Positions 1 through 64,000 of a stretch of DNA of 64,000 bases are shown piece after piece. Position numbers and translations under genes: made by a program. Origin of the DNA: Paraburkholderia aromaticivorans (lineage in GTDB: Bacteria > Pseudomonadota > Gammaproteobacteria > Burkholderiales > Burkholderiaceae); NCBI RefSeq assembly GCF_002278075.1, contig NZ_CP022989.1, positions 2,914,001 to 2,978,000 on the forward strand, written 5' to 3'. The notes beneath the pieces are model-generated. The model was not told where the DNA came from. It ran no database searches and saw only the letters and a list, made by a program, of their open reading frames with translations. Within the stretch, counting starts at the first letter, position 1. Each line of letters starts with the position of its first letter.

Positions 1-55
1 GGTCAAGCTGATGTTCGTCGACGGCCCAGGCGGCCGTCTGCGGCAGTGCGCTCAT
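1..55 (-). CDS. N-terminal fragment of an unidentified protein, cut by the window edge
   Basis: An ATG at 55 reading leftwards opens a frame that runs off the window (MSALPQTAAWAVDEHQLD). A GGAG ribosome binding site lies about 8 nt upstream, and an FNR-like box sits 60 nt upstream at 115-128. Eighteen residues are too few to name the family. The good ribosome site and the box argue for a real gene of the same regulon. Confidence 0.5.
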   Translation of the reverse strand, partial: MSALPQTAAWAVDEHQLD

Positions 56-114
56 GTCATGGTCTCCTGCACGATCTCATACCCCTACTGTGTCAGGCGC
101 GCGCCGCGCGCGGA

Positions 115-128
115 TTGATCTGGATCAG
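115..128. promoter_or_regulatory. FNR/ANR-like box TTGATctggATCAG
   Basis: One mismatch from the TTGAT-N4-ATCAA consensus. It lies 60 nt upstream of the minus-strand gene starting at 55. The identical 14-mer recurs at 16923-16936 in front of arcD. Confidence 0.7.
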
Positions 129-155
129 TTCGAACCGAACGCCGGGCGGTGGCGT

Positions 156-1619
156 CTATTCGGCGGACCGGGTGCTTGCAGCAGTCGGTGGCGGCACGCC
201 GGGAGGCGACGCTGCATTCGTGATGGCGGCGCACGGATCGACGCCCACCGTCCCCACCGAACCGGATAATTCGACGGTCTCAAGATAGATCGGCACTTCG
301 CAAGGCCAGTGATAGGTTTCCTCGATGTGGCGACGCATCGCGTCGGCCGCCGCCGGCTCGCCGTGCGTGACGAACGTGCGCTGCGGCGGCTGCGGAATCG
401 AGCGCAGCCACGATAGTGTCTCGGCGTAGTCCGCATGGGCCGATAACGACGACAGGCTCACCACCGAAGCGCGCACACGCACGTAGTCGCCGTGAATCTT
501 GATCGTCGGCGCACCGGCGGCGAGCGCCGCGCCGCGCGTGCCGGCCGCCTGGTAGCCGACCAGCGCGATCGTGTTGCGAAAGTCCGGAGCGAAGGCTTTC
601 AGGTGATGCACGACCCGGCCGCCGGTCGCCATGCCGCTGCCTGCGATGATCACCCGCGGGCCGTTCAGGCTCAGAATCGCCTTGGATTCTTCGACGGTGC
701 GCACCATCTGCGCGGCGTTGCTGATTGCGTTGGCCTCGGTCGAACTTAGCCGGTGTTCGCCGACGTGATGCCGGTAGAGCTGCGTGACGCTCGTCGCCAT
801 CGGGCTGTCGAGAAAGACCGGCACGTTCGCCATGCGGCCGCTGGCTTTCAGCTGGACGATGTAATGCAGGATCGATTGCGCGCGGCCCACCGCGAAACAG
901 GGAATCACAACGACGCCGCCGCGACGGAACGTGCTCTCGAAGACTTCCGCCAGTTCGGTGGCAGGATCGGTCCTCTCGTGCAGGCGGTCGCCGTAGGTGG
1001 ATTCAACGACCAGGTAGTCGGCCCTGGCGAGCGGCATCGGCGCGCGCATGATCGGGTCGTCCGGCCGGCCGAGGTCGCCCGAGAAGGCGATGACCTTGCC
1101 TTCGACGCACAGCACCACGCTCGCGGCGCCGAGAATGTGTCCGGCCGGCAACAGGCGGAAACACGCATGGTCGTTCAATTGCTTCGGCACGTCGAAATCG
1201 CGCGCTTCGAGTAACTCAAGCGCGTTTTCGGCATCTTCAAGTGTATACAGCGGCAATGCCGGATGATGTTTGGACAGGCCGTGGCGGTTCGCGTACCCGG
1301 CTTCTTCTTCCTGCAGTTTGGCGCTGTCGCGCAGCATGATCTGGCACAGGTCACGGGTGCCGCGCGTGCAATAGACCGGCCTGCGGTAGCCCGTGCGCAC
1401 GAGCATTGGGAGGTAGCCGCTGTGATCCAGATGCGCGTGGGTCAGAATAACGGCGTCGAGTTTGCCGACGTCGATCTGCAAGGGATTCCAGTTGCGCAGG
1501 CGCAGGTTCTTCGTACCCTGGAAGAGGCCGCAGTCGATCAGAATCCGAAGTCCCGCGCCTTCGAGTAGATACTTTGAACCGGTGACGGTTTCCGCCGCAC
1601 CGAGAAAGGTCAGCTTCAT
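156..1619 (-). CDS. MBL-fold beta-CASP ribonuclease/exonuclease-like protein
   Basis: 487 aa, a metallo-beta-lactamase fold protein with beta-CASP and RMMBL parts, related to YSH1/CPSF73-type RNA-processing hydrolases. The zinc motif THAHLDHSG is at residues 60-68 (H61, H63, D65, H66). Further signature segments are FSGDLGRPDDPIMRAP near 180 and SAHADYAETLSWL near 390, followed by TFVTHGEP. Family members are Zn-dependent nucleases acting on RNA in the cytoplasm, but the substrate here is unknown. The start is supported by AAGG about 6 nt upstream of the ATG. The last 30 or so residues are low-complexity. It lies downstream of the small gene at 1665-1904 with a 45-nt gap, so the two may be cotranscribed. 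Confidence 0.9.
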   Translation of the reverse strand: MKLTFLGAAETVTGSKYLLEGAGLRILIDCGLFQGTKNLRLRNWNPLQIDVGKLDAVILTHAHLDHSGYLPMLVRTGYRRPVYCTRGTRDLCQIMLRDSAKLQEEEAGYANRHGLSKHHPALPLYTLEDAENALELLEARDFDVPKQLNDHACFRLLPAGHILGAASVVLCVEGKVIAFSGDLGRPDDPIMRAPMPLARADYLVVESTYGDRLHERTDPATELAEVFESTFRRGGVVVIPCFAVGRAQSILHYIVQLKASGRMANVPVFLDSPMATSVTQLYRHHVGEHRLSSTEANAISNAAQMVRTVEESKAILSLNGPRVIIAGSGMATGGRVVHHLKAFAPDFRNTIALVGYQAAGTRGAALAAGAPTIKIHGDYVRVRASVVSLSSLSAHADYAETLSWLRSIPQPPQRTFVTHGEPAAADAMRRHIEETYHWPCEVPIYLETVELSGSVGTVGVDPCAAITNAASPPGVPPPTAASTRSAE

Positions 1620-1664
1620 TTCGCACCTTCCGTCAGAAATGGCCGCACATGGCGGGGAGTGAAC

Positions 1665-1904
1665 TCAACGCGCCGGGGTGTCCATGGAACCGTTGCAAAG
1701 CGCGCGAGCGAAGCGCCGGAAAGCGTTGAGCGAGCCGGCAATGCTCTGACACTTTTCGGCGCCGATCTGGCCGTCGAGGGTGACCAGCATGCCCGCCTCG
1801 CGGGCCAGCGAGACAATCCGGGTGATGTCGTCCGGGGCCTCGAATGCTTCTCGCAACTGGCCGTCAGGTGACATGGTGTGGGCATGGGAAGCGGCGTTTG
1901 ACAT
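1665..1904 (-). CDS. Small Nif11-like protein
   Basis: 79 aa, start fixed by AGGAGA 6 nt upstream of the ATG. The segment QLREAFEAPDDITRIVSLAR followed by EAGMLVT resembles the Nif11 leader-peptide domain pattern (a short helix, then AKEAGF-like). There is no clear double-glycine cleavage site, and the C-terminal part (CQSIAGSLNAFRRFARAL) looks like a folded helix rather than a core peptide. Function unknown. The assignment is by eye and weak; the gene itself is well supported by its start signal. Confidence 0.6.
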   Translation of the reverse strand: MSNAASHAHTMSPDGQLREAFEAPDDITRIVSLAREAGMLVTLDGQIGAEKCQSIAGSLNAFRRFARALCNGSMDTPAR

Positions 1905-2264
1905 GATGGTCTCCTGATGACATAGGCAGGCGAGTTGGATGCTTGTCCTGCCGCGCGAACGTTTCGATTGCTGTTCCCGCTGAATTCAGTATTGGTCATC
2001 GAACAGAGGCGATAAATCAGGTGTCGCTGAGACCAGGGTAGGTATTGCTGCGTCAGTGTCAGCCGTTTCCTACACGCTGTCGCACGATGGATGTTAGGGA
2101 AAATTCGGCGTGCTGCGACGCTGTTCCCACGATAGACGATGATCCAGGTCAACTCCCCCGCACCGTCCTGCCCATACTTTTGTAATCAGGTGAGTTTTTA
2201 AAAAGCGGGCCGCTGATTTGCAACGGTGAATCGCGCCGTAGAACGTGAAAATGGGCAGGCTGAT
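1905..2264. other. Divergent intergenic region
   Basis: 360 nt between two divergent units. It has no convincing coding frame. An FNR-like box lies at 2139-2152. Nothing else recognised. Confidence 0.6.
2139..2152. promoter_or_regulatory. FNR/ANR-like box ATGATccagGTCAA
   Basis: Imperfect left half (ATGAT) and consensus-like right half. Centred about 120 nt upstream of the lipoprotein/K+ channel pair starting at 2265. Confidence 0.5.
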
Positions 2265-2711
2265 ATGAAGAACGGGCGGCTGGCAGCCTTCGCGCTGCTG
2301 ATGATCATCCTTGCTGGCTGCAATACCGAAGCACGCGTGGCGGCACGCCGCGACACCGAAATCGCGCTTGAAACGGCACGCGAACAGGCTCACGTGGACT
2401 GTTCCTCCTCTGCCGATTGCGAACGGTTATGGAGGCTCACCCGACTGTACGTCGTGCAACGCTCAGTGACGCCGATCCGCCGCGCGGACGACACCGCAAT
2501 CGAAACGGCCGAGCCGCACACATTCGGCGCAGTCTATGTGTGGGCGACGCGGACAAGTAACGCTGACGGCATGTCCACCATCGAAATCAAAGGCATGTGC
2601 CGGGGGATGTACCGCGCGGACGGCAATCCTGGCTGGTTGTACGGAACGTGTGCAGAACAGATTCGCTCGGTCGAAATGGAATTCCGCTCGTTCATCGGCG
2701 CGGCGTCATGA
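2265..2711 (+). CDS. Small lipoprotein of unknown function
   Basis: 148 aa. The N-terminus MKNGRLAAFALLMIILAGC is a lipoprotein signal peptide with lipobox LAGC, so the mature protein should be anchored in a membrane through Cys19. The mature part has further Cys residues (VDCSSSADC, KGMCRGMY, GTCAEQ) that could form disulphides in the periplasm. The start at 2265 is chosen because it begins directly at the signal peptide; an upstream in-frame codon at 2226 would add a charged, non-signal extension. It ends 13 nt before the K+ channel gene and is probably cotranscribed. No family recognised. Confidence 0.75.
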   Translation: MKNGRLAAFALLMIILAGCNTEARVAARRDTEIALETAREQAHVDCSSSADCERLWRLTRLYVVQRSVTPIRRADDTAIETAEPHTFGAVYVWATRTSNADGMSTIEIKGMCRGMYRADGNPGWLYGTCAEQIRSVEMEFRSFIGAAS

Positions 2712-2724
2712 GGACGGTGGCGAC

Positions 2725-3567
2725 ATGAAGGAGAGTTGGCATGTTGCCGGTCTCGGCGGCGTCGATCCTCATGACGATGCGCGAGCGGTGCGGGCATGGC
2801 GCTGGATGCAGTGGGCGCTGCTCGCTTTCAGCCTGCTTGCGATTCCCGCGTTCTATTTCGAACTGGCTGTTGCAGCCTGGTTTCATCCGGTCGGCCGTGC
2901 GCTCTATGCCTGCATGTCCGCCGGTTTCGTGGTGGTGCTGGCGCGAGTCACCTGTCTGAGCCGCAAACCTGAACGGTTCCTTACGCGCAACGGTTACGAC
3001 GTCCTGATTGCGGCAGGCGCGGGGATCAGCGTGGCTGGGGGTATGCCGCCGTGGTCGCCTCTCGAGTGGGTGCTGCGCATCTTTTTCGTGGGCCTCGTGG
3101 CGGCGCGCATCGTGTTGTCGTTACGAGGGTTTTTCTCGCCTGGGCGCCTGTGGCTGCTGCTGGTGACAGCCGTGTTGCTGCTCGCGTCCGCAGGGGCAGG
3201 GTTTTACTGGCTCGAACCGGGCGTGCACACGTATGCAGAAGGCGTCTGGCTCGCGTTCGAAAGCAGCGCGACAGTCGGCTATGGGGACATGGCGCCGACC
3301 ACGCCCGCGTCACGCGTGTTCGCCGCTTTCGTGGTGCTGCTGGGCTACGGCCTGTTGTCGCTTTTCTTCGCCAGCATTGCGGCAAATTTCGTCGAACAGG
3401 AAGAGCGGATCTTGCGGCGCGAAATGCATCGCGACATCAAGGCGCTACGCGACGAAATTGCCGCGTTGAGAAACGATATACAAACGCGAGGCGGCGATAC
3501 GCCCGTTGCTGCGGTTGCAGTCGATCCGGTCAACCCGGCGCCGTCTCATCCGGGCGAATCGCACTGA
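2725..3567 (+). CDS. Potassium channel protein (Ion_trans_2 type)
   Basis: 280 aa inner-membrane channel. The K+ selectivity filter TVGYGD is at residues 183-188, preceded by the pore helix (AEGVWLAFESSA) and flanked by hydrophobic helices at roughly 27-50, 57-78, 110-135, 142-162 and 195-222. A charged coiled-coil tail (223-255, EQEERILRREMHRDIKALRD) replaces the usual RCK domain, so gating is not by a visible nucleotide-binding domain. The start at 2725 follows AGGACGGTGGCGAC. The 3' end overlaps the convergent histidine kinase gene by 38 nt. The channel might help set membrane potential under energy limitation (inference). Confidence 0.88.
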   Translation: MKESWHVAGLGGVDPHDDARAVRAWRWMQWALLAFSLLAIPAFYFELAVAAWFHPVGRALYACMSAGFVVVLARVTCLSRKPERFLTRNGYDVLIAAGAGISVAGGMPPWSPLEWVLRIFFVGLVAARIVLSLRGFFSPGRLWLLLVTAVLLLASAGAGFYWLEPGVHTYAEGVWLAFESSATVGYGDMAPTTPASRVFAAFVVLLGYGLLSLFFASIAANFVEQEERILRREMHRDIKALRDEIAALRNDIQTRGGDTPVAAVAVDPVNPAPSHPGESH

Positions 3568-4798
3568 GCGGAATCCGCGCGGTGACGCGAAAGCCGCTGC
3601 CCGGTGCGGTGTCGATCGTCAGGTTGCCGCGTAGCTGGCGTACCCGTTCGCCCATGCCGAGCAGCCCGAATGAGCCACGCCTGCCGGCGTCGTCGAGCAC
3701 GGTTCCGCGGCCGTTGTCTTCGATATGGATCGAGCAGGTGTTCGCATCGCTCGATATCTCGACCATCACCTGAGTTGCCTGCGCATGCCGGGCCACATTC
3801 GTCAGCGCTTCCTGCACGATGCGAAAAAGCGCGGAAGACGCGAAAGGCGTGAAGCCCGTGTCGTCAATATCCATGTTGAGAATGGCGTTCACGTCAAAGC
3901 GTTGCGTGAAATCGTCTTTCAGGCACTCGAGCGCCGCGACGAGCCCAAGGTCATCCAGCAAGGGCGGCCGCAAGTTCGATGCGATGCGGCGCAGCGAGGT
4001 CATCATGTCGTCGATCTGACATTGCAGTTCGCTTGCCACAGCGGATCCATCAGGATCGCTAACGTTGGCGCCAATGCGCCGTTCCAGCACGACGACGCCC
4101 ATCTTGAGTGCCGTCAGCTGCTGGCCCAGATCGTCGTGCAATTCGCGGGCAATGCGTCTTTGCTCTTCCTCGCGCGCGTGCTGGATCTGCGCGGCCAGCT
4201 CGCTTGCATGCTCGAGTTCGGCAAGCCGCATGCGTTCGGTCATGTCGCGGGTCACCTTGGCAAAACCGAGCAAGGTGCCGGCCGCATCGTGAACCGCCGT
4301 GATCGTGACGTCCGCCCAGAATCGCGAGCCGTCGCGCCGGACGCGCCAGCCCTGGTCCGCCACGCGGCCTTGCGCTATCGCGAGCGCCAGTTCGCGGTCC
4401 GGCTTGCCAGCGGCGACATCTTCAGGTGTGTAGAAAATCGAGAAATGGCGGCCGATGATTTCCTCGGGCGCGTAGCCTTTGATCTTGTGCGCGCCGATGT
4501 TCCAGCTCGCCACGCGTCCTTCCTTATCGAGCATGAAGATCGCGTAATCCTGCACCGCGTCGATCAGCAATTGATAGCGATCCTCGACGGGGACGTCGGA
4601 ATCGCACGCTGCGGCAGATTTGCGGGTTGCATCGTTCCAGTTGAAAACCACTGGTATCTCCGAAAGTTGGCGAATTGCGAACGACTCGTCGACTGCAAGG
4701 ATAGACATGTCCCGACAGATTACGCCAAATTGTTCCTTTCCGCCGACGATAACCAGCGCAATCGCGCGACCATTCACGTTCGCGGCAAGCCATTCCAT
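3530..4798 (-). CDS. PAS-domain sensor histidine kinase (NarX/LiaS type)
   Basis: 422 aa. An N-terminal segment (1-55) of unknown type is followed by a PAS domain (about 72-190, with a PAC-like WADVTITAVHDAAGTLLGFA) and a HisKA_3 dimerisation domain with H-box ELHDDLGQQLTALKM near 221. An HATPase_c domain follows, with N-box ARHAQ and G-boxes DNGRG and GLLGMGERV. No membrane segment is visible, so it should be a cytoplasmic sensor. No response regulator is adjacent. The ATG at 4798 has no ribosome site because an FNR-like box (4801-4814) abuts it; a start further in, for example the ATG at 4708, is possible. Ligand unknown. Confidence 0.85.
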   Translation of the reverse strand: MEWLAANVNGRAIALVIVGGKEQFGVICRDMSILAVDESFAIRQLSEIPVVFNWNDATRKSAAACDSDVPVEDRYQLLIDAVQDYAIFMLDKEGRVASWNIGAHKIKGYAPEEIIGRHFSIFYTPEDVAAGKPDRELALAIAQGRVADQGWRVRRDGSRFWADVTITAVHDAAGTLLGFAKVTRDMTERMRLAELEHASELAAQIQHAREEEQRRIARELHDDLGQQLTALKMGVVVLERRIGANVSDPDGSAVASELQCQIDDMMTSLRRIASNLRPPLLDDLGLVAALECLKDDFTQRFDVNAILNMDIDDTGFTPFASSALFRIVQEALTNVARHAQATQVMVEISSDANTCSIHIEDNGRGTVLDDAGRRGSFGLLGMGERVRQLRGNLTIDTAPGSGFRVTARIPLSAIRPDETAPG

Positions 4799-4800
4799 GG

Positions 4801-4814
4801 TTGATACAGGTCAA
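4801..4814. promoter_or_regulatory. FNR/ANR-like box TTGATacagGTCAA
   Basis: Both half sites are intact. It lies 108 nt upstream of the phasin gene at 4923 and only 2 nt from the longest possible start of the divergent kinase gene. It most likely serves the plus-strand unit. Confidence 0.7.
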
Positions 4815-4922
4815 CCGGCATCTGGGGGGCGCGCCTACATTCAACTCATTACTGGCCTGCGCGCGCGTTCGTCTGCGTCCCATAGCGCGGGCGGACGGCT
4901 TCATCACGACAGGAGAACCACC

Positions 4923-5462
4923 ATGACCGGCACATCCGTCACGCCCCTCGATCTGTATCGGGCCACTCTTTCGTTCGCGCTAAGGCTACTGAGCTTCAGT
5001 CACCAGGCGCGGCAGCAGGCCTGTGAGTTCGAGATGCAGCGTATACGGCGTGACCTGGCGGCGGCGTGCGCCATTGGCAATGCGGCTTCGGCAGCGCGGG
5101 ACTGGAGCGCGCTCGCGGTGTCGCTGCAGACAGTATTGCGCGATTACATGGCGACCACCACCAATCTCTGGCAGCAAGGTCTCGGCTCGGCCGTGCAACT
5201 GCAAACCGGATCCTTCGAGGGGCTGCGCGACGCGTTCGCGACTTGGCAGGCGGCTTCGACCGACCCATGGCCCGCGTATGCGCCGATGAACCCTGTCATG
5301 CTGCCGTGGCAAGAGTGGCTGCAGCGCCTGGGCGGCGCTGCGGCCCGACCTGTCGTGCGAGCGGCTCGCAGCGAAGCCGGCTATGAACCCCATTCCGCAA
5401 ATTCCTCCGCGCCGCCGACTGCCAGCGGTTCCGCGCAAGATGGAGGGCATCATGTCGGCTAA
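4923..5462 (+). CDS. Phasin-like protein
   Basis: 179 aa, mostly helical, matching phasin-family features: a long amphipathic helical region (LYRATLSFALRLLSFSHQAR onward) and a Pro/Ser/Ala-rich tail. Phasins coat polyhydroxyalkanoate granules. AGGAGA lies 6-7 nt before the ATG. The gene overlaps the start of the acetoacetyl-CoA reductase gene by 11 nt, which supports a role in PHB metabolism and translational coupling. A second phasin is at 12363. The family call rests on overall character and context rather than a sharp motif. Confidence 0.7.
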   Translation: MTGTSVTPLDLYRATLSFALRLLSFSHQARQQACEFEMQRIRRDLAAACAIGNAASAARDWSALAVSLQTVLRDYMATTTNLWQQGLGSAVQLQTGSFEGLRDAFATWQAASTDPWPAYAPMNPVMLPWQEWLQRLGGAAARPVVRAARSEAGYEPHSANSSAPPTASGSAQDGGHHVG

Positions 5463-6198
5463 ACGCGTTGCTTTTGTCACCGGCGGCATGGGGGGATTGG
5501 GCGCGGCGATCAGCCGGCGTCTGCACGATGCGGGCATGACGGTGGCGATGACCCATTCCGAACTCAACGATCATGTCGCCACCTGGCTCGTGCGGGAGCG
5601 CGAAGCCGGACGCTACTTCGTCGCATTCGAGGCCGACGTGTCCAGCTTCGACTCGTGCGCGCATTGCGCCGAGCGTGTGCTCGCCGAATTCGGTACGGTG
5701 GACATTCTGGTGAATAATGCGGGCATTACCCGCGATTCGACGTTTGCGAAGATGAATAAGGAAGACTGGGACAAGGTGCTGCGCACCGATCTCGATTCCT
5801 TGTTCAACGTGACCAAGCCGCTGATCAGCGGGATGGTCAAGCAGCAGTTCGGGCGCATCGTCAATGTCAGTTCCGTGAACGGCGCGCGCGGTGCCTTCGG
5901 GCAGACCAACTACGCGGCCGCCAAGGCGGGCATACACGGGTTTACGATGTCGCTCGCCCTGGAGGTGGCCAGACACGGCGTGACCGTCAATACGGTGTCG
6001 CCAGGCTATCTTGCGACGGCAATGACCTCGGCCGTTCCCAAGGACGTGATCGAAACGAAAATCCTCCCGCAGATTCCGGTGGGGCGTCTCGGTCGGCCGG
6101 ACGAAGTTGCAGCCGTCGTGGCCTTTTTGTGCTCCGAAGACGCCGGTTTCGTCACCGGCGCGGATTTCGCCGTCAACGGCGGCATGCACATGGGGTGA
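5452..6198 (+). CDS. phbB: Acetoacetyl-CoA reductase (PhaB/PhbB-like SDR)
   Basis: 248 aa short-chain dehydrogenase, the usual length. It has the NADPH-binding glycine motif TGGMGGLG (residues 10-17), NNAG, the catalytic Ser in VNVSSVNG and the YxxxK pair in NYAAAKAG. The TRD and FNVTK segments are typical of PhaB. It reduces acetoacetyl-CoA to (R)-3-hydroxybutyryl-CoA for PHB synthesis, which also consumes reducing equivalents. The ATG at 5452 has a GGAGGG ribosome site and lies inside the end of the phasin gene. No phaA or phaC is nearby, so this is probably an accessory copy tied to oxygen limitation. Confidence 0.9.
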   Translation: MSAKRVAFVTGGMGGLGAAISRRLHDAGMTVAMTHSELNDHVATWLVREREAGRYFVAFEADVSSFDSCAHCAERVLAEFGTVDILVNNAGITRDSTFAKMNKEDWDKVLRTDLDSLFNVTKPLISGMVKQQFGRIVNVSSVNGARGAFGQTNYAAAKAGIHGFTMSLALEVARHGVTVNTVSPGYLATAMTSAVPKDVIETKILPQIPVGRLGRPDEVAAVVAFLCSEDAGFVTGADFAVNGGMHMG

Positions 6199-6235
6199 AG
6201 AATCACGATCGGCTCAGCGCATACGCACGCCCGCG

Positions 6236-7909
<1,674 letters not shown>

Positions 7910-7968
7910 GGAACTCTCCGTCGGACAATGCTGGTGGTTTCAGAATAGATGCGCTCCATCGTGGTGAC

Positions 7969-7982
7969 TTGACCGACATCAT
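7969..7982. promoter_or_regulatory. FNR/ANR-like box TTGACcgacATCAT
   Basis: One base off in the right half. 59 nt upstream of the minus-strand gene starting at 7909, a spacing seen at several other boxes here. Confidence 0.5.
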
Positions 7983-8016
7983 GCTTTCAGAGGTCCCGCG
8001 CTGCGATGTGGGCCGC

Positions 8017-8030
8017 TTGACACACGTCAA
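8017..8030. promoter_or_regulatory. FNR/ANR-like box TTGACacacGTCAA
   Basis: Perfect inverted repeat TTGAC/GTCAA. 107 nt from the minus-strand start at 7909 and 186 nt from hsp20 at 8216; it could serve either side. Confidence 0.7.
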
Positions 8031-8215
8031 TTGATGAGCCGCAGCGGAGCATAGAGTTACCGGTACAGCGTGCTCGTTGCGACAGCAAACGCCGTGCATT
8101 GAAGCACGCTGGGGTGCAGCGCTCCCGTCCTGAAGCAAGGTTGAAAGAGGCCGGTATGAGGCGTGCAACGCGAATTGATATCCACGATGTCATTGACTAA
8201 ATCAGGAGCAGTACG

Positions 8216-8644
8216 ATGAGCAACTTGACCCGATTTGATCCGTTTCCCCTCGAACCCATGTCGGAACTCTTTCAGGGCCTGTTCCGGCCGCTACGCGGCG
8301 CGGGTGGCGAAGCGCCGCTGGCGGATATCAAGGTCGACGTGACGGAAAGCGATAGCGGGTACACCGTGAAGGCGGAACTGCCGGGCGTCGAAAAGAAGGA
8401 CATCGACGTAAAAATCGACGGCAACCTTGTTTCGATCAGCGCGAAAGTCGAACGGAATCAGGAAATGAAAGAAGGCGAACGGGTGATTCGCCGGGAACGT
8501 TATTCGGGCGCCGTCAGCCGTGCCTTTTCATTGGCGAGCGAAGTCGACGAGAGCGCCGCGGCGGCGGAGTACAAGGACGGCGTGCTCTCGCTCACGCTGC
8601 CGAAGAAGGCGAGCTCCGAACGCAAGCGCCTGCAGATCAACTGA
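8216..8644 (+). CDS. Hsp20 family small heat shock protein
   Basis: 142 aa, typical length. The alpha-crystallin domain spans about residues 36-135 (DIKVDVTESDSGYTVKAELP, GVEKKDIDVKID, YKDGVLSLTLPKK). Small heat shock proteins are ATP-independent holdases that bind unfolding proteins in the cytoplasm. The start has AGGAG 7 nt upstream. A strong hairpin (8652-8686) follows the stop codon, and a BON gene follows at 8720. Placement with Usp, CBS and nitroreductase genes recalls hspX in the DosR regulon. Confidence 0.95.
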   Translation: MSNLTRFDPFPLEPMSELFQGLFRPLRGAGGEAPLADIKVDVTESDSGYTVKAELPGVEKKDIDVKIDGNLVSISAKVERNQEMKEGERVIRRERYSGAVSRAFSLASEVDESAAAAEYKDGVLSLTLPKKASSERKRLQIN

Positions 8645-8651
8645 TCTGGGT

Positions 8652-8686
8652 TCGCGCGGAACCGGACGGATTCGGGTTCCGCGCGA
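8652..8686 (+). terminator. Strong hairpin after hsp20, no T-tract
   Basis: Perfect 12-bp stem (8652-8663 with 8675-8686) and an 11-nt loop, 8 nt after the hsp20 stop. There is no run of T, so it may be an mRNA-stability or processing element, or a partial attenuator between hsp20 and the BON gene. Confidence 0.55.
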
Positions 8687-8719
8687 CATCGCTAGCCGTA
8701 TGCTGACAAGGAGCATGCA

Positions 8720-9370
8720 ATGAAGTCGGACATGGAATTGAAGCAGCAGGTCGAAGACGAACTGGCGTGGGATCCTGCGGTGACCGCCACGGACATCGGC
8801 GTCGAAGTGCATGACCGGGTCGTGACGCTGTCCGGGCATCCGGTGAGCTATGCGGAGAAGCTCGCGGCGGAGAAAGCCGCGCAGCGAGTGGCTGGTGTGA
8901 AGGCTGTCGTCGTGGAAATGCACGTTCGCCTGCTGCATTCAGATGTGCGAACCGACGAAGAAATCGCCAACGCCGTTCGCTCGATCATCCGCTGGACGGT
9001 CGGCTTGAGTGAAGATGCGGTCAAGGTGCAGGTCGAGAAAGGATGGGTGACATTGAGCGGCGAGGTCGACTGGGCTTATCAGAGCCATGTCGCCACCCGC
9101 ACCGTTTCACACATGCGCGGCGTGACAGGGGTCTCGAACCTCGTGCGGATCGGCGGTAACGTGGCGGCGCTCGATATCGGCGAGCAGATCGGCAAGGCGC
9201 TCAAACGTCACGCCGAACGCGAGGCGAAGCACATTGCCGTGAAGGTGGACGACGGTACGGTCACTTTGACGGGCAAGGTCGACTCGATGGCGGAGCGCTC
9301 GGCCGTGCGCGGCGCGGCATGGTCGGCGCCCGGCGTCCATGCGGTCATCGACAACCTGACGGTGGGGTAG
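8720..9370 (+). CDS. Triple BON-domain protein (copy 1)
   Basis: 216 aa made of three BON domains (about 5-75, 78-145, 148-216). Each shows the pattern of a short helix, a V-x-V-x-x-G-x-V-T-L-[ST]-G strand (VVTLSGHP, GWVTLSGEV, GTVTLTGKV) and a closing VxGV-type turn. BON domains are thought to bind phospholipids or other hydrophobic or cell-envelope partners; no signal peptide is visible, so the protein is probably cytoplasmic. Two paralogues of exactly the same length are at 29853 and 41276. The start is preceded by AAGGAG. It follows hsp20 by 75 nt and could share its promoter. Confidence 0.88.
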   Translation: MKSDMELKQQVEDELAWDPAVTATDIGVEVHDRVVTLSGHPVSYAEKLAAEKAAQRVAGVKAVVVEMHVRLLHSDVRTDEEIANAVRSIIRWTVGLSEDAVKVQVEKGWVTLSGEVDWAYQSHVATRTVSHMRGVTGVSNLVRIGGNVAALDIGEQIGKALKRHAEREAKHIAVKVDDGTVTLTGKVDSMAERSAVRGAAWSAPGVHAVIDNLTVG

Positions 9371-9410
9371 GCATGCGCGCTCGGTTGCGGGGCGCACGGG
9401 CGCCCGCCGT

Positions 9411-9430
9411 GCGCCGCTCGTGAGCGGCGC
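9411..9430. repeat. Intergenic inverted repeat (9-bp arms)
   Basis: Near-perfect 20-nt palindrome of 9-bp arms (GCGCCGCTC) separated by 2 nt, between the BON gene and the small gene at 9463. It may fold in RNA; no T-tract follows. Confidence 0.5.
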
Positions 9431-9462
9431 GGCATGGACGGCGCACTATCAAGGAGCGATTC

Positions 9463-9738
9463 ATGACGATCTCGGGTAACGTGGGTGACGGCGACTGGTC
9501 GGTCGCCGCCACCACACATCCCACAGCGGGTGGCTTCGACTGCTCGATCCAGCTCAGCCATCACACGCCAGAGGGAGTCTTCACGCACGAGTTCAGACAC
9601 AGCAGTATTTTCCCCACGGAGCGTGAGGCCGTGCTGGCGGGTTTGCGCGAAGGCATGGACTGGGTCCGGCTCAAGATGTCGAATACGCTATCGGTTCAGC
9701 CGGGGGCGTGTCCCGTCGATCCGATCGAGCCTGAGTGA
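9463..9738 (+). CDS. Conserved-looking small protein of unknown function
   Basis: 91 aa, acidic, with no signal peptide or membrane segment. It contains GGFDCSIQLSHHTPEGVFTH and EREAVLAGLREGMDWVRLK, the latter a likely helix. AAGGAG 7 nt upstream of the ATG is a strong ribosome site, so it is very likely translated. Family not recognised. The stop codon falls within the first unit of a 14-nt tandem duplication (9731-9758). Confidence 0.75.
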   Translation: MTISGNVGDGDWSVAATTHPTAGGFDCSIQLSHHTPEGVFTHEFRHSSIFPTEREAVLAGLREGMDWVRLKMSNTLSVQPGACPVDPIEPE

Positions 9739-9758
9739 TTTCTGCTGAGTGATTTCTG
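9731..9758 (+). repeat. Tandem duplication, two exact 14-nt units
   Basis: CTGAGTGATTTCTG occurs twice in a row, spanning the stop codon of the gene at 9463. It looks like a recent slippage or duplication event. The remaining sequence to 10020 contains nothing recognisable. Confidence 0.85.
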
Positions 9759-10020
9759 CATTTCCGTCGCGCAGTCATTATCTGCTCGCTCGCTATTGAT
9801 CATCGTTCGCGCGCCCGGTTTTCACCGGTTCGCGCTCGCTCTGCATGTGTCTGCACGCGCGGCACAACGGGCACACAACGAGCACCCAAACACAGGTCCA
9901 CGAGGACATCCCCCGACGGCGGGCAGGCGGCACGAGCCGGCCGGAACACGCGCCGCTTCTCGCACCGCCTTGCTGCTCGAGCTTGCCGCTTGAGTTGTCT
10001 GCTTCAGTCGTCCCACGCGC

Positions 10021-11046
10021 TCAATCGAGTTTCAGAACGATACGCCCGTCCACCTTGCCGCTCTTCAGATCGGCGAAAACACGATTGATATTGTCCAGCC
10101 GGTCGAGATGGATTCGAGCGCGCACGTCGCCTTGCGCGGCGAATTCGAGGGACTCCTGCAAGTCCTTGCGCGTGCCGACAATGGAGCCGCGCACGGTAAT
10201 GCCGTTGAGCACGGTCGTGAAGATGGGCAGGGGGAATTCGCCCGGCGGCAGACCGTTCAGCGCAACGGTGCCACCGCGGCGCACCATGCCCAATGCCTGA
10301 GCGAAGGCGCTGCGCGATACGGCGGTGACGAGCACGCCGTGCGTGCCGCCGATTTCCTTCTGGATCGCCGCCGCGGCGTCGCACGCCGAAGCGTTGAACG
10401 TGAGCGTTGCGCCGAGCTCGCGAGCGAGAGCGAGCTTATCTTCGGATATGTCGACGGCGACCACGCGCAGGCCCATGGCAATCGCGTATTGAACCGCGAC
10501 GTGGCCCAGCCCGCCGATCCCGGAAATGGTGATCCATTGGCCCGGGCGCGTGTCCGTCATCCGGATGCCTTTGTACACGGTCACCCCCGCGCAGAGGATC
10601 GGGGCGATATCTTCGAACGAGACCGCCGACGGCAGATGGCCGACGTAGTCCGGATCGGCGAGGACGTATTCCGCATAGGCGCCGTTGACGGAGTAGCCCG
10701 TATTCTGCTGCTCGTGGCATAGCGTTTCCCAACCGCCGAGGCAATGCTCGCAATGACCGCAGGCGGCATAAAGCCACGGCACGCCGACACGATCGCCTTC
10801 CTTGACATGTTTGACGCCTTCGCCCACCGCGGCGACATAGCCGACCCCTTCGTGGCCGGGAATGAAGGGCAGCGTGGGTTTGACCGGCCAGTCGCCGTCG
10901 GCCGCGTGCAGATCCGTGTGACACACGCCTGACGCCTTGATGTTGACGAGAATCTGGCCGCGTCCGGGCTTCGGGACGGGAACCTCTTCGATACGCAGCG
11001 GAGCGCCGAATTCGTGAACGACGGCGGCTTTCATAACTTGGGCCAT
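10021..11046 (-). CDS. adhP: Zinc-dependent alcohol dehydrogenase (AdhP-like)
   Basis: 341 aa medium-chain dehydrogenase. Catalytic zinc ligands are seen in [15 protein letters not shown] and GHEGVGYV, structural zinc Cys residues in CGHCEHC, and the NAD-binding motif [13 protein letters not shown] at about residue 175. This is the family of ethanol/propanol-preferring dehydrogenases interconverting alcohols and aldehydes with NAD(H). At low oxygen it could dispose of NADH as ethanol. The ATG at 11046 has GGAGAAAA upstream; further in-frame starts upstream would extend past the FNR-like box and are rejected. Confidence 0.92.
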
Positions 11047-11106
11047 ATCTTTTCTCCAGACGATGATCGCGTGGCGACCAGTATCTCGTTGATGGATACG
11101 CTGCAA

Positions 11107-11120
11107 TTGACTTGGGTCAT
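11107..11120. promoter_or_regulatory. FNR/ANR-like box TTGACttggGTCAT
   Basis: One mismatch in the right half. 60 nt upstream of adhP (start 11046). Confidence 0.6.
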
Positions 11121-11408
11121 CCAATCCGCAGGCGATGCCTGGTGGGTCAGGCGGGTGAGGCCCGCTGCGATCGATCGCACGATCACGACGCTGTGCCCGC
11201 GAAATGTTGTTCTTTCTCAGGTTCGCGCTGCGGGCCGTGCTCGGCATGCGCGATCAGCGAGGGCTCGCCGCAGCGGCCGAGGATCGCATTCTGCGCGGCG
11301 TCGCGCAGCCGCGCCATGGCGCCGAGGTCGGTGTCGCCCGGCCCGATGCCGCGTCTGCGCAGAACAAAGGGTATGCCGACTATTCGACCGCAGACGGCCT
11401 GTGCGGGG

Positions 11409-11422
11409 TTGATTTGAGTCAA
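11409..11422. promoter_or_regulatory. FNR/ANR-like box TTGATttgaGTCAA
   Basis: Both half sites intact. 204 nt upstream of the CBS-BON gene at 11627, which is farther than most; it could instead drive an unrecognised small minus-strand transcript. Confidence 0.6.
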
Positions 11423-11626
11423 GGGGCAGGGGCTGCCGCCGCTACTCCATCCGCGACCGCATTCGCAGGTGCGCGCAACGGCCTTCGGGATGATCCACAT
11501 CAAACGGCGCGATGCCGGGCCGGCCTAATCTGAAACCACCCGGGGGCCTACCAAGGTCTGGATGCTGATCATCGAGACGGACCGGTCCCACGAATTCAAT
11601 GATCCTAACTGTTCAGGAGGCTTACC

Positions 11627-12316
11627 ATGCGCGCATCTGATGTCATGACCACCAACGTCATCTCGGTCACGCCCGACATGACCGTCCGGGAGGTCGCCAG
11701 AATTTTTGTCGACAATGGCATCAGCGGCGCGCCGGTCGTGGATCCGCAGGGCCATATCGCCGGCATGATCAGCGAAGGCGATCTGCTTCGCCGCACTGAG
11801 ATCGGCACCGACGAGCGCAAGCGGACTTCGTGGCTCGACGTCTGGTCCGCGAACCATGAAGCACGGGATTACATCAAGACCCACGCGATGAAAGTGCGCG
11901 ACGTGATGACGGCCGACGTGGTGACCGTTCAGCCCGACACACCGCTCGGCGAAGTGGCGGGCATTCTCGAGACGCGGCGCATCAAACGTGTGCCCGTCAC
12001 GCAGGCGGGGCAGCTCGTGGGTCTCGTGAGCCGTGCCAACCTCGTGCAGGCGCTGGCAAGCGTGCCGGACGAGCCGGCATCCGACGTTACGCTGTCGGAC
12101 GCCGAAATTCGCGCGATGCTGATGGGCGAACTGGCGGGCCGCAAATGGAGCTTCGCCGGCCGCAATCTCGTCGTTACCGACGGAGTCGTGCATCTGTGGG
12201 GCGTATTCCATTCGATGGAAGCCGTCGACGCAGTCCGGGTGGCGGCGCAGGGCATACCCGGCGTCAAGCGCGTGGAGGATCATACGGAGCCGTATCCGGT
12301 GATGCCCGGCATCTAG
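11627..12316 (+). CDS. CBS-pair protein with C-terminal BON domain
   Basis: 229 aa. Two CBS motifs (about residues 5-62 and 85-145; VMTTNVISVTPDMTV and VMTADVVTVQPDTPL) form a Bateman module that commonly senses adenine nucleotides. They are followed by a BON domain (about 158-222, VVTDGVVHLWGVF). Cytoplasmic. AGGAGG 8 nt upstream fixes the start. It may sense ATP/AMP and hand the signal to a partner through the BON domain (inference). A CBS protein is also prominent in the DosR regulon. A phasin gene follows after 46 nt. Confidence 0.9.
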   Translation: MRASDVMTTNVISVTPDMTVREVARIFVDNGISGAPVVDPQGHIAGMISEGDLLRRTEIGTDERKRTSWLDVWSANHEARDYIKTHAMKVRDVMTADVVTVQPDTPLGEVAGILETRRIKRVPVTQAGQLVGLVSRANLVQALASVPDEPASDVTLSDAEIRAMLMGELAGRKWSFAGRNLVVTDGVVHLWGVFHSMEAVDAVRVAAQGIPGVKRVEDHTEPYPVMPGI

Positions 12317-12362
12317 CGGACAGGCGCCCGGCGCGGTTCTTCACTCTACATCTGGAGGCATG

Positions 12363-12866
12363 ATGGCTCAGATCATTCCCGGGCAGTGGCTCGACATGGA
12401 AAGCGCCGGGTTCGACAATCTGTTCAGCGTCACCACGCGCAGCTTCGAGGCTTTCGAGCGGCTGGCCGCTTTGAATCTGCAGGCGTTGCGGTTTGGACTT
12501 GCCGAAACGCAGGAGGCGATGGCCCGGGCATGTACGGCGGGCAATCTGCCGGAAGTGTTCTGTCTACCCACCTTGCTTGCGCCCGTAGGTGTGGCCCAGG
12601 CGCTCTCGTACAGTCGGCAGTTCTTCGAGATCCTGTCGGACTTCCAGCGGGCGGCCGCGCCGCCGGTGGCTGGCGCGGGCCGGCAACGGCATTGCGCGGA
12701 CAGCCTGACCGGCAGCCCCGCCATGTTGTCGCCCGTGCCTGTCGACGTGACGGCCGAGCCGGCGATGTCCGCGACGCCCGCGGTCGCTGGGGAGGCAGCC
12801 TCGACGACGCAACATGAGAAAAAACCGCTGGACGGGAAGGCGATTCAGCCAATGCATACGGAGTAG
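12363..12866 (+). CDS. Phasin family protein
   Basis: 167 aa. The N-terminal 100 residues match phasins: FDNLFSVTTRSFEAFERLAA, then LNLQALRFGLAETQEAMARA, a helical granule-binding region. The tail is Pro/Ala-rich. It should bind PHB granules in the cytoplasm. GGAGG precedes two adjacent ATG codons (12360 and 12363); the second has the better 4-nt spacing. Probably cotranscribed with the CBS-BON gene. Confidence 0.85.
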   Translation: MAQIIPGQWLDMESAGFDNLFSVTTRSFEAFERLAALNLQALRFGLAETQEAMARACTAGNLPEVFCLPTLLAPVGVAQALSYSRQFFEILSDFQRAAAPPVAGAGRQRHCADSLTGSPAMLSPVPVDVTAEPAMSATPAVAGEAASTTQHEKKPLDGKAIQPMHTE

Positions 12867-12936
12867 CGGATTTCGGCCGGGGATCCGGTCGGTGTCGACC
12901 TTGTGGACCCTGCGGAGGCTCGTTCGAGCCTCGAGC

Positions 12937-12980
12937 AATACGTGGCGAATACGTGGCGAATACGTAGCGAATACGCGGCG
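12937..12980 (+). repeat. Four tandem copies of an 11-nt repeat
   Basis: AATACGTGGCG is repeated four times (units 1-2 exact, units 3-4 with one change each) in the convergent gap between the phasin and arcB genes. No function seen; copy number could vary between strains. Confidence 0.8.
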
Positions 12981-13101
12981 GTGAGCCACACAGCCTTACA
13001 GCGCGATCTACGCGCCGGCCGTTGCGCTGCTATCGATCGATCTGGGATCTGGTCGAGCGACAGCAGCGCGCGTTTGCCGGTGCGCATCGTAGCGGTCTTC
13101 T

Positions 13102-14100
13102 TTAAGCGAGGGTTGCCACGAGCACCGCCTTGATCGTGTGCATGCGATTCTCAGCCTGCGAAAAAACGATCGACGCATCCGATTCGAACACCTCATCACT
13201 GACTTCGAGTTCGGACATGCCGAAACGCTCGTGCACCATCCGGCCGGTTTCCGTGTCCAGATTGTGATAGGCGGGCAGGCAATGCATGAAGCGCGTGCGT
13301 GGGTTGCCGGTTGCCTTCATCAGCGCGGCGTTGACCTGATAGGGACTCAGCAGTTCGATGCGCGGGCCCCACGCATCGACGGGCTCGCCCATCGACACCC
13401 AGACGTCCGTGTAGACGAAATCGACGCCGCTCACCGCCTCATGCGGATCTTCGACGAGGGTCACTTTGGCGCCGGTGCGCTCGGCGAGCAGGCGCACTTG
13501 CGCCACCAGTTCGTCATGCGGCCACAATTCGCGCGGCGCCGCGATGCGCACGTCCATGCCCATCTGCACGCCGCCGATCAGGAGGGAGTTGCCCATGTTG
13601 AAGCGGGCGTCGCCGAGGTAGCAGAACGACAGTTCATGCAACGGCTTCTCGCCGAATTCCTGCATGGTGAGCAGGTCGGCGAGCACCTGGGTCGGGTGGA
13701 ACTCGTCGGTGAGCCCGTTCCAGACCGGAACATGCGAATAGGTGGCGAGATCCTCGACCACGCTCTGATGAAACCCACGGTATTCGATGCCGTCGTAGAG
13801 GCGCCCGAGCACCCGCGCGGTGTCCTTGAGCGACTCCTTGCGCCCGAGCTGCGAACTCGCGGAGTCGATATAGGTGACGTGGCCGCCCTGGTCGTGCACG
13901 GCCACTTCGAATGCGCAGCGCGTGCGCGTCGAGGTCTTTTCGAAGATCAAGGCGACGTTCTTGCCTTGGAGCCGTGGGACTTCGTTGCCGGCGTATTTGG
14001 CGCGCTTCAGTTCGGCGGCGAGGTCGAGCAGAAAGCGGATGTCGCGCGGCGCGAAGTCCTGCATGTTGAGCAGACTGCGATTGCGAAGATTGAATGCCAT
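13102..14100 (-). CDS. arcB: Ornithine carbamoyltransferase, catabolic (ArcB-like)
   Basis: 332 aa. The carbamoyl-phosphate motif STRTR is at about 57-61, and [12 protein letters not shown] and the ornithine motif HCLPAYH are also present. In the arginine deiminase pathway it converts citrulline plus phosphate to ornithine plus carbamoyl phosphate. The catabolic role is inferred from its position after arcD and arcA on the same strand (36-nt gap to arcA) and from its length, close to catabolic enzymes. Carbamate kinase (arcC), needed to make ATP from carbamoyl phosphate, does not follow. Confidence 0.93.
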
Positions 14101-14136
14101 AAGCGAATTCTCCAGAGGTGCGACGCGCGTTTCGCG

Positions 14137-15354
14137 TCAGAGGGGGGCGCGTTCGATCGGACAGGTCATGCAATGGCCGCCGCCGCGTCCGCGGCCCAAC
14201 TCGCCGCTCGGGATCGTGATGACCTCCACGCCCGCCTTGCGCAGGAGGGTGTTGGTGTACACATTGCGGTTGTAAGCGACGACGATGCCCGGCGCGAGCG
14301 CGATCACGTTATTGCCGTCGTCCCATTGCTCGCGCTCGGCCTCCCACGTGTCGCCGCCGGTGGCGACGGTGCGCAGCGTGCCGATGCCGAGCGCCTGAGC
14401 GACCACGTCCAGAAACGGTGCCCTTTCGGGCCGTACGTCGAGCTGACCGGGTAATTCGCCGGGGCGCAGACTCGTGCAACGAATCGCGTCGACCACCTCG
14501 GGAAAGATCGTGACCAGGTCGCGATCGCAGAAGGTGAATACGGTGTCCAGATGCATGGCGCCGCGCGAGCGCGGCAGTTGCGCGGCGATCACGTGCCTGA
14601 CCGATTCGCGGGAGAACAGCGCCCGCGCGAGTTGTGCGACGCCTTGCGGCGAGGTCCGCTCGCCCATGCCGATCAGCACGACCTCGGGCGATAGCGGCAT
14701 CACATCGCCACCCTCCAGCGTCGCGCCACCGTGGTCCGCCTCCGGGCCGCCCCACCAGATACGCGTCCCGCTGCTGAATAGCGGATGGAAACGGTAGATC
14801 GCGGCGGCGAGCAGCGTTTCCTGCTGCCGCGCCGGCCAGTACATCGAGCCGAGCGCGACGCCGTCGTTGATCCAGCAACTGCTGTCGCGAGTAAAGAGCG
14901 TGTTGGGCAGCGGCGGCAGAATGAATCCCGAGGGTGGCGTGCAGTGCGCGAGCAGCCCGGCCGCCTCGAATGGCAACTCCGCCCGCACGATGCCGCCGAT
15001 CAGGCGCGTGGCCAGTTCGGCGGGCTCCATCTCCTGGAGCCACGGCCTTAGTTGCGCCGACAGTTCCGCATCCACGGTGCCGGGCGCAAGCTTGTGCCCG
15101 AGCACCCAATCGCGCGCCTCGCGGCCTCGCAGGATGTCGGCGAGCAGATCGTGCATCTCGAGTACGTCGACGCCGTGCTCCTGCATCGTGCTGACGAATG
15201 CGTAGTGATCGTTCTTCGCCTGCGATACCCACAGCACGTCGTCGAACAGCAGGTCGCGGCAATTGGCCGGTGTCAGGCGGGCCTGGGCAAGTCCCGGTCG
15301 GCAGACCATGACCTTGCGCAGCGTGCCTATTTCCGAGTAGACGCCGAATGTCAC
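14137..15354 (-). CDS. arcA: Arginine deiminase
   Basis: 405 aa, the usual length. It has the N-terminal [18 protein letters not shown] signature and the C-terminal catalytic-Cys region [17 protein letters not shown]. Other typical segments are [10 protein letters not shown] and [11 protein letters not shown]. It hydrolyses arginine to citrulline and ammonia in the cytoplasm, the first step of fermentative arginine use. It lies 28 nt downstream of the arcD stop and is cotranscribed with arcB. Confidence 0.96.
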
Positions 15355-15382
15355 CAGATTTCTCCTGAATAAAATGGGTGGC

Positions 15383-16876
15383 CTAGAGACCGAGCGCGCC
15401 GGTGGACAGCAGCCATGCCGCCACGGCGGCGAGAATGAGCAGGCCCACGAGAATCGCCACTTCGAACGGCTTGAACAGACGTGCGCCGCGTTCGCGTTTG
15501 GCCCAGCCGTAGAGCAGCACGCCAGGCGCGTAGAGCAGCGCGGAGAGCAGCAGATACTTCGGTCCGGCGGCGTACAGCAGCCAGCAGCAATAAACGGTTG
15601 CGGCCGCGCCGATCAGCAGGTCGCGCGTCCGGGCCCCTTCCGCCGGCGCGTAACCTTCGCCGCGCATGGCGATGCCCGTCGCGTAGACGGCGGAGAACAG
15701 ATACGGGATCAGGATCATCGACGTCGCCAGCGAGATCAGCGCCTGATACGTCGCGTTGGAGACGAGCGTGATGATGAGGAACAGTTGCACCAGTCCGTTG
15801 GTGACCCAGAGTGCATTGGCCGGCACACCGTGACTGTTTTCGCGCGCCAGAAACTTCGGCATGACGCCGCCGTTCGCCGGCGTGAAAAGCGTTTCCGCCG
15901 CCAGCAGCGTCCACGCCAGCAACGCGCCGCCGACCGATACCAGCAAACCCGCACTGATGAGCACCGCGCCCCAGGCACCCACGGCCTTGTCGAGCACGCC
16001 CGCCATCGACGGATTCTTCATCGCGGCGAGCTCGGCTTGCGGGACGATGCCGAGCGACAGCAGGGAGACCGCCATCAGCAGGAGCAGCACGACCGTGAAG
16101 CCGAGCAGGGTGGCGCGCCCGATATCCTCGCGCCGCTGCGCGCGGGCCGAGAACACACTGGCGCCTTCGATGCCGATGAACACCCACACGGTGATCAGCA
16201 TGGTGCTCCTGACTTGCGTGAAGACGCTGCCGAGCTTCGCATTGCCCCAGAAGTCCTGTGCAATCACATGGTTTCTGAAGGCGACGGCCGCGAGCACGAT
16301 GAACAAGATGAGCGGGATCACCTTGGCGACCGTGGTGATCGCGTTGAGTACCGCTGCGCTGCGCACGCCGCGCAGGATCACGGCATGCATGATCCATAGC
16401 GCGATGGACGCGCCGAGGACGGCCGCGGGTGTGTTGCCCTCGCCGAATACCGGAAAGAAGTAGCCGAGCGTGCCGAACACGATGACGAGATAGCCGACAT
16501 TGCCGATCCACGCGCTGACCCAGTAACCCCAGGCCGAATTGAAGCCGACGAACTCGCCCGCACTGGCCCGCGCGTAGGCGTAGATGCCGTTGTCGAGCTC
16601 GGGCTTGCGGGTCGTCAGCGTTTGATAGACGAACGCGAGCATCAACATGCCGACGCCGGTGATCAGCCAGCCGATCAACACGGCAGCCGCGCCCGCGCCG
16701 GATGCCATGTTCTGCGGCAGGGAGAACACGCCGCTGCCGATCATCGAACCGACCACCAGCGCGGTGAGCAGACCGAGCCGCAATGGTTTTGCCACGGCCT
16801 TGCCAGTCCGGCCGGCCGGGGCGGGCGTGGATGGTTCCGAAAATGAATCTGCCAGGTTCTTCATGACGGACCTCAC
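15383..16876 (-). CDS. arcD: Arginine/ornithine antiporter (APC superfamily)
   Basis: 497 aa integral membrane protein of the basic amino acid/polyamine antiporter family, with about 12 hydrophobic helices. The APC substrate-binding segment [17 protein letters not shown] is near residue 42. It exchanges external arginine for internal ornithine. First gene of arcDAB. An FNR-like box lies 46 nt upstream of the ATG, matching the known ANR control of arc operons in Pseudomonas. Confidence 0.93.
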
Positions 16877-16922
16877 CGTTTTTTGGATAGCTGGATTAGG
16901 TCACTTCGCGAAGGCTCGTCAG

Positions 16923-16936
16923 TTGATCTGGATCAG
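16923..16936. promoter_or_regulatory. FNR/ANR-like box TTGATctggATCAG (arcD side)
   Basis: 46 nt upstream of arcD. Identical in all 14 bases to the box at 115-128. Confidence 0.75.
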
Positions 16937-17034
16937 TCTGCTCAAGGTCGCACTTCGGCCCGCGGCAATATCGGGCGGCTGGGTGAACGGCTTTTCCGTG
17001 GCTCGCGCATTTCTCGTCCCTATCTTTCAGACGT

Positions 17035-17048
17035 TTGATGAAGGTCAG
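17035..17048. promoter_or_regulatory. FNR/ANR-like box TTGATgaagGTCAG (N-ATPase side)
   Basis: 61 nt upstream of the first gene of the N-ATPase operon. One mismatch. It suggests arcDAB and atpDCQRBEFAG diverge from one oxygen-responsive control region. Confidence 0.6.
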
Positions 17049-17079
17049 TTTCGCGCTCGATTCCAGGAATATCTTTTGA

Positions 17080-19051
<1,972 letters not shown>

Positions 19052-19055
<4 letters not shown>

Positions 19056-19369
19056 GCACGCCGCGGCGCGACGAGCGCAATTCCCCTCACGACAGGTTGG
19101 CCGGCGCGGCGCAACAGGCTGCGCAACGGGCGGCGCGCGGGCGCGACGAGCCGGAGCCGTCGCTCGGCAGCCGGCTCGGCCAGATCGGCATTCTCGGCTG
19201 GGCCATCGTCGTGCCGACACTGCTTGGGCTCGCGTTAGGACACTGGCTCGACCGCCTGTTCGGTACGCGGGTGTTTTTCTCGGCGCCGCTTCTGATGGTG
19301 GGTGCGGCGCTCGGCTTCTGGTCCGCGTGGAAATGGATGCATCGTCAACAGGGAGCACACCGTGAATAG
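19052..19369 (+). CDS. atpQ: N-ATPase AtpQ (AtpI-like membrane protein)
   Basis: 105 aa with two hydrophobic helices (about 45-65 and 73-92) after a charged N-terminus, like the AtpI/AtpZ family. The gene is a marker of N-ATPase operons. In related systems such proteins help c-ring assembly or divalent cation movement; the role here is inferred from position. Starts with ATGA overlap onto atpC. Confidence 0.88.
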
Positions 19370-19655
19370 TGCGCTGGCATGGCCGCTGCCGCCGCTCGCC
19401 GCGCAGTTCGTCATCGGACTCGCGCTTGGCGTGGCGGCAGGTGCGTGGCATTTCCTGTCGTTGCGCTGGAACTGGCCGTTATTCGCAACGGGCAAAATGG
19501 CGGCGGCGCTGGCGTTGCAAATCGCGCGCATCGCGCTGACCTGCGCGGTGCTGGTGATGCTCGCACGCTTCGGCGCGCCGGCGCTGCTCGGCGGCATGGC
19601 AGGCGTCCTGCTCGCCCGCAGGATCGCGCTACGGCGCTATGGAGGTCTGTCATGA
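19362..19655 (+). CDS. atpR: N-ATPase AtpR
   Basis: 97 aa membrane protein with three hydrophobic stretches, including LALQIARIALTCAVLVML with a conserved-type Arg within the membrane. AtpR is specific to N-ATPases and has been proposed to interact with the c subunit carboxylates. The GTG start at 19362 is chosen because GGGAG lies 7 nt upstream and it gives the small overlap with atpQ usual for this operon; an ATG at 19302 would give a large overlap and a non-membrane extension. Confidence 0.85.
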   Translation: MNSALAWPLPPLAAQFVIGLALGVAAGAWHFLSLRWNWPLFATGKMAAALALQIARIALTCAVLVMLARFGAPALLGGMAGVLLARRIALRRYGGLS

Positions 19656-20347
19656 CCGAATCACCGCTGACGACCGCGCCGCTTCTGCAGTTGGGCCCGC
19701 TGCCGATTACCGGCCCGGTGCTGATCACCTGGGCGATCATGGCCGTCGTTACGCTGGCGGCGGTCGTGCTGAGCCGAAGACTTTCGCTTGCGCCCGGCAA
19801 GACGCAAACCGCCGTTGAATTGCTCGTCGAGACGATCGACCAGCAGATTCGCGACACCATGCAGGCCGAGCCCGCCACGTATCGCGCGCTGATCGGCACG
19901 CTGTTCATCTTCGTGCTGGTCGCCAACTGGTGCGCGCTGGTGCCGGGCGTCACGCCGCCTACGGCGCACCTCGAAACCGATGCCGCGCTCGCGTTGATCG
20001 TGCTCGGCGCCACGGTCGTTTATGGCATTCGCAGCCGCGGCACCAGGGGCTATCTCGCGTCGTTCGCGGAACCGAGCTGGGTCATGATTCCGTTGAACGT
20101 CGTCGAGCAGATCACACGCACGTTTTCACTCGTGGTCCGCCTGTTCGGCAATGTCATGAGCGGCGTGTTCGTGATCGGCATTCTGCTGTCGCTCGCCGGC
20201 CTGCTGGTGCCGATTCCGCTCATGGCGCTGGATCTGCTCACGGGCGCGGTGCAGGCCTACATCTTTGCTGTTCTCTCGATGGTCTTCATCGGCGCCGCGA
20301 TCGGCGATCCGCACCATGTCAGCGTCAAAAAGGGCGAAGTCTCATGA
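19652..20347 (+). CDS. atpB: N-type ATPase subunit a
   Basis: 231 aa, five to six membrane helices. The essential stator Arg is in SLVVRLFGNVMSG, and the closing AVQAYIFAVLSMVFIGAAI is typical of subunit a. It forms the ion half-channels next to the c-ring. It ends with the conserved HHVS-type motif. ATGA overlaps on both sides (with atpR and atpE). Confidence 0.94.
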   Translation: MTESPLTTAPLLQLGPLPITGPVLITWAIMAVVTLAAVVLSRRLSLAPGKTQTAVELLVETIDQQIRDTMQAEPATYRALIGTLFIFVLVANWCALVPGVTPPTAHLETDAALALIVLGATVVYGIRSRGTRGYLASFAEPSWVMIPLNVVEQITRTFSLVVRLFGNVMSGVFVIGILLSLAGLLVPIPLMALDLLTGAVQAYIFAVLSMVFIGAAIGDPHHVSVKKGEVS

Positions 20348-20592
20348 ATAACCTCATTGAAGTGGTCAGTATCGCCGCGGCAGCGCTTGCCGTCTCGTTC
20401 GGCGCGATCGGGCCGGCGCTCGCCGAAGGCCGCGCGGTCGCCGCGGCGATGGATGCGATCGCGCGTCAGCCGGATTCGGCGGGCACTGTGTCGCGCACGC
20501 TGTTCGTCGGGCTGGCCATGATCGAGACGATGGCGATCTACTGCCTCGTGATCGCCTTGCTGCTGCTGTTCGCCAACCCGTTTGCGAAATAG
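20344..20592 (+). CDS. atpE: N-type ATPase subunit c
   Basis: 82 aa hairpin of two membrane helices joined by the polar loop ARQPD. The ion-binding carboxylate is E61 in MIETMAIY, and helix 1 carries a second carboxylate, E28, in GPALAEGR, where Na+-type c subunits such as that of Ilyobacter have Gln. The residue after E61 is Thr, and Y66 is kept. Two carboxylates in one site raise the question of H+ versus Na+ use (see findings). Starts by ATGA overlap with atpB. Confidence 0.95.
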   Translation: MNNLIEVVSIAAAALAVSFGAIGPALAEGRAVAAAMDAIARQPDSAGTVSRTLFVGLAMIETMAIYCLVIALLLLFANPFAK

Positions 20593-20601
20593 GCGGGCAC
20601 C

Positions 20602-21351
20602 ATGCGAATCGACTGGTGGACACTCGCGCTTCAGGCCATCAACGCACTGGTGTTGATATGGCTGCTCGCGCGTTTCCTGTTCCGCCCGGTCGCAGGTATC
20701 ATCGCCGAACGTCAGAAAGCGGCGCGCGCGCTGATTGCCGATGCCGAGGCGGCGAAGCTCGTAGCGATTCAGGAGCGCGACCGGGCGGCCGAGCAAACGC
20801 AACAGCTCGTGGCGGCGCATGGCGAAGCGATGCAGGCGGTCGCCGTGGAAGCCGCGGCGCAAAAGCAGGCGCTTCTGAGCGCCGCGCAAGCCGACGCGGA
20901 CGCAGTGCGCGCGGCGGCGCAGGGCGAAGCCGCGGGGGCGCGCGCCGAGCAGGACAAGCTCGCGTCCGAACGGGCCAGCCGGCTTGCCGTCGATATCGCG
21001 GCAAAGCTGCTCGACCGGTTGCCCGACAGCGTGCGGGTGAGCGGCTTCATCGACGGCCTCGCCGAGGGGATCGCCCAACTGCCGGAAAGCGCTCGCGCGG
21101 GGCTGTGGGGAGACGGCGCGGTGCCGACAATCGCCGCGCCGCGAGCGTTGAGCGCGCAGGAACAGCAACAGTGCCGCACCATGCTGGCAACGAGCCTCAA
21201 GCGTGAGGTGCCGGTCAATTTCGAAGTGGATTCGCAATTGATAGCGGGTCTCGAACTGCGCTCGCCGCACGCCGTGGTGCGCAATAGCCTGGGCGCGGAA
21301 CTCGTCCGGATCAAGGAGGCGCTTCTCGATGACAGCCATGCCGCCCGCTGA
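20602..21351 (+). CDS. atpF: N-type ATPase subunit b with delta-like C-terminus
   Basis: 249 aa, longer than a normal b subunit of about 156. One N-terminal helix ([20 protein letters not shown]) is followed by a long Ala/Glu-rich coiled coil to about residue 125. The C-terminal part resembles the end of the delta subunit ([20 protein letters not shown], then [13 protein letters not shown]). N-ATPase operons lack a separate atpH, so this fusion probably supplies the stator link to F1. It overlaps atpA by 23 nt. Confidence 0.9.
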
Positions 21352-22885
21352 GATGAGCGACGACGCGTGGCTTGCGGCGCAGCGCGGCGTGCTGGCCCGC
21401 ACGGCGGCCGCGCCTTATGCGGACACGCTTGGCCGCGTCGAACGGATCGGCGACGGTATCGCGTTCGTCTCGGGACTGGCCGATGCGGCGCTCGACGAAC
21501 TGCTGCGGTTCGAAAGCGGGACGAGCGGCTTCGTGCACTCGCTGGAAGCCGACCTCATGAGCGTCGTGCTGCTGGACGACGGCGCCACGGTCGAAGCCGG
21601 CGCGCGCGTGACGCGCACGGGCGCGGTGATCGAGGTGCCGGTCGGCGAAGGCCTGCTCGGCCGCGTGATCGACCCGCTCGGCCGGCCGCTCGATCGCGAC
21701 GAGCCGGTGTCCGCGGCGATGCGCATGCCGATCGAGCGGCCCGCGCCGGCCATCATCGAGCGCGACCTGGTGAGCGAGCCTGTCGAGACCGGCGTGCTGA
21801 TCGTCGACGCGCTCTTCGCCGTGGGCCGCGGACAGCGCGAGCTGATCATAGGCGATCGCGCCACGGGCAAGACCGCGTTGGCGCTCGACGCCATCGTCAA
21901 TCAGAAGCACTCGGACATGATCTGCGTGTATGTGGCGGTCGGCCAGCGCTCGACCGCCGTTCAGCAAGTGATCGAAGCCGTGCGCCGGTACGGCGCGCCC
22001 GAGCGCTGCGTGTTCGTGGTCGCGGCGGCGGCATCGGCGGCCGGCCTGCAATGGATCGCGCCGTTTGCGGGCGTCACGATCGCCGAGTACTTTCGCGACC
22101 GCGGGCAGCACGCGCTGGTGGTCATCGACGATCTCACCAAACACGCCGCGACGCACCGGGAGTTGGCGCTGCTCACGCGCGAGCCGCCAGGACGCGAAGC
22201 CTATCCCGGCGACATCTTCTACGTGCATGCGCGGTTGCTGGAGCGCGCGGCCAAACTGTCGGCCTCGCTCGGCGGGGGGTCGTTGACTGCGTTGCCGATC
22301 GCGGAAACCGATGCGGGCAATCTGTCCGCCTACATCCCGACCAATCTGATTTCGATCACGGACGGCCAGATCGTGCTGGACGCCGCGCTATTCGCCGCCA
22401 ACCAGCGGCCGGCTGTCGATGTCGGGCTGAGCGTGAGCCGCGTCGGCGGCAAGGCGCAGCATCCTGCGTTGCGCGAGGTGTCGGGGCGGTTGCGGCTCGA
22501 CTACGCGCAGTTTCTGGAACTCGAGATGTTCAGCCGCTTCGGTGGCCTGACGGACGCCCATGTCGCCGGCAAGATCGCGCGCGGGGAGCGCATCCGGGCA
22601 TTGATCGCGCAACCGCGCTTCAGGGCGCTGCGCGCGCTCGATGAAATCGCGCTGCTTGCGGCATTGAGCGAGGGCGTGTTCGATGCCGCACCAGCGTCGA
22701 TTGCCACTGAAGTGCGGAGCCAACTCGCCGAACAATTGACGGGCGGCGGCCTGCAAGCCGGATGGGCGGACGCGCCGTTGGACGCCCGGACCCAGGCCGC
22801 GCTCGTCGCGGTGGTGCGCGACCTCGTGCAGCGCCTGACGCTGCAAGCGCCGAACGGCGCTGCCGCGATCGGGAGCGCGAAATGA
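21329..22885 (+). CDS. atpA: N-type ATPase alpha subunit
   Basis: 518 aa. Walker A is GDRATGKT (about 175-182), and the Walker B region is [13 protein letters not shown]. The alpha signature is [20 protein letters not shown] about 9 nt upstream supports the start within the end of atpF. It forms the alpha3beta3 ring with AtpD. Ends with ATGA overlap into atpG. Confidence 0.95.
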
Positions 22886-23733
22886 GCGGCAAGCTCGCGG
22901 AAATCGAAACGCGGACTGACACCGCGCGGCAACTGGACGCGGTGATCGGCGCCATGCGCGGCATTGCGGCGGCGCGCTCACGCGAAGCGCAGCGGCGGCT
23001 GCCCGGCATCCGCTCGTCGGCCGCAACCGTGGGGGCCGCCATCGGCGCCGTCCTCGCCCACGGCAAAGGCGCGCAGGCGCCGCTCTCCGAACGGGATCAT
23101 GGCGCGCGGATCGTGATCGCCCTGTGCTCGGAACAGGGCTTCGTCGGCTCGTTCAACGAGCAGGTTCTGGACTATGTGCGGCCTCGCCTCGATAACGCGC
23201 GGTGCGAACTCCTGCTCGTCGGCACGCGCGGCGAGATGGCGGCGAGCGAGCGCCGCCTTCCGGTCGCATGGAGTTCGCCCTCGGTGTCCCATGCCGATGA
23301 TGTGCCTTCGCTGGCAAACCGCATCACGGATGCGCTCTACGCGCGTCTCGGCGCTCGCGCGGTAGACCAGGTCTCGATCGTGCACGCGCTGCCGGGCGTC
23401 GCCGCCGCGAGCGAGATGGTGGAGCACCGGTTGATCCCGTTTGATTTTTCGCGATTTCCGGTCGCGCAACGCGCTCTGCCGCCGGTGCTCACCTTGCCGG
23501 TCGAACGCCTGCTGCCGGGACTGGTCGAGGAATATGTGTTTGTCGAGATCTGCGAAGCGTTGATGCTCTCGTTCGCCGCGGAAAACGAAGCGAGAGTGAA
23601 GGCGATGCTGGCCGCCCGCACGAATGTCAGGGACACGCTCGACGAACTGACGCAAAGCTATCGCCGGGTCCGTCAGGACGAGATCACCGCCGATATCGCG
23701 GAGCTGGCGGCAACCGCCACGCAGCCGGTCTAG
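22882..23733 (+). CDS. atpG: N-type ATPase gamma subunit
   Basis: 283 aa central stalk subunit. The N-terminal [20 protein letters not shown] and the C-terminal helix segment [20 protein letters not shown] are the two ends that form the rotor coiled coil; the central Rossmann-like part includes [15 protein letters not shown]. Last gene of the operon. The 174-nt gap to the next gene contains an FNR-like box, so the operon ends here; no T-rich terminator was seen. Confidence 0.93.
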
Positions 23734-23793
23734 CGCCGCGCCGTCGCTGTCGATGAGCGGGACCTCGGCGCCTTCGGCTCGCCATGCGATTGC

Positions 23794-23807
23794 TTGACGC
23801 AGGTCAG
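23794..23807. promoter_or_regulatory. FNR/ANR-like box TTGACgcagGTCAG
   Basis: One mismatch. 100 nt upstream of the universal stress protein gene at 23908. Very similar to the box at 25184-25197. Confidence 0.65.
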
Positions 23808-23907
23808 GCGGATGGCGCCATTCGCGCCGATGATCCACCTAACCCGCCGCGATGAGCAGCATCGAGACCTCGCGCGGGATTTCCGCAAGGTCTACGAGGA
23901 GCGCACC

Positions 23908-24384
23908 ATGTACCAGAAGATCGTCCTCGCGCTGGATGGCAGCGAGTCGTCCAGATGGGCGCTGTATGAAGCGCTCGAATTCGCCCAGCTGACGCACGCG
24001 CGTCTTCACGCGGTGTACGTGGTTCATCCGTGGTGCGTGTCCCGCTACGCGGGCTATTTCGACCCCGACCAGTTGCGTGACGTGCTGCGTGAAGACGGCC
24101 GTCTCGCGCTCGACGAAGCACGCCGGGCCATGGTCGAGCGTGGCGTGCCCGGCGACACCGAAATCGAGGAGACGCAGAGTGCGGCGGACGATATCCCGCA
24201 TTGCCTCGCCCGTTGCGTGCAGCGCCAGGGCGCCGGCCTGGTGGTGATGGGCACGCAAGGCCGGCATGGCCTAGGGCGATTGTTGCAGGGCAGCGTTGCG
24301 GAAGCGTTCGTGCGCAGCGCCCATGTTCCGGTGCTGCTGGTCAGGTCTCCGCCCGATCAGGACGGGATACCGTCGGGCCTGTGA
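23908..24384 (+). CDS. Universal stress protein, single domain
   Basis: 158 aa UspA-fold protein. The N-terminal [16 protein letters not shown] and the C-terminal ATP-binding motif [20 protein letters not shown] match the ATP-binding Usp class (G-2x-G-9x-G-S). Cytoplasmic. Usp proteins of this kind accumulate under energy or oxygen limitation; the biochemical role is unknown. AGGAG 7 nt upstream sets the start. Confidence 0.92.
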
Positions 24385-24431
24385 GCGGCCGCCGGCCGTC
24401 GTGACCGCGACGGCCGCGCGGGCCGGTGCGA

Positions 24432-25085
24432 TTAGCGCTGGGTCGGAACGAAACCGACCGTCTGCGCGAGAATCGGTAGTTCGTCTTCGTTGAGCGACAG
24501 CGCGTTCGCGAGCAGTCGCGCGTTGATCCAGCCGCGGATCACGCTGGCCAGCCCCGCCGACGCACAATACAGCGAGACGTTCTGCGCAATCGCGCCGGCC
24601 GTCACCGCGGAAAACCGCTCGCGCTGTTGCGCGGGCATGGCCAGCAAGCGCGACGTGCGAACCACGTAGACCAGATCGAGCGGCGCCTCACCGACGAAAT
24701 CCTGGTAGCCGGTCTGGCCGCGCGCGTCGATAGCGTGTTTGAGAACGAGTTGATGGTTCGCCGCGTCGTAACGATAGACGCCGTTAGGCAGCGCGGCATA
24801 GATATCGATTTCATTGAACGCGTGCGGTGAGGGCGCGGTACGGCCGCCGGTCGCGGGCCGATTGATGCCGTCGGCGGCCCACAGCAGCTCGCCCAGCACA
24901 GTGGGCGGCAAGGCGGCCGGTGCGAACGACCGGCAACTGGCGCGCTGCGCGAGGGCGCTCATGAGCGGCATGCCGGTATTCAGTTCAGGCTTGGGCAACA
25001 CGATGACGGCGGGCGTCTCGCCGGTGGCGAGCGGCGGCCGCAAGACGGGCGCGGCCTGGTACGAAAGGAGTGGCATGTCGGTCAT
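24432..25085 (-). CDS. SagB/ThcOx-type nitroreductase family protein
   Basis: 217 aa FMN-dependent fold. The N-terminal RASCRSFAPAALPPTVLGEL is the R-S-x-R-x-[FY] FMN-binding entry of nitroreductases. LLWAADGINRP, NGVYRYD and the C-terminal LPILAQTVGFVP are typical of the SagB subgroup. No azoline-peptide partner genes (cyclodehydratase) are present, so a peptide-modifying role is unlikely. A nitroreductase (acg) is also part of the mycobacterial DosR set. The ATG at 25085 has GGAGTC upstream. An FNR-like box lies 98 nt upstream. Confidence 0.87.
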   Translation of the reverse strand: MTDMPLLSYQAAPVLRPPLATGETPAVIVLPKPELNTGMPLMSALAQRASCRSFAPAALPPTVLGELLWAADGINRPATGGRTAPSPHAFNEIDIYAALPNGVYRYDAANHQLVLKHAIDARGQTGYQDFVGEAPLDLVYVVRTSRLLAMPAQQRERFSAVTAGAIAQNVSLYCASAGLASVIRGWINARLLANALSLNEDELPILAQTVGFVPTQR

Positions 25086-25183
25086 ATCTGACTCCGTTGG
25101 AGTGCGCCGGGGAGTGGCCGCGGCGCCGCCACGCTGCCCACGACGGGTGTCATTCCACGGTAGCCCGAAATGCCTGCTATCCA

Positions 25184-25197
25184 TTGACGCAGATCAG
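25184..25197. promoter_or_regulatory. FNR/ANR-like box TTGACgcagATCAG
   Basis: 98 nt upstream of the nitroreductase start (25085). Confidence 0.65.
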
Positions 25198-25482
25198 GCG
25201 AAGAGGCCCAGTGCTTGCAGCGACTCTCACGGTCGATGGCGTGGAGACTTTTCTTGCAACGGCGCGAAGCGGTTGAGCTTCCGCGTTGCGATGGAGCGGA
25301 TCTGACCGAGTCCCGCTAGTAAGCATCGGCTGCACGAGCGGACCAGGGGTAAGGCGTGACGTCCCCTAAAGGTCCGGAGCCGTTTTGATCGATCGATTGT
25401 TCAGGCATCGCGCGCGGTCGCCCCGCCGAGCGGCGGTGGCGGTGCCTTGACACGCGCGTTGGCGTGTACGTTGGCGTGTGCG

Positions 25483-25496
25483 TTGACGTGCATCAA
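25483..25496. promoter_or_regulatory. FNR/ANR-like box TTGACgtgcATCAA
   Basis: Both half sites fit. 79 nt upstream of the tandem Usp gene at 25576. Confidence 0.7.
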
Positions 25497-25575
25497 CGAG
25501 CGAAACAACAGGTCGCAGAGAATCGGATATCGATGTCAGCTGGGCGAACGCAACATTCTCATTGGGGAGCCGATC

Positions 25576-26529
25576 ATGAGCACGACGCATGTCAGCGCTA
25601 ACGCCACTCGCGCAATCCGGCGAATACTCGTGGCCGTGGACGCTTCGCCGGAGTCGGCGCGCGCAGTGGCGTACGTGCGCCACCTGAGCCCGCCCGGCGC
25701 ACGAATCCGCGTAGTAAGCGTCGCGGAAAATCCCCGTACTATCCTGCCGCTCGGGTCGATGACGGATGCCGAACTGCAACGTGCGCGCGCCGAACTTGCC
25801 CGCGACGCCGGCGAAGCCGTGGCGCGCGCAAAGCAACTGTTCGCGGATGCCGGTGTCGACGTGGAGTCGGGCGTCGTGGAAATTTCAAGGCAAGGCGGCT
25901 ACATCGCGAACGCGTTGATCGATGCCGCGGCCCAGTGGCAGGCGGATCTGCTCGTGGTGGGCGCGCGACAGCATCACGGCATGTTGCGCTGGGTCGAAGG
26001 AACCGTTTCGGAGTTCGTCACCACCCAGGCGCCCTGTTCGATTCTCGTCGTGCCTGCCGGCTACGAAGCGCAGATCCAGTCGTCGCCGCGCCGCATCCTG
26101 TTCGCGCTCGATGGAAGCGCGGCTTCATTCGACGCGTTGCATTTCGGGTTGCAGCTCGCCAGCCCCGTGTCCCGTCTTCGTGCCATCTACGTGATAGATC
26201 GCGCCGTCCGGCTGACCGATATCGTGCCGATCCGCATGCTCGAGGAAGCGTTCGTCGAAGAAGGAAAAGTGATCCTCGCCACGGCGGCGCGGGTGCTGGC
26301 CGAATGGCCGAATCAGTCGGAGACCGCGGCGATCGAAACGGCGCCGGCGCGCGACGATGTGGCGCACGCGATCGTCCGCGATGCGCAGCAGTGGCAGGCG
26401 GATTTGATTGTGGTCGGTACCCACGGACGACGCGGCGTCGCCCGCTGGGTTCTCGGCAGCGTGGCCTCCCGCACCGCGCGTCTCGCCCGTACGCCGTTGC
26501 TGCTGGCGCGGCCTGCCGTCGACAAATGA
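25576..26529 (+). CDS. Tandem universal stress protein (two Usp domains)
   Basis: 317 aa. Domain 1 (about 12-157) starts RRILVAVDASPESARAV and ends with GARQHHGMLRWVEGTVSEFV. Domain 2 (about 170-313) starts RRILFALDGSAASFDAL and ends with GTHGRRGVARWVLGSVA. Domain 2 keeps the consensus ATP-binding loop; domain 1 has a looser version. The two-domain form and the oxygen-linked context are like the Usp proteins of the DosR regulon. GGGGAG 7 nt upstream sets the start. The next two genes may be cotranscribed. Confidence 0.92.
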   Translation: MSTTHVSANATRAIRRILVAVDASPESARAVAYVRHLSPPGARIRVVSVAENPRTILPLGSMTDAELQRARAELARDAGEAVARAKQLFADAGVDVESGVVEISRQGGYIANALIDAAAQWQADLLVVGARQHHGMLRWVEGTVSEFVTTQAPCSILVVPAGYEAQIQSSPRRILFALDGSAASFDALHFGLQLASPVSRLRAIYVIDRAVRLTDIVPIRMLEEAFVEEGKVILATAARVLAEWPNQSETAAIETAPARDDVAHAIVRDAQQWQADLIVVGTHGRRGVARWVLGSVASRTARLARTPLLLARPAVDK

Positions 26530-26664
26530 AAAAGGTGGGCGGACATGCGCTGGACACACTTCGCGCCTGATGCGCCACGTGAACGCTGGGAGCGAAGGGC
26601 ACGCCGGCGCACCACGCCGGCCGGGACGCCTGCAGCCGCTCACCAATCTGGAGCTCTTGCCAAG

Positions 26665-27153
26665 ATGCGGATCCTCAAGCCACGCGCGTTGCGCATCTGC
26701 GTTGCCTTCGTGTTGTTTGCCATGAGCGCCGCGGTCGCCGGGCAATCGCTGCCAGAAGCGGTCAGCCGCGACGGTGTGCTGTACATGACGGGCGGCATCG
26801 GCGAGGACGATGCGAAAGCATTTCGCGCGCTCGCGCCTCGCTACAGCCTGCGCATGATGTTCACCGCGGCCGCGGGCAACTACCTGTCCGATGTGGATGT
26901 GACAATCGCCAGCGCGGCGGGCCGCGCCGTGCTCGATGCCCGTACCGAAGGCCCGTTCCTGTTCGTCATGCTTCCGGCCGGCCGCTATCGTATCGTCGCG
27001 CATGCCGGGCGCGCGGAGGTGGCGAAAACGGTCGATGTGCCGCGCCGCGGCGGGACGGATCTGCATATCGTCCTGCAGGAACGTGCGACCGGCGTCGCGC
27101 AGACGGGCTGCGCGCATTGCCGTGCAGCGATGCGCCACCCGGGCGAACCCTGA
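26665..27153 (+). CDS. Exported protein with carboxypeptidase-regulatory-like fold
   Basis: 162 aa. The signal peptide is residues 1-27 (MRILKPRALRICVAFVLFAM, then SAAVAGQ). The mature part contains SDVDVTIASAAGRAVLDART and GRYRIVAHAGRAEVAKTVDV, resembling the beta-sandwich carboxypeptidase regulatory-like domains of secreted proteins. Probably periplasmic. The C-terminal CAHCRAAM may bind a metal or form a disulphide. The start is set by the signal peptide; the GGAG upstream is 10 or more nt away. It ends 2 nt before the P-type ATPase gene. Confidence 0.75.
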   Translation: MRILKPRALRICVAFVLFAMSAAVAGQSLPEAVSRDGVLYMTGGIGEDDAKAFRALAPRYSLRMMFTAAAGNYLSDVDVTIASAAGRAVLDARTEGPFLFVMLPAGRYRIVAHAGRAEVAKTVDVPRRGGTDLHIVLQERATGVAQTGCAHCRAAMRHPGEP

Positions 27154-27155
27154 TC

Positions 27156-29651
27156 ATGACGGCGCAAGGCGCGACATCCGGCGTGTCGTCCACCGCCGCC
27201 GCGCCGCAAGCGCGCGCGGCGGGCGGACTCACGCACGCCGAAGTCACGGCATTGCAGGCGCGGCACGGCCGCAATGTGATCGCACGCGGCAATCGCCATC
27301 TCTGGTGGAGCACCGTGCGCGACGCGCTCACCGAGCCGATGTTCCTGCTGCTGCTCTGCGCGAGCGGCCTGTACGGCCTGATCGGCGACATGAGGGAGGC
27401 ATCGACGCTGCTTGCCCTGGTCGTGGCCGTGCTGGCGCTCACGATCGTGCAGAGCCATCGCACGGCGAGCGTGCTCGAAGCACTGCGCGATCTGTCGGCG
27501 CCGCGGGCCCAGGTGTTGCGCGATGGCAAGCGGGAGTGGGTATCGGCGGCGGAGCTGGTGCCGGGCGACACCGTCTTTATCGAGGAAGGCGCGAAGGTGC
27601 CGGCCGACGGTGCGGTGACGGAAGCCCATGAGCTGAGCGTCGACGAATCGCTGCTCACGGGCGAATCCGTCGCCGTCGTCAAGTTTGCCGGTTCAGCCGG
27701 CGAAGCGGCGGCGGAGCCGTCGCGCAGCCGCCTGTTTTCAGGCTCGATGGTGGTGCGGGGGCAGGGCCGCATGTGCGTCACGGCGACGGGCGCGCAAACC
27801 GACCTTGGCCGGCTCGGCACGCGCCTTGCCGAAGTGAGCGAGCCGCCTTCCCCCTTGCAGGCCGAGATGCGCCGGTTCGTCAGGCGCTTTGCGACGCTCG
27901 CCGTGATCATCTGCGTGCTGCTCGTGTTCGCCTACCGCTGGCGCACGGGCGGGTGGATACCCGGCCTGCTGGCCGGCATCACGCTCGCGATGGGCATTTT
28001 GCCTGAAGAACTGCCGGTGATCTTCACCGTCTTCATGGCGCTGGGCGCGCGCCGGATCGCCAGGGAGGGCGTGCTGACACGGCGCCTGAGCGCGATCCAG
28101 ACGCTCGGGCAGACCTCGGTGCTGTGCGTCGACAAGACGGGCACGCTGACCCAGAACCGTATGTCGGTGCGCGTGCTGTATGCGCGCGGCGAGGAGCAAT
28201 GGCTGAAGGATGGCGCGGTCGAGATCGGTCCGCAGTTTCATGAACTGCTGGAGTACCTCGTGCTCGCGAGCGAAATCGAGCCGCTCGATCCGATGGAGCG
28301 CGCCTTCCACGAGACCGGCCGTTCCTGTCTTGCCGGCACGGACCGGTTGCACGACCAATGGTCGCTCGTGCAGGAGTATGCGTTGACGCCTGAACTGCCC
28401 GCCATGTCGCATGGATGGGAAAGCCCTGAACTCGATCATCGGCCGGTGGCGTGCAAGGGCGCGCCTGAGGCGATCTGTTCGTTGTGCCATCTCGAACCCC
28501 GCACGGCGCGGGCGCTGATGGAGCGCGCCACGCATATGGCCGAGGGCGGCCTGCGTGTGCTCGGCGTGGCGCGGGCGCGGCATGGCGGCGAAGCGTGGCC
28601 CGAACGGCAGCACGACTTCGAGTTTTCGCTGGTGGGGCTAGTCGGGCTGCACGACCCCGTGCGCCCCGAGGTGGCGGGCGCGGTGGCCGAATTGAAGACC
28701 GCGGGCGTGCGGGCCGTGATGATCACCGGCGACTATCCGTCGACCGCGCGGGCGGTCGCGGCGGAGGTCGGCATCGACAGCGCGCGCGTGGTGACGGGTG
28801 CCGACCTCGCCGTCATGGACGATGCCGCGCTGCAACGCGTGATCGTCGACGCAAGCGTGTTCGCTCGCGTCAGGCCGGAGCAGAAACTGCGGCTCATCGA
28901 CGCGTTCAGGCATGCGGGCGAGGTCGTCGCGATGACCGGCGACGGTGTCAATGATGCGCCCGCGCTGAAAGCCGCGCATATCGGCATTGCGATGGGCACG
29001 CGGGGGGCGGAGGTGGCGCGCGAGGTCGCATCGCTGGTGCTGTTGCGCGACGAGCTGACACCGATCGTGTCGGCCCTGCGGCTCGGCCGGCGCATCTACG
29101 ACAATCTGAAGCTGGCGGTGGCGTACACGATCGCGGTCCATATTCCGATGATCGCCGCCGCGACCATTCCCGTGCTGGCGGGCTGGCCGCTCATGCTCGC
29201 CCCGGTGCATATCGTGTTCCTCGAAATGATCATCACACCCGTTTGCTCGATCGTCTTTGAAAACGAACGGGAGAGCCGCTCGCTCATGCGTGATCCGCCG
29301 CGGCGAATCGGCGAACGGCTCATGTCCAATCGCACATTGGGGCTGAGCATCGCGCTCGGATGCGTTGCCGCCCTGATCGTCGTGGGCGTCTATGCGTCGC
29401 TGCTCGCGAACGCATTCGATCCGCTCGACGCTCGCACGGCCGCCTTCCTGCTGCTCGTGGCGTGCAACGTCGGCCTGATGTTCGCCGTGCGCGCATTGCC
29501 GCATCGGCCAGCCAGGCGCCGCACGCGCGAGACGAACCTCTATGGGTGGGCCGTCGTGATGCTGACGACGCTCGCTTCAGGCGTGTTGATGATGTGGCCG
29601 GCGCTTGCCCGGCTGTTCCGTCTGCGTCCTGTCCTTGCCGCGTGGATGTGA
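27156..29651 (+). CDS. P-type cation-transporting ATPase (P2-like)
   Basis: 831 aa. In order: N-terminal cation ATPase domain (GLTHAEVTALQARHGRN), actuator motif LTGES, membrane segment with ILPEELPVIFTVFMALG, phosphorylation site CVDKTGTLT, nucleotide-binding region (VACKGAPEAIC), hinge MTGDGVNDAPALKAA, then C-terminal membrane helices. M4 has PEEL where Ca2+ pumps have PEGL, and the M6 region reads FLEMIITPVCSIVFE instead of the N-x-x-x-D pattern. So it is not an ordinary Ca2+ pump and the ion is unknown. The start at 27156 directly follows the exported protein gene, suggesting one transcript. Confidence 0.9.
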   Translation: MTAQGATSGVSSTAAAPQARAAGGLTHAEVTALQARHGRNVIARGNRHLWWSTVRDALTEPMFLLLLCASGLYGLIGDMREASTLLALVVAVLALTIVQSHRTASVLEALRDLSAPRAQVLRDGKREWVSAAELVPGDTVFIEEGAKVPADGAVTEAHELSVDESLLTGESVAVVKFAGSAGEAAAEPSRSRLFSGSMVVRGQGRMCVTATGAQTDLGRLGTRLAEVSEPPSPLQAEMRRFVRRFATLAVIICVLLVFAYRWRTGGWIPGLLAGITLAMGILPEELPVIFTVFMALGARRIAREGVLTRRLSAIQTLGQTSVLCVDKTGTLTQNRMSVRVLYARGEEQWLKDGAVEIGPQFHELLEYLVLASEIEPLDPMERAFHETGRSCLAGTDRLHDQWSLVQEYALTPELPAMSHGWESPELDHRPVACKGAPEAICSLCHLEPRTARALMERATHMAEGGLRVLGVARARHGGEAWPERQHDFEFSLVGLVGLHDPVRPEVAGAVAELKTAGVRAVMITGDYPSTARAVAAEVGIDSARVVTGADLAVMDDAALQRVIVDASVFARVRPEQKLRLIDAFRHAGEVVAMTGDGVNDAPALKAAHIGIAMGTRGAEVAREVASLVLLRDELTPIVSALRLGRRIYDNLKLAVAYTIAVHIPMIAAATIPVLAGWPLMLAPVHIVFLEMIITPVCSIVFENERESRSLMRDPPRRIGERLMSNRTLGLSIALGCVAALIVVGVYASLLANAFDPLDARTAAFLLLVACNVGLMFAVRALPHRPARRRTRETNLYGWAVVMLTTLASGVLMMWPALARLFRLRPVLAAWM

Positions 29652-29695
29652 GCATCTCGATGCCGCAAGGCCGCAGCAAAACCATCAAGGCAGGC

Positions 29696-29709
29696 TTGAC
29701 CTCGATCAA
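29696..29709. promoter_or_regulatory. FNR/ANR-like box TTGACctcgATCAA
   Basis: 143 nt upstream of the second BON gene at 29853, just after the P-type ATPase stop. Confidence 0.65.
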
Positions 29710-29852
29710 TCGCATCGCGCCGGGGCGCAATAGTCTGAGGAGGTCGCGCATTCCCGCCGGGACACGACTCGGGCGTCGGCGTGCGTGCCGCGCCGAACCC
29801 GCTCGCCGCCGCGCCTGATCGCGCGGCACGCTCATGTCGGAGGAGAAATTCC

Positions 29853-30503
29853 ATGAAGTCGGACAGTCAATTGAAACAGGAAGTCGAGGACGAACTGATG
29901 GGCAGTCCGGCCGTCGACGCGAATGGAATCGGCGTTGCCGTGGTCGACGGCGTCGTCACGATCAGCGGCCACGTGCCGGACTACGCGACGAAAGTCGCGG
30001 CGGAAAAATGTGCGATGAGGATCGCCGGGGTCGTTGCGGTGGTGGTCAACATCGACGTAAAACTGCGCGAATCCGAGCGGCGAACGGACGAGGATATCGC
30101 TTTGAGTGTGCGCGCCGCTCTAGACTGGATCGCGGGCCTCGAAGAGCATGCGATCAAGATCAAGGTGGAAAAGGGTTGGGTGACATTGAGCGGCGAAGTC
30201 GACGACGGTTACCGCAGCCACATCGCCGAGAAGAATGTCGTTCATATGCGTGGTGTGACGGGCGTGACGAATAACATCCGGATCCGCGGCTCCGCCTCTC
30301 CGATCGACATCGAGTACAGCATCCGCAAAGCGATTCAGCGGCACACCGATCGCGAGTTGAAGCATGTGGGCGTGGAAGTCGACGACGGCAAGGTGACCCT
30401 GTCGGGGCGCCTCAGTTCGACCATCGAGCGTTCCATCGTGACGGGGGCCGCGCGTTCGACTCCGGGCGTGAGGGCGGTGGTCGACCGTCTTGTGATCGGC
30501 TGA
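29853..30503 (+). CDS. Triple BON-domain protein (copy 2)
   Basis: 216 aa, the same length and layout as the copies at 8720 and 41276. The start MKSDSQLKQEVEDEL is close to MKSDMELKQQVEDEL of copy 1. The three BON domains show VVTISGHV, GWVTLSGEV and KVTLSGRL. No signal peptide. GGAGGAG 8 nt upstream gives a firm start. It is a single-gene unit followed by a convergent gene. Confidence 0.88.
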   Translation: MKSDSQLKQEVEDELMGSPAVDANGIGVAVVDGVVTISGHVPDYATKVAAEKCAMRIAGVVAVVVNIDVKLRESERRTDEDIALSVRAALDWIAGLEEHAIKIKVEKGWVTLSGEVDDGYRSHIAEKNVVHMRGVTGVTNNIRIRGSASPIDIEYSIRKAIQRHTDRELKHVGVEVDDGKVTLSGRLSSTIERSIVTGAARSTPGVRAVVDRLVIG

Positions 30504-30651
30504 CGGGGCAGGCCGCTGCCGCCGCGTTCCTGCCGTTGTTGCCGGTTTTCATACGCGGCGCTTGCGTGGTTTGAGCCGTGTGCGGCGCACGCCTCGCCAC
30601 CCTTCAGCAGGCTCGCCAGGCAACGCGGCCGGATTGCCGGCCCGGGCGGTT

Positions 30652-31683
30652 TCAGCGAGGTGCGGCGCCAGACCCGGCGCCACTGCCTTGACAGGGCGAT
30701 TGCGCATCGACTCCTTCATGCCAACGGACGATGGCGGACCAGATGTCCGCCGCCGTTTCGCAGAAACTGAATAACGCAGTGTCCTGAGGCGCGATCATGC
30801 CTTCGCCGATCAGAAACTCGAAATTGATCGCGCGGCGCCAGAACGATTCACCGACGAGCACGACAGGTAGCCGCCGGATCTTGTTCGTTTGCAGCAGGGT
30901 CAACACTTCGAACAACTCATCACAGGTTCCAAAGCCGCCGGGAAAGAACACGGCGGCTTGCGCGCGTTCCAACAGATGGAGCTTGCGAATGGCGAAATAG
31001 TGAAGCTTGAAGCAGAGTTCCGGCGTCAGATACGCGTTGGGTTCCTGCTCGCGTGGCAATGCGATATTCAGGCCGATGCTCGGCGCCTCGCGCTCGTACG
31101 CACCTCGATTGGCGGCTTCCATGATGCCCGGGCCGCCGCCCGTGACGACGGCGAGCGCCGACAGCGCCCCCGCGCACCGTGCGCTGCCGACAATGCGGCC
31201 GAATTTGCGCGCGATGCCGTAATAGCGGCTGCGCCTGAGCAGTTGCTCCGCGACTTGCAGTGCGCTCTCGCCGCCGGGTTCGCCGGGCCGGCTTTCAAGC
31301 GCCCGCCGCGCCTGCGCAACCCGGCGACGCGCCGCCGCCGGCGCGATGATCCGGGTGCTGCCATACACCACGATCGTGTGGTCTATCGCATGTCGCTGCA
31401 GCGTCTCTTCGGTCTTCCAGTAGTCGAGTTGCAGACGGATGCCGCACATTTCCGGGCGTCGCAGAAAAGCGAGGTCTTCGTCCGCCTCCAGATAGGTGGG
31501 ACTTTCGATCATACGGCGCACGCGCGCCGAACGTTCGGACGGCGCATCTGCGCGGACGCGCGGCGCGCGTCGCACGGAGTCGGGCAAGGCGGGCGGATCC
31601 TGACACTGCGCACGCGTGTGATCGGCACGATTGCCGGCCGCCGTGCCGGGATGCGTCGCCGCGTTCTTATGGATGGTGGTCAT
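30652..31683 (-). CDS. LOG-family (TIGR00730-like) Rossmann-fold protein
   Basis: 343 aa. The signature motifs GGGPGIMEAANRGAYE and PGGFGTCDELFE mark the LOG/lysine-decarboxylase-like family, whose known members are cytokinin riboside monophosphate phosphoribohydrolases or related nucleotide hydrolases. The N-terminal 80 residues are low-complexity and may be mis-started. The ATG at 31683 is used because longer frames would overlap the lipocalin gene and have no ribosome site; the next in-frame ATG (MIESPTYLEADEDLAFLRRP) begins nearer the conserved part. The substrate is not predictable. Confidence 0.85.
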   Translation of the reverse strand: MTTIHKNAATHPGTAAGNRADHTRAQCQDPPALPDSVRRAPRVRADAPSERSARVRRMIESPTYLEADEDLAFLRRPEMCGIRLQLDYWKTEETLQRHAIDHTIVVYGSTRIIAPAAARRRVAQARRALESRPGEPGGESALQVAEQLLRRSRYYGIARKFGRIVGSARCAGALSALAVVTGGGPGIMEAANRGAYEREAPSIGLNIALPREQEPNAYLTPELCFKLHYFAIRKLHLLERAQAAVFFPGGFGTCDELFEVLTLLQTNKIRRLPVVLVGESFWRRAINFEFLIGEGMIAPQDTALFSFCETAADIWSAIVRWHEGVDAQSPCQGSGAGSGAAPR

Positions 31684-31717
31684 GCGCGTTCCCGCCCGGT
31701 TGGTTGCCGCAAAGCCG

Positions 31718-32299
31718 TCATTGAAAACCCGGTTGGCCGATTTGCCCGGTGTTTTGCGGAACGCGGCGAAGCTTGTCCGTGTTGAAGCCCATGGCGGCGA
31801 GCCGGGCAAGCATGCCAGCGTAAGTGGCTTCATCCATCTCCGGCGCGCGCGCGAGTACCCAGATCATGTTGCCGTCCGCCATGCAGCGAATCGTGTAGCG
31901 ATACTCGGGGTCCACGTACGCGGTGACGACCACCACTTCGAACGGCCAGATCAGCCCCACTCGCCATTTTGTGTTGCCGGTTCCCGACATCACCTTCGCG
32001 ACGAACTGGCTTCCCGTCGCCGGCTGGTCGAAGCCGTGACGCCGGCCGAGATACTTGTCGTCGATGCTGCCGTCGCCGCGCAACGTCCACTCGTCATAAC
32101 TGCCGACATAGTCGGATTCGCTCAGAAACGGCGTGTCCGCAATGACATACCAGCGTCCCATGTACCGTTGCAGATCGATTGGCGATCCCGCCACACAGGC
32201 GGACCGGGACGCATGCGCTGGCGGCGGGGTCGCCGGATCATGCGCGCACCCTGCAACGAGGATGGCAAGCGAGGCGATGCACGCAATGGACTTGTGCAT
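31718..32299 (-). CDS. blc: Lipocalin family lipoprotein (Blc-like)
   Basis: 193 aa. Signal peptide with lipobox LVAGC (Cys18). The lipocalin motif 1 is YMGRWYVIAD (about 47-56), then DYVGSYDEWTL, and the Blc-type PEYRYTIRCMADGNMIWVLA. It should be an outer-membrane lipoprotein that binds lipids or fatty acids and helps maintain the envelope under stress. The start at 32299 matches the signal peptide; an upstream start at 32368 would precede it with polar residues. It lies 34 nt upstream of the LOG gene. Confidence 0.9.
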   Translation of the reverse strand: MHKSIACIASLAILVAGCAHDPATPPPAHASRSACVAGSPIDLQRYMGRWYVIADTPFLSESDYVGSYDEWTLRGDGSIDDKYLGRRHGFDQPATGSQFVAKVMSGTGNTKWRVGLIWPFEVVVVTAYVDPEYRYTIRCMADGNMIWVLARAPEMDEATYAGMLARLAAMGFNTDKLRRVPQNTGQIGQPGFQ

Positions 32300-32402
32300 G
32301 GGGATTATCCGATTGAGCCGGCGTGGAGGACGACGTTCGTCGCTCGCGTGATTGTTATGATCATTCAATGGTTTTGTTCTGGCAATGCCGCGGACCCCGC
32401 CG

Positions 32403-32585
32403 TTAGCGACGCAGCCATCTTGCCCGCATCCCCTCGTACGAGCGTCCCGCCTGAGTCAGTCGGCTGGACAACCCGCTGACGTGCACGATTTCCTTGCGAA
32501 GGCGCGGATGAATGCAGGCGAGGCCGAGAATAAGAAACGCGCCTGGCAGCATCAAAACGCCCACGAGTATTGAGCTTCTCAACAT
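32403..32585 (-). CDS. Small membrane protein
   Basis: 60 aa. One hydrophobic helix at the N-terminus (SILVGVLMLPGAFLILGLAC) is followed by a basic tail. AGGAGG 5 nt before the ATG and an FNR-like box 64 nt upstream make translation likely. No family recognised. Confidence 0.65.
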   Translation of the reverse strand: MLRSSILVGVLMLPGAFLILGLACIHPRLRKEIVHVSGLSSRLTQAGRSYEGMRARWLRR

Positions 32586-32649
32586 ATCGCCTCCTGAAGC
32601 TGATTGGATTCACCATGGATCGAGCATAAGGTTCGTGGCCCATGGCGGA

Positions 32650-32663
32650 TTGATGTGTGTCAA
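32650..32663. promoter_or_regulatory. FNR/ANR-like box TTGATgtgtGTCAA
   Basis: 64 nt upstream of the small membrane protein gene (minus) and 196 nt from the DHH gene (plus). Confidence 0.7.
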
Positions 32664-32859
32664 GGCCACGGGTGGGCCCGCGGGATCGAATGCGACGGGT
32701 GCGTCGTCATGCTTGCGTTCCGGCCTCGCGAGCCGCCGGGTTGCGTCACGTCACACCATGCGAGGAACAGGCGAGCCACAATGCAGGCATCGGGCCGCAT
32801 TCGCTGGAATCGCGGTGCTGTTTTTTGGCGACGCTCCACCCTTTGTACGGTGACAGGGC

Positions 32860-33855
32860 ATGAAACATTTCGATGTATTCAATGGCGATGCCGACGGAAT
32901 CTGCGCACTGCATCAGCTGCGCCTGGCGAAGCCAATGAATTCCTTGCTGATCACGGGCGTCAAGCGCGACGTCGAACTGCTCGCCCGCGTTCCGGTCGGG
33001 CCCGGCATAGCCGTGACCGTGCTCGACATTTCTCTGGACTCCAATCGGGCCGCGCTGCTCGCATTGCTTCGACAGGGGGCCGAAGTCGAGTACTTCGATC
33101 ATCACTTTTGCGGGGTCGTTCCTGACGATCCCCACCTGAAGCCACACATCGACACGGCTCCAGAAATTTGCACGAGCCTGCTCGTGGATCGTCATGTGGG
33201 GGGGCAACACCGCCTTTGGGCGATCGTCGGCGCTTATGGCGACAACCTCTCGCACGCGGCCGGCAAACTTGCCGCGAGTTGTGCGCTTCGACCCGAGCAA
33301 GCCGACCAGTTGCGCGAGCTGGGAGAGTCGATCAATTACAACGCCTATGGAGAGAGTGAGGCAGATCTGCTGATCCCGCCAGCCAGGCTTTACGAAACGT
33401 TGCAGCCTTATTCCGACCCGTTCGACTTTGCGGCAAGCGAACCGATTGCGCGCACGCTCTGTGAAGCGCGACGCCGGGATATGGAACGGGCCCTGAGATT
33501 GCGGCCCGACTGCGCGACGGCAGGCGGCGCCCTCTATGTGCTGCCCAACGAAGCGTGGGCACAACGGGTGCGCGGCGTGTTCGGCAATTTTCTGGCGACG
33601 AGCGCGCCGTATCGTGCTCACGCCGTGCTGAGCCAGAGCGCTCAGGGGGACTACACCGTCAGCGTGCGCGCGCCGCTTGCCAATCCCTACGGCGCGGGCG
33701 ACCTGTGCCGGCAGTTCGCAGGTGGAGGAGGGCGCGAGGCCGCGGCGGGTATCGGCCGGCTTCCGCACGATCGTCTGAGAGAATTTACCGTTGCATTTGA
33801 AAAGGCGTTCGGTGATGCGGGGCAGGCTCAGGCCGTTCGGCCATCCATGAAGTGA
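32860..33855 (+). CDS. DHH-family phosphoesterase-like protein
   Basis: 331 aa. Motif I FNGDADGICALHQL, motif III YFDHHF (about 78-83) and a DHHA1-like C-terminal GGGGREAAAGIG are visible. DHH proteins include RecJ, oligoribonucleases and pyrophosphatases using Mn2+. The usual GGGH of the DHHA1 part is GGGR here, which should affect substrate phosphate binding, so activity may differ. The ribosome site is weak (ACAGGG). The substrate is unknown. Confidence 0.82.
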   Translation: MKHFDVFNGDADGICALHQLRLAKPMNSLLITGVKRDVELLARVPVGPGIAVTVLDISLDSNRAALLALLRQGAEVEYFDHHFCGVVPDDPHLKPHIDTAPEICTSLLVDRHVGGQHRLWAIVGAYGDNLSHAAGKLAASCALRPEQADQLRELGESINYNAYGESEADLLIPPARLYETLQPYSDPFDFAASEPIARTLCEARRRDMERALRLRPDCATAGGALYVLPNEAWAQRVRGVFGNFLATSAPYRAHAVLSQSAQGDYTVSVRAPLANPYGAGDLCRQFAGGGGREAAAGIGRLPHDRLREFTVAFEKAFGDAGQAQAVRPSMK

Positions 33856-33929
33856 CGTAACCGTGGACGAAGCGGCAAGCCGTTGATGGAGGACCCGTGT
33901 GCGGTCTTCCGACTTTTTGCGGAGGCGCT

Positions 33930-34139
33930 ATGCCCTATCATTCCAACGCGGATCTACCGCCGTCAGTGCAAGGCCACTTGCCGGAGCACGCGCAGGATAT
34001 CTACCGGGCCGCCTTTAATCACGCCTATGCGGCCCATTCGGAGGATGCGCGTTGCGAGGAGATTGCCCATCGGATTGCGTGGGCCGCTGTGAAGCGCTCC
34101 TACGTGAAGTACGACGGCACGTGGATTCTGCGGCAGTGA
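33930..34139 (+). CDS. chaB: ChaB family protein
   Basis: 69 aa. The segment MPYHSNADLPPSVQGHLPEH, followed by an AQDIYRAAFNHAY helix and a C-terminal HRIAWAAVKRSYVK, is the ChaB fold. ChaB was named as a regulator of the ChaA cation antiporter, but its molecular role is unclear. GGAGG 5 nt upstream of the ATG. Confidence 0.92.
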   Translation: MPYHSNADLPPSVQGHLPEHAQDIYRAAFNHAYAAHSEDARCEEIAHRIAWAAVKRSYVKYDGTWILRQ

Positions 34140-34156
34140 GGCGCGGGACGTTCGTC

Positions 34157-34825
34157 TCAAGGCGAGGCTTGCTGAGGCAAATGGATCGAGAACCAGGCCG
34201 CCGCAAGCCGTGCGACTTCTTCGAGCGTGCCGGGCTCTTCAAACAGATGTGTCGCCGCAGGCACGAGGATCATCTGGTGCTCGCACGCGAGCCGGAGCGC
34301 GGCCGCTTCGTTCAATTCGATCACCTGTCTATCCAGAGCGCCGACGATGAGGAGCGCGGGTGCCCGCACACGCGGGAGCGCGTCATCGGCAAGGTCCGGG
34401 CGGCCACCACGCGACACGACGGCGCGCACTCGCGCCGGCCGTGCCGCGGCCGCGATCAGCGCGGCCGCGGCACCTGTGCTGGCGCCGAACAGACCGACGT
34501 CGAACGCGGCGGTTGCCGGCAGAGCCGCCAGCCAGTCGATCGCGTCAGTCAGGCGGCGCGCGAGGAGTGGGATATCGAAACGGTAGAGACCTGTCTCGAC
34601 ATCCTGATCATTTTCGTCAGCTGTCAACAAGTCGAAGAGCAGGGTCGCCAGCCCGGCCTGCCGCAGCACCGCCGCGACTTCCTGGTTGCGGTGGCTGAAG
34701 CGGCTGCTGCCGCTGCCGTGGGCGAACGCGACCACGGCGCGCGATTTTTCGGGCATGGCGAGCATGCCTTGCAGCAGTACATCGCCAGAAGGTATCGATA
34801 CATCCCGCGTCTGAATCTCGTGCAT
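34157..34825 (-). CDS. Alpha/beta hydrolase (dienelactone hydrolase-like)
   Basis: 222 aa. Oxyanion-type loop FAHGSGSSRFSHRN, nucleophile region VGLFGASTGAAAAL (Ser in GxSxG-type GASTG), acid loop LLIVGALDRQV and the final His in PAATHLFEEPG. Substrate unknown; cytoplasmic. GGAGG 6 nt upstream fixes the start. In M. tuberculosis and many other bacteria such hydrolases sit next to the phosphoribosyltransferase/erythromycin-esterase genes, as here. Last gene of the minus-strand run. Confidence 0.87.
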   Translation of the reverse strand: MHEIQTRDVSIPSGDVLLQGMLAMPEKSRAVVAFAHGSGSSRFSHRNQEVAAVLRQAGLATLLFDLLTADENDQDVETGLYRFDIPLLARRLTDAIDWLAALPATAAFDVGLFGASTGAAAALIAAAARPARVRAVVSRGGRPDLADDALPRVRAPALLIVGALDRQVIELNEAAALRLACEHQMILVPAATHLFEEPGTLEEVARLAAAWFSIHLPQQASP

Positions 34826-34853
34826 TGGGCGCCTCCACCTTGCATCGCTGCGG

Positions 34854-36176
34854 CTAGTTCGCCTGCTCGGGTTCCTCACGCCGGTGCCAGTGAGCCGGCG
34901 CTTCGATCGGCTCCAGGGCGCTCGTCTCATCAAGATGAAACACCGCATCGAACTGGTTTGAAATAGACGCCCAGAAATAGTGACTCTCGCGTTCGGTCCG
35001 CGGCAGGTAGATCACCCCGATGGCCCGTTCGAGCAAGGCTTCGCGAAGCGGTTCCTCCGCGGCCCCAGCCAGCGGCAGAAAGAATCGGTCCAGCCCGGTG
35101 CTGTGAAACAGGTATTCATAGCTGTCGTGCCGCGCGGGGCGCACCCACTTGTGCTCGACTTCGCCGTCCCACTGAGAGGCGGCCGACACGTATCCGGTAT
35201 AGGTGGTGAAGCCGATCAACAGCGCCTCGGCGCCGACCGTTTCGCGCACCAGCTGACCGAGATTCCACTCGCCGCGCGTATGGGATTCCGTTGCGCGCGC
35301 ATCGCCCAGGTGCGAATTGTGTGCCCAGACGACGACCCGACCGTGTCCGCCTCGCCGAACCCGATAGCGGGCGAGAGCGGATAGTGTGCGGTGCATGTGC
35401 GCGTCACGCAGATTCCAGGTGTTCAGGCGTCGCCCGAACATCGAACGGTAGTAGTTTTCGGCGTCGACGACGACTTCGGCGTTCTGTTGCGCAAAGAACT
35501 GTGCGTCGAACGCCGCAAGGCCGTCTTGCGAGAGATGGAGGAGCGCGTCGGCGCGCAGCCGCAGCAGTTGGGCGACTACACCTTCGCGCGCATCGGGCCG
35601 GGCGCCGACCGCAGCGGCATACCCATAGGCTTGAGGTTCGCGTACGTGGTCGAGCGCCGCGTAACGCCGGCGCGCCAGCGCGGCCTGCTCGGGATCGATC
35701 GGATCGAGATAGCGGATCACCGCATCGGCCGACTGGTACATGCTGTACAGATCCAGTCCATAAACGCCGACCCGTTCTTCGACTGGCAGCGACGCATTGT
35801 GGGCGCGCAGCCAGACGATGAAGTCGCGCATTTCACGATTGCGCCACATCCAGGTAGGGAATCGCTGGAAGTCGTCGAGCGCGGTGTTCGCGTCGGCATC
35901 GCCTTCGCCTTCGCCTTGCACGAAGCGGTTCACGCGCCAGGTATCGGGCCAGTCGCCTTCGATCGCGACCGCGTCGAAGCCACCTTCGGCAATCAGGCGC
36001 CGCGTGATCCGTGCCCGCATCCTGTAAAAGTCCTGCGTGCCGTGAGATGCTTCGCCGAGCAGCACGAACTTGCGATCGCGCGCCATCTCCAGCAAGTCGT
36101 CATAGTCGCTGTCGTTGTCATCGAGCCGTTGCGCGAGTTCGCGCACGGCGAGAAAAGGCGTGGCGGGCGTGTGCAT
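34854..36176 (-). CDS. Erythromycin esterase-like protein
   Basis: 440 aa. The family motif GEASHGT is at about 41-47, with IEGDWPD, RNREMRDFIVWLRAHN, VVWAHNSHLGDAR and the closing SHYFWASISNQFDA. The family hydrolyses or modifies unknown substrates in most bacteria; macrolide resistance is known for only a few members and should not be assumed. The start overlaps the stop of the phosphoribosyltransferase gene by one base (TAATG), so the two products are made together. In M. tuberculosis Rv2030c the same two domains are fused in one DosR-regulated protein (recall). Confidence 0.9.
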   Translation of the reverse strand: MHTPATPFLAVRELAQRLDDNDSDYDDLLEMARDRKFVLLGEASHGTQDFYRMRARITRRLIAEGGFDAVAIEGDWPDTWRVNRFVQGEGEGDADANTALDDFQRFPTWMWRNREMRDFIVWLRAHNASLPVEERVGVYGLDLYSMYQSADAVIRYLDPIDPEQAALARRRYAALDHVREPQAYGYAAAVGARPDAREGVVAQLLRLRADALLHLSQDGLAAFDAQFFAQQNAEVVVDAENYYRSMFGRRLNTWNLRDAHMHRTLSALARYRVRRGGHGRVVVWAHNSHLGDARATESHTRGEWNLGQLVRETVGAEALLIGFTTYTGYVSAASQWDGEVEHKWVRPARHDSYEYLFHSTGLDRFFLPLAGAAEEPLREALLERAIGVIYLPRTERESHYFWASISNQFDAVFHLDETSALEPIEAPAHWHRREEPEQAN

Positions 36177-36850
36177 TACAGCGTGTCCTGTCGTGGCTGG
36201 GCGAGAAGCGCGCGGACTTCAGCGTCGTTCGTCTGCCCGAATAGCTGATAGAACTGGCTGACACCGCCGAAATGACGCGCGAGGTGGATGCAGACCAACT
36301 GATCGGCAAGGCCGGCCAGCCGTGTCGCCGTGCTCTCCGGCGCGACCGGCACGGCAACCACGATTCGAGCCGGCTTGCTGGTCCGTAGCGCGTCGATGGC
36401 GACGCGGACCGTTGCGCCGGTGGCGATGCCGTCGTCGACGACGATCACCGTTCGTCCCTCGAGGTTCAGCGGTGGACGCTGGCCGCGATATAGCGCTTCT
36501 CGCCGCGCCAGTTCGCGGCGTTCGTCGTTGAGCACGGTGACCACTTGCGGCTGGGTGACGCCCGCCATCCGGATCGTCTGCTCGTCGAGATAGAGCGCGC
36601 CACCGGAGGCGATCGCGCCCATGGCCAGTTCCGGATAGTGCGGCACGCCCAGCTTGCGCACGATCAATACGTCGAGCGGGACGCGCAACGCCTGCGCGAC
36701 TTCGTAGCCGACCGGCACGCCACCGCGCGGCAACGCCAGTACGATCACATCGTCGCGTCCCGCGTATTCGCTCAGTTGCCGTGCGAGCATGCGGCCTGCA
36801 TCGGCGCGATCGCGGAACGGAGGTTCTGAATCAATCCAGTTCGAAATCAT
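36176..36850 (-). CDS. Phosphoribosyltransferase-domain protein
   Basis: 224 aa. The PRPP-binding motif is VIVVDDGIATGATVRVAID (about 137-155), with ALPRGGVPVGYEVAQAL and VRKLGVPHYPELAMGAI, the form seen in stress-linked type I PRTases. Substrate not known. Followed directly, with one base of overlap, by the erythromycin esterase-like gene. It lies 96 nt after the pfkB stop on the same strand. Confidence 0.9.
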   Translation of the reverse strand: MISNWIDSEPPFRDRADAGRMLARQLSEYAGRDDVIVLALPRGGVPVGYEVAQALRVPLDVLIVRKLGVPHYPELAMGAIASGGALYLDEQTIRMAGVTQPQVVTVLNDERRELARREALYRGQRPPLNLEGRTVIVVDDGIATGATVRVAIDALRTSKPARIVVAVPVAPESTATRLAGLADQLVCIHLARHFGGVSQFYQLFGQTNDAEVRALLAQPRQDTL

Positions 36851-36946
36851 GGCATCACCGCTTCAGCCAGTGGTCCGCCTGTCCTGCGAAGATATCCTGC
36901 CATTTCCCGTCTCCCTCTGGATCCGCGGCACAGCCGTCCTCGTCAC

Positions 36947-37879
36947 TCACCTGATCGATATCTCGCGGTAGAGCCGTTCAATTTCCCCGCGCTCGCAGAG
37001 CGCCGTGCCCGGACCGAGCACAGTCGCCGACGCTGCCGCCATGCCGTAGCGAAACGCTTCGTCGATACCGGCATGTCGATTCAGGGCCCAGATCAGCGCA
37101 CCGACAAAGCTGTCACCGGCGCCGATCGAACTGGACACTTTCACCGGCAGTCCCGCCGCCCGCCAGCACCGTTCGGCCGTGACCAGCAGCGCGCCTTGCT
37201 CGCCGAGCGTCAGAGCGACTATCCGGGCACGCCCGGCGCGCACGAGGTCCTGCGCGGCGTCGATCCATTGCGCTTCTTCGAGCAGCGGCCGGCCGGTGAG
37301 ATCGCGCAACTCGTTCAAGCTGGGCTTGACGAGCCAGACGCCCGCGTCGAGCGCCGCGACGAGTGCGGGGCCCGAGGTGTCGAGCACGACTCGCGTGTCC
37401 TGCGCGGATGCGAGGTGGGCGAGCCGCGCGTAAATATCGACCGGGGCGCCGGGAGGCAGACTGCCACTGAGCACCAGGTAGCGCGGCGGCACGTTCAGCG
37501 CATTCATCTCGTCGATGCAGCGTTGCCATTCCAGCGCGGCGAGCGTCGGACCCGGCAGCACGAAGCGATATTCAAGGCCGGTGGATTGCTCGTGGACAGA
37601 GAAATTCTCGCGCGTCTCCCCGGCGATCTCGATGCAGACGCCGGTGAACGCTTCGGCGTCCAGCAGCCGTCTGAGCATCTGGCCGGTTGCGCCGCCCGCG
37701 AGATAGAAGGCTGAGCAATCTCCGCCAAGACGCTGTATGACGCGCGCGACGTTGATCCCGCCGCCGCCTGGATCGCGCCGGGCGGCGCTGCATCTGAGCT
37801 TGCGGGTATCGACCACCCGTTCGATCGATGTCGCGACATCGACGGCGGGGTTGAGCGTTATCGTCACGATTTCCGGCAT
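36947..37879 (-). CDS. pfkB: PfkB-family sugar kinase (6-phosphofructokinase 2/1-phosphofructokinase type)
   Basis: 310 aa. PfkB motifs: N-terminal TITLNPAVDVATSI, GGGGINVARVIQRLGG, LSGSLPPGAP and the C-terminal anion-hole motif GAGDSFVGALIWAL. It phosphorylates a sugar phosphate, most likely fructose-6-phosphate. The start at 37879 has AAGGAGA upstream; the longer frame lacks one. It lies 37 nt after ppsA. Rv2029c (pfkB) occupies the same neighbourhood in the DosR set (recall). Confidence 0.9.
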   Translation of the reverse strand: MPEIVTITLNPAVDVATSIERVVDTRKLRCSAARRDPGGGGINVARVIQRLGGDCSAFYLAGGATGQMLRRLLDAEAFTGVCIEIAGETRENFSVHEQSTGLEYRFVLPGPTLAALEWQRCIDEMNALNVPPRYLVLSGSLPPGAPVDIYARLAHLASAQDTRVVLDTSGPALVAALDAGVWLVKPSLNELRDLTGRPLLEEAQWIDAAQDLVRAGRARIVALTLGEQGALLVTAERCWRAAGLPVKVSSSIGAGDSFVGALIWALNRHAGIDEAFRYGMAAASATVLGPGTALCERGEIERLYREISIR

Positions 37880-37916
37880 GATCGGCCCATCTCCTTCGAT
37901 ACGGCGCGGCGTCCGG

Positions 37917-40316
37917 CTAGGCCGCCGAACCCGCCAACGCGTGTTGCTCGGCGGCGGCCACGCGCCGTTTGACCGCAATGAAGCTATCGGGGCTCACCGA
38001 CATCGAGTCGATGCCGCATTCGACCAGAAATCCGGCGAACTCGGGATGGTCGCTCGGCGCCTGCCCGCACAGACCGATATGCACGCCGGCCTTGTGCGCC
38101 TGATCCACCACGCTCTCGATCATCCATCTGACCGCGTCGTCCTGTTCGTCGAACAGTTCGGCGAGTTCGACCGAATCGCGATCCACGCCCAGGGTCAACT
38201 GCGTCAGATCGTTGCTGCCGATGGAGAAGCCATCGAAGCGTTGCGCGAAAGCCTTCGCCAGAATCACGTTGGACGGGATCTCGCACATCACATACACCGC
38301 GAGACCTGCTTCCCCGCGTTTCAGGCCGTTTTCCGCCATGACCTCGAGTACGCGGTCGGCTTCTTTCGTCGAACGGCAGAACGGAATCATGACAACCACG
38401 TTGTCAAAGCCCATGTCGTTGCGCAGGCGGCGGATAGCCTGGCACTCCAGCGCAAAACCATTGCGATAGCGCGCCGAGTAGTAGCGCGAGGCGCCGCGAA
38501 AGCCGAGCATCGGATTTTCTTCCTTCGGCTCGAACTCCGACCCGCCGATCAGATTCGCGTACTCGTTCGTTTTGAAATCGCTCATGCGAACAATCACCGG
38601 GTGGGGATATTGAACGGCGGCAATCCGTCCCAACCCCCGCGCGAGCCGGTCCACGAAATACTCCGTGCGCGGTTCGTAGCCGGCGGTCAATTCCGCAATG
38701 GTTTTTTTTGCGTCCTCGTCCTTCAGCGTGTCGTAGCGGACAAGGGCCATCGGATGAATCTTGATATGGTTGCTCACCACGAATTCCATGCGCGCGAGAC
38801 CTACGCCGTCGGCGGGGATGCGCCACCAGCGGAATGCCGCGGCCGGATTGGCGAGGTTCAGCATGATTCTGGTGCGCGTGGCGGGGATGTTGTCGAAGTC
38901 GATCTCCTCGACTTCGTAGTCGGCCGTGCCTTCGTACACGAATCCCTCGCGGCCTTCGGCGCACGATACCGTGACGTTCTGCTCATCATGCAGCACGTGG
39001 GTCGCATTACCCGCGCCGACGATAGCCGGAAGACCGAGCTCGCGGCTCACAATCGCAGCGTGCGAGGTGCGCCCGCCATGATCAGTGACGATCGCGGCCG
39101 CGCGTCGCATGAGGGGCACCCAGTCGGGGTCCGTCGTTCGCGTGACGAGGATCGCTCCGTCGACGAAGCGATCCGCCTCGCGCGGGCTGTCGATCACGCA
39201 CACCGCGCCGGCCGCAACGGCTTCGCCGATGCTCACGCCGGACACGAGCTTGCGGCCGGTCTTCTTGACGTGATACGTCTTGACGGCACTGGCCTCGCGG
39301 CGCGACTCGACAGTTTCCGGCCGGGCCTGGACGATGAAGATTTCATCGGTGCGGCCGTCTTTGGCCCATTCGATGTCCATTGGCTGGCCGTAGTGGTTCT
39401 CGATGGCGCACGCCCATCGCGCCAGCGTGAGAATCTCCTGATCACCCAGTACGAACGCCGCGCGCTCAGCCTTCGAGGTCGGCACGTTGCGGGTGGGCCG
39501 CTCGCTCTCGTTCGTGTAGATCATCTTCAGACCCTTGCCGCCCCGTTTCTTTTCGATGATGGGCGACAGTTTCGGGTCGGACAGCAGGGGTTTGAACACT
39601 TCATACTCGTCGGGATCGACCGTGCCCTGCACGACATTTTCGCCGAGGCCCCAGGCCGCGTTGATCAGGACAATCTTCTCGAAGCCGGTTTCCGTGTCGA
39701 TGGAGAACATGACGCCGGCCCCGCCGAGGTCCGAGCGCACCATGCGCTGCACGCCGACCGAGAGCGCGACCTTCAGGTGGTCGAAGCCTTTTGCCTGGCG
39801 ATAGCTGATCGCGCGGTCCGTGAACAGCGATGCATAGCAACGCCTGCAGGCTTCGAGCAACGCGCGTTCGCCCCTCACGTTCAGAAACGTCTCCTGCTGC
39901 CCGGCGAAGCTCGCGTCCGGCAGATCTTCGGCGGTCGCGCTCGATCGCACGGCCACGTCCATGTCGGTCAAGCCGGCGCGGCTGTTCAGTTCCGCATAGT
40001 TGCGCCGAATGGCTTGAGCCGTGTCGTCGGACCATTCACCTCTCAGGATGGCGCGACGGATGGTCTGCCCGGCTTCGGCCAGAGAGACCTTGCCGTCGGC
40101 AAGGTCCGCAAGCGCGGACGAGAGCGTCCCGGTCAAGCCATTCGCTTCGATGAAATGCCGGTAGGCGTGCGCTGTGATGGCGAACCCTGGCGGAACCTTG
40201 ATGCCGCGCGCCCCGAGATTCGCCACCATTTCACCGAGCGAGGCGTTCTTGCCGCCGACGCGGGGGACATCGCTGCGCCGCAACGACTCGAACCAGACAA
40301 CGTGCTGATCGTCCAT
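37917..40316 (-). CDS. ppsA: Phosphoenolpyruvate synthase
   Basis: 799 aa, normal length. The N-terminal ATP-grasp part contains VGGKNASLGEMVANL and VAVRSSATAEDLPDASFAGQ. The phosphohistidine motif is TDHGGRTSHAAIVSRELG near 420-440. The C-terminal TIM barrel carries RMEFVVSNHI and the catalytic Cys region GLCGQAPSDHPEF. It makes PEP from pyruvate and ATP. Being next to a PfkB kinase suggests control of glycolytic versus gluconeogenic flow during low oxygen (inference). The ATG is preceded by AAGGAG. Confidence 0.96.
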   Translation of the reverse strand: MDDQHVVWFESLRRSDVPRVGGKNASLGEMVANLGARGIKVPPGFAITAHAYRHFIEANGLTGTLSSALADLADGKVSLAEAGQTIRRAILRGEWSDDTAQAIRRNYAELNSRAGLTDMDVAVRSSATAEDLPDASFAGQQETFLNVRGERALLEACRRCYASLFTDRAISYRQAKGFDHLKVALSVGVQRMVRSDLGGAGVMFSIDTETGFEKIVLINAAWGLGENVVQGTVDPDEYEVFKPLLSDPKLSPIIEKKRGGKGLKMIYTNESERPTRNVPTSKAERAAFVLGDQEILTLARWACAIENHYGQPMDIEWAKDGRTDEIFIVQARPETVESRREASAVKTYHVKKTGRKLVSGVSIGEAVAAGAVCVIDSPREADRFVDGAILVTRTTDPDWVPLMRRAAAIVTDHGGRTSHAAIVSRELGLPAIVGAGNATHVLHDEQNVTVSCAEGREGFVYEGTADYEVEEIDFDNIPATRTRIMLNLANPAAAFRWWRIPADGVGLARMEFVVSNHIKIHPMALVRYDTLKDEDAKKTIAELTAGYEPRTEYFVDRLARGLGRIAAVQYPHPVIVRMSDFKTNEYANLIGGSEFEPKEENPMLGFRGASRYYSARYRNGFALECQAIRRLRNDMGFDNVVVMIPFCRSTKEADRVLEVMAENGLKRGEAGLAVYVMCEIPSNVILAKAFAQRFDGFSIGSNDLTQLTLGVDRDSVELAELFDEQDDAVRWMIESVVDQAHKAGVHIGLCGQAPSDHPEFAGFLVECGIDSMSVSPDSFIAVKRRVAAAEQHALAGSAA

Positions 40317-40415
40317 GTGCTTCTCCTTTGCGGCGGCCGGATACGATATGCCGGCAAAGGCCCGTATCTGCCGCGACTGGCAACACGGGCCGCGCCTATC
40401 GGCCCTGGCCCGGCG

Positions 40416-40889
40416 TCAAATCGTCAGGAAGCCCTGAAAGATCCAGGGCAGCTTCAACTGGGAAGAATGGTTCGGCTCGCCGAGCGGGCCGGTGCAGGAG
40501 CCGGAGAAGCCAGGACTGCCGTCGGACGAAAACGCCGGCACGAATGAATAGACGTCGTTGATCGTGACCAGAAAGTCGGGGTTGAACCGCGAAGGCGCGT
40601 AGATGGAAACGTTCCTGAAAAACTTGAGCGACGGCTCATCGAGCAGTGCGTCGGGCGTCGAAGCAGTCAACGGCTCGGCGGTGTCGTAATGCGCGGGCAA
40701 CTCGTAGCGAAACTTGCCGTGGCTCACGGTTTCTGGCGGGGTGAAAGTGAGTTGTACGCCGGGATAGCACAAAGCGTAAGCCGGCGGCGCAACAGGTCCT
40801 TCCGGTCCGACAAGAAGGGGCGGATAGGCCCATAGGGCGAGCGTCAGCGGGCTCGTCCGCTGAGCGAAATATTCGGCCAGCCAGTTCAT
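40416..40889 (-). CDS. Unidentified protein upstream of ppsA
   Basis: 157 aa, with no signal peptide or membrane helix. It contains WLAEYFAQRTSPLTLALWAY and FRNVSIYAPSRFNPDFLVTI and is rich in Pro, Tyr and Phe. AGGAGGAG before the ATG at 40889 is a very strong ribosome site. Family not recognised. It is 99 nt upstream of ppsA and may be the first gene of the six-gene minus-strand run. A perfect FNR-like box is 182 nt upstream. Confidence 0.7.
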   Translation of the reverse strand: MNWLAEYFAQRTSPLTLALWAYPPLLVGPEGPVAPPAYALCYPGVQLTFTPPETVSHGKFRYELPAHYDTAEPLTASTPDALLDEPSLKFFRNVSIYAPSRFNPDFLVTINDVYSFVPAFSSDGSPGFSGSCTGPLGEPNHSSQLKLPWIFQGFLTI

Positions 40890-41071
40890 GTTGTCTCCTC
40901 CTAGGGGCACACGGGTATCGTCGTTCCATCGCTCGCCAGACTCGACAGCGTCGGGTGTTCACGACGTCATGCAAATGCGGATCGAGCCGCGCATTGAACG
41001 CGCATTGAAGCGCGCGGTCCGCAGCGCTTCGCCGCGACTGTTTCAGCATAGGTGCGGGGCTTTGCGGTCCG

Positions 41072-41085
41072 TTGATGTGCATCAA
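41072..41085. promoter_or_regulatory. FNR/ANR-like box TTGATgtgcATCAA
   Basis: Exact match to the E. coli FNR consensus TTGAT-N4-ATCAA. Probably serves the minus-strand run beginning at 40889. Confidence 0.8.
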
Positions 41086-41152
41086 CCATGGGGTCACTGC
41101 CGTGGCCGAACGCCGCAAGGCAGCGCACGGGACCGGCGTGGTCCGGGCGTGC

Positions 41153-41166
41153 TTGACTTGAGTCAA
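41153..41166. promoter_or_regulatory. FNR/ANR-like box TTGACttgaGTCAA
   Basis: Perfect inverted repeat of half sites. 109 nt upstream of BON copy 3. Confidence 0.75.
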
Positions 41167-41275
41167 TCGGGATTCTCCGGCGCGGGACTATGGTTCACGC
41201 ATCCGTTGCCGGATTCTTTCGCATTCACGGCGCACATCGCCCACCGGGAAGGGCGTGCAACGGCAGGAGATACCG

Positions 41276-41926
41276 ATGAAATCAGATCTCGAACTCAAGC
41301 ACGACGTGGATCAGGAGTTGCTTTGGGATCCTGCGCTCGATGCCAGAAACATCACCGCCACGGTGCTCAACCGCATCGTCACCCTCGAAGGTTCCGTGAA
41401 CAGTTGCGCCCAGAAACTCGCTGTGCAGAAAGCCGTGCAGCGGGTAGCCGGCAGTCGCGCGGTCGTGCTCGACCTGGTGGTCCGTGCGCCGTCTCCGTTG
41501 AGGCATACCGACGAAGATCTGGCCGCCGCGATCGTGTCGGCGTTGAACTGGCAGGAAGGGCTTCCCGAGGACGCGATCAGCGTGGTGGTGGAGCACGGAT
41601 GCGTCACCCTGACCGGCGCGGTGGACTACGGCTTCCAGCGCCAGATGGCCGAAGGGCTCGTGACCCGAATGCGCGGGGTCGTGGGCGTGGCCAATCAGAT
41701 CGAGGTGCGCATCGATCCGGTTGCCGCCGATGTCAGCAAGCAGGTTGCTGAAGCATTGCAACGGCGTTCGCGCCATGAGTCGGACGGTATTTCAGTCGAC
41801 GTGCACGATGGCGTGGTCCGCTTGACCGGCGTGGTCGACTCGCTGCTCGAGAAGCGGGTGGCATGCGGTGTCGCCTGGGGCACCAAGGGAGTCCGGTGGG
41901 TGGTCGACCAGCTGGTCGTCGCGTGA
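41276..41926 (+). CDS. Triple BON-domain protein (copy 3)
   Basis: 216 aa, third paralogue. The start MKSDLELKHDVDQELLWDPA matches copy 1. BON strands read RIVTLEGSV, GCVTLTGAV and GVVRLTGVV. It is more diverged than copies 1 and 2. AGGAGA 7 nt upstream fixes the start at 41276 rather than an upstream ATG. Probably its own transcription unit. Confidence 0.88.
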   Translation: MKSDLELKHDVDQELLWDPALDARNITATVLNRIVTLEGSVNSCAQKLAVQKAVQRVAGSRAVVLDLVVRAPSPLRHTDEDLAAAIVSALNWQEGLPEDAISVVVEHGCVTLTGAVDYGFQRQMAEGLVTRMRGVVGVANQIEVRIDPVAADVSKQVAEALQRRSRHESDGISVDVHDGVVRLTGVVDSLLEKRVACGVAWGTKGVRWVVDQLVVA

Positions 41927-41966
41927 ATTGCGGCGGCACAGGTGGCGCGCGCCGGCACTTCTTCAT

Positions 41967-41980
41967 TTGATCTGAATCAC
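41967..41980. promoter_or_regulatory. FNR/ANR-like box TTGATctgaATCAC
   Basis: One mismatch at the last base. 77 nt upstream of the BCAM0308-like gene at 42058. Confidence 0.65.
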
Positions 41981-42057
41981 CGAGGGCGCGGTGCGCCTTC
42001 TCCGCCTGTTCGCAGCGACTGCGACTTTTACGGACTTTTACGATGAGGGGCTCTGAA

Positions 42058-42570
42058 ATGACCACGATACAAGCACGCGTGAAGCGCAAACAGATGCGCC
42101 GCGACATGCAGCCGCAAGCCCATATCCACGACAGCTACCGGCCGCGCGGACGAAACGCCGGTGCATCGCGCTGCCCGGACTGCGGCGCGATCTACGACGG
42201 CGGCCGCTGGACGTGGCGCGTCTCGGCCGAGCAGATGCATCAGTTGCAATGCCCGGCGTGCAAGCGGATCCACGAGCAGGCGCCAGCCGGAGAAATCACT
42301 TTCGACGGCGACTACTTGCTGGACCGCAAAGACGAAGTTCTGGCGCTGCTTCATCACCAGGCGGATGGCGAGAGCAAGGAGCATCCGCTGGAACGCATCA
42401 TGGATATACAGCAGAACCCGGAGCATATCGTCGTGCAAACCACGGGGCCGCATCTGGTGCGCCGGCTCGGCGCGGCCATGTTGCATGCGCATCAGGGGAC
42501 GCTGGAGATCAGCTATCGGGATAACGAAGGGCTGCTGCGCGCCCATTGGGCCCGTTCTTCGGTCAAATGA
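42058..42570 (+). CDS. BCAM0308-family protein with zinc-ribbon
   Basis: 170 aa. Two Cys pairs, CPDCGAIYDGGRW and CPACKRIHEQAP, form a likely zinc ribbon at about residues 41-80. The rest (HIVVQTTGPHLVRRLGAAML, then HAHQGTLEISY) resembles the NMD3-type beta domain. The name BCAM0308 comes from a B. cenocepacia low-oxygen gene (recall); function unknown. GAGGGG 8 nt upstream favours the ATG at 42058 over 42043. FtsH follows after 43 nt, possibly in the same unit. Confidence 0.85.
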   Translation: MTTIQARVKRKQMRRDMQPQAHIHDSYRPRGRNAGASRCPDCGAIYDGGRWTWRVSAEQMHQLQCPACKRIHEQAPAGEITFDGDYLLDRKDEVLALLHHQADGESKEHPLERIMDIQQNPEHIVVQTTGPHLVRRLGAAMLHAHQGTLEISYRDNEGLLRAHWARSSVK

Positions 42571-42613
42571 CGGGCGAGGCCGGTTTTTTCCCGCAGTCTG
42601 GTGATCGACGCAA

Positions 42614-44587
42614 ATGGCGATGAATGAAAAATCCAGTTTCACCGGCGTACTGATACCGCTCGGCGTCATCATGCTGCTGCTGGCGCAGATCTTCCTGTAC
42701 CGGCAGCCGAGCGAAGCGATCGCGTACAGCGACTTTCACCGGCTGCTGGTCGCCCGGCAACTCGACAATCTGGAGATCGGTTCGGATCAGATTACCGGCA
42801 GCGTGCGGATGCCCGGTGCGGCGCCTTTGCTGCCGGCATCCGCGGCCAGCGGGCTCGCCGCCAATGGCGAACCGTGGCGCTTTTCGACCGTGCGGGTGAG
42901 CGACGATCATCTGATCGAGGATCTGGCCGCCGCGGACGTCCGCTACACGGGTGTGGCCGACAGGATCGGGTTGGCGGCCGTGCTCGGCTGGATCGTCCCC
43001 GTCCTGATGCTTGCGGCCGTCTGGAGCGTGTTCCTGCGAGGCGGCGGTGGCGGCTTGCGCGATTTCAGCGGGATCGGCAAAAGCAAGCCGAGGATCTACG
43101 TGGCGCAGGATACCGACGTCACGTTCGACGACATTGCCGGCATTGACGAAGCGAAGGCCGAACTGAAGCAGCTCGTCGAATTTCTGCGTAACGCCGAGCG
43201 TTACCGCCGTCTGGGCGGCAAGATTCCCAAAGGGGTCCTGATCGTCGGCGCGCCGGGTACAGGCAAGACCTTGCTGGCCAAGGCCGTGGCGGGGGAGGCG
43301 GGCGTGCCGTTCTTTTCGATCAGCGGGTCGGCGTTCGTCGAGATGTTCGTGGGCGTCGGGGCGGCGCGGGTGCGCGACCTGTTCGAGCAGGCACAGAAGA
43401 AGGCGCCGTGCATTGTGTTCATCGACGAACTGGATGCGCTGGGCAAAGTGCGCGGCGCCGGTGTGACATCCGGCAACGACGAGCGCGAGCAAACCCTGAA
43501 TCAACTGCTGGTCGAGATGGACGGATTTCAGCCGAATTCCGGCGTGATCATCCTCGCGGCGACCAATCGTCCGGAAACGCTCGATCCGGCCTTGCTGCGC
43601 CCTGGACGCTTCGACCGGCATATCGCCATCGACCGCCCCGACCTCAACGGGCGCCGCCAGATTCTGCTGGTTCATGTGAAGAAAGTGACCTTGGCCGCGG
43701 ACGTCGATCTGGCCGAAATTGCCTCGCGCACACCCGGTTTCGCCGGAGCCGATCTCGCCAACGTGGTCAACGAGGCGGCCTTGCATGCGGCCGAACTCGA
43801 CAAAGCCGCGGTCGACATGGCGGACTTCGACGAAGCGATCGACCGGGCAATGACGGGCATGGAGCGCAGAAGCCGCGTGATGAACGAACAGGAAAAGATC
43901 ACCATCGCCTACCACGAAGCGGGGCACGCGCTGGTCGCGCTGAGCCGCCCGCATTGCGACCCCGTCAAGAAGGTGTCGATCATTCCACGTGGAGTCGCCG
44001 CTCTGGGCTATACGCAGCAGGTGCCGACCGAAGACCGCTACGTGTTGCGCAAGAGCGAACTGCTGGACCGGCTTGACGCGTATCTCGGCGGCCGGGTGGC
44101 GGAGGAAATCGTCTTCGGCGATGTGTCGACCGGCGCCGAAAACGATCTGGATCGCGCAACGACGCTGGTTCGGCATATGGTGACGCGCTATGGAATGAGC
44201 GAACCGTTGGGGCTTTTCACGTTCGACAGCAGTGATCCCGGCCTGGCGTATCCGTCGGCGGCAGGGCGAGGCGAGCGCTTTAGCGAGAGCACCGCGAAGC
44301 TGGTCGACGACGAAGTTCGACGCGCCCTCGCCGAGGCGCACGAACGCGTGACGCGCACGCTCGCCGATCGCCGCGAGCAACTGGACCGCATCGCGAGGCG
44401 CTTGCTCGAGTGCGAAGTGCTGGACGAGGCCTGTTTGCTGCAGTTGATGGCCGGCGGCGCCGTGCCCGCCACCGCGCCGCAACAAGGCGCGCCGGACGAA
44501 CCCGGTGTGATGCAAGGGGTGTCTGGTAGCGCGGCGCCCGAGGCGCAGACCGAGGGCAGCTCGTCTCCCGTCGCGCAACACGGCTGA
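42614..44587 (+). CDS. ftsH: ATP-dependent zinc metalloprotease FtsH (accessory copy)
   Basis: 657 aa. Two membrane helices (about 10-29 and 117-139) flank a periplasmic domain. The AAA module has Walker A GAPGTGKT, Walker [12 protein letters not shown] and the arginine-finger region [20 protein letters not shown]. The zinc site is HEAGH at about 434-438. The Walker B box reads DELDALG instead of the usual DEIDAVG, and the C-terminus is Gly/Pro/Ala-rich, so it is probably a second FtsH besides the housekeeping one. It degrades membrane and some cytosolic proteins. The start lacks a clear ribosome site; the ATG at 42620 is an alternative. Confidence 0.95.
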
Positions 44588-44659
44588 CCTGAATCGCGGT
44601 GCCCCAAACGACTATCGGCCGCCCGGCGGCTGCAACGTGCGATAAAGCGGCCCGGCACG

Positions 44660-45886
44660 TCAGCGAATGGAGCGCCAGAAAGCCGCCAGGGCAGGGTGGA
44701 TGACATCGTGCCATTTCGGCCCGGTGAACAGGTCGTAGTGGTCGCAATTCTCAACCGTCAATCTCTGCCGCATGGCCGACGCAATGCCGCTGCAAAGCGT
44801 TTGGGCAGCATGTGTCTGACCCGCTCCGGTGATGTCGTCACGAGCCCCTTCCACGGTGCAGAGCGCCGTCGAAACGATGTCCTGAGGCCGCACGGGGTGC
44901 GGGCCCACCTGCCAGTTGCCGCAGGCGAGCGAGCATTCCTGAAAAAAGACCCGGATAGAGTCGAGAAAATAATCCTCGGTCATGTCGAGCACGGCGGCAT
45001 ATTCGTTCAGGCGCCGCCGCGCACTCGCAATCGCGCGCTCATCGCCCGAGCACTGGGCGGCCCAGTAGCTTGATTCGAGTGCCCATTGCCGCTCGGGGTT
45101 GGCGGCGACGAACGCCGCGTGCTGGATAAACCCCGGGTAGACGCGCCGGCCCGCACCGGGATGCGGCGGCGGGACCGTGTCGATCGCCATGTTGCGAAAC
45201 CAGTCGGGTGAATGGGTTCGCGCAAACCTGCCGATCTGCGTCGGGGCGATACGTGCATCGATCGGGCCGCCTGCCAGCGTGATGCTGCGCGCGGGCGCTT
45301 CACCCGCGCTCGCCGCGAGCGCGGTTGCCGCGAGCGCGGGGCCGGTTGCCTGACAGACGGCGACGATGTGCAGGGCGGAGCCACCCGCCGCGCGCAAAAA
45401 CCGCTGGATCACGAGAACATAGTCATCGAGTCCGAATGGCCCGGCGTCTAACGGCACGTCGCGAGCGTTGGCCCAGTCGGTGACATAGACGTCGCTGTCC
45501 TGCAGCAGCGCTTCGACCGCTTCGCGCAACATCACCGCGTGGTGGCCCGCCAGCGGTGCGCAGAGAAATATGGCGGGCGTCTCGCCGCCCTGTTCGGGCA
45601 GGAGCGCCGCAGCATCCGGCGCGCGGCTGAACTTGCGCAGCGTGCAAAACGGCGTGCGCTCGATCACCTGCTCGACGACGGGAATATCCCGTGCGCCGAT
45701 TCGTACCGTGGTGATGTCGAAAGGCGGCGGCTCCGTTGGTGGTTGAATCAGGCGATAGAGCCAGTCGTAACCCACCGCGGTGGCTCGCGACTCGCCGGGC
45801 TCCGTGCTGCCGCCGACAGCCGGCAGATTCCATGCGCCGAGCATGCGCATCAGGTTGCGCTGCGTTTCCAGCCATGCGTACCACAT
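44660..45886 (-). CDS. phaZ: Intracellular polyhydroxyalkanoate depolymerase
   Basis: 408 aa, matching the length of PhaZ1-type intracellular depolymerases. The nucleophile is the Cys in HIVAVCQATGPALAA (about 160-174), where lipases have Ser. YVTDWANARDVPLDAG and the C-terminal NCDHYDLFTGPKW (catalytic His) also fit. It mobilises PHB granules. GGGAGGCAGC before the ATG at 45886 fixes the start. It completes a storage set with two phasins and PhbB in this window. Confidence 0.9.
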   Translation of the reverse strand: MWYAWLETQRNLMRMLGAWNLPAVGGSTEPGESRATAVGYDWLYRLIQPPTEPPPFDITTVRIGARDIPVVEQVIERTPFCTLRKFSRAPDAAALLPEQGGETPAIFLCAPLAGHHAVMLREAVEALLQDSDVYVTDWANARDVPLDAGPFGLDDYVLVIQRFLRAAGGSALHIVAVCQATGPALAATALAASAGEAPARSITLAGGPIDARIAPTQIGRFARTHSPDWFRNMAIDTVPPPHPGAGRRVYPGFIQHAAFVAANPERQWALESSYWAAQCSGDERAIASARRRLNEYAAVLDMTEDYFLDSIRVFFQECSLACGNWQVGPHPVRPQDIVSTALCTVEGARDDITGAGQTHAAQTLCSGIASAMRQRLTVENCDHYDLFTGPKWHDVIHPALAAFWRSIR

Positions 45887-46198
45887 GCTGCCTCCCTGGG
45901 CTTGTCTCGGACCCGTCAATCGATACCGGCGCCGGTTGTCATTGTGCTGGCGAACTCACGCGCGCGTTGCTCGCGATGTCACGCCCGGCCGGGTAAGCGA
46001 TCCGGAAAAATCCTTCGCATAGCCGGGGATAACGTTGCGCCGGCCAGTTCTCATGGGGTTGACCGGGATCAATGATCCAGGGTTCACAACGAATACTGTT
46101 GGTTTGCGGGGCTCGAACGGCTCGCGCCGGGCGGCGTGTGTCGATACTTCCGCTCATCAGCCCAGTCCATGGGGTCATTAGAACAGGGAGAAGGCTCA
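45887..46198. other. Divergent intergenic region
   Basis: 312 nt between phaZ (minus) and lemA (plus) with one perfect FNR-like box (46059-46072). No coding frame supported. Confidence 0.6.
46059..46072. promoter_or_regulatory. FNR/ANR-like box TTGACcgggATCAA
   Basis: 126 nt upstream of lemA and 172 nt from phaZ. Both half sites fit. Confidence 0.7.
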
Positions 46199-46819
46199 AT
46201 GCGCACCCTATGTCTTGGTTTGCTGGCTGTCATCGTCGTGATGGTCTCCGGATGCGGCTACAACGCCATTCAGAGGCAGGACGAGCAGGTCAAGGCAAAC
46301 TGGTCGGAGGTCGTCAACCAGTACCAGCGTCGCGCCGACCTGGTACCGAACCTCGTGAACACGGTGAAGGGCGTTGCAGGCCAGGAGCGCTCGGTGCTGA
46401 TCGGCGTCACCGAGGCGCGCGCGCGTGTCGGATCGGTACAGGCAACGCCGGAGCTCCTGAACGACCCGCAGGCGTTCGCCCGTTTCGAGTCGGCTCAGGC
46501 GCAATTGTCGAGCTCGCTCGCGCGACTGCTCGTCGTCTCCGAGGCGTACCCGCAGTTGAAGTCGGACGCCAGTTTCCGCGACCTGCAGGCACAACTCGAA
46601 GGCACCGAAAACCGCATTGCGGTGGCCCGAAACCGCTATATCAAATCAGTGCAGGACTACAACACGACGGTCCGGTCGTTCCCGTCCAATCTCACGGCCA
46701 GTCTGTTCGGCTACAAGGAAAAGCCCAATTTTTCGGTCACGAACGAAGCGGAGATCGCCCGGCCTCCGCAGGTCGATTTCAATACGGCGCCCACGCCGGC
46801 AAGCGGAGCGGCCAATTGA
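46199..46819 (+). CDS. lemA: LemA family lipoprotein
   Basis: 206 aa. Signal peptide with lipobox VSGC (MRTLCLGLLAVIVVMVSGC), then the LemA core YNAIQRQDEQVKANWSEVVN, RRADLVPNLVNTVKG, and the closing ARNRYIKSVQDYNTTVRSFP. LemA proteins are helical, membrane-anchored, and usually paired with TPM-domain proteins, as here. GGGAGAAGG upstream sets the start. Function not firmly known; envelope maintenance is suggested. Confidence 0.93.
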   Translation: MRTLCLGLLAVIVVMVSGCGYNAIQRQDEQVKANWSEVVNQYQRRADLVPNLVNTVKGVAGQERSVLIGVTEARARVGSVQATPELLNDPQAFARFESAQAQLSSSLARLLVVSEAYPQLKSDASFRDLQAQLEGTENRIAVARNRYIKSVQDYNTTVRSFPSNLTASLFGYKEKPNFSVTNEAEIARPPQVDFNTAPTPASGAAN

Positions 46820-47673
46820 ACATCCTGAAACTGGCCGGCGCATGGCTGCTGGCGTTGTGCGCATTCCTGCCGCCCGGCGCTCGCGCGCAAGTGCCGGTTC
46901 CGGCGCTGACCGCGCATGTCACGGACGTGACGGGCACCCTCGCCGACGCTCAACGCGCTTCGCTCGAACAGACCTTGCAGGCGTTCGAGGCAAAAAAGGG
47001 CAGTCAGATTTCCGTGCTCATGGTGCCGACCACCGCGCCCGAAACCATCGAGCAATATTCGCTTCGCGTCGTCGAGCAATGGAAGCTGGGCCGCAAGAAC
47101 ATCGATGATGGCGTGCTGCTGATCATCGCGAAAGACGACCGGACGCTGCGCATCGAAGTCGGCTATGGGCTCGAAGGCGCGCTGACCGACGCAACCAGCA
47201 GCCGCATCATCAACGAGACGATCGTCCCCCGGTTCAGGCAGGGCGACTACTACTCCGGCGTCGCCGCCGGCCTCGACAGCATCATGCGGGTCATCGATGG
47301 CGAGCCGTTGCCGCCGCCGAACCGGCCTGCCGGCGGCACGGCGCAGCTTGCACACTATTTGCCGGTTCTTTTCGTGCTGACGCTTGTCGCGGGCGGTCTG
47401 TTGCGCGTGTTGCTGGGGCGGCTGCCCGGCGCCATCGTGACCGCAGGCGCGGTTGCGGTGGTGGCCTGGATGTTGTCAGGCGCGCTGTTCATCGCCGCCG
47501 TCGCCGGCGTGATCGCCTTCGCGTTCACGCTGCTCGGCAGCGGTCTGGGCGCGAACGCGGGCGCTCGCGTGATCGGCGGGCAGCCCGGCAGGTTCGGCGG
47601 CGATTCCGGCCGCACCCTCTTCAGGGGCGGTGGCGGCGGATTCGGCGGCGGTGGCGCGTCGGGCAGGTGGTAG
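46816..47673 (+). CDS. TPM-domain membrane protein (YgcG type)
   Basis: 285 aa. Signal peptide (LAGAWLLALCAFLPPGARAQ), then the TPM domain (about 30-160: HVTDVTGTLADAQRASLEQT, DDGVLLIIAKDDRTLRIEVG), two membrane helices (about 178-230) and a Gly-rich tail. TPM domains have been linked to photosystem repair and phosphatase activity; the role here is unknown. The start is a TTG at 46816 overlapping the lemA stop (TTGA), with GGAG upstream. No ATG or GTG gives a complete signal peptide. Confidence 0.88.
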   Translation: MNILKLAGAWLLALCAFLPPGARAQVPVPALTAHVTDVTGTLADAQRASLEQTLQAFEAKKGSQISVLMVPTTAPETIEQYSLRVVEQWKLGRKNIDDGVLLIIAKDDRTLRIEVGYGLEGALTDATSSRIINETIVPRFRQGDYYSGVAAGLDSIMRVIDGEPLPPPNRPAGGTAQLAHYLPVLFVLTLVAGGLLRVLLGRLPGAIVTAGAVAVVAWMLSGALFIAAVAGVIAFAFTLLGSGLGANAGARVIGGQPGRFGGDSGRTLFRGGGGGFGGGGASGRW

Positions 47674-47675
47674 CC

Positions 47676-48173
47676 ATGGATCTCGAACGGATCGTCAGAC
47701 ATTTGTTCCTGACCCGCTGGCATGTGAACCGGGCTTTCCCTGTCTCCGTGTTGCGCGCGATCGAACAAGCCGTCCGCGACAGCCATCGCGCGCATATGGG
47801 GCAGATCCGCTTTGCCGTCGAAGGCACGCTTCACATCGCGGCGCTATGGGAAGGGATATCGGCGAGAGAACGCGCGATCGACGTTTTTTCTCAATTGCGA
47901 GTCTGGGATACCGAGCACAACAATGGGATACTGATCTATCTGCTGCTCGCCGATCATGATGTGGAGATCGTGGCCGACCGGGGCGTGCATGCGAGGGTCA
48001 AACCGGGCGAGTGGGAAGCCATCTGCCAGCGAATGGAGGCGGAATTCAAACGTGGTAATTACGAGGCCGGCGTGCTGAGCGGCGTCGGACTGGTGACGGA
48101 GCTGCTCAGGCAGCATTTCCCCGCACAAGCGGGAATGGGCGAGGAACTGCCGAGCAAGCCCGCTATTCTCTGA
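47676..48173 (+). CDS. Soluble TPM-domain protein
   Basis: 165 aa. A second TPM domain without signal peptide or membrane helix: LRAIEQAVRDSHRAHMGQIR, then NNGILIYLLLADHDVEIVAD and GNYEAGVLSGVGLVTELL. Presumably cytoplasmic. It directly follows the YgcG-type gene (2 nt gap), giving the common lemA-TPM-TPM trio. The ATG at 47676 with AGGTGG upstream is preferred over a GTG at 47667. Confidence 0.88.
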   Translation: MDLERIVRHLFLTRWHVNRAFPVSVLRAIEQAVRDSHRAHMGQIRFAVEGTLHIAALWEGISARERAIDVFSQLRVWDTEHNNGILIYLLLADHDVEIVADRGVHARVKPGEWEAICQRMEAEFKRGNYEAGVLSGVGLVTELLRQHFPAQAGMGEELPSKPAIL

Positions 48174-48309
48174 CCCGGCGCCCGCGTGCAGCGGCCGGGC
48201 GAGGTTTCCTCGAACGAGCGGCCGCCGGGTGGCGTGCGGATAGTCCGTTCGCGCCTCAGGTCGACACGCGCGGGGCTCGAACAGGTACTGAGTGCAGGGA
48301 GTGGAAAAC

Positions 48310-48879
48310 GTGAAAGATGCGTACGAGCGGCGTGCATTGCTGCTTCATCTTGGCGATGTGCTGGAGACGGTCAACCGTCTCATGACTTGCAACGCTGACA
48401 GGCAGACCGTGCGCGAGGTGGTCGCCGCGAATGATTCGCTCGAGGGCTTGCCGCTGCTGTTGCAGATATCGCCCTCGATGACTACGCGGGACTTCGTCGA
48501 GCATGCCTGCGCGGCGTTTGATTCGTGGCCCAAGGCGTTGCTTGAATTGGAACTTGATCGCGAGTACCTCGCGCGTACGGTTCGGGAGGCGCTTTTTGCG
48601 GGCAATGCGCAAGGCTGGCAGGCGTACGTCGCGACGCTGCGCGAGGCGGTTGCGTGGTTCGGCACGGGGCTGGAGACCATTGAGGAAATTCAACCTGGCG
48701 AGGCCGCCGCGAGTGGCGATACGGATGAGCCGGAGCCTCTCGCCCGCGACGCGCAGATGGCGCGTCCGCATGCCGCCGATATCGAACGCGATGATGGCGA
48801 CCGGTCACCGGCTTCGCGTGAGAGTGTGGAAAGCGACCCGCGCCTTTATCCGTCGTGGCCCTGGAAATCTGGCGGGTGA
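48310..48879 (+). CDS. Unidentified acidic protein
   Basis: 189 aa. The N-terminal part is helical (LLLHLGDVLETVNRLMTCNA, LEGLPLLLQISPSMTTRDFV, WPKALLELELDREYLARTV). The tail from about 130 is acidic and disordered. No signal peptide. Possible starts are GTG at 48292, 48301 and 48310; the last has GGGAG 8 nt upstream and is used. A strong terminator lies about 110 nt downstream. No family recognised. Confidence 0.65.
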   Translation: MKDAYERRALLLHLGDVLETVNRLMTCNADRQTVREVVAANDSLEGLPLLLQISPSMTTRDFVEHACAAFDSWPKALLELELDREYLARTVREALFAGNAQGWQAYVATLREAVAWFGTGLETIEEIQPGEAAASGDTDEPEPLARDAQMARPHAADIERDDGDRSPASRESVESDPRLYPSWPWKSGG

Positions 48880-48956
48880 CGGTCTGATCAGATGATGTTG
48901 CGCGCCAGCTTGATTCAGCACAAAGCAGGTCGGGCGACAGCGGGATAAGGTTTGTC

Positions 48957-48974
48957 TGGGGGTGGGGACCCCCA
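48957..48974 (+). other. 7-bp hairpin with GGGG loop
   Basis: Stem 48957-48963 pairs with 48968-48974. It stands 15 nt before the terminator hairpin, giving a two-hairpin 3' structure. Confidence 0.5.
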
Positions 48975-48988
48975 AGGAGTAGCGTGTT

Positions 48989-49015
48989 AAGCCCGGCTCG
49001 TCCGGGCTTTTTTTT
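48989..49015 (+). terminator. Rho-independent terminator
   Basis: Perfect 8-bp stem AAGCCCGG/CCGGGCTT with loop CTCGT and a run of eight T. Reads for plus-strand transcripts, so it ends the lemA/TPM/48310 group. It is the clearest intrinsic terminator in the window. Confidence 0.92.
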
Positions 49016-49116
49016 GCCCTCTTTCGTGGGGACGGCGCGATTGTCAGCCTCGCCCTCGACCCCGGTTAGCCTGCGCTGTCGCCCAGTGCTTCGTTTCACG
49101 CTGCCCAGACTCGGAC

Positions 49117-49242
49117 TCAGCGCCGACTCTGCTGCGGGCGCTTCGTTCCCTCAACGGGTTGGCGTGACTCAAGCCAGAGCGCATTGACTATGCCGAACGA
49201 AAGCGCCACTCCAATCCCCAGAATCCAGCTGAAATACCACAT
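49117..49242 (-). CDS. cydX: Cytochrome bd oxidase small subunit CydX
   Basis: 41 aa. It begins MWYFSWILGIGVALSFGIVN, then ALWLE, the characteristic CydX sequence: one membrane helix that stabilises the haem-containing CydAB dimer. GGGAG 7 nt upstream. It lies 58 nt after the cydB stop on the same strand. The basic tail after LWLES is typical. Confidence 0.93.
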   Translation of the reverse strand: MWYFSWILGIGVALSFGIVNALWLESRQPVEGTKRPQQSRR

Positions 49243-49300
49243 CGTGTGCTCCCAGTCGTTCAGGTCTAGTGATGTGCGCGAAATTGCGCGCCCGTGCCGA

Positions 49301-50437
49301 TCAATACATCGAATGGTGATTTTCTTCGAGCGCGGCGGCGGTCACCTTGCCGCGCATCACGCGATACACCCAGCTCGTGTAGATCAGGATGATCGGCAGG
49401 AACACGATCACGGCGATCAGCATGATCTGCAGCGTCATGCGGCTCGAGGTCGAGTCCCAGGCGGTGAGGCTGCTGCGGCCGTCGAGCGAGGAGGGCATGA
49501 TGAACGGGAACATCGAGAAGCCCGCTGTCAGGATCACGCCGATGATCATCAGCGAGGTTGCGAGAAACGCGCTCTTTTCAAAGCGCGAACGCGCGAGCAG
49601 CGCGGCCAGCACGCCGCCCACCACACCCGCGACGGGCGCGGCCGCCATCCACGGATAGGTGGCGTAGTTGGTCAGCCACAGGCCCGGTGCGCCGATCACG
49701 CTTTTCAGCAGCGGATTGGCGACCGTGTCGAGCGGCGCCTCGTTGATCAGCTGATAGCCGCCGATCATCGTGGCGATCAGCGCGCCGGCAATCAGGAACA
49801 GCACCACGGCCGAGAACGACGCGATGCGCAGCGCCAGCGACGCGCGCGCGGCCACGATATCGTCCGCCTTCATCTTGACGAAGGCGGCGCCATGCGCGGC
49901 CAGCATCGACACGCTGACGAGCCCGCACAACACCGCGAACGGGTTGAGCAGCGCGAAGAAGCCGCCGTGGTAGGTCACCCGCAGGTCGGTATCGAACGAG
50001 AACGGCACGCCTTGCAGCAGGTTGCCGAACGCGACGCCGAACACCAGCGCCGGCACGAAGCCGCCGGCGAACAGCGCCCAGTCCCACGCGCTGCGCCAGC
50101 GCGGGTCCTCACGCTTGCTGCGGTAGTCGAAGCCGACCGGCCGGAAGAACAGCGAGAACAGCACGAGCAGCATGGCGAAGTAGAAACCGGAGAACGAGGC
50201 CGCGTACACCAGCGGCCACGCGGCGAACATCGCGCCGCCGGCGGTGATGAGCCAGACCTGGTTGCCTTCCCAGGTCGCGCCCACGGTGTTCACGACGATG
50301 CGCCGCTCGGCGTCGGTCTTGCCGATGAACGGCAGCAGAATCGCCGCGCCCATGTCGAAGCCGTCGGTGAGCGCGAAGCCGATCAGCAGTACGCCGATCA
50401 GCACCCACCAGATCAGTTTGAGGCTTGCATAATCCAT
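49301..50437 (-). CDS. cydB: Cytochrome bd ubiquinol oxidase subunit II
   Basis: 378 aa, about eight to nine membrane helices. Characteristic N-terminus [20 protein letters not shown] and the segment [20 protein letters not shown]. It partners CydA in the inner membrane; the complex reduces O2 with quinol at high affinity and without pumping protons. It lies 34 nt after cydA. Confidence 0.96.
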
Positions 50438-50471
50438 GATGATGTTTCCCTTGAAACCCGGTGGCGGCCAG

Positions 50472-52076
50472 TCAGGCGAGCGTGTTGGTCGGCAGCGGCT
50501 GGTTCAGCGGCCGCTCCGGCGACGGTTGTTCGTGGTGATAGCGGCCCGTGTGCAGCGACGAGGGACCGAGCCGCGCGTACTTGAACATCAGCATGATTTC
50601 GATGATGAACAGCACCGTGTAGAACACCACGAAGCCTGCGATACTCAGATACAGGTCGCCCGCGGTCAGGCTCGAGGCCGACAGGTTGGTGGGCAGAATG
50701 CCCGCGATGGTCCACGGCTGACGGCCCACCTCGGCGACGATCCAGCCGAATTCAGCCGCGAGCCAGGGCAGCGGAATCGCCCACAGCGCCCAGCGCAGGA
50801 ACCAGCGACGCTTTTCCAGCAGCAGCGAGCGCTGCGCGCAGAACCAGAACGCCAGCACGAAGGTGGCGAGGAACAGGATGCCGAGGCCCACCATCAGGCG
50901 GAACGAGAAGAACACGGGCGCCACGGGCGGGATCGTTTTCTTCGCGGCCTGCGCGATCTGATCCGGCGTGGCGTCGGTGACGTTCGCGGTGAACTGCTTG
51001 AGCATCAGGCCATAGCCCAGATCCTGCTTGTGCGCGTCGAAGGCGGCTCTGGCTTCGTCGGTGACGTCGCCCTGTTTCAGCTTCTGCAGCGCGGCGTAGG
51101 CCAGCATGCCGTTGCGGATGCGCGCCTCGTTGCGCACCATGAGGTCCTTCAGGCCGACCACGGGTTCGTCGAGCGATCGCGTGGCGATCAGGCCGAGCGC
51201 GTAAGGGACCCGGATCGCGTAGTCGGTGCGCTCTTCCTTCTGGTTCGGAATCCCGATGATCGTGAACGGGGCCGGCGCGGGGGCGGTTTCCCATTCGGAT
51301 TCGATCGCGGCGAGCTTGACCTGCTGGACTTCGCCGGTGCGGTAGCCGGATTCGTCGCCGAGCACGATCACGCACAGCGTGGACGCGAGGCCGAATCCGG
51401 CGGCGATCGCGAACGAGCGCAGCGCGAATTCGGTGTCGCGGCGCTTGAGCAGATACCACGACGACACGCCGAGCACGAACATCGAGGCCGTCACATAGCC
51501 GGCCGAGACGGTGTGGACGAACTTGACCTGCGCGACCGGATTGAACAGCACGGAGAAGATGCTGTCGAGTTCCATGCGCATGGTCTGGTAGTTGAAGGTG
51601 GCGCCGACCGGATTGTTCATCCAGCCGTTGGCCACCAGAATCCACAGCGCCGACAGGTTCGAGCCGAGCGCGACGAGGAAGGTCACGGCCACGTGCTGGA
51701 CCTTGGAGAGCCGCTTCCAGCCGAAGAAGAACAGCCCGACGAAGGTCGACTCGAGGAAGAACGCCATCAGGCCTTCGACGGCGAGCGGCACGCCGAAGAT
51801 GTCGCCGACATAATGCGAGTAGTAGGACCAGTTGGTGCCGAACTGGAATTCGAGCGTGAGACCGGTGGTGACGCCCATGGCAAAGTTGATGCCGAAGAGC
51901 TTGCCCCAGAACTGGGTCATGTCCTTGTAGATCTGCTTGCCGGTCATCACGTAGACCGACTCCATGATGACGAGCAGCCAGGACAGGCCGAGCGTGAGCG
52001 GGACGAACAGGAAGTGATAGAGCGCCGTGATGGCGAACTGGAGGCGCGACAGTTCTACGACTTCGCTAACGGGCAT
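50472..52076 (-). CDS. cydA: Cytochrome bd ubiquinol oxidase subunit I
   Basis: 534 aa. The N-terminal [20 protein letters not shown] includes the haem-ligand His, and [20 protein letters not shown] and FFGWKRLS are typical. The quinol-binding Q-loop between helices 6 and 7 is long (about residues 250-390), so this is the L (E. coli-like) type. The ATG at 52076 is preceded by AAGGTG and overlaps the end of cydP by 11 nt; a GTG at 52085 would lack a ribosome site. Confidence 0.95.
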
Positions 52077-52326
52077 GTTGATCACCTTGGGACGGATGCG
52101 AAGCAGGCACGGACAGCAGCGCCTGCGCGACTTGCTCAGGCGGGAGCGACATGTGCTCCGCCTGTGGATGATTGAAGAAGGTGTATTTGAGCGCCATCAG
52201 CAGTGCAAATTTGACGGCGAGCACAATGACAATATCCCGCTTGAAAGTGCGCCTGGACACCCAGCCGGCGAGTCGCGCGCGTGGCGCGGGGCGCGGTGGA
52301 TTCCTGTCGTTGAGCGTGATGGTCAT
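52066..52326 (-). CDS. cydP: Putative small cytochrome oxidase subunit CydP
   Basis: 86 aa. A basic N-terminus is followed by one membrane helix (DIVIVLAVKFALLMALKYTF) and a motif FFNHPQAEHMSLPPEQV. It matches the CydP-type small proteins found directly upstream of cydA in beta-proteobacteria. Overlaps cydA by 11 nt, so translation is probably coupled. First gene of cydPABX. Confidence 0.82.
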   Translation of the reverse strand: MTITLNDRNPPRPAPRARLAGWVSRRTFKRDIVIVLAVKFALLMALKYTFFNHPQAEHMSLPPEQVAQALLSVPASHPSQGDQHAR

Positions 52327-52802
52327 GATCGGTCGATGGACGACTTCGGTCGAATTATGCGATCTGTTCTAACGTATGCGTGACCCGGCAAATGCATGAC
52401 GCAACGTCCACTGTCGATTAATGCACATGCTCACTGCCATGGCATTAGTCACGGTAATTCACATCTTCACGAAAGAAGGGTTGCTCTCGTTTGAGCGAAG
52501 TCAAGAAACCCCGCGCTACGTCGCGGCGATGGATAGAAATCGCTCATCTCGCGTTGAGTGCGTTTGTCGTTCGTGGCCGTTTTTCAACCTTTCCGATCCG
52601 TTGCGGTACGTCAAGGGGACTTGAGAAAGTCCGCGTAGTCTCAACCCGGAGTGTGCGCCGAAGCCGACATATCGCATGACATGTGACGGCCGCATCTGTC
52701 GGGATCACGCAGTCCATGTAGCCATCCGGAGCGCGGTTCGCCGGATCAAGCCTGCGTCGCTCGAAGCGACCACCGGGCGAATGACAATTTGGGGGCATTG
52801 AT
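52327..52802. other. Intergenic region upstream of cydPABX
   Basis: 476 nt between cydP (minus) and the small plus-strand gene at 52803. It has one FNR-like box at 52491-52504; no convincing coding frame. Confidence 0.6.
52491..52504. promoter_or_regulatory. FNR/ANR-like box TTGAGcgaaGTCAA
   Basis: One base off (TTGAG). 164 nt upstream of cydP. Cytochrome bd genes are classic oxygen-regulated targets. Confidence 0.5.
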
Positions 52803-53015
52803 ATGCCGCATCAGTATCGAATTCTGGAAAAAATTGCGTTTTCGATGGTCGTATTGTCGGCCTTTGTCTGCTCGGTATTTATCGCCTACGAAAGATGTCC
52901 CGAACTCAGATTCGCCATGCAGGTTGAACAGGACATCCTCGCTTGCAATTCCGGCCACATGCCTATTTGTTCGGGTATGGACTCCGGCTTGCTGGCGGGC
53001 GCGCTGACGTACTGA
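52803..53015 (+). CDS. Possible small membrane protein
   Basis: 70 aa. One hydrophobic helix (IAFSMVVLSAFVCSVFIAY, about 12-30), then a Cys-rich tail (CPEL, LACNSGHMPICSG). A G-rich stretch (GGGGG) about 9 nt before the ATG could serve as ribosome site. No family recognised. The sequence to 53213 holds only a short GGCAAC repeat (about 53169-53187). Confidence 0.45.
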   Translation: MPHQYRILEKIAFSMVVLSAFVCSVFIAYERCPELRFAMQVEQDILACNSGHMPICSGMDSGLLAGALTY

Positions 53016-53213
53016 ATGGAGAGGTGCTGCAGTGCCCGGCGCACGATACCCACTGCCCGGTATTACCCACTGCACCGCATCCACGCCTGCCAGCATGATG
53101 GGCTCCGCGCGCCTTGATTCGAGCGAGTAGCCTGCGGTGCGCAATCTCCGCTTCTCGGCATCAGCAAAGGCAACGGCAACGGCAACGCACTCGCGCCCCG
53201 AAAACCCGGCGAT

Positions 53214-54344
53214 TCAGTCGAGCGATTTGCGAAAGCGCAATACGCTTAGCGTGAGCATGAACGCGCCGAGCGCCGCCATTGCGGCGAGTTGCGGCCACAG
53301 CACTGCAAAGCCGGTGCCTTTCAGAAAAACCGAGCGCAGCACGACGAGAAAGTAACGCAGTGGGTTGATCAGCGTAATCCATTGGAGGACTTTAGGCATT
53401 GCGGCAATAGGAAATGCGAAACCCGACAGAATAAAAAGCGGGTTAATCAGAAAGAAGTTGAGTGCGAATGCCTGTTGCTGTGTGCGCGAGAAGGTGGACA
53501 GCAGCAAACCGAGACCGAGTGCGGCGAACAGAAACAGTGATGCGCCGACCAGCATGACGAGCGGGTTGCCGACGAACGGAACCCGAAACCATCCTATACC
53601 CACCACCGTCACGAGGGCCACGTCGCCAAGGCCGATCAGAAAGAACGGCACGGTCTTGCCGAGGATAAACTCGACCGGCCTGATCGGACTCACCATGATC
53701 TGCTCCAGCGTGCCGATCTCCCGTTCGCGAACCACGGCAAACGCGGTGAGGCTGACCACCTGCATCAGCGTGAGCGTGCCGACCACGCCTGGGATGAAGA
53801 ACCAGCGATCGTCGATAGTGTCGTTATACCAGGGCCGCTCGCGCAGGGTCACGGCGACTTCAGGCGGCGAGGCGCCCGTATAGTTCGACCACGGGTCGCT
53901 CATCTGATCGGTCTGGAACTGCGTGACGATGCGGCTGACATAGCCGAGCGCGATCAGCGCCGTGTTGGAGTTCGTGCCGTCCACGATGACCTGCAGCGGT
54001 GCGCTCTGGCCGTTGCGCAGATGCTGCGCGAAGCCCGCATGGATCACGAGCGCCATCGTCGCCTTGTCGCTATCGATGTCATGCGTAATGTCGCGTTCTG
54101 TCATCGCGTGATCGACGACATCGAACTTGCCGGTGGCGACGAAATGCGAGGCGAGGTTCCGGCTGGCCTCGCTGCGGTCCAGATCGAGTATGGCGAGGCT
54201 CACATGATTGACGGTGAAGGTCGCGGCGTAGCCATAGATGATCACCTGCAGCAGCAGCGGCACGACCAGCCGGAAGATCGCCCACGGGTCGCGCCTGAGT
54301 TCGAGGAACTCCTTCATCAACATGACCTGCAGGCGGTCGAACAT
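53214..54344 (-). CDS. ABC-2 type transporter permease (YbhR-like)
   Basis: 376 aa. N-terminal cytoplasmic helix MLMKEFLELRRDPWAIFRLV, first membrane helix, a large periplasmic domain (about 45-175), then five helices. Family motif REREIGTLEQIMVSPIRPVE lies between helices 2 and 3, and GFAFPIAAMP near the end. It pairs with the permease at 54351 to form the export channel. Last gene of the five-gene operon, 6 nt after the previous stop. Confidence 0.92.
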   Translation of the reverse strand: MFDRLQVMLMKEFLELRRDPWAIFRLVVPLLLQVIIYGYAATFTVNHVSLAILDLDRSEASRNLASHFVATGKFDVVDHAMTERDITHDIDSDKATMALVIHAGFAQHLRNGQSAPLQVIVDGTNSNTALIALGYVSRIVTQFQTDQMSDPWSNYTGASPPEVAVTLRERPWYNDTIDDRWFFIPGVVGTLTLMQVVSLTAFAVVREREIGTLEQIMVSPIRPVEFILGKTVPFFLIGLGDVALVTVVGIGWFRVPFVGNPLVMLVGASLFLFAALGLGLLLSTFSRTQQQAFALNFFLINPLFILSGFAFPIAAMPKVLQWITLINPLRYFLVVLRSVFLKGTGFAVLWPQLAAMAALGAFMLTLSVLRFRKSLD

Positions 54345-54350
54345 GATGTG

Positions 54351-55487
54351 CTAGTCCAGATGTTTGCGGAACGCCCGCGCGGCGAGCCAGATGATGGCCA
54401 GCGCATACACGGCCAGCGCGAGAATCGGCATGGCGAGGTCGGCAAGGTTGCTGCCTTTCAGGAACACCGCCCGCAGGATGGTGATGTAGTAGCGAGCGTA
54501 GACGAGCAGCGTGGCGAGCTGGATCGGCGCGGGCATCTGGTCGATGGCGAAGGTGTAACCCGACAGCATGCTGGTCGGCAGCATCGTCAGCAGCAGCGCC
54601 ACCTGGCTGGCGCCGAGCTGGCTGCGAATGTGAACCGACACCAGATAGCCGATGCCCAGCACCACGAGCGTAAACAGCGCGGTGGTGGCGATCAGGGTGC
54701 CGACACTGCCGCGCAACGGGACGTGGAACCAGTAAACCGTGCTGAGCAGACAGAATGCGGCATTCACGAGTCCGATCACGAAGTACGGGAGCAGCTTGCC
54801 GAGCATGACTTCGAGCGCGGTAACGGGCGTCGAGATGAGTTGCTCCATCGTGCCGCGCTCCCACTCGCGCGAGATGGTCAGCGACGTGAGCTGCGCGCCG
54901 ACCAGCGCCAGAATGACCGCGACGACGCCGGGGATGATGAAGTTGCGGCTGTCGAGCGTCTCGTTGAACCAGACACGCGGTTCGAGGTCGACCGTCCCGA
55001 CGGTGTGGGCCCGTATGCCGTGGGTTTGCTGCCAGCGCAACTGAAACTCCGCCGTGACTCGCGCGATGACGTTCTGCGCGTAGCCGATCGCAATGTTGGT
55101 CGTATTGGCATCGGTCGCATCGAACACGGTTTGCACCGATGCATTGCCTGTCGTGGTGAAGACGCGGGAAAAATCGACCGGGATGGTGACGACACCCGCA
55201 CACGTGCCGCGATCCATCGCATCGCGCAGTTCGCGCTCGTTGTCGACATTGCGGACCGCCACGAACCAGCGCGACGACACGAAGTCCTGCACGAGCTCAC
55301 GGCTGAGCTGGCTGTGTTCCTCGTCGTTGATGCACAGCGGCACGCGCCGGATGTCGAGGCTGACGCCATAGCCGAGCAGCACCATCTGCAACAACGGCAT
55401 CAGCAGCGCGATGGCGAGACTGCGCGGATCGCGCCAGATCTGCAGCGTTTCCTTGAAAGCCATCGCCAGCAGTCGCCGCAGGCTCAT
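54351..55487 (-). CDS. ABC-2 type transporter permease (YbhS-like)
   Basis: 378 aa, same topology as its neighbour. N-terminal AFKETLQIWRDPRSLAIALL, a large extracytoplasmic region, then SREWERGTMEQLISTPVTAL and a closing YFVGIG/TLLVYARYYITILRAV-type region. Overlaps the upstream ATPase gene by ATGA. Together the two permeases form a heterodimer. Confidence 0.92.
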   Translation of the reverse strand: MSLRRLLAMAFKETLQIWRDPRSLAIALLMPLLQMVLLGYGVSLDIRRVPLCINDEEHSQLSRELVQDFVSSRWFVAVRNVDNERELRDAMDRGTCAGVVTIPVDFSRVFTTTGNASVQTVFDATDANTTNIAIGYAQNVIARVTAEFQLRWQQTHGIRAHTVGTVDLEPRVWFNETLDSRNFIIPGVVAVILALVGAQLTSLTISREWERGTMEQLISTPVTALEVMLGKLLPYFVIGLVNAAFCLLSTVYWFHVPLRGSVGTLIATTALFTLVVLGIGYLVSVHIRSQLGASQVALLLTMLPTSMLSGYTFAIDQMPAPIQLATLLVYARYYITILRAVFLKGSNLADLAMPILALAVYALAIIWLAARAFRKHLD

Positions 55488-56434
55488 GGTGCGTGCGCTC
55501 CCTGGTCCGCGTGGGTGACGAGCTGGACGAACACATCTTCAAGGCTCGCCCGGATCGCCCGCACCGTCGTCAAGGCGATATGCCGTTGCGCAAGACGTTG
55601 CTGAAGCACGGTTTCAGGCACGCCCAGGTGCATCAGCACGTGGAGCCTGTCGCCAAAGATCGCGGCGTCGATCACCTCGGGCGCTTCGCGCAGCGCCGCG
55701 AGGGCCGCGCCAAGCGGCGCGCACACCACCTCGAACAGGCTGCCTCCGAGATTGTGTTCGCGCAGCTCATTGGGGCTGCCGATCGCAACCAGATGTCCCG
55801 CATCGATCAGCGCGATGCGGTGGCAGTATTCCGCTTCGTCCATGTAATGCGTGGACACCAGCACGGTGACGCCGCCCGCGGCAAGGCCGTGAATCAGGTC
55901 CCAGAAGCGGCGGCGCGCCTCGGGCTCGACGCCTGAGGTCGGTTCATCGAGAAACAGCACGGGCGGGCGGTGCAGATTCGCGCAGCCGAGTGCGAGCCGC
56001 TGCTTCCAGCCGCCCGCGAGCGTGCGCACCAGGATATTTTCACGTCCCTCGAGTCCCGCGGTCGAAATGGCGAGTTGGATACGCTCGGCGATTTCGTGCC
56101 GGGGAACCCGGTAGATGCCGCAAAAAAAGCGCAGGTTTTCGTGGCAGGTCAAGTCGCCGTACAGCGAGAACTTCTGCGACATGTAGCCGATGTGCGAGCG
56201 TAGCGCCTCGGCCTGGGTGGCGACGTCGAAGCCGGCCACGGATGCGCGCCCGGCACTGGGCGAAAGCAGCCCGCACAGCAGGCGGATGGTGGTCGATTTG
56301 CCCGCGCCGTTCGGCCCGATGAAGCCAACCACTTCGCCTCTCGCGATCGACAGGTCGAGCCGGTCGACCGCCGTGAACGAGCCAAACCGCTTGGTCAGGC
56401 CGATTGCCTCGACGACGGGCGCAGCGGCGCTCAT
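55484..56434 (-). CDS. ABC transporter ATP-binding protein (second)
   Basis: 316 aa. Walker A is GPNGAGKS and Walker B is VLFLDEPTSGVEP. The signature reads TLAGGWKQRL instead of LSGGxKQR, so one ATP site may be weak. The C-terminal extension (about 230-316) is typical of drug/lipid exporters. The start at 56434 overlaps the previous ATPase stop by ATGA. In E. coli YbhF the two ATPase halves are fused; here they are separate genes. Confidence 0.92.
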   Translation of the reverse strand: MSAAAPVVEAIGLTKRFGSFTAVDRLDLSIARGEVVGFIGPNGAGKSTTIRLLCGLLSPSAGRASVAGFDVATQAEALRSHIGYMSQKFSLYGDLTCHENLRFFCGIYRVPRHEIAERIQLAISTAGLEGRENILVRTLAGGWKQRLALGCANLHRPPVLFLDEPTSGVEPEARRRFWDLIHGLAAGGVTVLVSTHYMDEAEYCHRIALIDAGHLVAIGSPNELREHNLGGSLFEVVCAPLGAALAALREAPEVIDAAIFGDRLHVLMHLGVPETVLQQRLAQRHIALTTVRAIRASLEDVFVQLVTHADQGAHAP

Positions 56435-57375
56435 GTCGGGCTCCCTGAGCCGACGAGCGCGACGAAGACGTCTTCGATGCCCGGCTCGATGGCCGTGATG
56501 GTTGCGTGTGCAACGGCACGTCCGGCAAGCCGGGCCTGCAACTCTGGCAGGCGGCGCGCGGCGTCGTCCACGCGCACGTGCACACGGTCGCCCATCAGCA
56601 AGGCGCTGAGCACACCGGGCGCGTCCCCCAGCGCGCCGTGTACCGCGCGCGGGTCGGCCGCGGCGATGGCGAACAGGGCCCCGGGCATGGCCTGCTTTAA
56701 CCGTGCCGGCGTGTCGCACTGGCGGATTTGCCCGGTATGCAGCAGCGCGAGCCGCGAACAGCGTTCGGCTTCGTCCATATATGCAGTGGACAGCACGATA
56801 GTGACACCGCTCTCGCGCAGGCTGTACAGGATTGCCCAAAAATCGCGCCGCGACACCGGGTCCACGCCGGTGGTCGGCTCATCCAGCAGCAGCACGCGTG
56901 GTGTGTGAATCAACGCGCACACGAGGCCGAGTTTCTGTTTCATGCCGCCCGACAGTTGCCCGGCGAGACGATCCCGGAATGGCACGAGGCCGGCGGCCTC
57001 CAGAAGTTCGCCGCTGCGGATTCGATTGGCTTTGCGCGACACCCCGAAGAGTTCGCCGTAGAAGAAAATGTTTTCGGCGACGCTCAGGTCTTCGTACAGA
57101 CCGAAACGCTGAGGCATATAGCTAAGGGCCGCTTTCGCGCGCTCGGGTGCCGCTATCACGTCGATATTCTCGAGCGAGATCCGACCGGCGTCCGGCCGCA
57201 GCACACCCGCCAGCATGCGCATGATGGTGGTCTTGCCGGCGCCGTCTGGGCCGACGAGGCCGAAGATTTCCCCGCGTTCGATATCGAAGCTGACACCACG
57301 CACTGCCTGCACCGCCCCGAATCCGCGGACCAGGTCCTGGGCGTGGACGGAGATTGCTGCGGGGGCGGGGTTCAT
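56431..57375 (-). CDS. ABC transporter ATP-binding protein (first)
   Basis: 314 aa. Walker A variant GPDGAGKT, signature QLSGGMKQKLGL and Walker B VLLLDEPTTGVDP. The consensus signature contrasts with its partner. Overlaps the HlyD gene stop by ATGA and its own stop overlaps the next gene. Confidence 0.93.
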   Translation of the reverse strand: MNPAPAAISVHAQDLVRGFGAVQAVRGVSFDIERGEIFGLVGPDGAGKTTIMRMLAGVLRPDAGRISLENIDVIAAPERAKAALSYMPQRFGLYEDLSVAENIFFYGELFGVSRKANRIRSGELLEAAGLVPFRDRLAGQLSGGMKQKLGLVCALIHTPRVLLLDEPTTGVDPVSRRDFWAILYSLRESGVTIVLSTAYMDEAERCSRLALLHTGQIRQCDTPARLKQAMPGALFAIAAADPRAVHGALGDAPGVLSALLMGDRVHVRVDDAARRLPELQARLAGRAVAHATITAIEPGIEDVFVALVGSGSPT

Positions 57376-58361
57376 TGCCCGGCCGCCAGCAAGGCGATCG
57401 ACGCGTCGGCGGGCATGCCCGGCAGCAGTTCATGCGTCGGGTTGTCGATGTCGATGCGGATCCGGTAGACCAGCGTCACGCGTTCGGCGTGCGTCTCGAC
57501 GGTTTTCGGCGTGAACTCGGCCTGCGGGGAAATGAAGCTGATGCGCCCCTGGTAAGTCTTGCCGGCGTAGGTGTCGGTCGTCACGGTGGCGGGTTCGTTC
57601 AGACGGATTTTGCCGATGTCGGGCTCGTTCACATACGCACGCAGCCAGACGTGATCGAGTTCATCGAGCGTGAAGATCGCGACGCCCGGCCCCGCGAGCT
57701 GCCCGAGCTCCGCTTCGCGTACTGCGATGACGCCGTTGAACGGCGCGCGCAGCTCGGTATAGGAGAGCGTGATTTCGTCGAGCTCGAGCTTCGCCTCGGC
57801 GGCGGCCTGGTTGGCGCGCGCGAGCGCGATGTTGTTGCTCGCGACCTCCACCAGCGCCTTGTCGTGTGCCAGGGTCGTGGCGGATTGCCGCTCGGCGGTA
57901 TAGGCGAGGTCACGCACCTGGCGCGGAATGGCGTTGCCTTTCACCAGATTCTCCGCGCGCCCCAAATCCAGTTGCTTTTCGCTGAGGTCGAACTGATCGC
58001 TCACCACGTTGTGGCGTGCCGCGGCGAGCGTGCTCTCATTGGCGCTGATCTGCGCCGTGGCGACCTGCAGGTTGGTACGGTCGATTTCCGTCTGCTGGCG
58101 GTACAGGCGATCGTCGACGCGCGCGAGCACGGTGCCGCGCTCGACATAGGCGCCTTCGTCGAACGGCAGATACACGATCGGCGCCTGGACCTGGGTGACG
58201 CTCAGAACGCTTTCGTGAGCCTCGATGTTGCCGGACACCACGATATGGGTCGTATCATGACGGGAGCCGAACAGCACTGGCCAACGCCACGCCACGATGC
58301 CGGCCGCCGCAATGGCGACTAGCGCGAGCAGGGCCTGCGTGCGGTGTTTCGATAGGGCCAT
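57372..58361 (-). CDS. HlyD-family membrane fusion protein (YbhG-like)
   Basis: 329 aa. N-terminal membrane anchor (ALLALVAIAAAGIVAWRW), then a biotinyl-lipoyl-like half (SGNIEAHESVLSV, FDEGAYVERGTVLARVDD), an alpha-helical hairpin (about 95-205) and the second lipoyl half LRAPFNGVIAVREAELGQ. It is the periplasmic adaptor linking the permeases to an outer-membrane channel, which is not encoded here. First gene of the operon; a perfect FNR-like box lies 107 nt upstream. Confidence 0.93.
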   Translation of the reverse strand: MALSKHRTQALLALVAIAAAGIVAWRWPVLFGSRHDTTHIVVSGNIEAHESVLSVTQVQAPIVYLPFDEGAYVERGTVLARVDDRLYRQQTEIDRTNLQVATAQISANESTLAAARHNVVSDQFDLSEKQLDLGRAENLVKGNAIPRQVRDLAYTAERQSATTLAHDKALVEVASNNIALARANQAAAEAKLELDEITLSYTELRAPFNGVIAVREAELGQLAGPGVAIFTLDELDHVWLRAYVNEPDIGKIRLNEPATVTTDTYAGKTYQGRISFISPQAEFTPKTVETHAERVTLVYRIRIDIDNPTHELLPGMPADASIALLAAGQ

Positions 58362-58718
58362 GTTTTCGGCTCGGTTGAAGCGCTTCCGGATGGAGCATGC
58401 GAAACCGGAGGCCGCTCACTTTTCTATGTTGCGTCTGCTGAAGATAGAGCCGTGACCGCTCCGGCCAATTGACTCAAGTCAAGTTGAAACCCGGTAGGGG
58501 CCGGGTCGCGGTGAATTGGCCGCGATACGGCATGGTTGATGCATTGAGCCGGTCCCGTGCCGCGCTGCCGGCGCAGCACTCGATTCCCTCAAATCTGGTC
58601 TAGTGTTGTAGTCGTCATGCGGGCGCTTTCGTCTATCGTGCGCTCGAGTGCCTCCCCACTTCGAGAGCCGATGGCGATGGCGTGGGGTGTCCATCCGATT
58701 GTTTTCGGAGGAGGAGCG
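58362..58718. other. Divergent intergenic region, exporter versus hydrogenase
   Basis: 357 nt with one perfect FNR-like box (58469-58482), which is nearer the exporter. An in-frame extension of the hydrogenase gene to 58557 lacks a ribosome site and is not supported. Confidence 0.6.
58469..58482. promoter_or_regulatory. FNR/ANR-like box TTGACtcaaGTCAA
   Basis: Perfect inverted repeat. 107 nt upstream of the HlyD gene and 236 nt upstream of the hydrogenase operon. Confidence 0.75.
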
Positions 58719-59882
58719 ATGGCGGAGCATCCAATCTCAGAGAGCGAAGGGGGCGTGATCACCCTCGATGCTCTGCAGTCGCTTATCGACTTTCTCGCCG
58801 CCAGCCATTATCAAGTGCTGGGGCCGACCGTGCGTGACGGTGCGATCGTCTATGACCGGATCGCCCGCGTCGGCGATTTGCCGGCCGGCTGGACCGATCG
58901 TCAGGAGGCAGGGCGCTATCGGCTGGAGCGTCGCAACGATGCGGCGGTGTTCGGCTTTGCTGTGGGCCCCCACTCGTGGAAGCGCTTTTTGCATCCGCCG
59001 ATCCAGAAACTGTGGGAGGCGAGCAATACCGGGCAGGGACTCACGATAGCCGCCGCGGACGAGCCGGCGCCCAGATTTGCGTTCATCGGCGTGCGTGCTT
59101 GTGAAATCCATGCGATCGCGATCCAGGACCGGGTGTTTTGCGACGGACCGTACACGGATCCGGTCTATGCGCTGCGCCGCCGCGACGCGTTCATCGTTGC
59201 CGTCAACTGCGCGCAGGCCGGGGGAACCTGTTTCTGCGTGTCGATGCAAACCGGACCGAAGGCCGACGCGGGCTTCGATCTCGCGCTGACCGAATTGCTC
59301 GACGGTAACGGCCACGCGTTTCTGGTGGAAGCGGGCAGTGAGGCAGGCGCCGAGGCGCTCAGGCACATCCCGCATCGGCCGGCGTCTGACGCGCACCGTG
59401 CGGCCGCGGAGGCGGTTGTCGCGCACACCGCGACCCAGATGGGCCGCACCCTCGAGACGGACGGCATCAGGGAACTGCTGCAAGGCAATCCCAACCATCC
59501 GCGCTGGGACGAGGTTGCCGAGCGCTGCCTGAGTTGCGGGAACTGCACGATGGTGTGTCCGACCTGTTTCTGCACGACCGTCGAAGACCACAGCGATCTC
59601 GCCGGGCAATCCGCCGAGCGGATTCGCAAGTGGGATTCGTGTTTCACGATGGACTTCTCCTACATCCACGGCGGCAGCGTGCGCAGCACGACGCGCGCGC
59701 GCTACCGGCAATGGATGACGCACAAGCTCGCGAGCTGGATCGACCAGTTCGGCACGTCCGGCTGTGTGGGGTGTGGCCGTTGCATTACCTGGTGTCCGGT
59801 CGGTATCGACATCACCGAGGAGGCCGCGGCGATTCGCGCCACCGGCAAAGCCGGCGGGGAGGAACAACATGGAGGGGCTTGA
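58719..59882 (+). CDS. Hydrogenase-associated iron-sulfur subunit (HydB/AsrA-like)
   Basis: 387 aa. The C-terminal third has two [4Fe-4S] motifs, [19 protein letters not shown] (about 275) and [14 protein letters not shown] (about 350). The N-terminal region ([20 protein letters not shown]) matches the beta subunit of sulfhydrogenase/anaerobic sulfite reductase A. It should pass electrons between the flavin subunit and the NiFe module. GGAGGAGGAG before the ATG at 58719 fixes the start. Overlaps the next gene by 14 nt. Confidence 0.9.
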
Positions 59883-60327
59883 ACGGATACTCGGCGAACA
59901 GCCTTTCTTCGCGGGTTTTCCTGACGCACACAAGCGCCTCATAGGCGGTTGCGCGAGAAACCATCTTTTCCAGGCGGAGCATTACCTGTTCAGGGAGGGC
60001 GAGCCGGCCAATGAGTTCTTTGTGATCCGGCACGGCAAGGTGGCGCTCGAAATCGCGGCACCCGGTCAGGCGCCTGTCGTGGTCACGACCCTGGGCGCAG
60101 GCGAGATCGTGGGCGCATCCTGGCTGGTGCCGCCGTATCGCTGGACTTTCGATGCCCGGGCAGTCGAGCTGACACGCGCAATCGGTATCAATGCGGAATG
60201 TCTGCGCGGGAAATGCGAGGCGGACCACGATCTCGGCTACGAGATGATGAAGCGCTTCCTGCCCGTTTTCCTGAAGCGTCTGGACGCCACCAGGCTCCAG
60301 CTTCTCGATGTCTACGGGAAACGCTGA
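59869..60327 (+). CDS. Cyclic-nucleotide-binding-domain protein without DNA-binding domain
   Basis: 152 aa. The CRP-type beta-roll is clear ([20 protein letters not shown], then [12 protein letters not shown] and [15 protein letters not shown]). It is followed only by a helix ([20 protein letters not shown], resembling the CRP dimerisation helix) and then stops, with no helix-turn-helix. It is not a transcription factor by itself. The usual phosphate-binding Arg of cAMP pockets is not evident. Sitting between two hydrogenase subunit genes with overlaps, it may be a structural or redox/ligand-sensing partner of the enzyme (inference). Confidence 0.88.
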
Positions 60328-60328
60328 C

Positions 60329-61168
60329 ATGGTCGCGGCGGACGCTCCGAACCCGTTCGTCCCCGAGATCTATCGGGTCGGGCGGGTGCGCCGCGAGCTG
60401 TCTGACACGGCGACGCTGGAGTGCGTTCCGCCCGCCGGTTCCTGTCCGGCGGCCGAGGCCGGGCAGTTCAATATGTTGTATGTGTTCGGCGTCGGCGAGG
60501 TGCCGGTCAGCATGAGCGGCAGTCCGGCTGACCAGCGGGTGTTTGTCCACACCGTTCGCAACGTCGGTGCCGTCAGCGCGGCGCTTACCCGGCTCAGGAC
60601 GGGCGCGACGATCGGGCTGCGCGGACCGTTCGGGACGGGCTGGCCGATCGCGCTCGCCGAGGGCGCTGACATCGTTATCGTTGCCGGCGGTCTCGGCCTT
60701 GCGCCGCTGCGCCCGGCGATTTACCAGCTGCTGGCGAGACGGCGCAGCTATGGCCGCGTGGTCATTCTGGTCGGCAGTCGTAGTCCTAAGGATCTGCTTT
60801 ATCGCCGGGAGCTGGAGCAGTGGCGCAATCGCCCGGATGTCCAGGTGGACATCACCGTCGATCACGCGGACACCGGCTGGCATGGCCATGTGGGCGTGGT
60901 GCCCGCATTGATCGCGCGCGCCGGCTTCGACCCGCGCGAGACGGTGGCGCTGGTTTGCGGCCCCGAGGTGATGATGCGCTTCACGGCGAATGCATTGCTC
61001 GATGCGGGCGTCTCGCCCGAACGCATCTATCTTTCGATGGAGCGCAACATGAAATGCGCAATCGGACTGTGCGGTCATTGTCAGTTCGGCCCGGCTTTCC
61101 TGTGCAAGGACGGTCCCGTGATGCGCTTCGACACGATGGCCGGCATCTTCGCGATCCGGGAGATCTGA
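60329..61168 (+). CDS. Hydrogenase flavin/NAD(P)-binding subunit (HydG/AsrB-like)
   Basis: 279 aa. FAD-binding front half ([20 protein letters not shown]), NAD(P)-binding part ([20 protein letters not shown]) and a C-terminal [2Fe-2S] site [20 protein letters not shown], as in dihydroorotate dehydrogenase PyrK and sulfhydrogenase gamma. It exchanges electrons with NAD(P)H. The start at 60329 has GGGAAA upstream; an ATG at 60308 lies within the previous gene without a ribosome site. Confidence 0.92.
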
Positions 61169-61169
61169 C

Positions 61170-61979
61170 ATGAGCGCGGCCGACACGTATGCGGCAAAGC
61201 CGGCAAGGGCAAAGGCACGCCCTCGGCTCGCGGTATGGAAATTCGCGTCCTGCGACGGCTGCCAGCTCTCGTTGCTGGATTGCGAAGACGAACTCCTCGC
61301 GCTCGCCGACGCCATCGAGATCGCCAATTTCCCGGAAGCCTCGAGCGCCATCGGCAAAGGGCCGTACGATCTATCGCTGGTCGAAGGCTCGATCACCACC
61401 GCGCACGACGCCGAGCGCATCCGGATGGTGCGCAGGCAATCGAAAGTGCTGGTGACGATCGGCGCCTGTGCGACCGCGGGCGGCGTCCAGGCGCTGCGCA
61501 ATTTCGCCGACGTGCGGGAGTTCGTGGCCGCGGTCTATGCGTCGCCGCAATTCATCGAGACGCTTGCCACCTCCACGCCGATCTCCGCGCATGTGCCGGT
61601 CGACTATGAACTGCACGGCTGCCCGATCGACAAGAGGCAACTGCTGGAGGTCATCTCGGCATTTCTGGCCGGCCGCAAACCGGCTATTGCCAGTCACAGT
61701 GTCTGCGTGGAGTGCAAGCAGCGCGGCACGGTCTGCGTGATGGTGCTGGGCACGCCGTGCCTCGGGCCGGTAACCCATGCCGGCTGCGGCGCGATTTGCC
61801 CCGCCTTCCGGCGCGGCTGCTATGGCTGCTACGGTCCGATGGAGACACCGAATGTGCCCGCGCTCGCGCGCGAATGGCAGGCGCTCGGCGCCCGGCCGCA
61901 GCTCATCCGCCGTGCTTTGCGCACATTCAACGCGATGGCGCCGGCGTTCCTGAAGGAGAGCGAACCTCGTGACGACTAA
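61170..61979 (+). CDS. NiFe hydrogenase small subunit
   Basis: 269 aa. Proximal-cluster ligands are in [11 protein letters not shown] (about 27-37), [10 protein letters not shown] and [13 protein letters not shown]. Further Cys residues ([38 protein letters not shown]) supply two more [4Fe-4S] clusters. There is no Tat signal peptide, so this is a cytoplasmic enzyme, as in group 3. Overlaps the large subunit gene by 11 nt. Confidence 0.94.
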
Positions 61980-63258
61980 GACGATACGGGTCGATTACCT
62001 GACGCGCGTGGAGGGCGAAGGCGCGCTCGATCTGCAGATCAAGGACGGCCGCGTGAGCTCGGCGCAGCTCAATATCTTCGAACCGCCGCGCCTTTTCGAA
62101 GCGCTGTTGCGCGGCAGGCAGGTGGCCGAGCTGCCCGATATCGTCGCCCGCATCTGCGGCATCTGCCCGATTGCCTATCAGATGAGTGCGGTGCATGCGA
62201 TCGAAAATGCCTTCGGGATCCAGGTCGGCGGACAGCTGCGCGCGCTGCGCCGGCTGGTTTACTGCGGCGAATGGATCGGCAGTCATGCGCTGCATGTCGT
62301 GATGTTGCACGCGCCGGATTTCCTCGGATTCCCGGACGTGATCCAGATGGCGCGCGAACAGGGTGAAGCGGTTCGCCAGGGGCTGGCTTTGAAGAAGACC
62401 GGCAACGAGCTGATGAGAGTGCTTGGAGGGCGCGAGATACACCCCGTGAATGTGAGGATCGGCGGGTTTTATCGCGTGCCGGATCGCGTCGAACTTGCGC
62501 CGGTCGCCGGGCAACTCGAGCGCGCGCGCGAACTTGCGGTGGGACTGGTGCGCTGGGTCGCGGCCTTCGACTTTCCGGATTTCGAGCAGGATTACGAGTT
62601 CGTGGCGCTGCGGCACGCGGACGAATATCCGTTCAACGAAGGGCGAATCGTATCGAGTCGCGGCATGGATATCGACGTGGCCGACTACGACAGCCACTTT
62701 GAGGAGCGGCACGTCGCGCACTCCACCGCGCTGCATGCGCTGGTGAAAGAGCGGGGCGCGTATCTCGTCGGACCGCTGGCAAGGTATGCGCTCAATTTCG
62801 ATCGCCTGCCGCAGTCGGTTCAGACCCTCGCGCGCGAAGCCGGGCTCGGCCCGACGTGCCGCAATCCGTTCCGCAGCATCGTCGTGCGGGCGCTCGAAAT
62901 CGTCTACGCGTGCGAAGAGGCGCTGCGGCTGATCGCGGCTTATGAGCCTCCGGCGCTTGCTTCGGTGCCGGTCGAAACGCGCGCGGGCACGGGTTTCGGC
63001 TGTACCGAGGCACCGCGCGGAATCTGCTGGCATCGCTATCGTTGCGACCCGGACGGCGCCATTGTCGAGGCGCGCATCGTGCCGCCGACCTCGCAGAATC
63101 AACCGAGCATCGAGGCTGATCTGGTCGCGGTCGCCACCGCCATGCTGGATCAACCCGACGACGTGCTGCGGGATCGATGTGAACAGACCATCCGCAACTA
63201 CGATCCGTGTATCTCATGCTCCGCCCACTTCCTCAAACTTTCGCTGCACCGGGCATGA
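61969..63258 (+). CDS. NiFe hydrogenase large (catalytic) subunit
   Basis: 429 aa. The N-terminal nickel motif is [20 protein letters not shown] (about 61-80), and the C-terminal nickel motif is DPCISCSAH followed by a short tail FLKLSLHRA that should be cleaved by the maturation protease. With the FeS and flavin subunits it fits group 3b-type NAD(P)-linked, bidirectional cytoplasmic hydrogenases. GTG start at 61969 inside the small subunit gene. Confidence 0.94.
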
Positions 63259-63755
63259 CGGCGATCGACACTCGATGCGCCGCGCCGCGCAAGGTGCTGG
63301 TGGTCGGCATCGGCAATGCCGACCGAGCTGACGACGGCATCGGCGCGATCGTCGCGCGCGGCCTCGCGGGCCGGCTGCCCGCCGACGTGACAGTGCTCGT
63401 GCGCAGCGGCGACGCGCTGTCGCTGATCGAGGACTGGGCCGGGTTCGATGCGCTCGTGCTGGTGGACGCCGCCTCTCCTGCAATCGCCCGAGGCCGCCTT
63501 CACCGGATCGATCTGGCAACGGACGAGTTGCAGCGGGGCAGGGCGTCAGCGTCGAGTCATGCTCTCGGCGTGGCCGATGCGATCGCGCTCGCCCGTACGC
63601 TCGGACTCGCGCCGCGCGACATGGTTATCTACGCGGTCGAAGGCGCCTGTTTCGAGAGAGGCGCGAGCATGGCAATGGAAGTTGCCGCCGTGGTGGAGGA
63701 GGTGATCGAGCGCGTGCTGATCGAAGTCCGCCGTCTCAGGCGGGGCCGCGTATGA
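63255..63755 (+). CDS. Hydrogenase maturation protease
   Basis: 166 aa of the HyaD/HycI family. The N-terminal [20 protein letters not shown] contains the first nickel-ligand Asp/Glu position, and [11 protein letters not shown] and the His in [15 protein letters not shown] follow. It cleaves the C-terminal tail of the large subunit after Ni insertion. Its start overlaps the large subunit stop (ATGA), supporting that substrate. No hypABCDEF genes are in the window. Confidence 0.92.
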
Positions 63756-64000
63756 CCCGGCGGGCCGCCGTGGTTCCGTTCTCGCGCCGCGCCGCCGGCC
63801 TCGCGAACGGTTCAATGCTGGACAGATGAGGCGGCGCGGCGGCATGGATCGTGTCGTTATCTGGGACACGACGAAGTCAGTGTGGTCGGCGTGGGTGCCA
63901 TCCACATCGACTCGACCCATAAGCCGATTCCACACGCGGCCGAACTGCAGCTGATCACCGAGGCGCTGCCAGGGTACTGTGCGATGCCCGGCAATGGCGT
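63756..64000. other. Right end, no gene assigned
   Basis: An ATG overlapping the protease stop opens only a 25-residue frame. A plus-strand frame running off the end reads protein-like (YLGHDEVSVVGVGAIHIDST), but no start codon with a ribosome site was found. It may be the 5' part of a gene or a remnant. Confidence 0.4.

What the first reader, a model, noticed from the sequence alone, without database searches (positions are those of the whole stretch)
115..58482. A single FNR/ANR-type regulon spans the whole window
About twenty 14-bp sites of the form TTGAY-N4-RTCAR are found, nearly all in intergenic DNA, and at least one lies before almost every transcription unit. Exact or near-exact sites: 4801, 8017, 11409, 25483, 29696, 32650, 41072, 41153, 46059, 58469. 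One- or two-mismatch sites: 115, 2139, 7969, 11107, 16923, 17035, 23794, 25184, 41967, 52491. Distances to start codons mostly fall at 46-79 or 98-126 nt. Many left halves are TTGAC rather than TTGAT, which may mark a particular FNR-family protein. The E. coli FNR and Pseudomonas ANR consensus is established; the link here is inference.
Basis: partly seen in the sequence, partly recalled or inferred. Interest (0 to 1): 0.85.

Follow-up and report, generated by a model that had tools for sequence, protein, structure and literature searches.

The report
FNR-controlled low-oxygen survival gene island
An 80-kilobase stretch of a bacterial genome is a collection of likely low-oxygen survival genes in which most transcription units carry their own switch site for an oxygen-sensing protein of the FNR type; it belongs to a known kind of locus, but related sets also sit, reshuffled and with their own sensor, on plasmids.

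Summary
All 20 listed sites are at the stated coordinates, 10 exact and 10 with one mismatch to TTGAYN4RTCAA. Shuffles give almost none; all 10 exact sites are intergenic; the window holds 10 of the genome's 72 exact sites in 0.7% of its length. The cluster starts 21.5 kb left of the window and ends at 58482.

New evidence: a -10 element lies 21-22 bp from the edge of 16 of 29 boxes, against 0.14 per offset elsewhere. That is class II FNR geometry, box near -41.5. 23 of 42 island unit heads show it, 0 of 47 internal genes. In relatives the units are reshuffled but 30 of 36 tested promoters keep it.

An FNR with the four cysteines lies in the island, 17 kb left of the window. Gene content resembles the Burkholderia cenocepacia lxa locus; FNR-box-like motifs are already reported for many low-oxygen genes there. 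The TTGAC idea fails. Plasmid pOLGA1 carries a rearranged version with its own FNR. Which of three FNR paralogs acts, and the oxygen response, are untested.

The parts
115..128 (.). FNR box TTGATCTGGATCAG (1 mismatch), -10-like CACAGT at 22 facing left to a nitroreductase-family gene whose start lies at window position 55
2139..2152 (.). FNR box (1 mismatch), -10-like TACTTT at 22 facing right to 2265-3567 (unknown protein, ion channel)
4801..4814 (.). FNR box exact, class II -10 TACATT at 21 facing right (4923-6198, unknown ORF and acetoacetyl-CoA reductase)
7969..7982 (.). FNR box (1 mismatch), -10 TATTCT at 21 facing left (APH/AAA protein 6236-7747)
8017..8030 (.). FNR box exact, class II -10 TAGAGT at 21 facing right (Hsp20, BON unit 8216-9738)
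11107..11120 (.). FNR box (1 mismatch), -10-like GATACT at 21 facing left (Zn-alcohol dehydrogenase)
11409..11422 (.). FNR box exact, no -10 at 21/22; 81 bp from box 11490
11490..11503 (.).
16923..16936 (.). FNR box (1 mismatch) 58 nt before arcD start (arcD-arcA-arcB unit 13102-16864); no -10 at 21/22
17035..17048 (.). FNR box (1 mismatch), class II -10 TATCTT at 21 facing right (N-type ATPase operon 17179-23733)
23794..23807 (.). FNR box (1 mismatch), -10-like GATGAT at 21 facing right (universal stress protein; predicted start probably too early)
25184..25197 (.). FNR box (1 mismatch), -10 TACCGT at 21 facing left (nitroreductase)
25483..25496 (.). FNR box exact, -10-like GAGAAT at 21 facing right (tandem universal stress protein)
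29696..29709 (.). FNR box exact, class II -10 TAGTCT at 21 facing right (BON protein)
32650..32663 (.). FNR box exact, class II -10 TATGCT at 21 facing left (lipocalin 488 bp away, then a PF03641-family gene)
41072..41085 (.). FNR box exact, class II -10 TATGCT at 21 facing left (unknown protein, PEP synthase, PfkB)
41153..41166 (.). FNR box exact, class II -10 TATGGT at 22 facing right (BON protein)
41967..41980 (.). FNR box (1 mismatch) before the unit with FtsH, no -10 at 21/22
46059..46072 (.). FNR box exact, class II -10 TACTGT at 21 facing right (LemA-TPM); also 172 nt before PHB depolymerase, weak -10-like CAACGT facing it
52491..52504 (.). weak FNR box (1 mismatch) 266 nt before cydP-cydA-cydB, -10-like GAAGAT at 22 facing left
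58469..58482 (.). FNR box exact, class II -10 TATCTT at 22 facing left (HlyD/ABC-2 unit); last box of the island; 236 nt before the hydrogenase operon without a -10 facing it
58719..63755 (+). sulfhydrogenase-type NiFe hydrogenase operon; right edge, regulation uncertain
   Evidence: NCBIfam matches below their cut-offs

Best explanation
The window is most of an ~80 kb lxa-type low-oxygen island. Without oxygen, an FNR-family protein keeps its [4Fe-4S] cluster, dimerises and binds TTGAY-N4-RTCAA boxes centred near -41.5, and so activates many separate class II promoters. These drive universal stress proteins, arginine fermentation, an N-type ATPase, cytochrome bd, PHB and acetate metabolism, chaperones and proteases for anoxic survival. 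Shown here: the boxes, their enrichment, the fixed box-to--10 distance, their placement at unit heads, their retention in rearranged relatives, and an FNR gene with the four cysteines in the island. Inferred: oxygen dependence, DNA binding, activation, and that the island's own FNR (C1:2895786-2896571) is the main regulator (about 0.5; paralogs may share the sites).
For: Enrichment and intergenic bias. -10 element (TANNNT) at 21/22 bp from 16 of 29 boxes, against 0.14 per offset over 57 other offsets. Genome-wide class II pattern: 31 places, 0 for the reversed control, 12 of them in the island; random placement reaches at most 6 in 90 kb in 5000 simulations. Of 42 island unit heads 32 have a box and 23 are class II (NANNNT accepted); of 47 internal genes 2 and 0; of 27 flank heads 0 have a box. 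Eleven permuted half-sites give a box at 0-5 heads each and class II at 0-1. Orthologs of class II heads in four relatives: 30 of 36 class II. FNR matches solved FNR structures at about 6e-54, with C-x2-C-x5-C, the later Cys and LETVSR. Across 144 genomes of the genus, class II counts rise with FNR copies (Spearman 0.76).
Against: No expression or binding data. 19 of 42 island unit heads lack the class II signature and 5 of 28 window heads lack any box. Orthologs of island genes without a box have one in 23 of 83 cases (class II in 14), so membership is not fixed. NCBIfam's Fnr model scores 221.8 against a cut-off of 228. Three paralogs prevent assigning the sites to one protein. 31 of 82 genomes with a close island-type FNR have fewer than 10 class II sites, and 3 of 62 without one have 10 or more; in two of those three (G015, G096) a 59%-identical copy lies inside a site cluster. 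The 144-genome correlation is not corrected for relatedness, and FNR gene and sites share an island. The footprint started from pairs chosen for having boxes and -10 elements.
Confidence: 0.9

Rival explanations
1. The boxes are read mainly by a non-iron-sulfur CRP/FNR relative (FixK- or DNR-type) that shares the TTGA-N6-TCAA core, so the signal would be a kinase cascade or nitric oxide rather than oxygen at the protein itself.
For: The core motif is shared by FNR, FixK and DNR (general knowledge). A PAS-HisKA_3 kinase and LuxR-type regulator lie next to the island FNR. The Herbaspirillum Fnr1 motif is described as very similar to E. coli Fnr and Bradyrhizobium FixK2 sites (PMC5934665).
Against: Of the 15 HTH_Crp_2 hits examined (of 23 found), the only long proteins with the E-x-x-S-R helix are the three with the cysteine pattern; one further 91-aa frame has RETVSR. 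In the genus, FNR copies track site number.
Confidence: 0.07
2. Several FNR paralogs share the boxes, possibly as heterodimers as proposed for Herbaspirillum, so this is not one regulon of one protein.
For: Three proteins with the cysteine pattern and identical LETVSR helices. Fnr1/Fnr3 interaction and hybrid sites in H. seropedicae (PMC5934665). In B. cenocepacia H111 deleting anr2 lowered anoxic survival and deleting both anr genes abolished it (PMC9104464).
Against: No half-site asymmetry in 67 oriented sites. The 34 genomes with one FNR copy have few strict sites, median 1, range 0-9, so the conserved copy alone goes with few sites.
Confidence: 0.45
3. Chance or base-composition artefact, or a dispersed palindromic repeat.
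For: Palindromes can accumulate between genes.
Against: Shuffles, permuted half-sites and the reversed control give few or none. The central four bases and flanks differ from site to site. The -10 is at a fixed distance.
Confidence: 0.01

Closest known systems
Low-oxygen-activated (lxa) locus of Burkholderia cenocepacia (BCAM0275a-0323; Sass et al. 2013, known here only through citing papers)
   Same: About 50 genes; several universal stress proteins, Hsp20, BON, DUF1488, cytochrome c, a nitro/flavin reductase, acetoacetyl-CoA reductase, a phosphofructokinase and an FNR gene inside; FNR-box-like motifs reported for many low-oxygen-induced genes of that species
   Different: This island also carries arginine deiminase genes, an N-type ATPase, cydPAB and a NiFe hydrogenase, none of which is named in the lxa passages I saw (I did not see the full lxa gene list). 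PMC3759415 reports no arginine fermentation genes in B. cenocepacia strains. Related islands sit on plasmids
Anr/Fnr regulons of Pseudomonas and Herbaspirillum
   Same: FNR-type box, several Fe-S FNR paralogs, universal stress proteins among Herbaspirillum targets
   Different: Here 12 of 31 strict class II promoters lie in 80 kb; I did not measure clustering in those genera
DosR dormancy regulon of Mycobacterium tuberculosis
   Same: Low-oxygen survival set with several universal stress proteins and alpha-crystallin (comparison drawn in PMC6127331)
   Different: Controlled by a response regulator, not FNR (general knowledge)

Membership tests
FNR/ANR regulator family (island protein C1:2895786-2896571) | Four cysteines for [4Fe-4S] and E-x-x-S-R recognition helix | tested here: met
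   CTVCSMRSIC, later Cys aligned with the FNR one, LETVSR; match to FNR structures over residues 37-260
FNR/ANR regulator family (island protein C1:2895786-2896571) | NCBIfam Fnr subfamily model above its cut-off | tested here: not met
   Best model is Fnr PRK11161, but 221.8 bits is under the cut-off of 228; the cut-off is a naming threshold, not a defining part of the mechanism
FNR/ANR regulator family (island protein C1:2895786-2896571) | Oxygen-labile cluster and anaerobic DNA binding | not testable with these tools
   needs purified protein
Class II FNR promoters | Box centred near -41.5, -10 at 21-22 bp from box edge | tested here: met
   16 of 29 boxes with TANNNT, 24 of 29 with NANNNT; 23 of 42 unit heads
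Class II FNR promoters | Mapped transcription start and low-oxygen induction | not testable with these tools
   no expression data
lxa locus | Cluster with FNR, multiple USPs, Hsp20, BON, cytochrome c, nitroreductase, PhbB, PfkB | tested here: met
   Pfam and NCBIfam against names in PMC6127331; cytochrome c and DUF1488 names come from annotated orthologs on pOLGA1
lxa locus | Induction by low oxygen and role in anoxic survival | not testable with these tools
   no experiment here
lxa locus | Gene-by-gene orthology with BCAM0275a-0323 | not tested
   Sass 2013 not held; the B. cenocepacia stretch fetched had no annotation and was not analysed

The most novel reading that the evidence does not exclude
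The island is a self-contained, portable oxygen-response regulon. The oxygen sensor (FNR, next to a kinase-regulator pair) and more than 20 independently promoted target units travel together between chromosome and plasmids. Selection keeps each unit's FNR promoter while unit order is reshuffled, so the cluster is held together by co-regulation and joint transfer rather than by operon structure.
Probability: 0.5. Interest if true: 0.65.

Novelty: new variant of a known kind. Interest (0 to 1): 0.5.

Why it matters
Aerobes of the Burkholderia group survive anoxia with gene sets whose wiring is poorly worked out; one paper read here in passages calls the functions of the several B. cenocepacia FNR regulators poorly defined (PMC4505428). 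This island gives a compact set of well-placed promoters for testing which FNR paralog does what. If related islands really move on plasmids with their own sensor, anoxia tolerance could be gained in one step. Many independent promoters kept while gene order shuffles is also a clean case for asking why co-regulated genes cluster without forming operons.

Tried and rejected
TTGAC half-sites as a paralog signature: rejected. Shuffle, reversed-pattern and permuted-half-site controls: chance rejected. FNR boxes around the same ATPase in distant bacteria: in 16 loci whose titles name what I recall as alphaproteobacteria there are 0-4 boxes each, and 3 of 16 have one with a -10 (offsets 20-23 allowed), so the wiring does not follow the ATPase itself. 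Closer relatives vary too: boxes with a -10 number 7 in B. lata, 3 in B. anthina, 0, 1 and 4 in three Caballeronia and 0 in Trinickia loci of about 21 kb. Transcription-start paper PMC4603805: no hit in a term search for lxa or FNR. Paper searches for FNR-box mapping of such an island in Paraburkholderia, or for a plasmid-borne one, showed none in their listings (long listings were capped); the library lacks most subscription papers. An Hsp20 search of plasmids put the P. graminis and OLGA172 plasmids on top again, then more distant hits. The B. cenocepacia and B. stagnalis stretches came without annotation and were not analysed.

Limits: gene models come from a simple codon-usage caller of my own, so starts and unit heads are approximate. 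The footprint used pairs selected for boxes. The 144-genome comparison is not corrected for relatedness, adds both strands, and its island-type FNR class is a cut at best E 1e-96 chosen after seeing the values. Searches use TANNNT; one search gives both TANNNT and NANNNT; accept NANNNT. Searches used numbers copied by hand. One search tested clustering in 3 genomes, two of them picked because their listing looked clustered. One search read the regulators without regard to strand and was replaced.


Full report
CHECK OF THE OBSERVATION. Three more one-mismatch sites exist: 11490, 17542 and 37969. Dinucleotide shuffles give a mean of 0.53 strand matches (maximum 5) for TTGAYN4RTCAR where 25 are seen, at 15 places. 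Eleven other arrangements of the same half-site letters give one exact site in total. All 10 exact and 11 of 13 one-mismatch sites are intergenic, although only 16.1% of the window is; of 52 two-mismatch sites 11 are. Genome-wide there are 72 exact places against 14 for the reversed control; 10 are in the window and 15 in C1:2892504-2972482. Binomial probabilities are about 1e-10 and 1e-16.

EXTENT. Reading 38 kb to the left and 20 kb to the right shows 29 sites with at most one mismatch between C1:2892504 and 2972482, and none in 2876001-2892503 or 2972483-2998000. The unit is therefore an island of about 80 kb that starts 21.5 kb before the window and ends at window position 58482.

ORGANISM. 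Not told. FNR coordinates in several same-genus genomes equal those in named Paraburkholderia plasmid records (for example G001, G154, G167), so the genus is very probably Paraburkholderia (inference).

GENES. Pfam and NCBIfam identify, in the window: an MBL/RMMBL nuclease-like protein, an ion channel, a PAS-HisKA_3 kinase, acetoacetyl-CoA reductase, Hsp20, three BON proteins, alcohol dehydrogenase, CBS-BON, phasin, arcD/arcA/arcB, an N-type ATPase operon with AtpR, two universal stress proteins, nitroreductase, a P-type ATPase, a PF03641-family protein, lipocalin, an erythromycin-esterase-family protein, PfkB, PEP synthase, FtsH, PHB depolymerase, LemA/TPM, cydP-cydA-cydB, an HlyD/ABC-2 unit and a sulfhydrogenase-type NiFe hydrogenase (matches below NCBIfam cut-offs). 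Five of 59 window proteins gave no Pfam match. To the left lie four more universal stress proteins, an acetyl-CoA synthetase-like protein, a YaaH-type transporter, an MCRA (oleate hydratase) protein and others. Next to them sits a unit of PAS-HisKA_3 kinase, LuxR-type response regulator, short receiver protein and FNR. The gene models are my own. This reads as a set for surviving, not growing, without oxygen (inference from families).

PROMOTER GEOMETRY. If the boxes are class II FNR sites, a -10 element should start 21-22 bp from the box edge. Counting TANNNT at offsets 0-59 on both sides of the 29 boxes gives 12 at offset 21 and 4 at offset 22; the mean over 57 other offsets (20 to 22 left out) is 0.14. 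16 of 29 boxes have one, and 24 of 29 with the looser NANNNT, whose background is 1.8 per offset. The two coding sites have none. The combined pattern occurs 31 times in the 8.9 Mb genome, 0 times in the reversed control, and 12 of the 31 are in the island. Random placement of 31 sites reaches at most 6 in 90 kb in 5000 simulations. By unit (NANNNT accepted): 32 of 42 island unit heads have a box and 23 are class II; of 47 internal genes, 2 and 0; of 27 flanking heads, 0 have a box. Permuted half-sites give a box at 0-5 heads and class II at 0-1. In the window: 28 heads, 23 with box, 16 class II.

CONSERVATION. Orthologs of class II heads are themselves class II in 8 of 8, 4 of 4, 11 of 13 and 7 of 11 cases. 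Adjacency across unit boundaries is kept in only 4 of 11, 1 of 4, 1 of 14 and 2 of 13. Orthologs of island genes that have no box here have one in 23 of 83 cases and are class II in 14, so membership shifts as units are rebuilt. In 30 promoter pairs the box halves are 94% and 99% identical, the -10 66%, the central four bases 42%, the spacer 37% and the far flank 29%. Because pairs were chosen for having boxes and -10 elements, the identities of those parts are partly built in; the retention counts and the low flank identity are what inform. Clusters also occur outside the genus: of 60 family genomes searched, G040 has 11 of its 14 class II sites within 77 kb and G061 8 of 12 within 57 kb; I read these two from the listing and did not tabulate the rest.

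REGULATOR. The island FNR, 17-18 kb left of the window, matches solved FNR structures over residues 37-260 at about 6e-54 and has the C-x2-C-x5-C cysteines, the later cysteine and the LETVSR helix. Its NCBIfam score is under the Fnr cut-off (221.8 against 228). Two other proteins in the genome have the same features (15 of 23 HTH_Crp_2 hits examined). Over the 144 genomes of the genus that the search returned, the number of class II sites rises with the number of FNR copies: medians 3, 1, 5, 13, 25 and 15 for 0 to 5 copies (7, 34, 55, 32, 9 and 7 genomes), Spearman 0.76. Ten or more sites occur in 51 of 82 genomes with a close island-type FNR and in 3 of 62 without. In two of those three (G015, G096) a 59%-identical FNR lies inside a site cluster. 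The correlation is not corrected for relatedness, and site clusters contain the FNR gene, so it shows association only.

TTGAC. In 67 oriented class II sites, C and T are equally common at position 5, and the four main combinations with position 10 are about equal. The letter is tolerated rather than diagnostic. In the 57 sites with spacing 21, positions 7 and 8 prefer pyrimidine then purine (84% and 86%).

PLASMIDS. On the fetched pieces of pOLGA1 (about 200 of 271 kb), 73 of 89 island genes (51 of 65 window genes) have a homolog at 45% identity or more over 60% of length, against 0 of 33 flanking genes. The plasmid carries 26 class II sites, 0 in the control, and its own FNR with kinase and regulators. 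Genome G154 has an FNR at the same coordinates as pOLGA1 and 30 class II sites in all; if G154 is OLGA172, 26 of its 30 sites are on this one plasmid. PLSDB types pOLGA1 as non-mobilizable. A 494 kb plasmid of P. graminis, typed as conjugative by PLSDB, carries the FNR, kinase, regulators, stress proteins, Hsp20 and others in a smaller set, with 7 class II sites all within 25 kb. Transfer itself is not shown.

KNOWN WORK. I saw passages only of each paper named here. The lxa locus of B. cenocepacia is described as a 50-gene low-oxygen-induced cluster needed for anoxic persistence; proteins named from it include universal stress proteins, a heat shock protein, BON, DUF1488, cytochrome c, a nitro/flavin reductase and PhbB, with phosphofructokinase BCAM0311 (PMC6127331). 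It includes an FNR gene, and an FNR-box-like motif is associated with many genes induced at low oxygen (PMC4505428). In strain H111, which lacks lxa, the two anr genes together are needed for anoxic survival and a box precedes cyd (PMC9104464); cyd expression depends on Anr (PMC11742914). The original paper was not held. What I add is the class II geometry unit by unit, the reshuffling with promoter retention, the enlarged gene content and the plasmid versions. Searches listed no paper making these points, in a partial library.

VERDICT. It is a new variant of a known kind.

Noticed in passing
G000:C4:76725-95798 and G000:C3:67465-71007: Two smaller clusters of class II FNR promoters elsewhere in the same genome (4 in 19 kb and 3 in 3.5 kb), the first with LemA, TPM and FtsH homologs.
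   Followed up: partly
window 7969/8017, 41072/41153 and 11409/11490; left flank -12252/-12205: Box pairs come at 47-48 bp or 81 bp spacing, each seen twice; in three of the four pairs the two -10 elements face away from each other.
   Followed up: no
window 59869-60327: A lone cyclic-nucleotide-binding-domain protein is encoded inside the NiFe hydrogenase operon and is kept in the pOLGA1 copy.
   Followed up: no
window 4801 and 3530-4798: The box lies 2 nt before the predicted start of the PAS-HisKA_3 kinase while its -10 faces the other way; either the start is wrong or the box could block the kinase gene.
   Followed up: no
window 53214-58361: The HlyD/ABC-2 unit with a class II FNR promoter has no homolog on the fetched pOLGA1 pieces, so it may be a later recruit to the regulon.
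   Followed up: no
G198:C1:2876013 and G007:C2:14524: Close FNR copies in two other genomes contain an internal stop codon.
   Followed up: no
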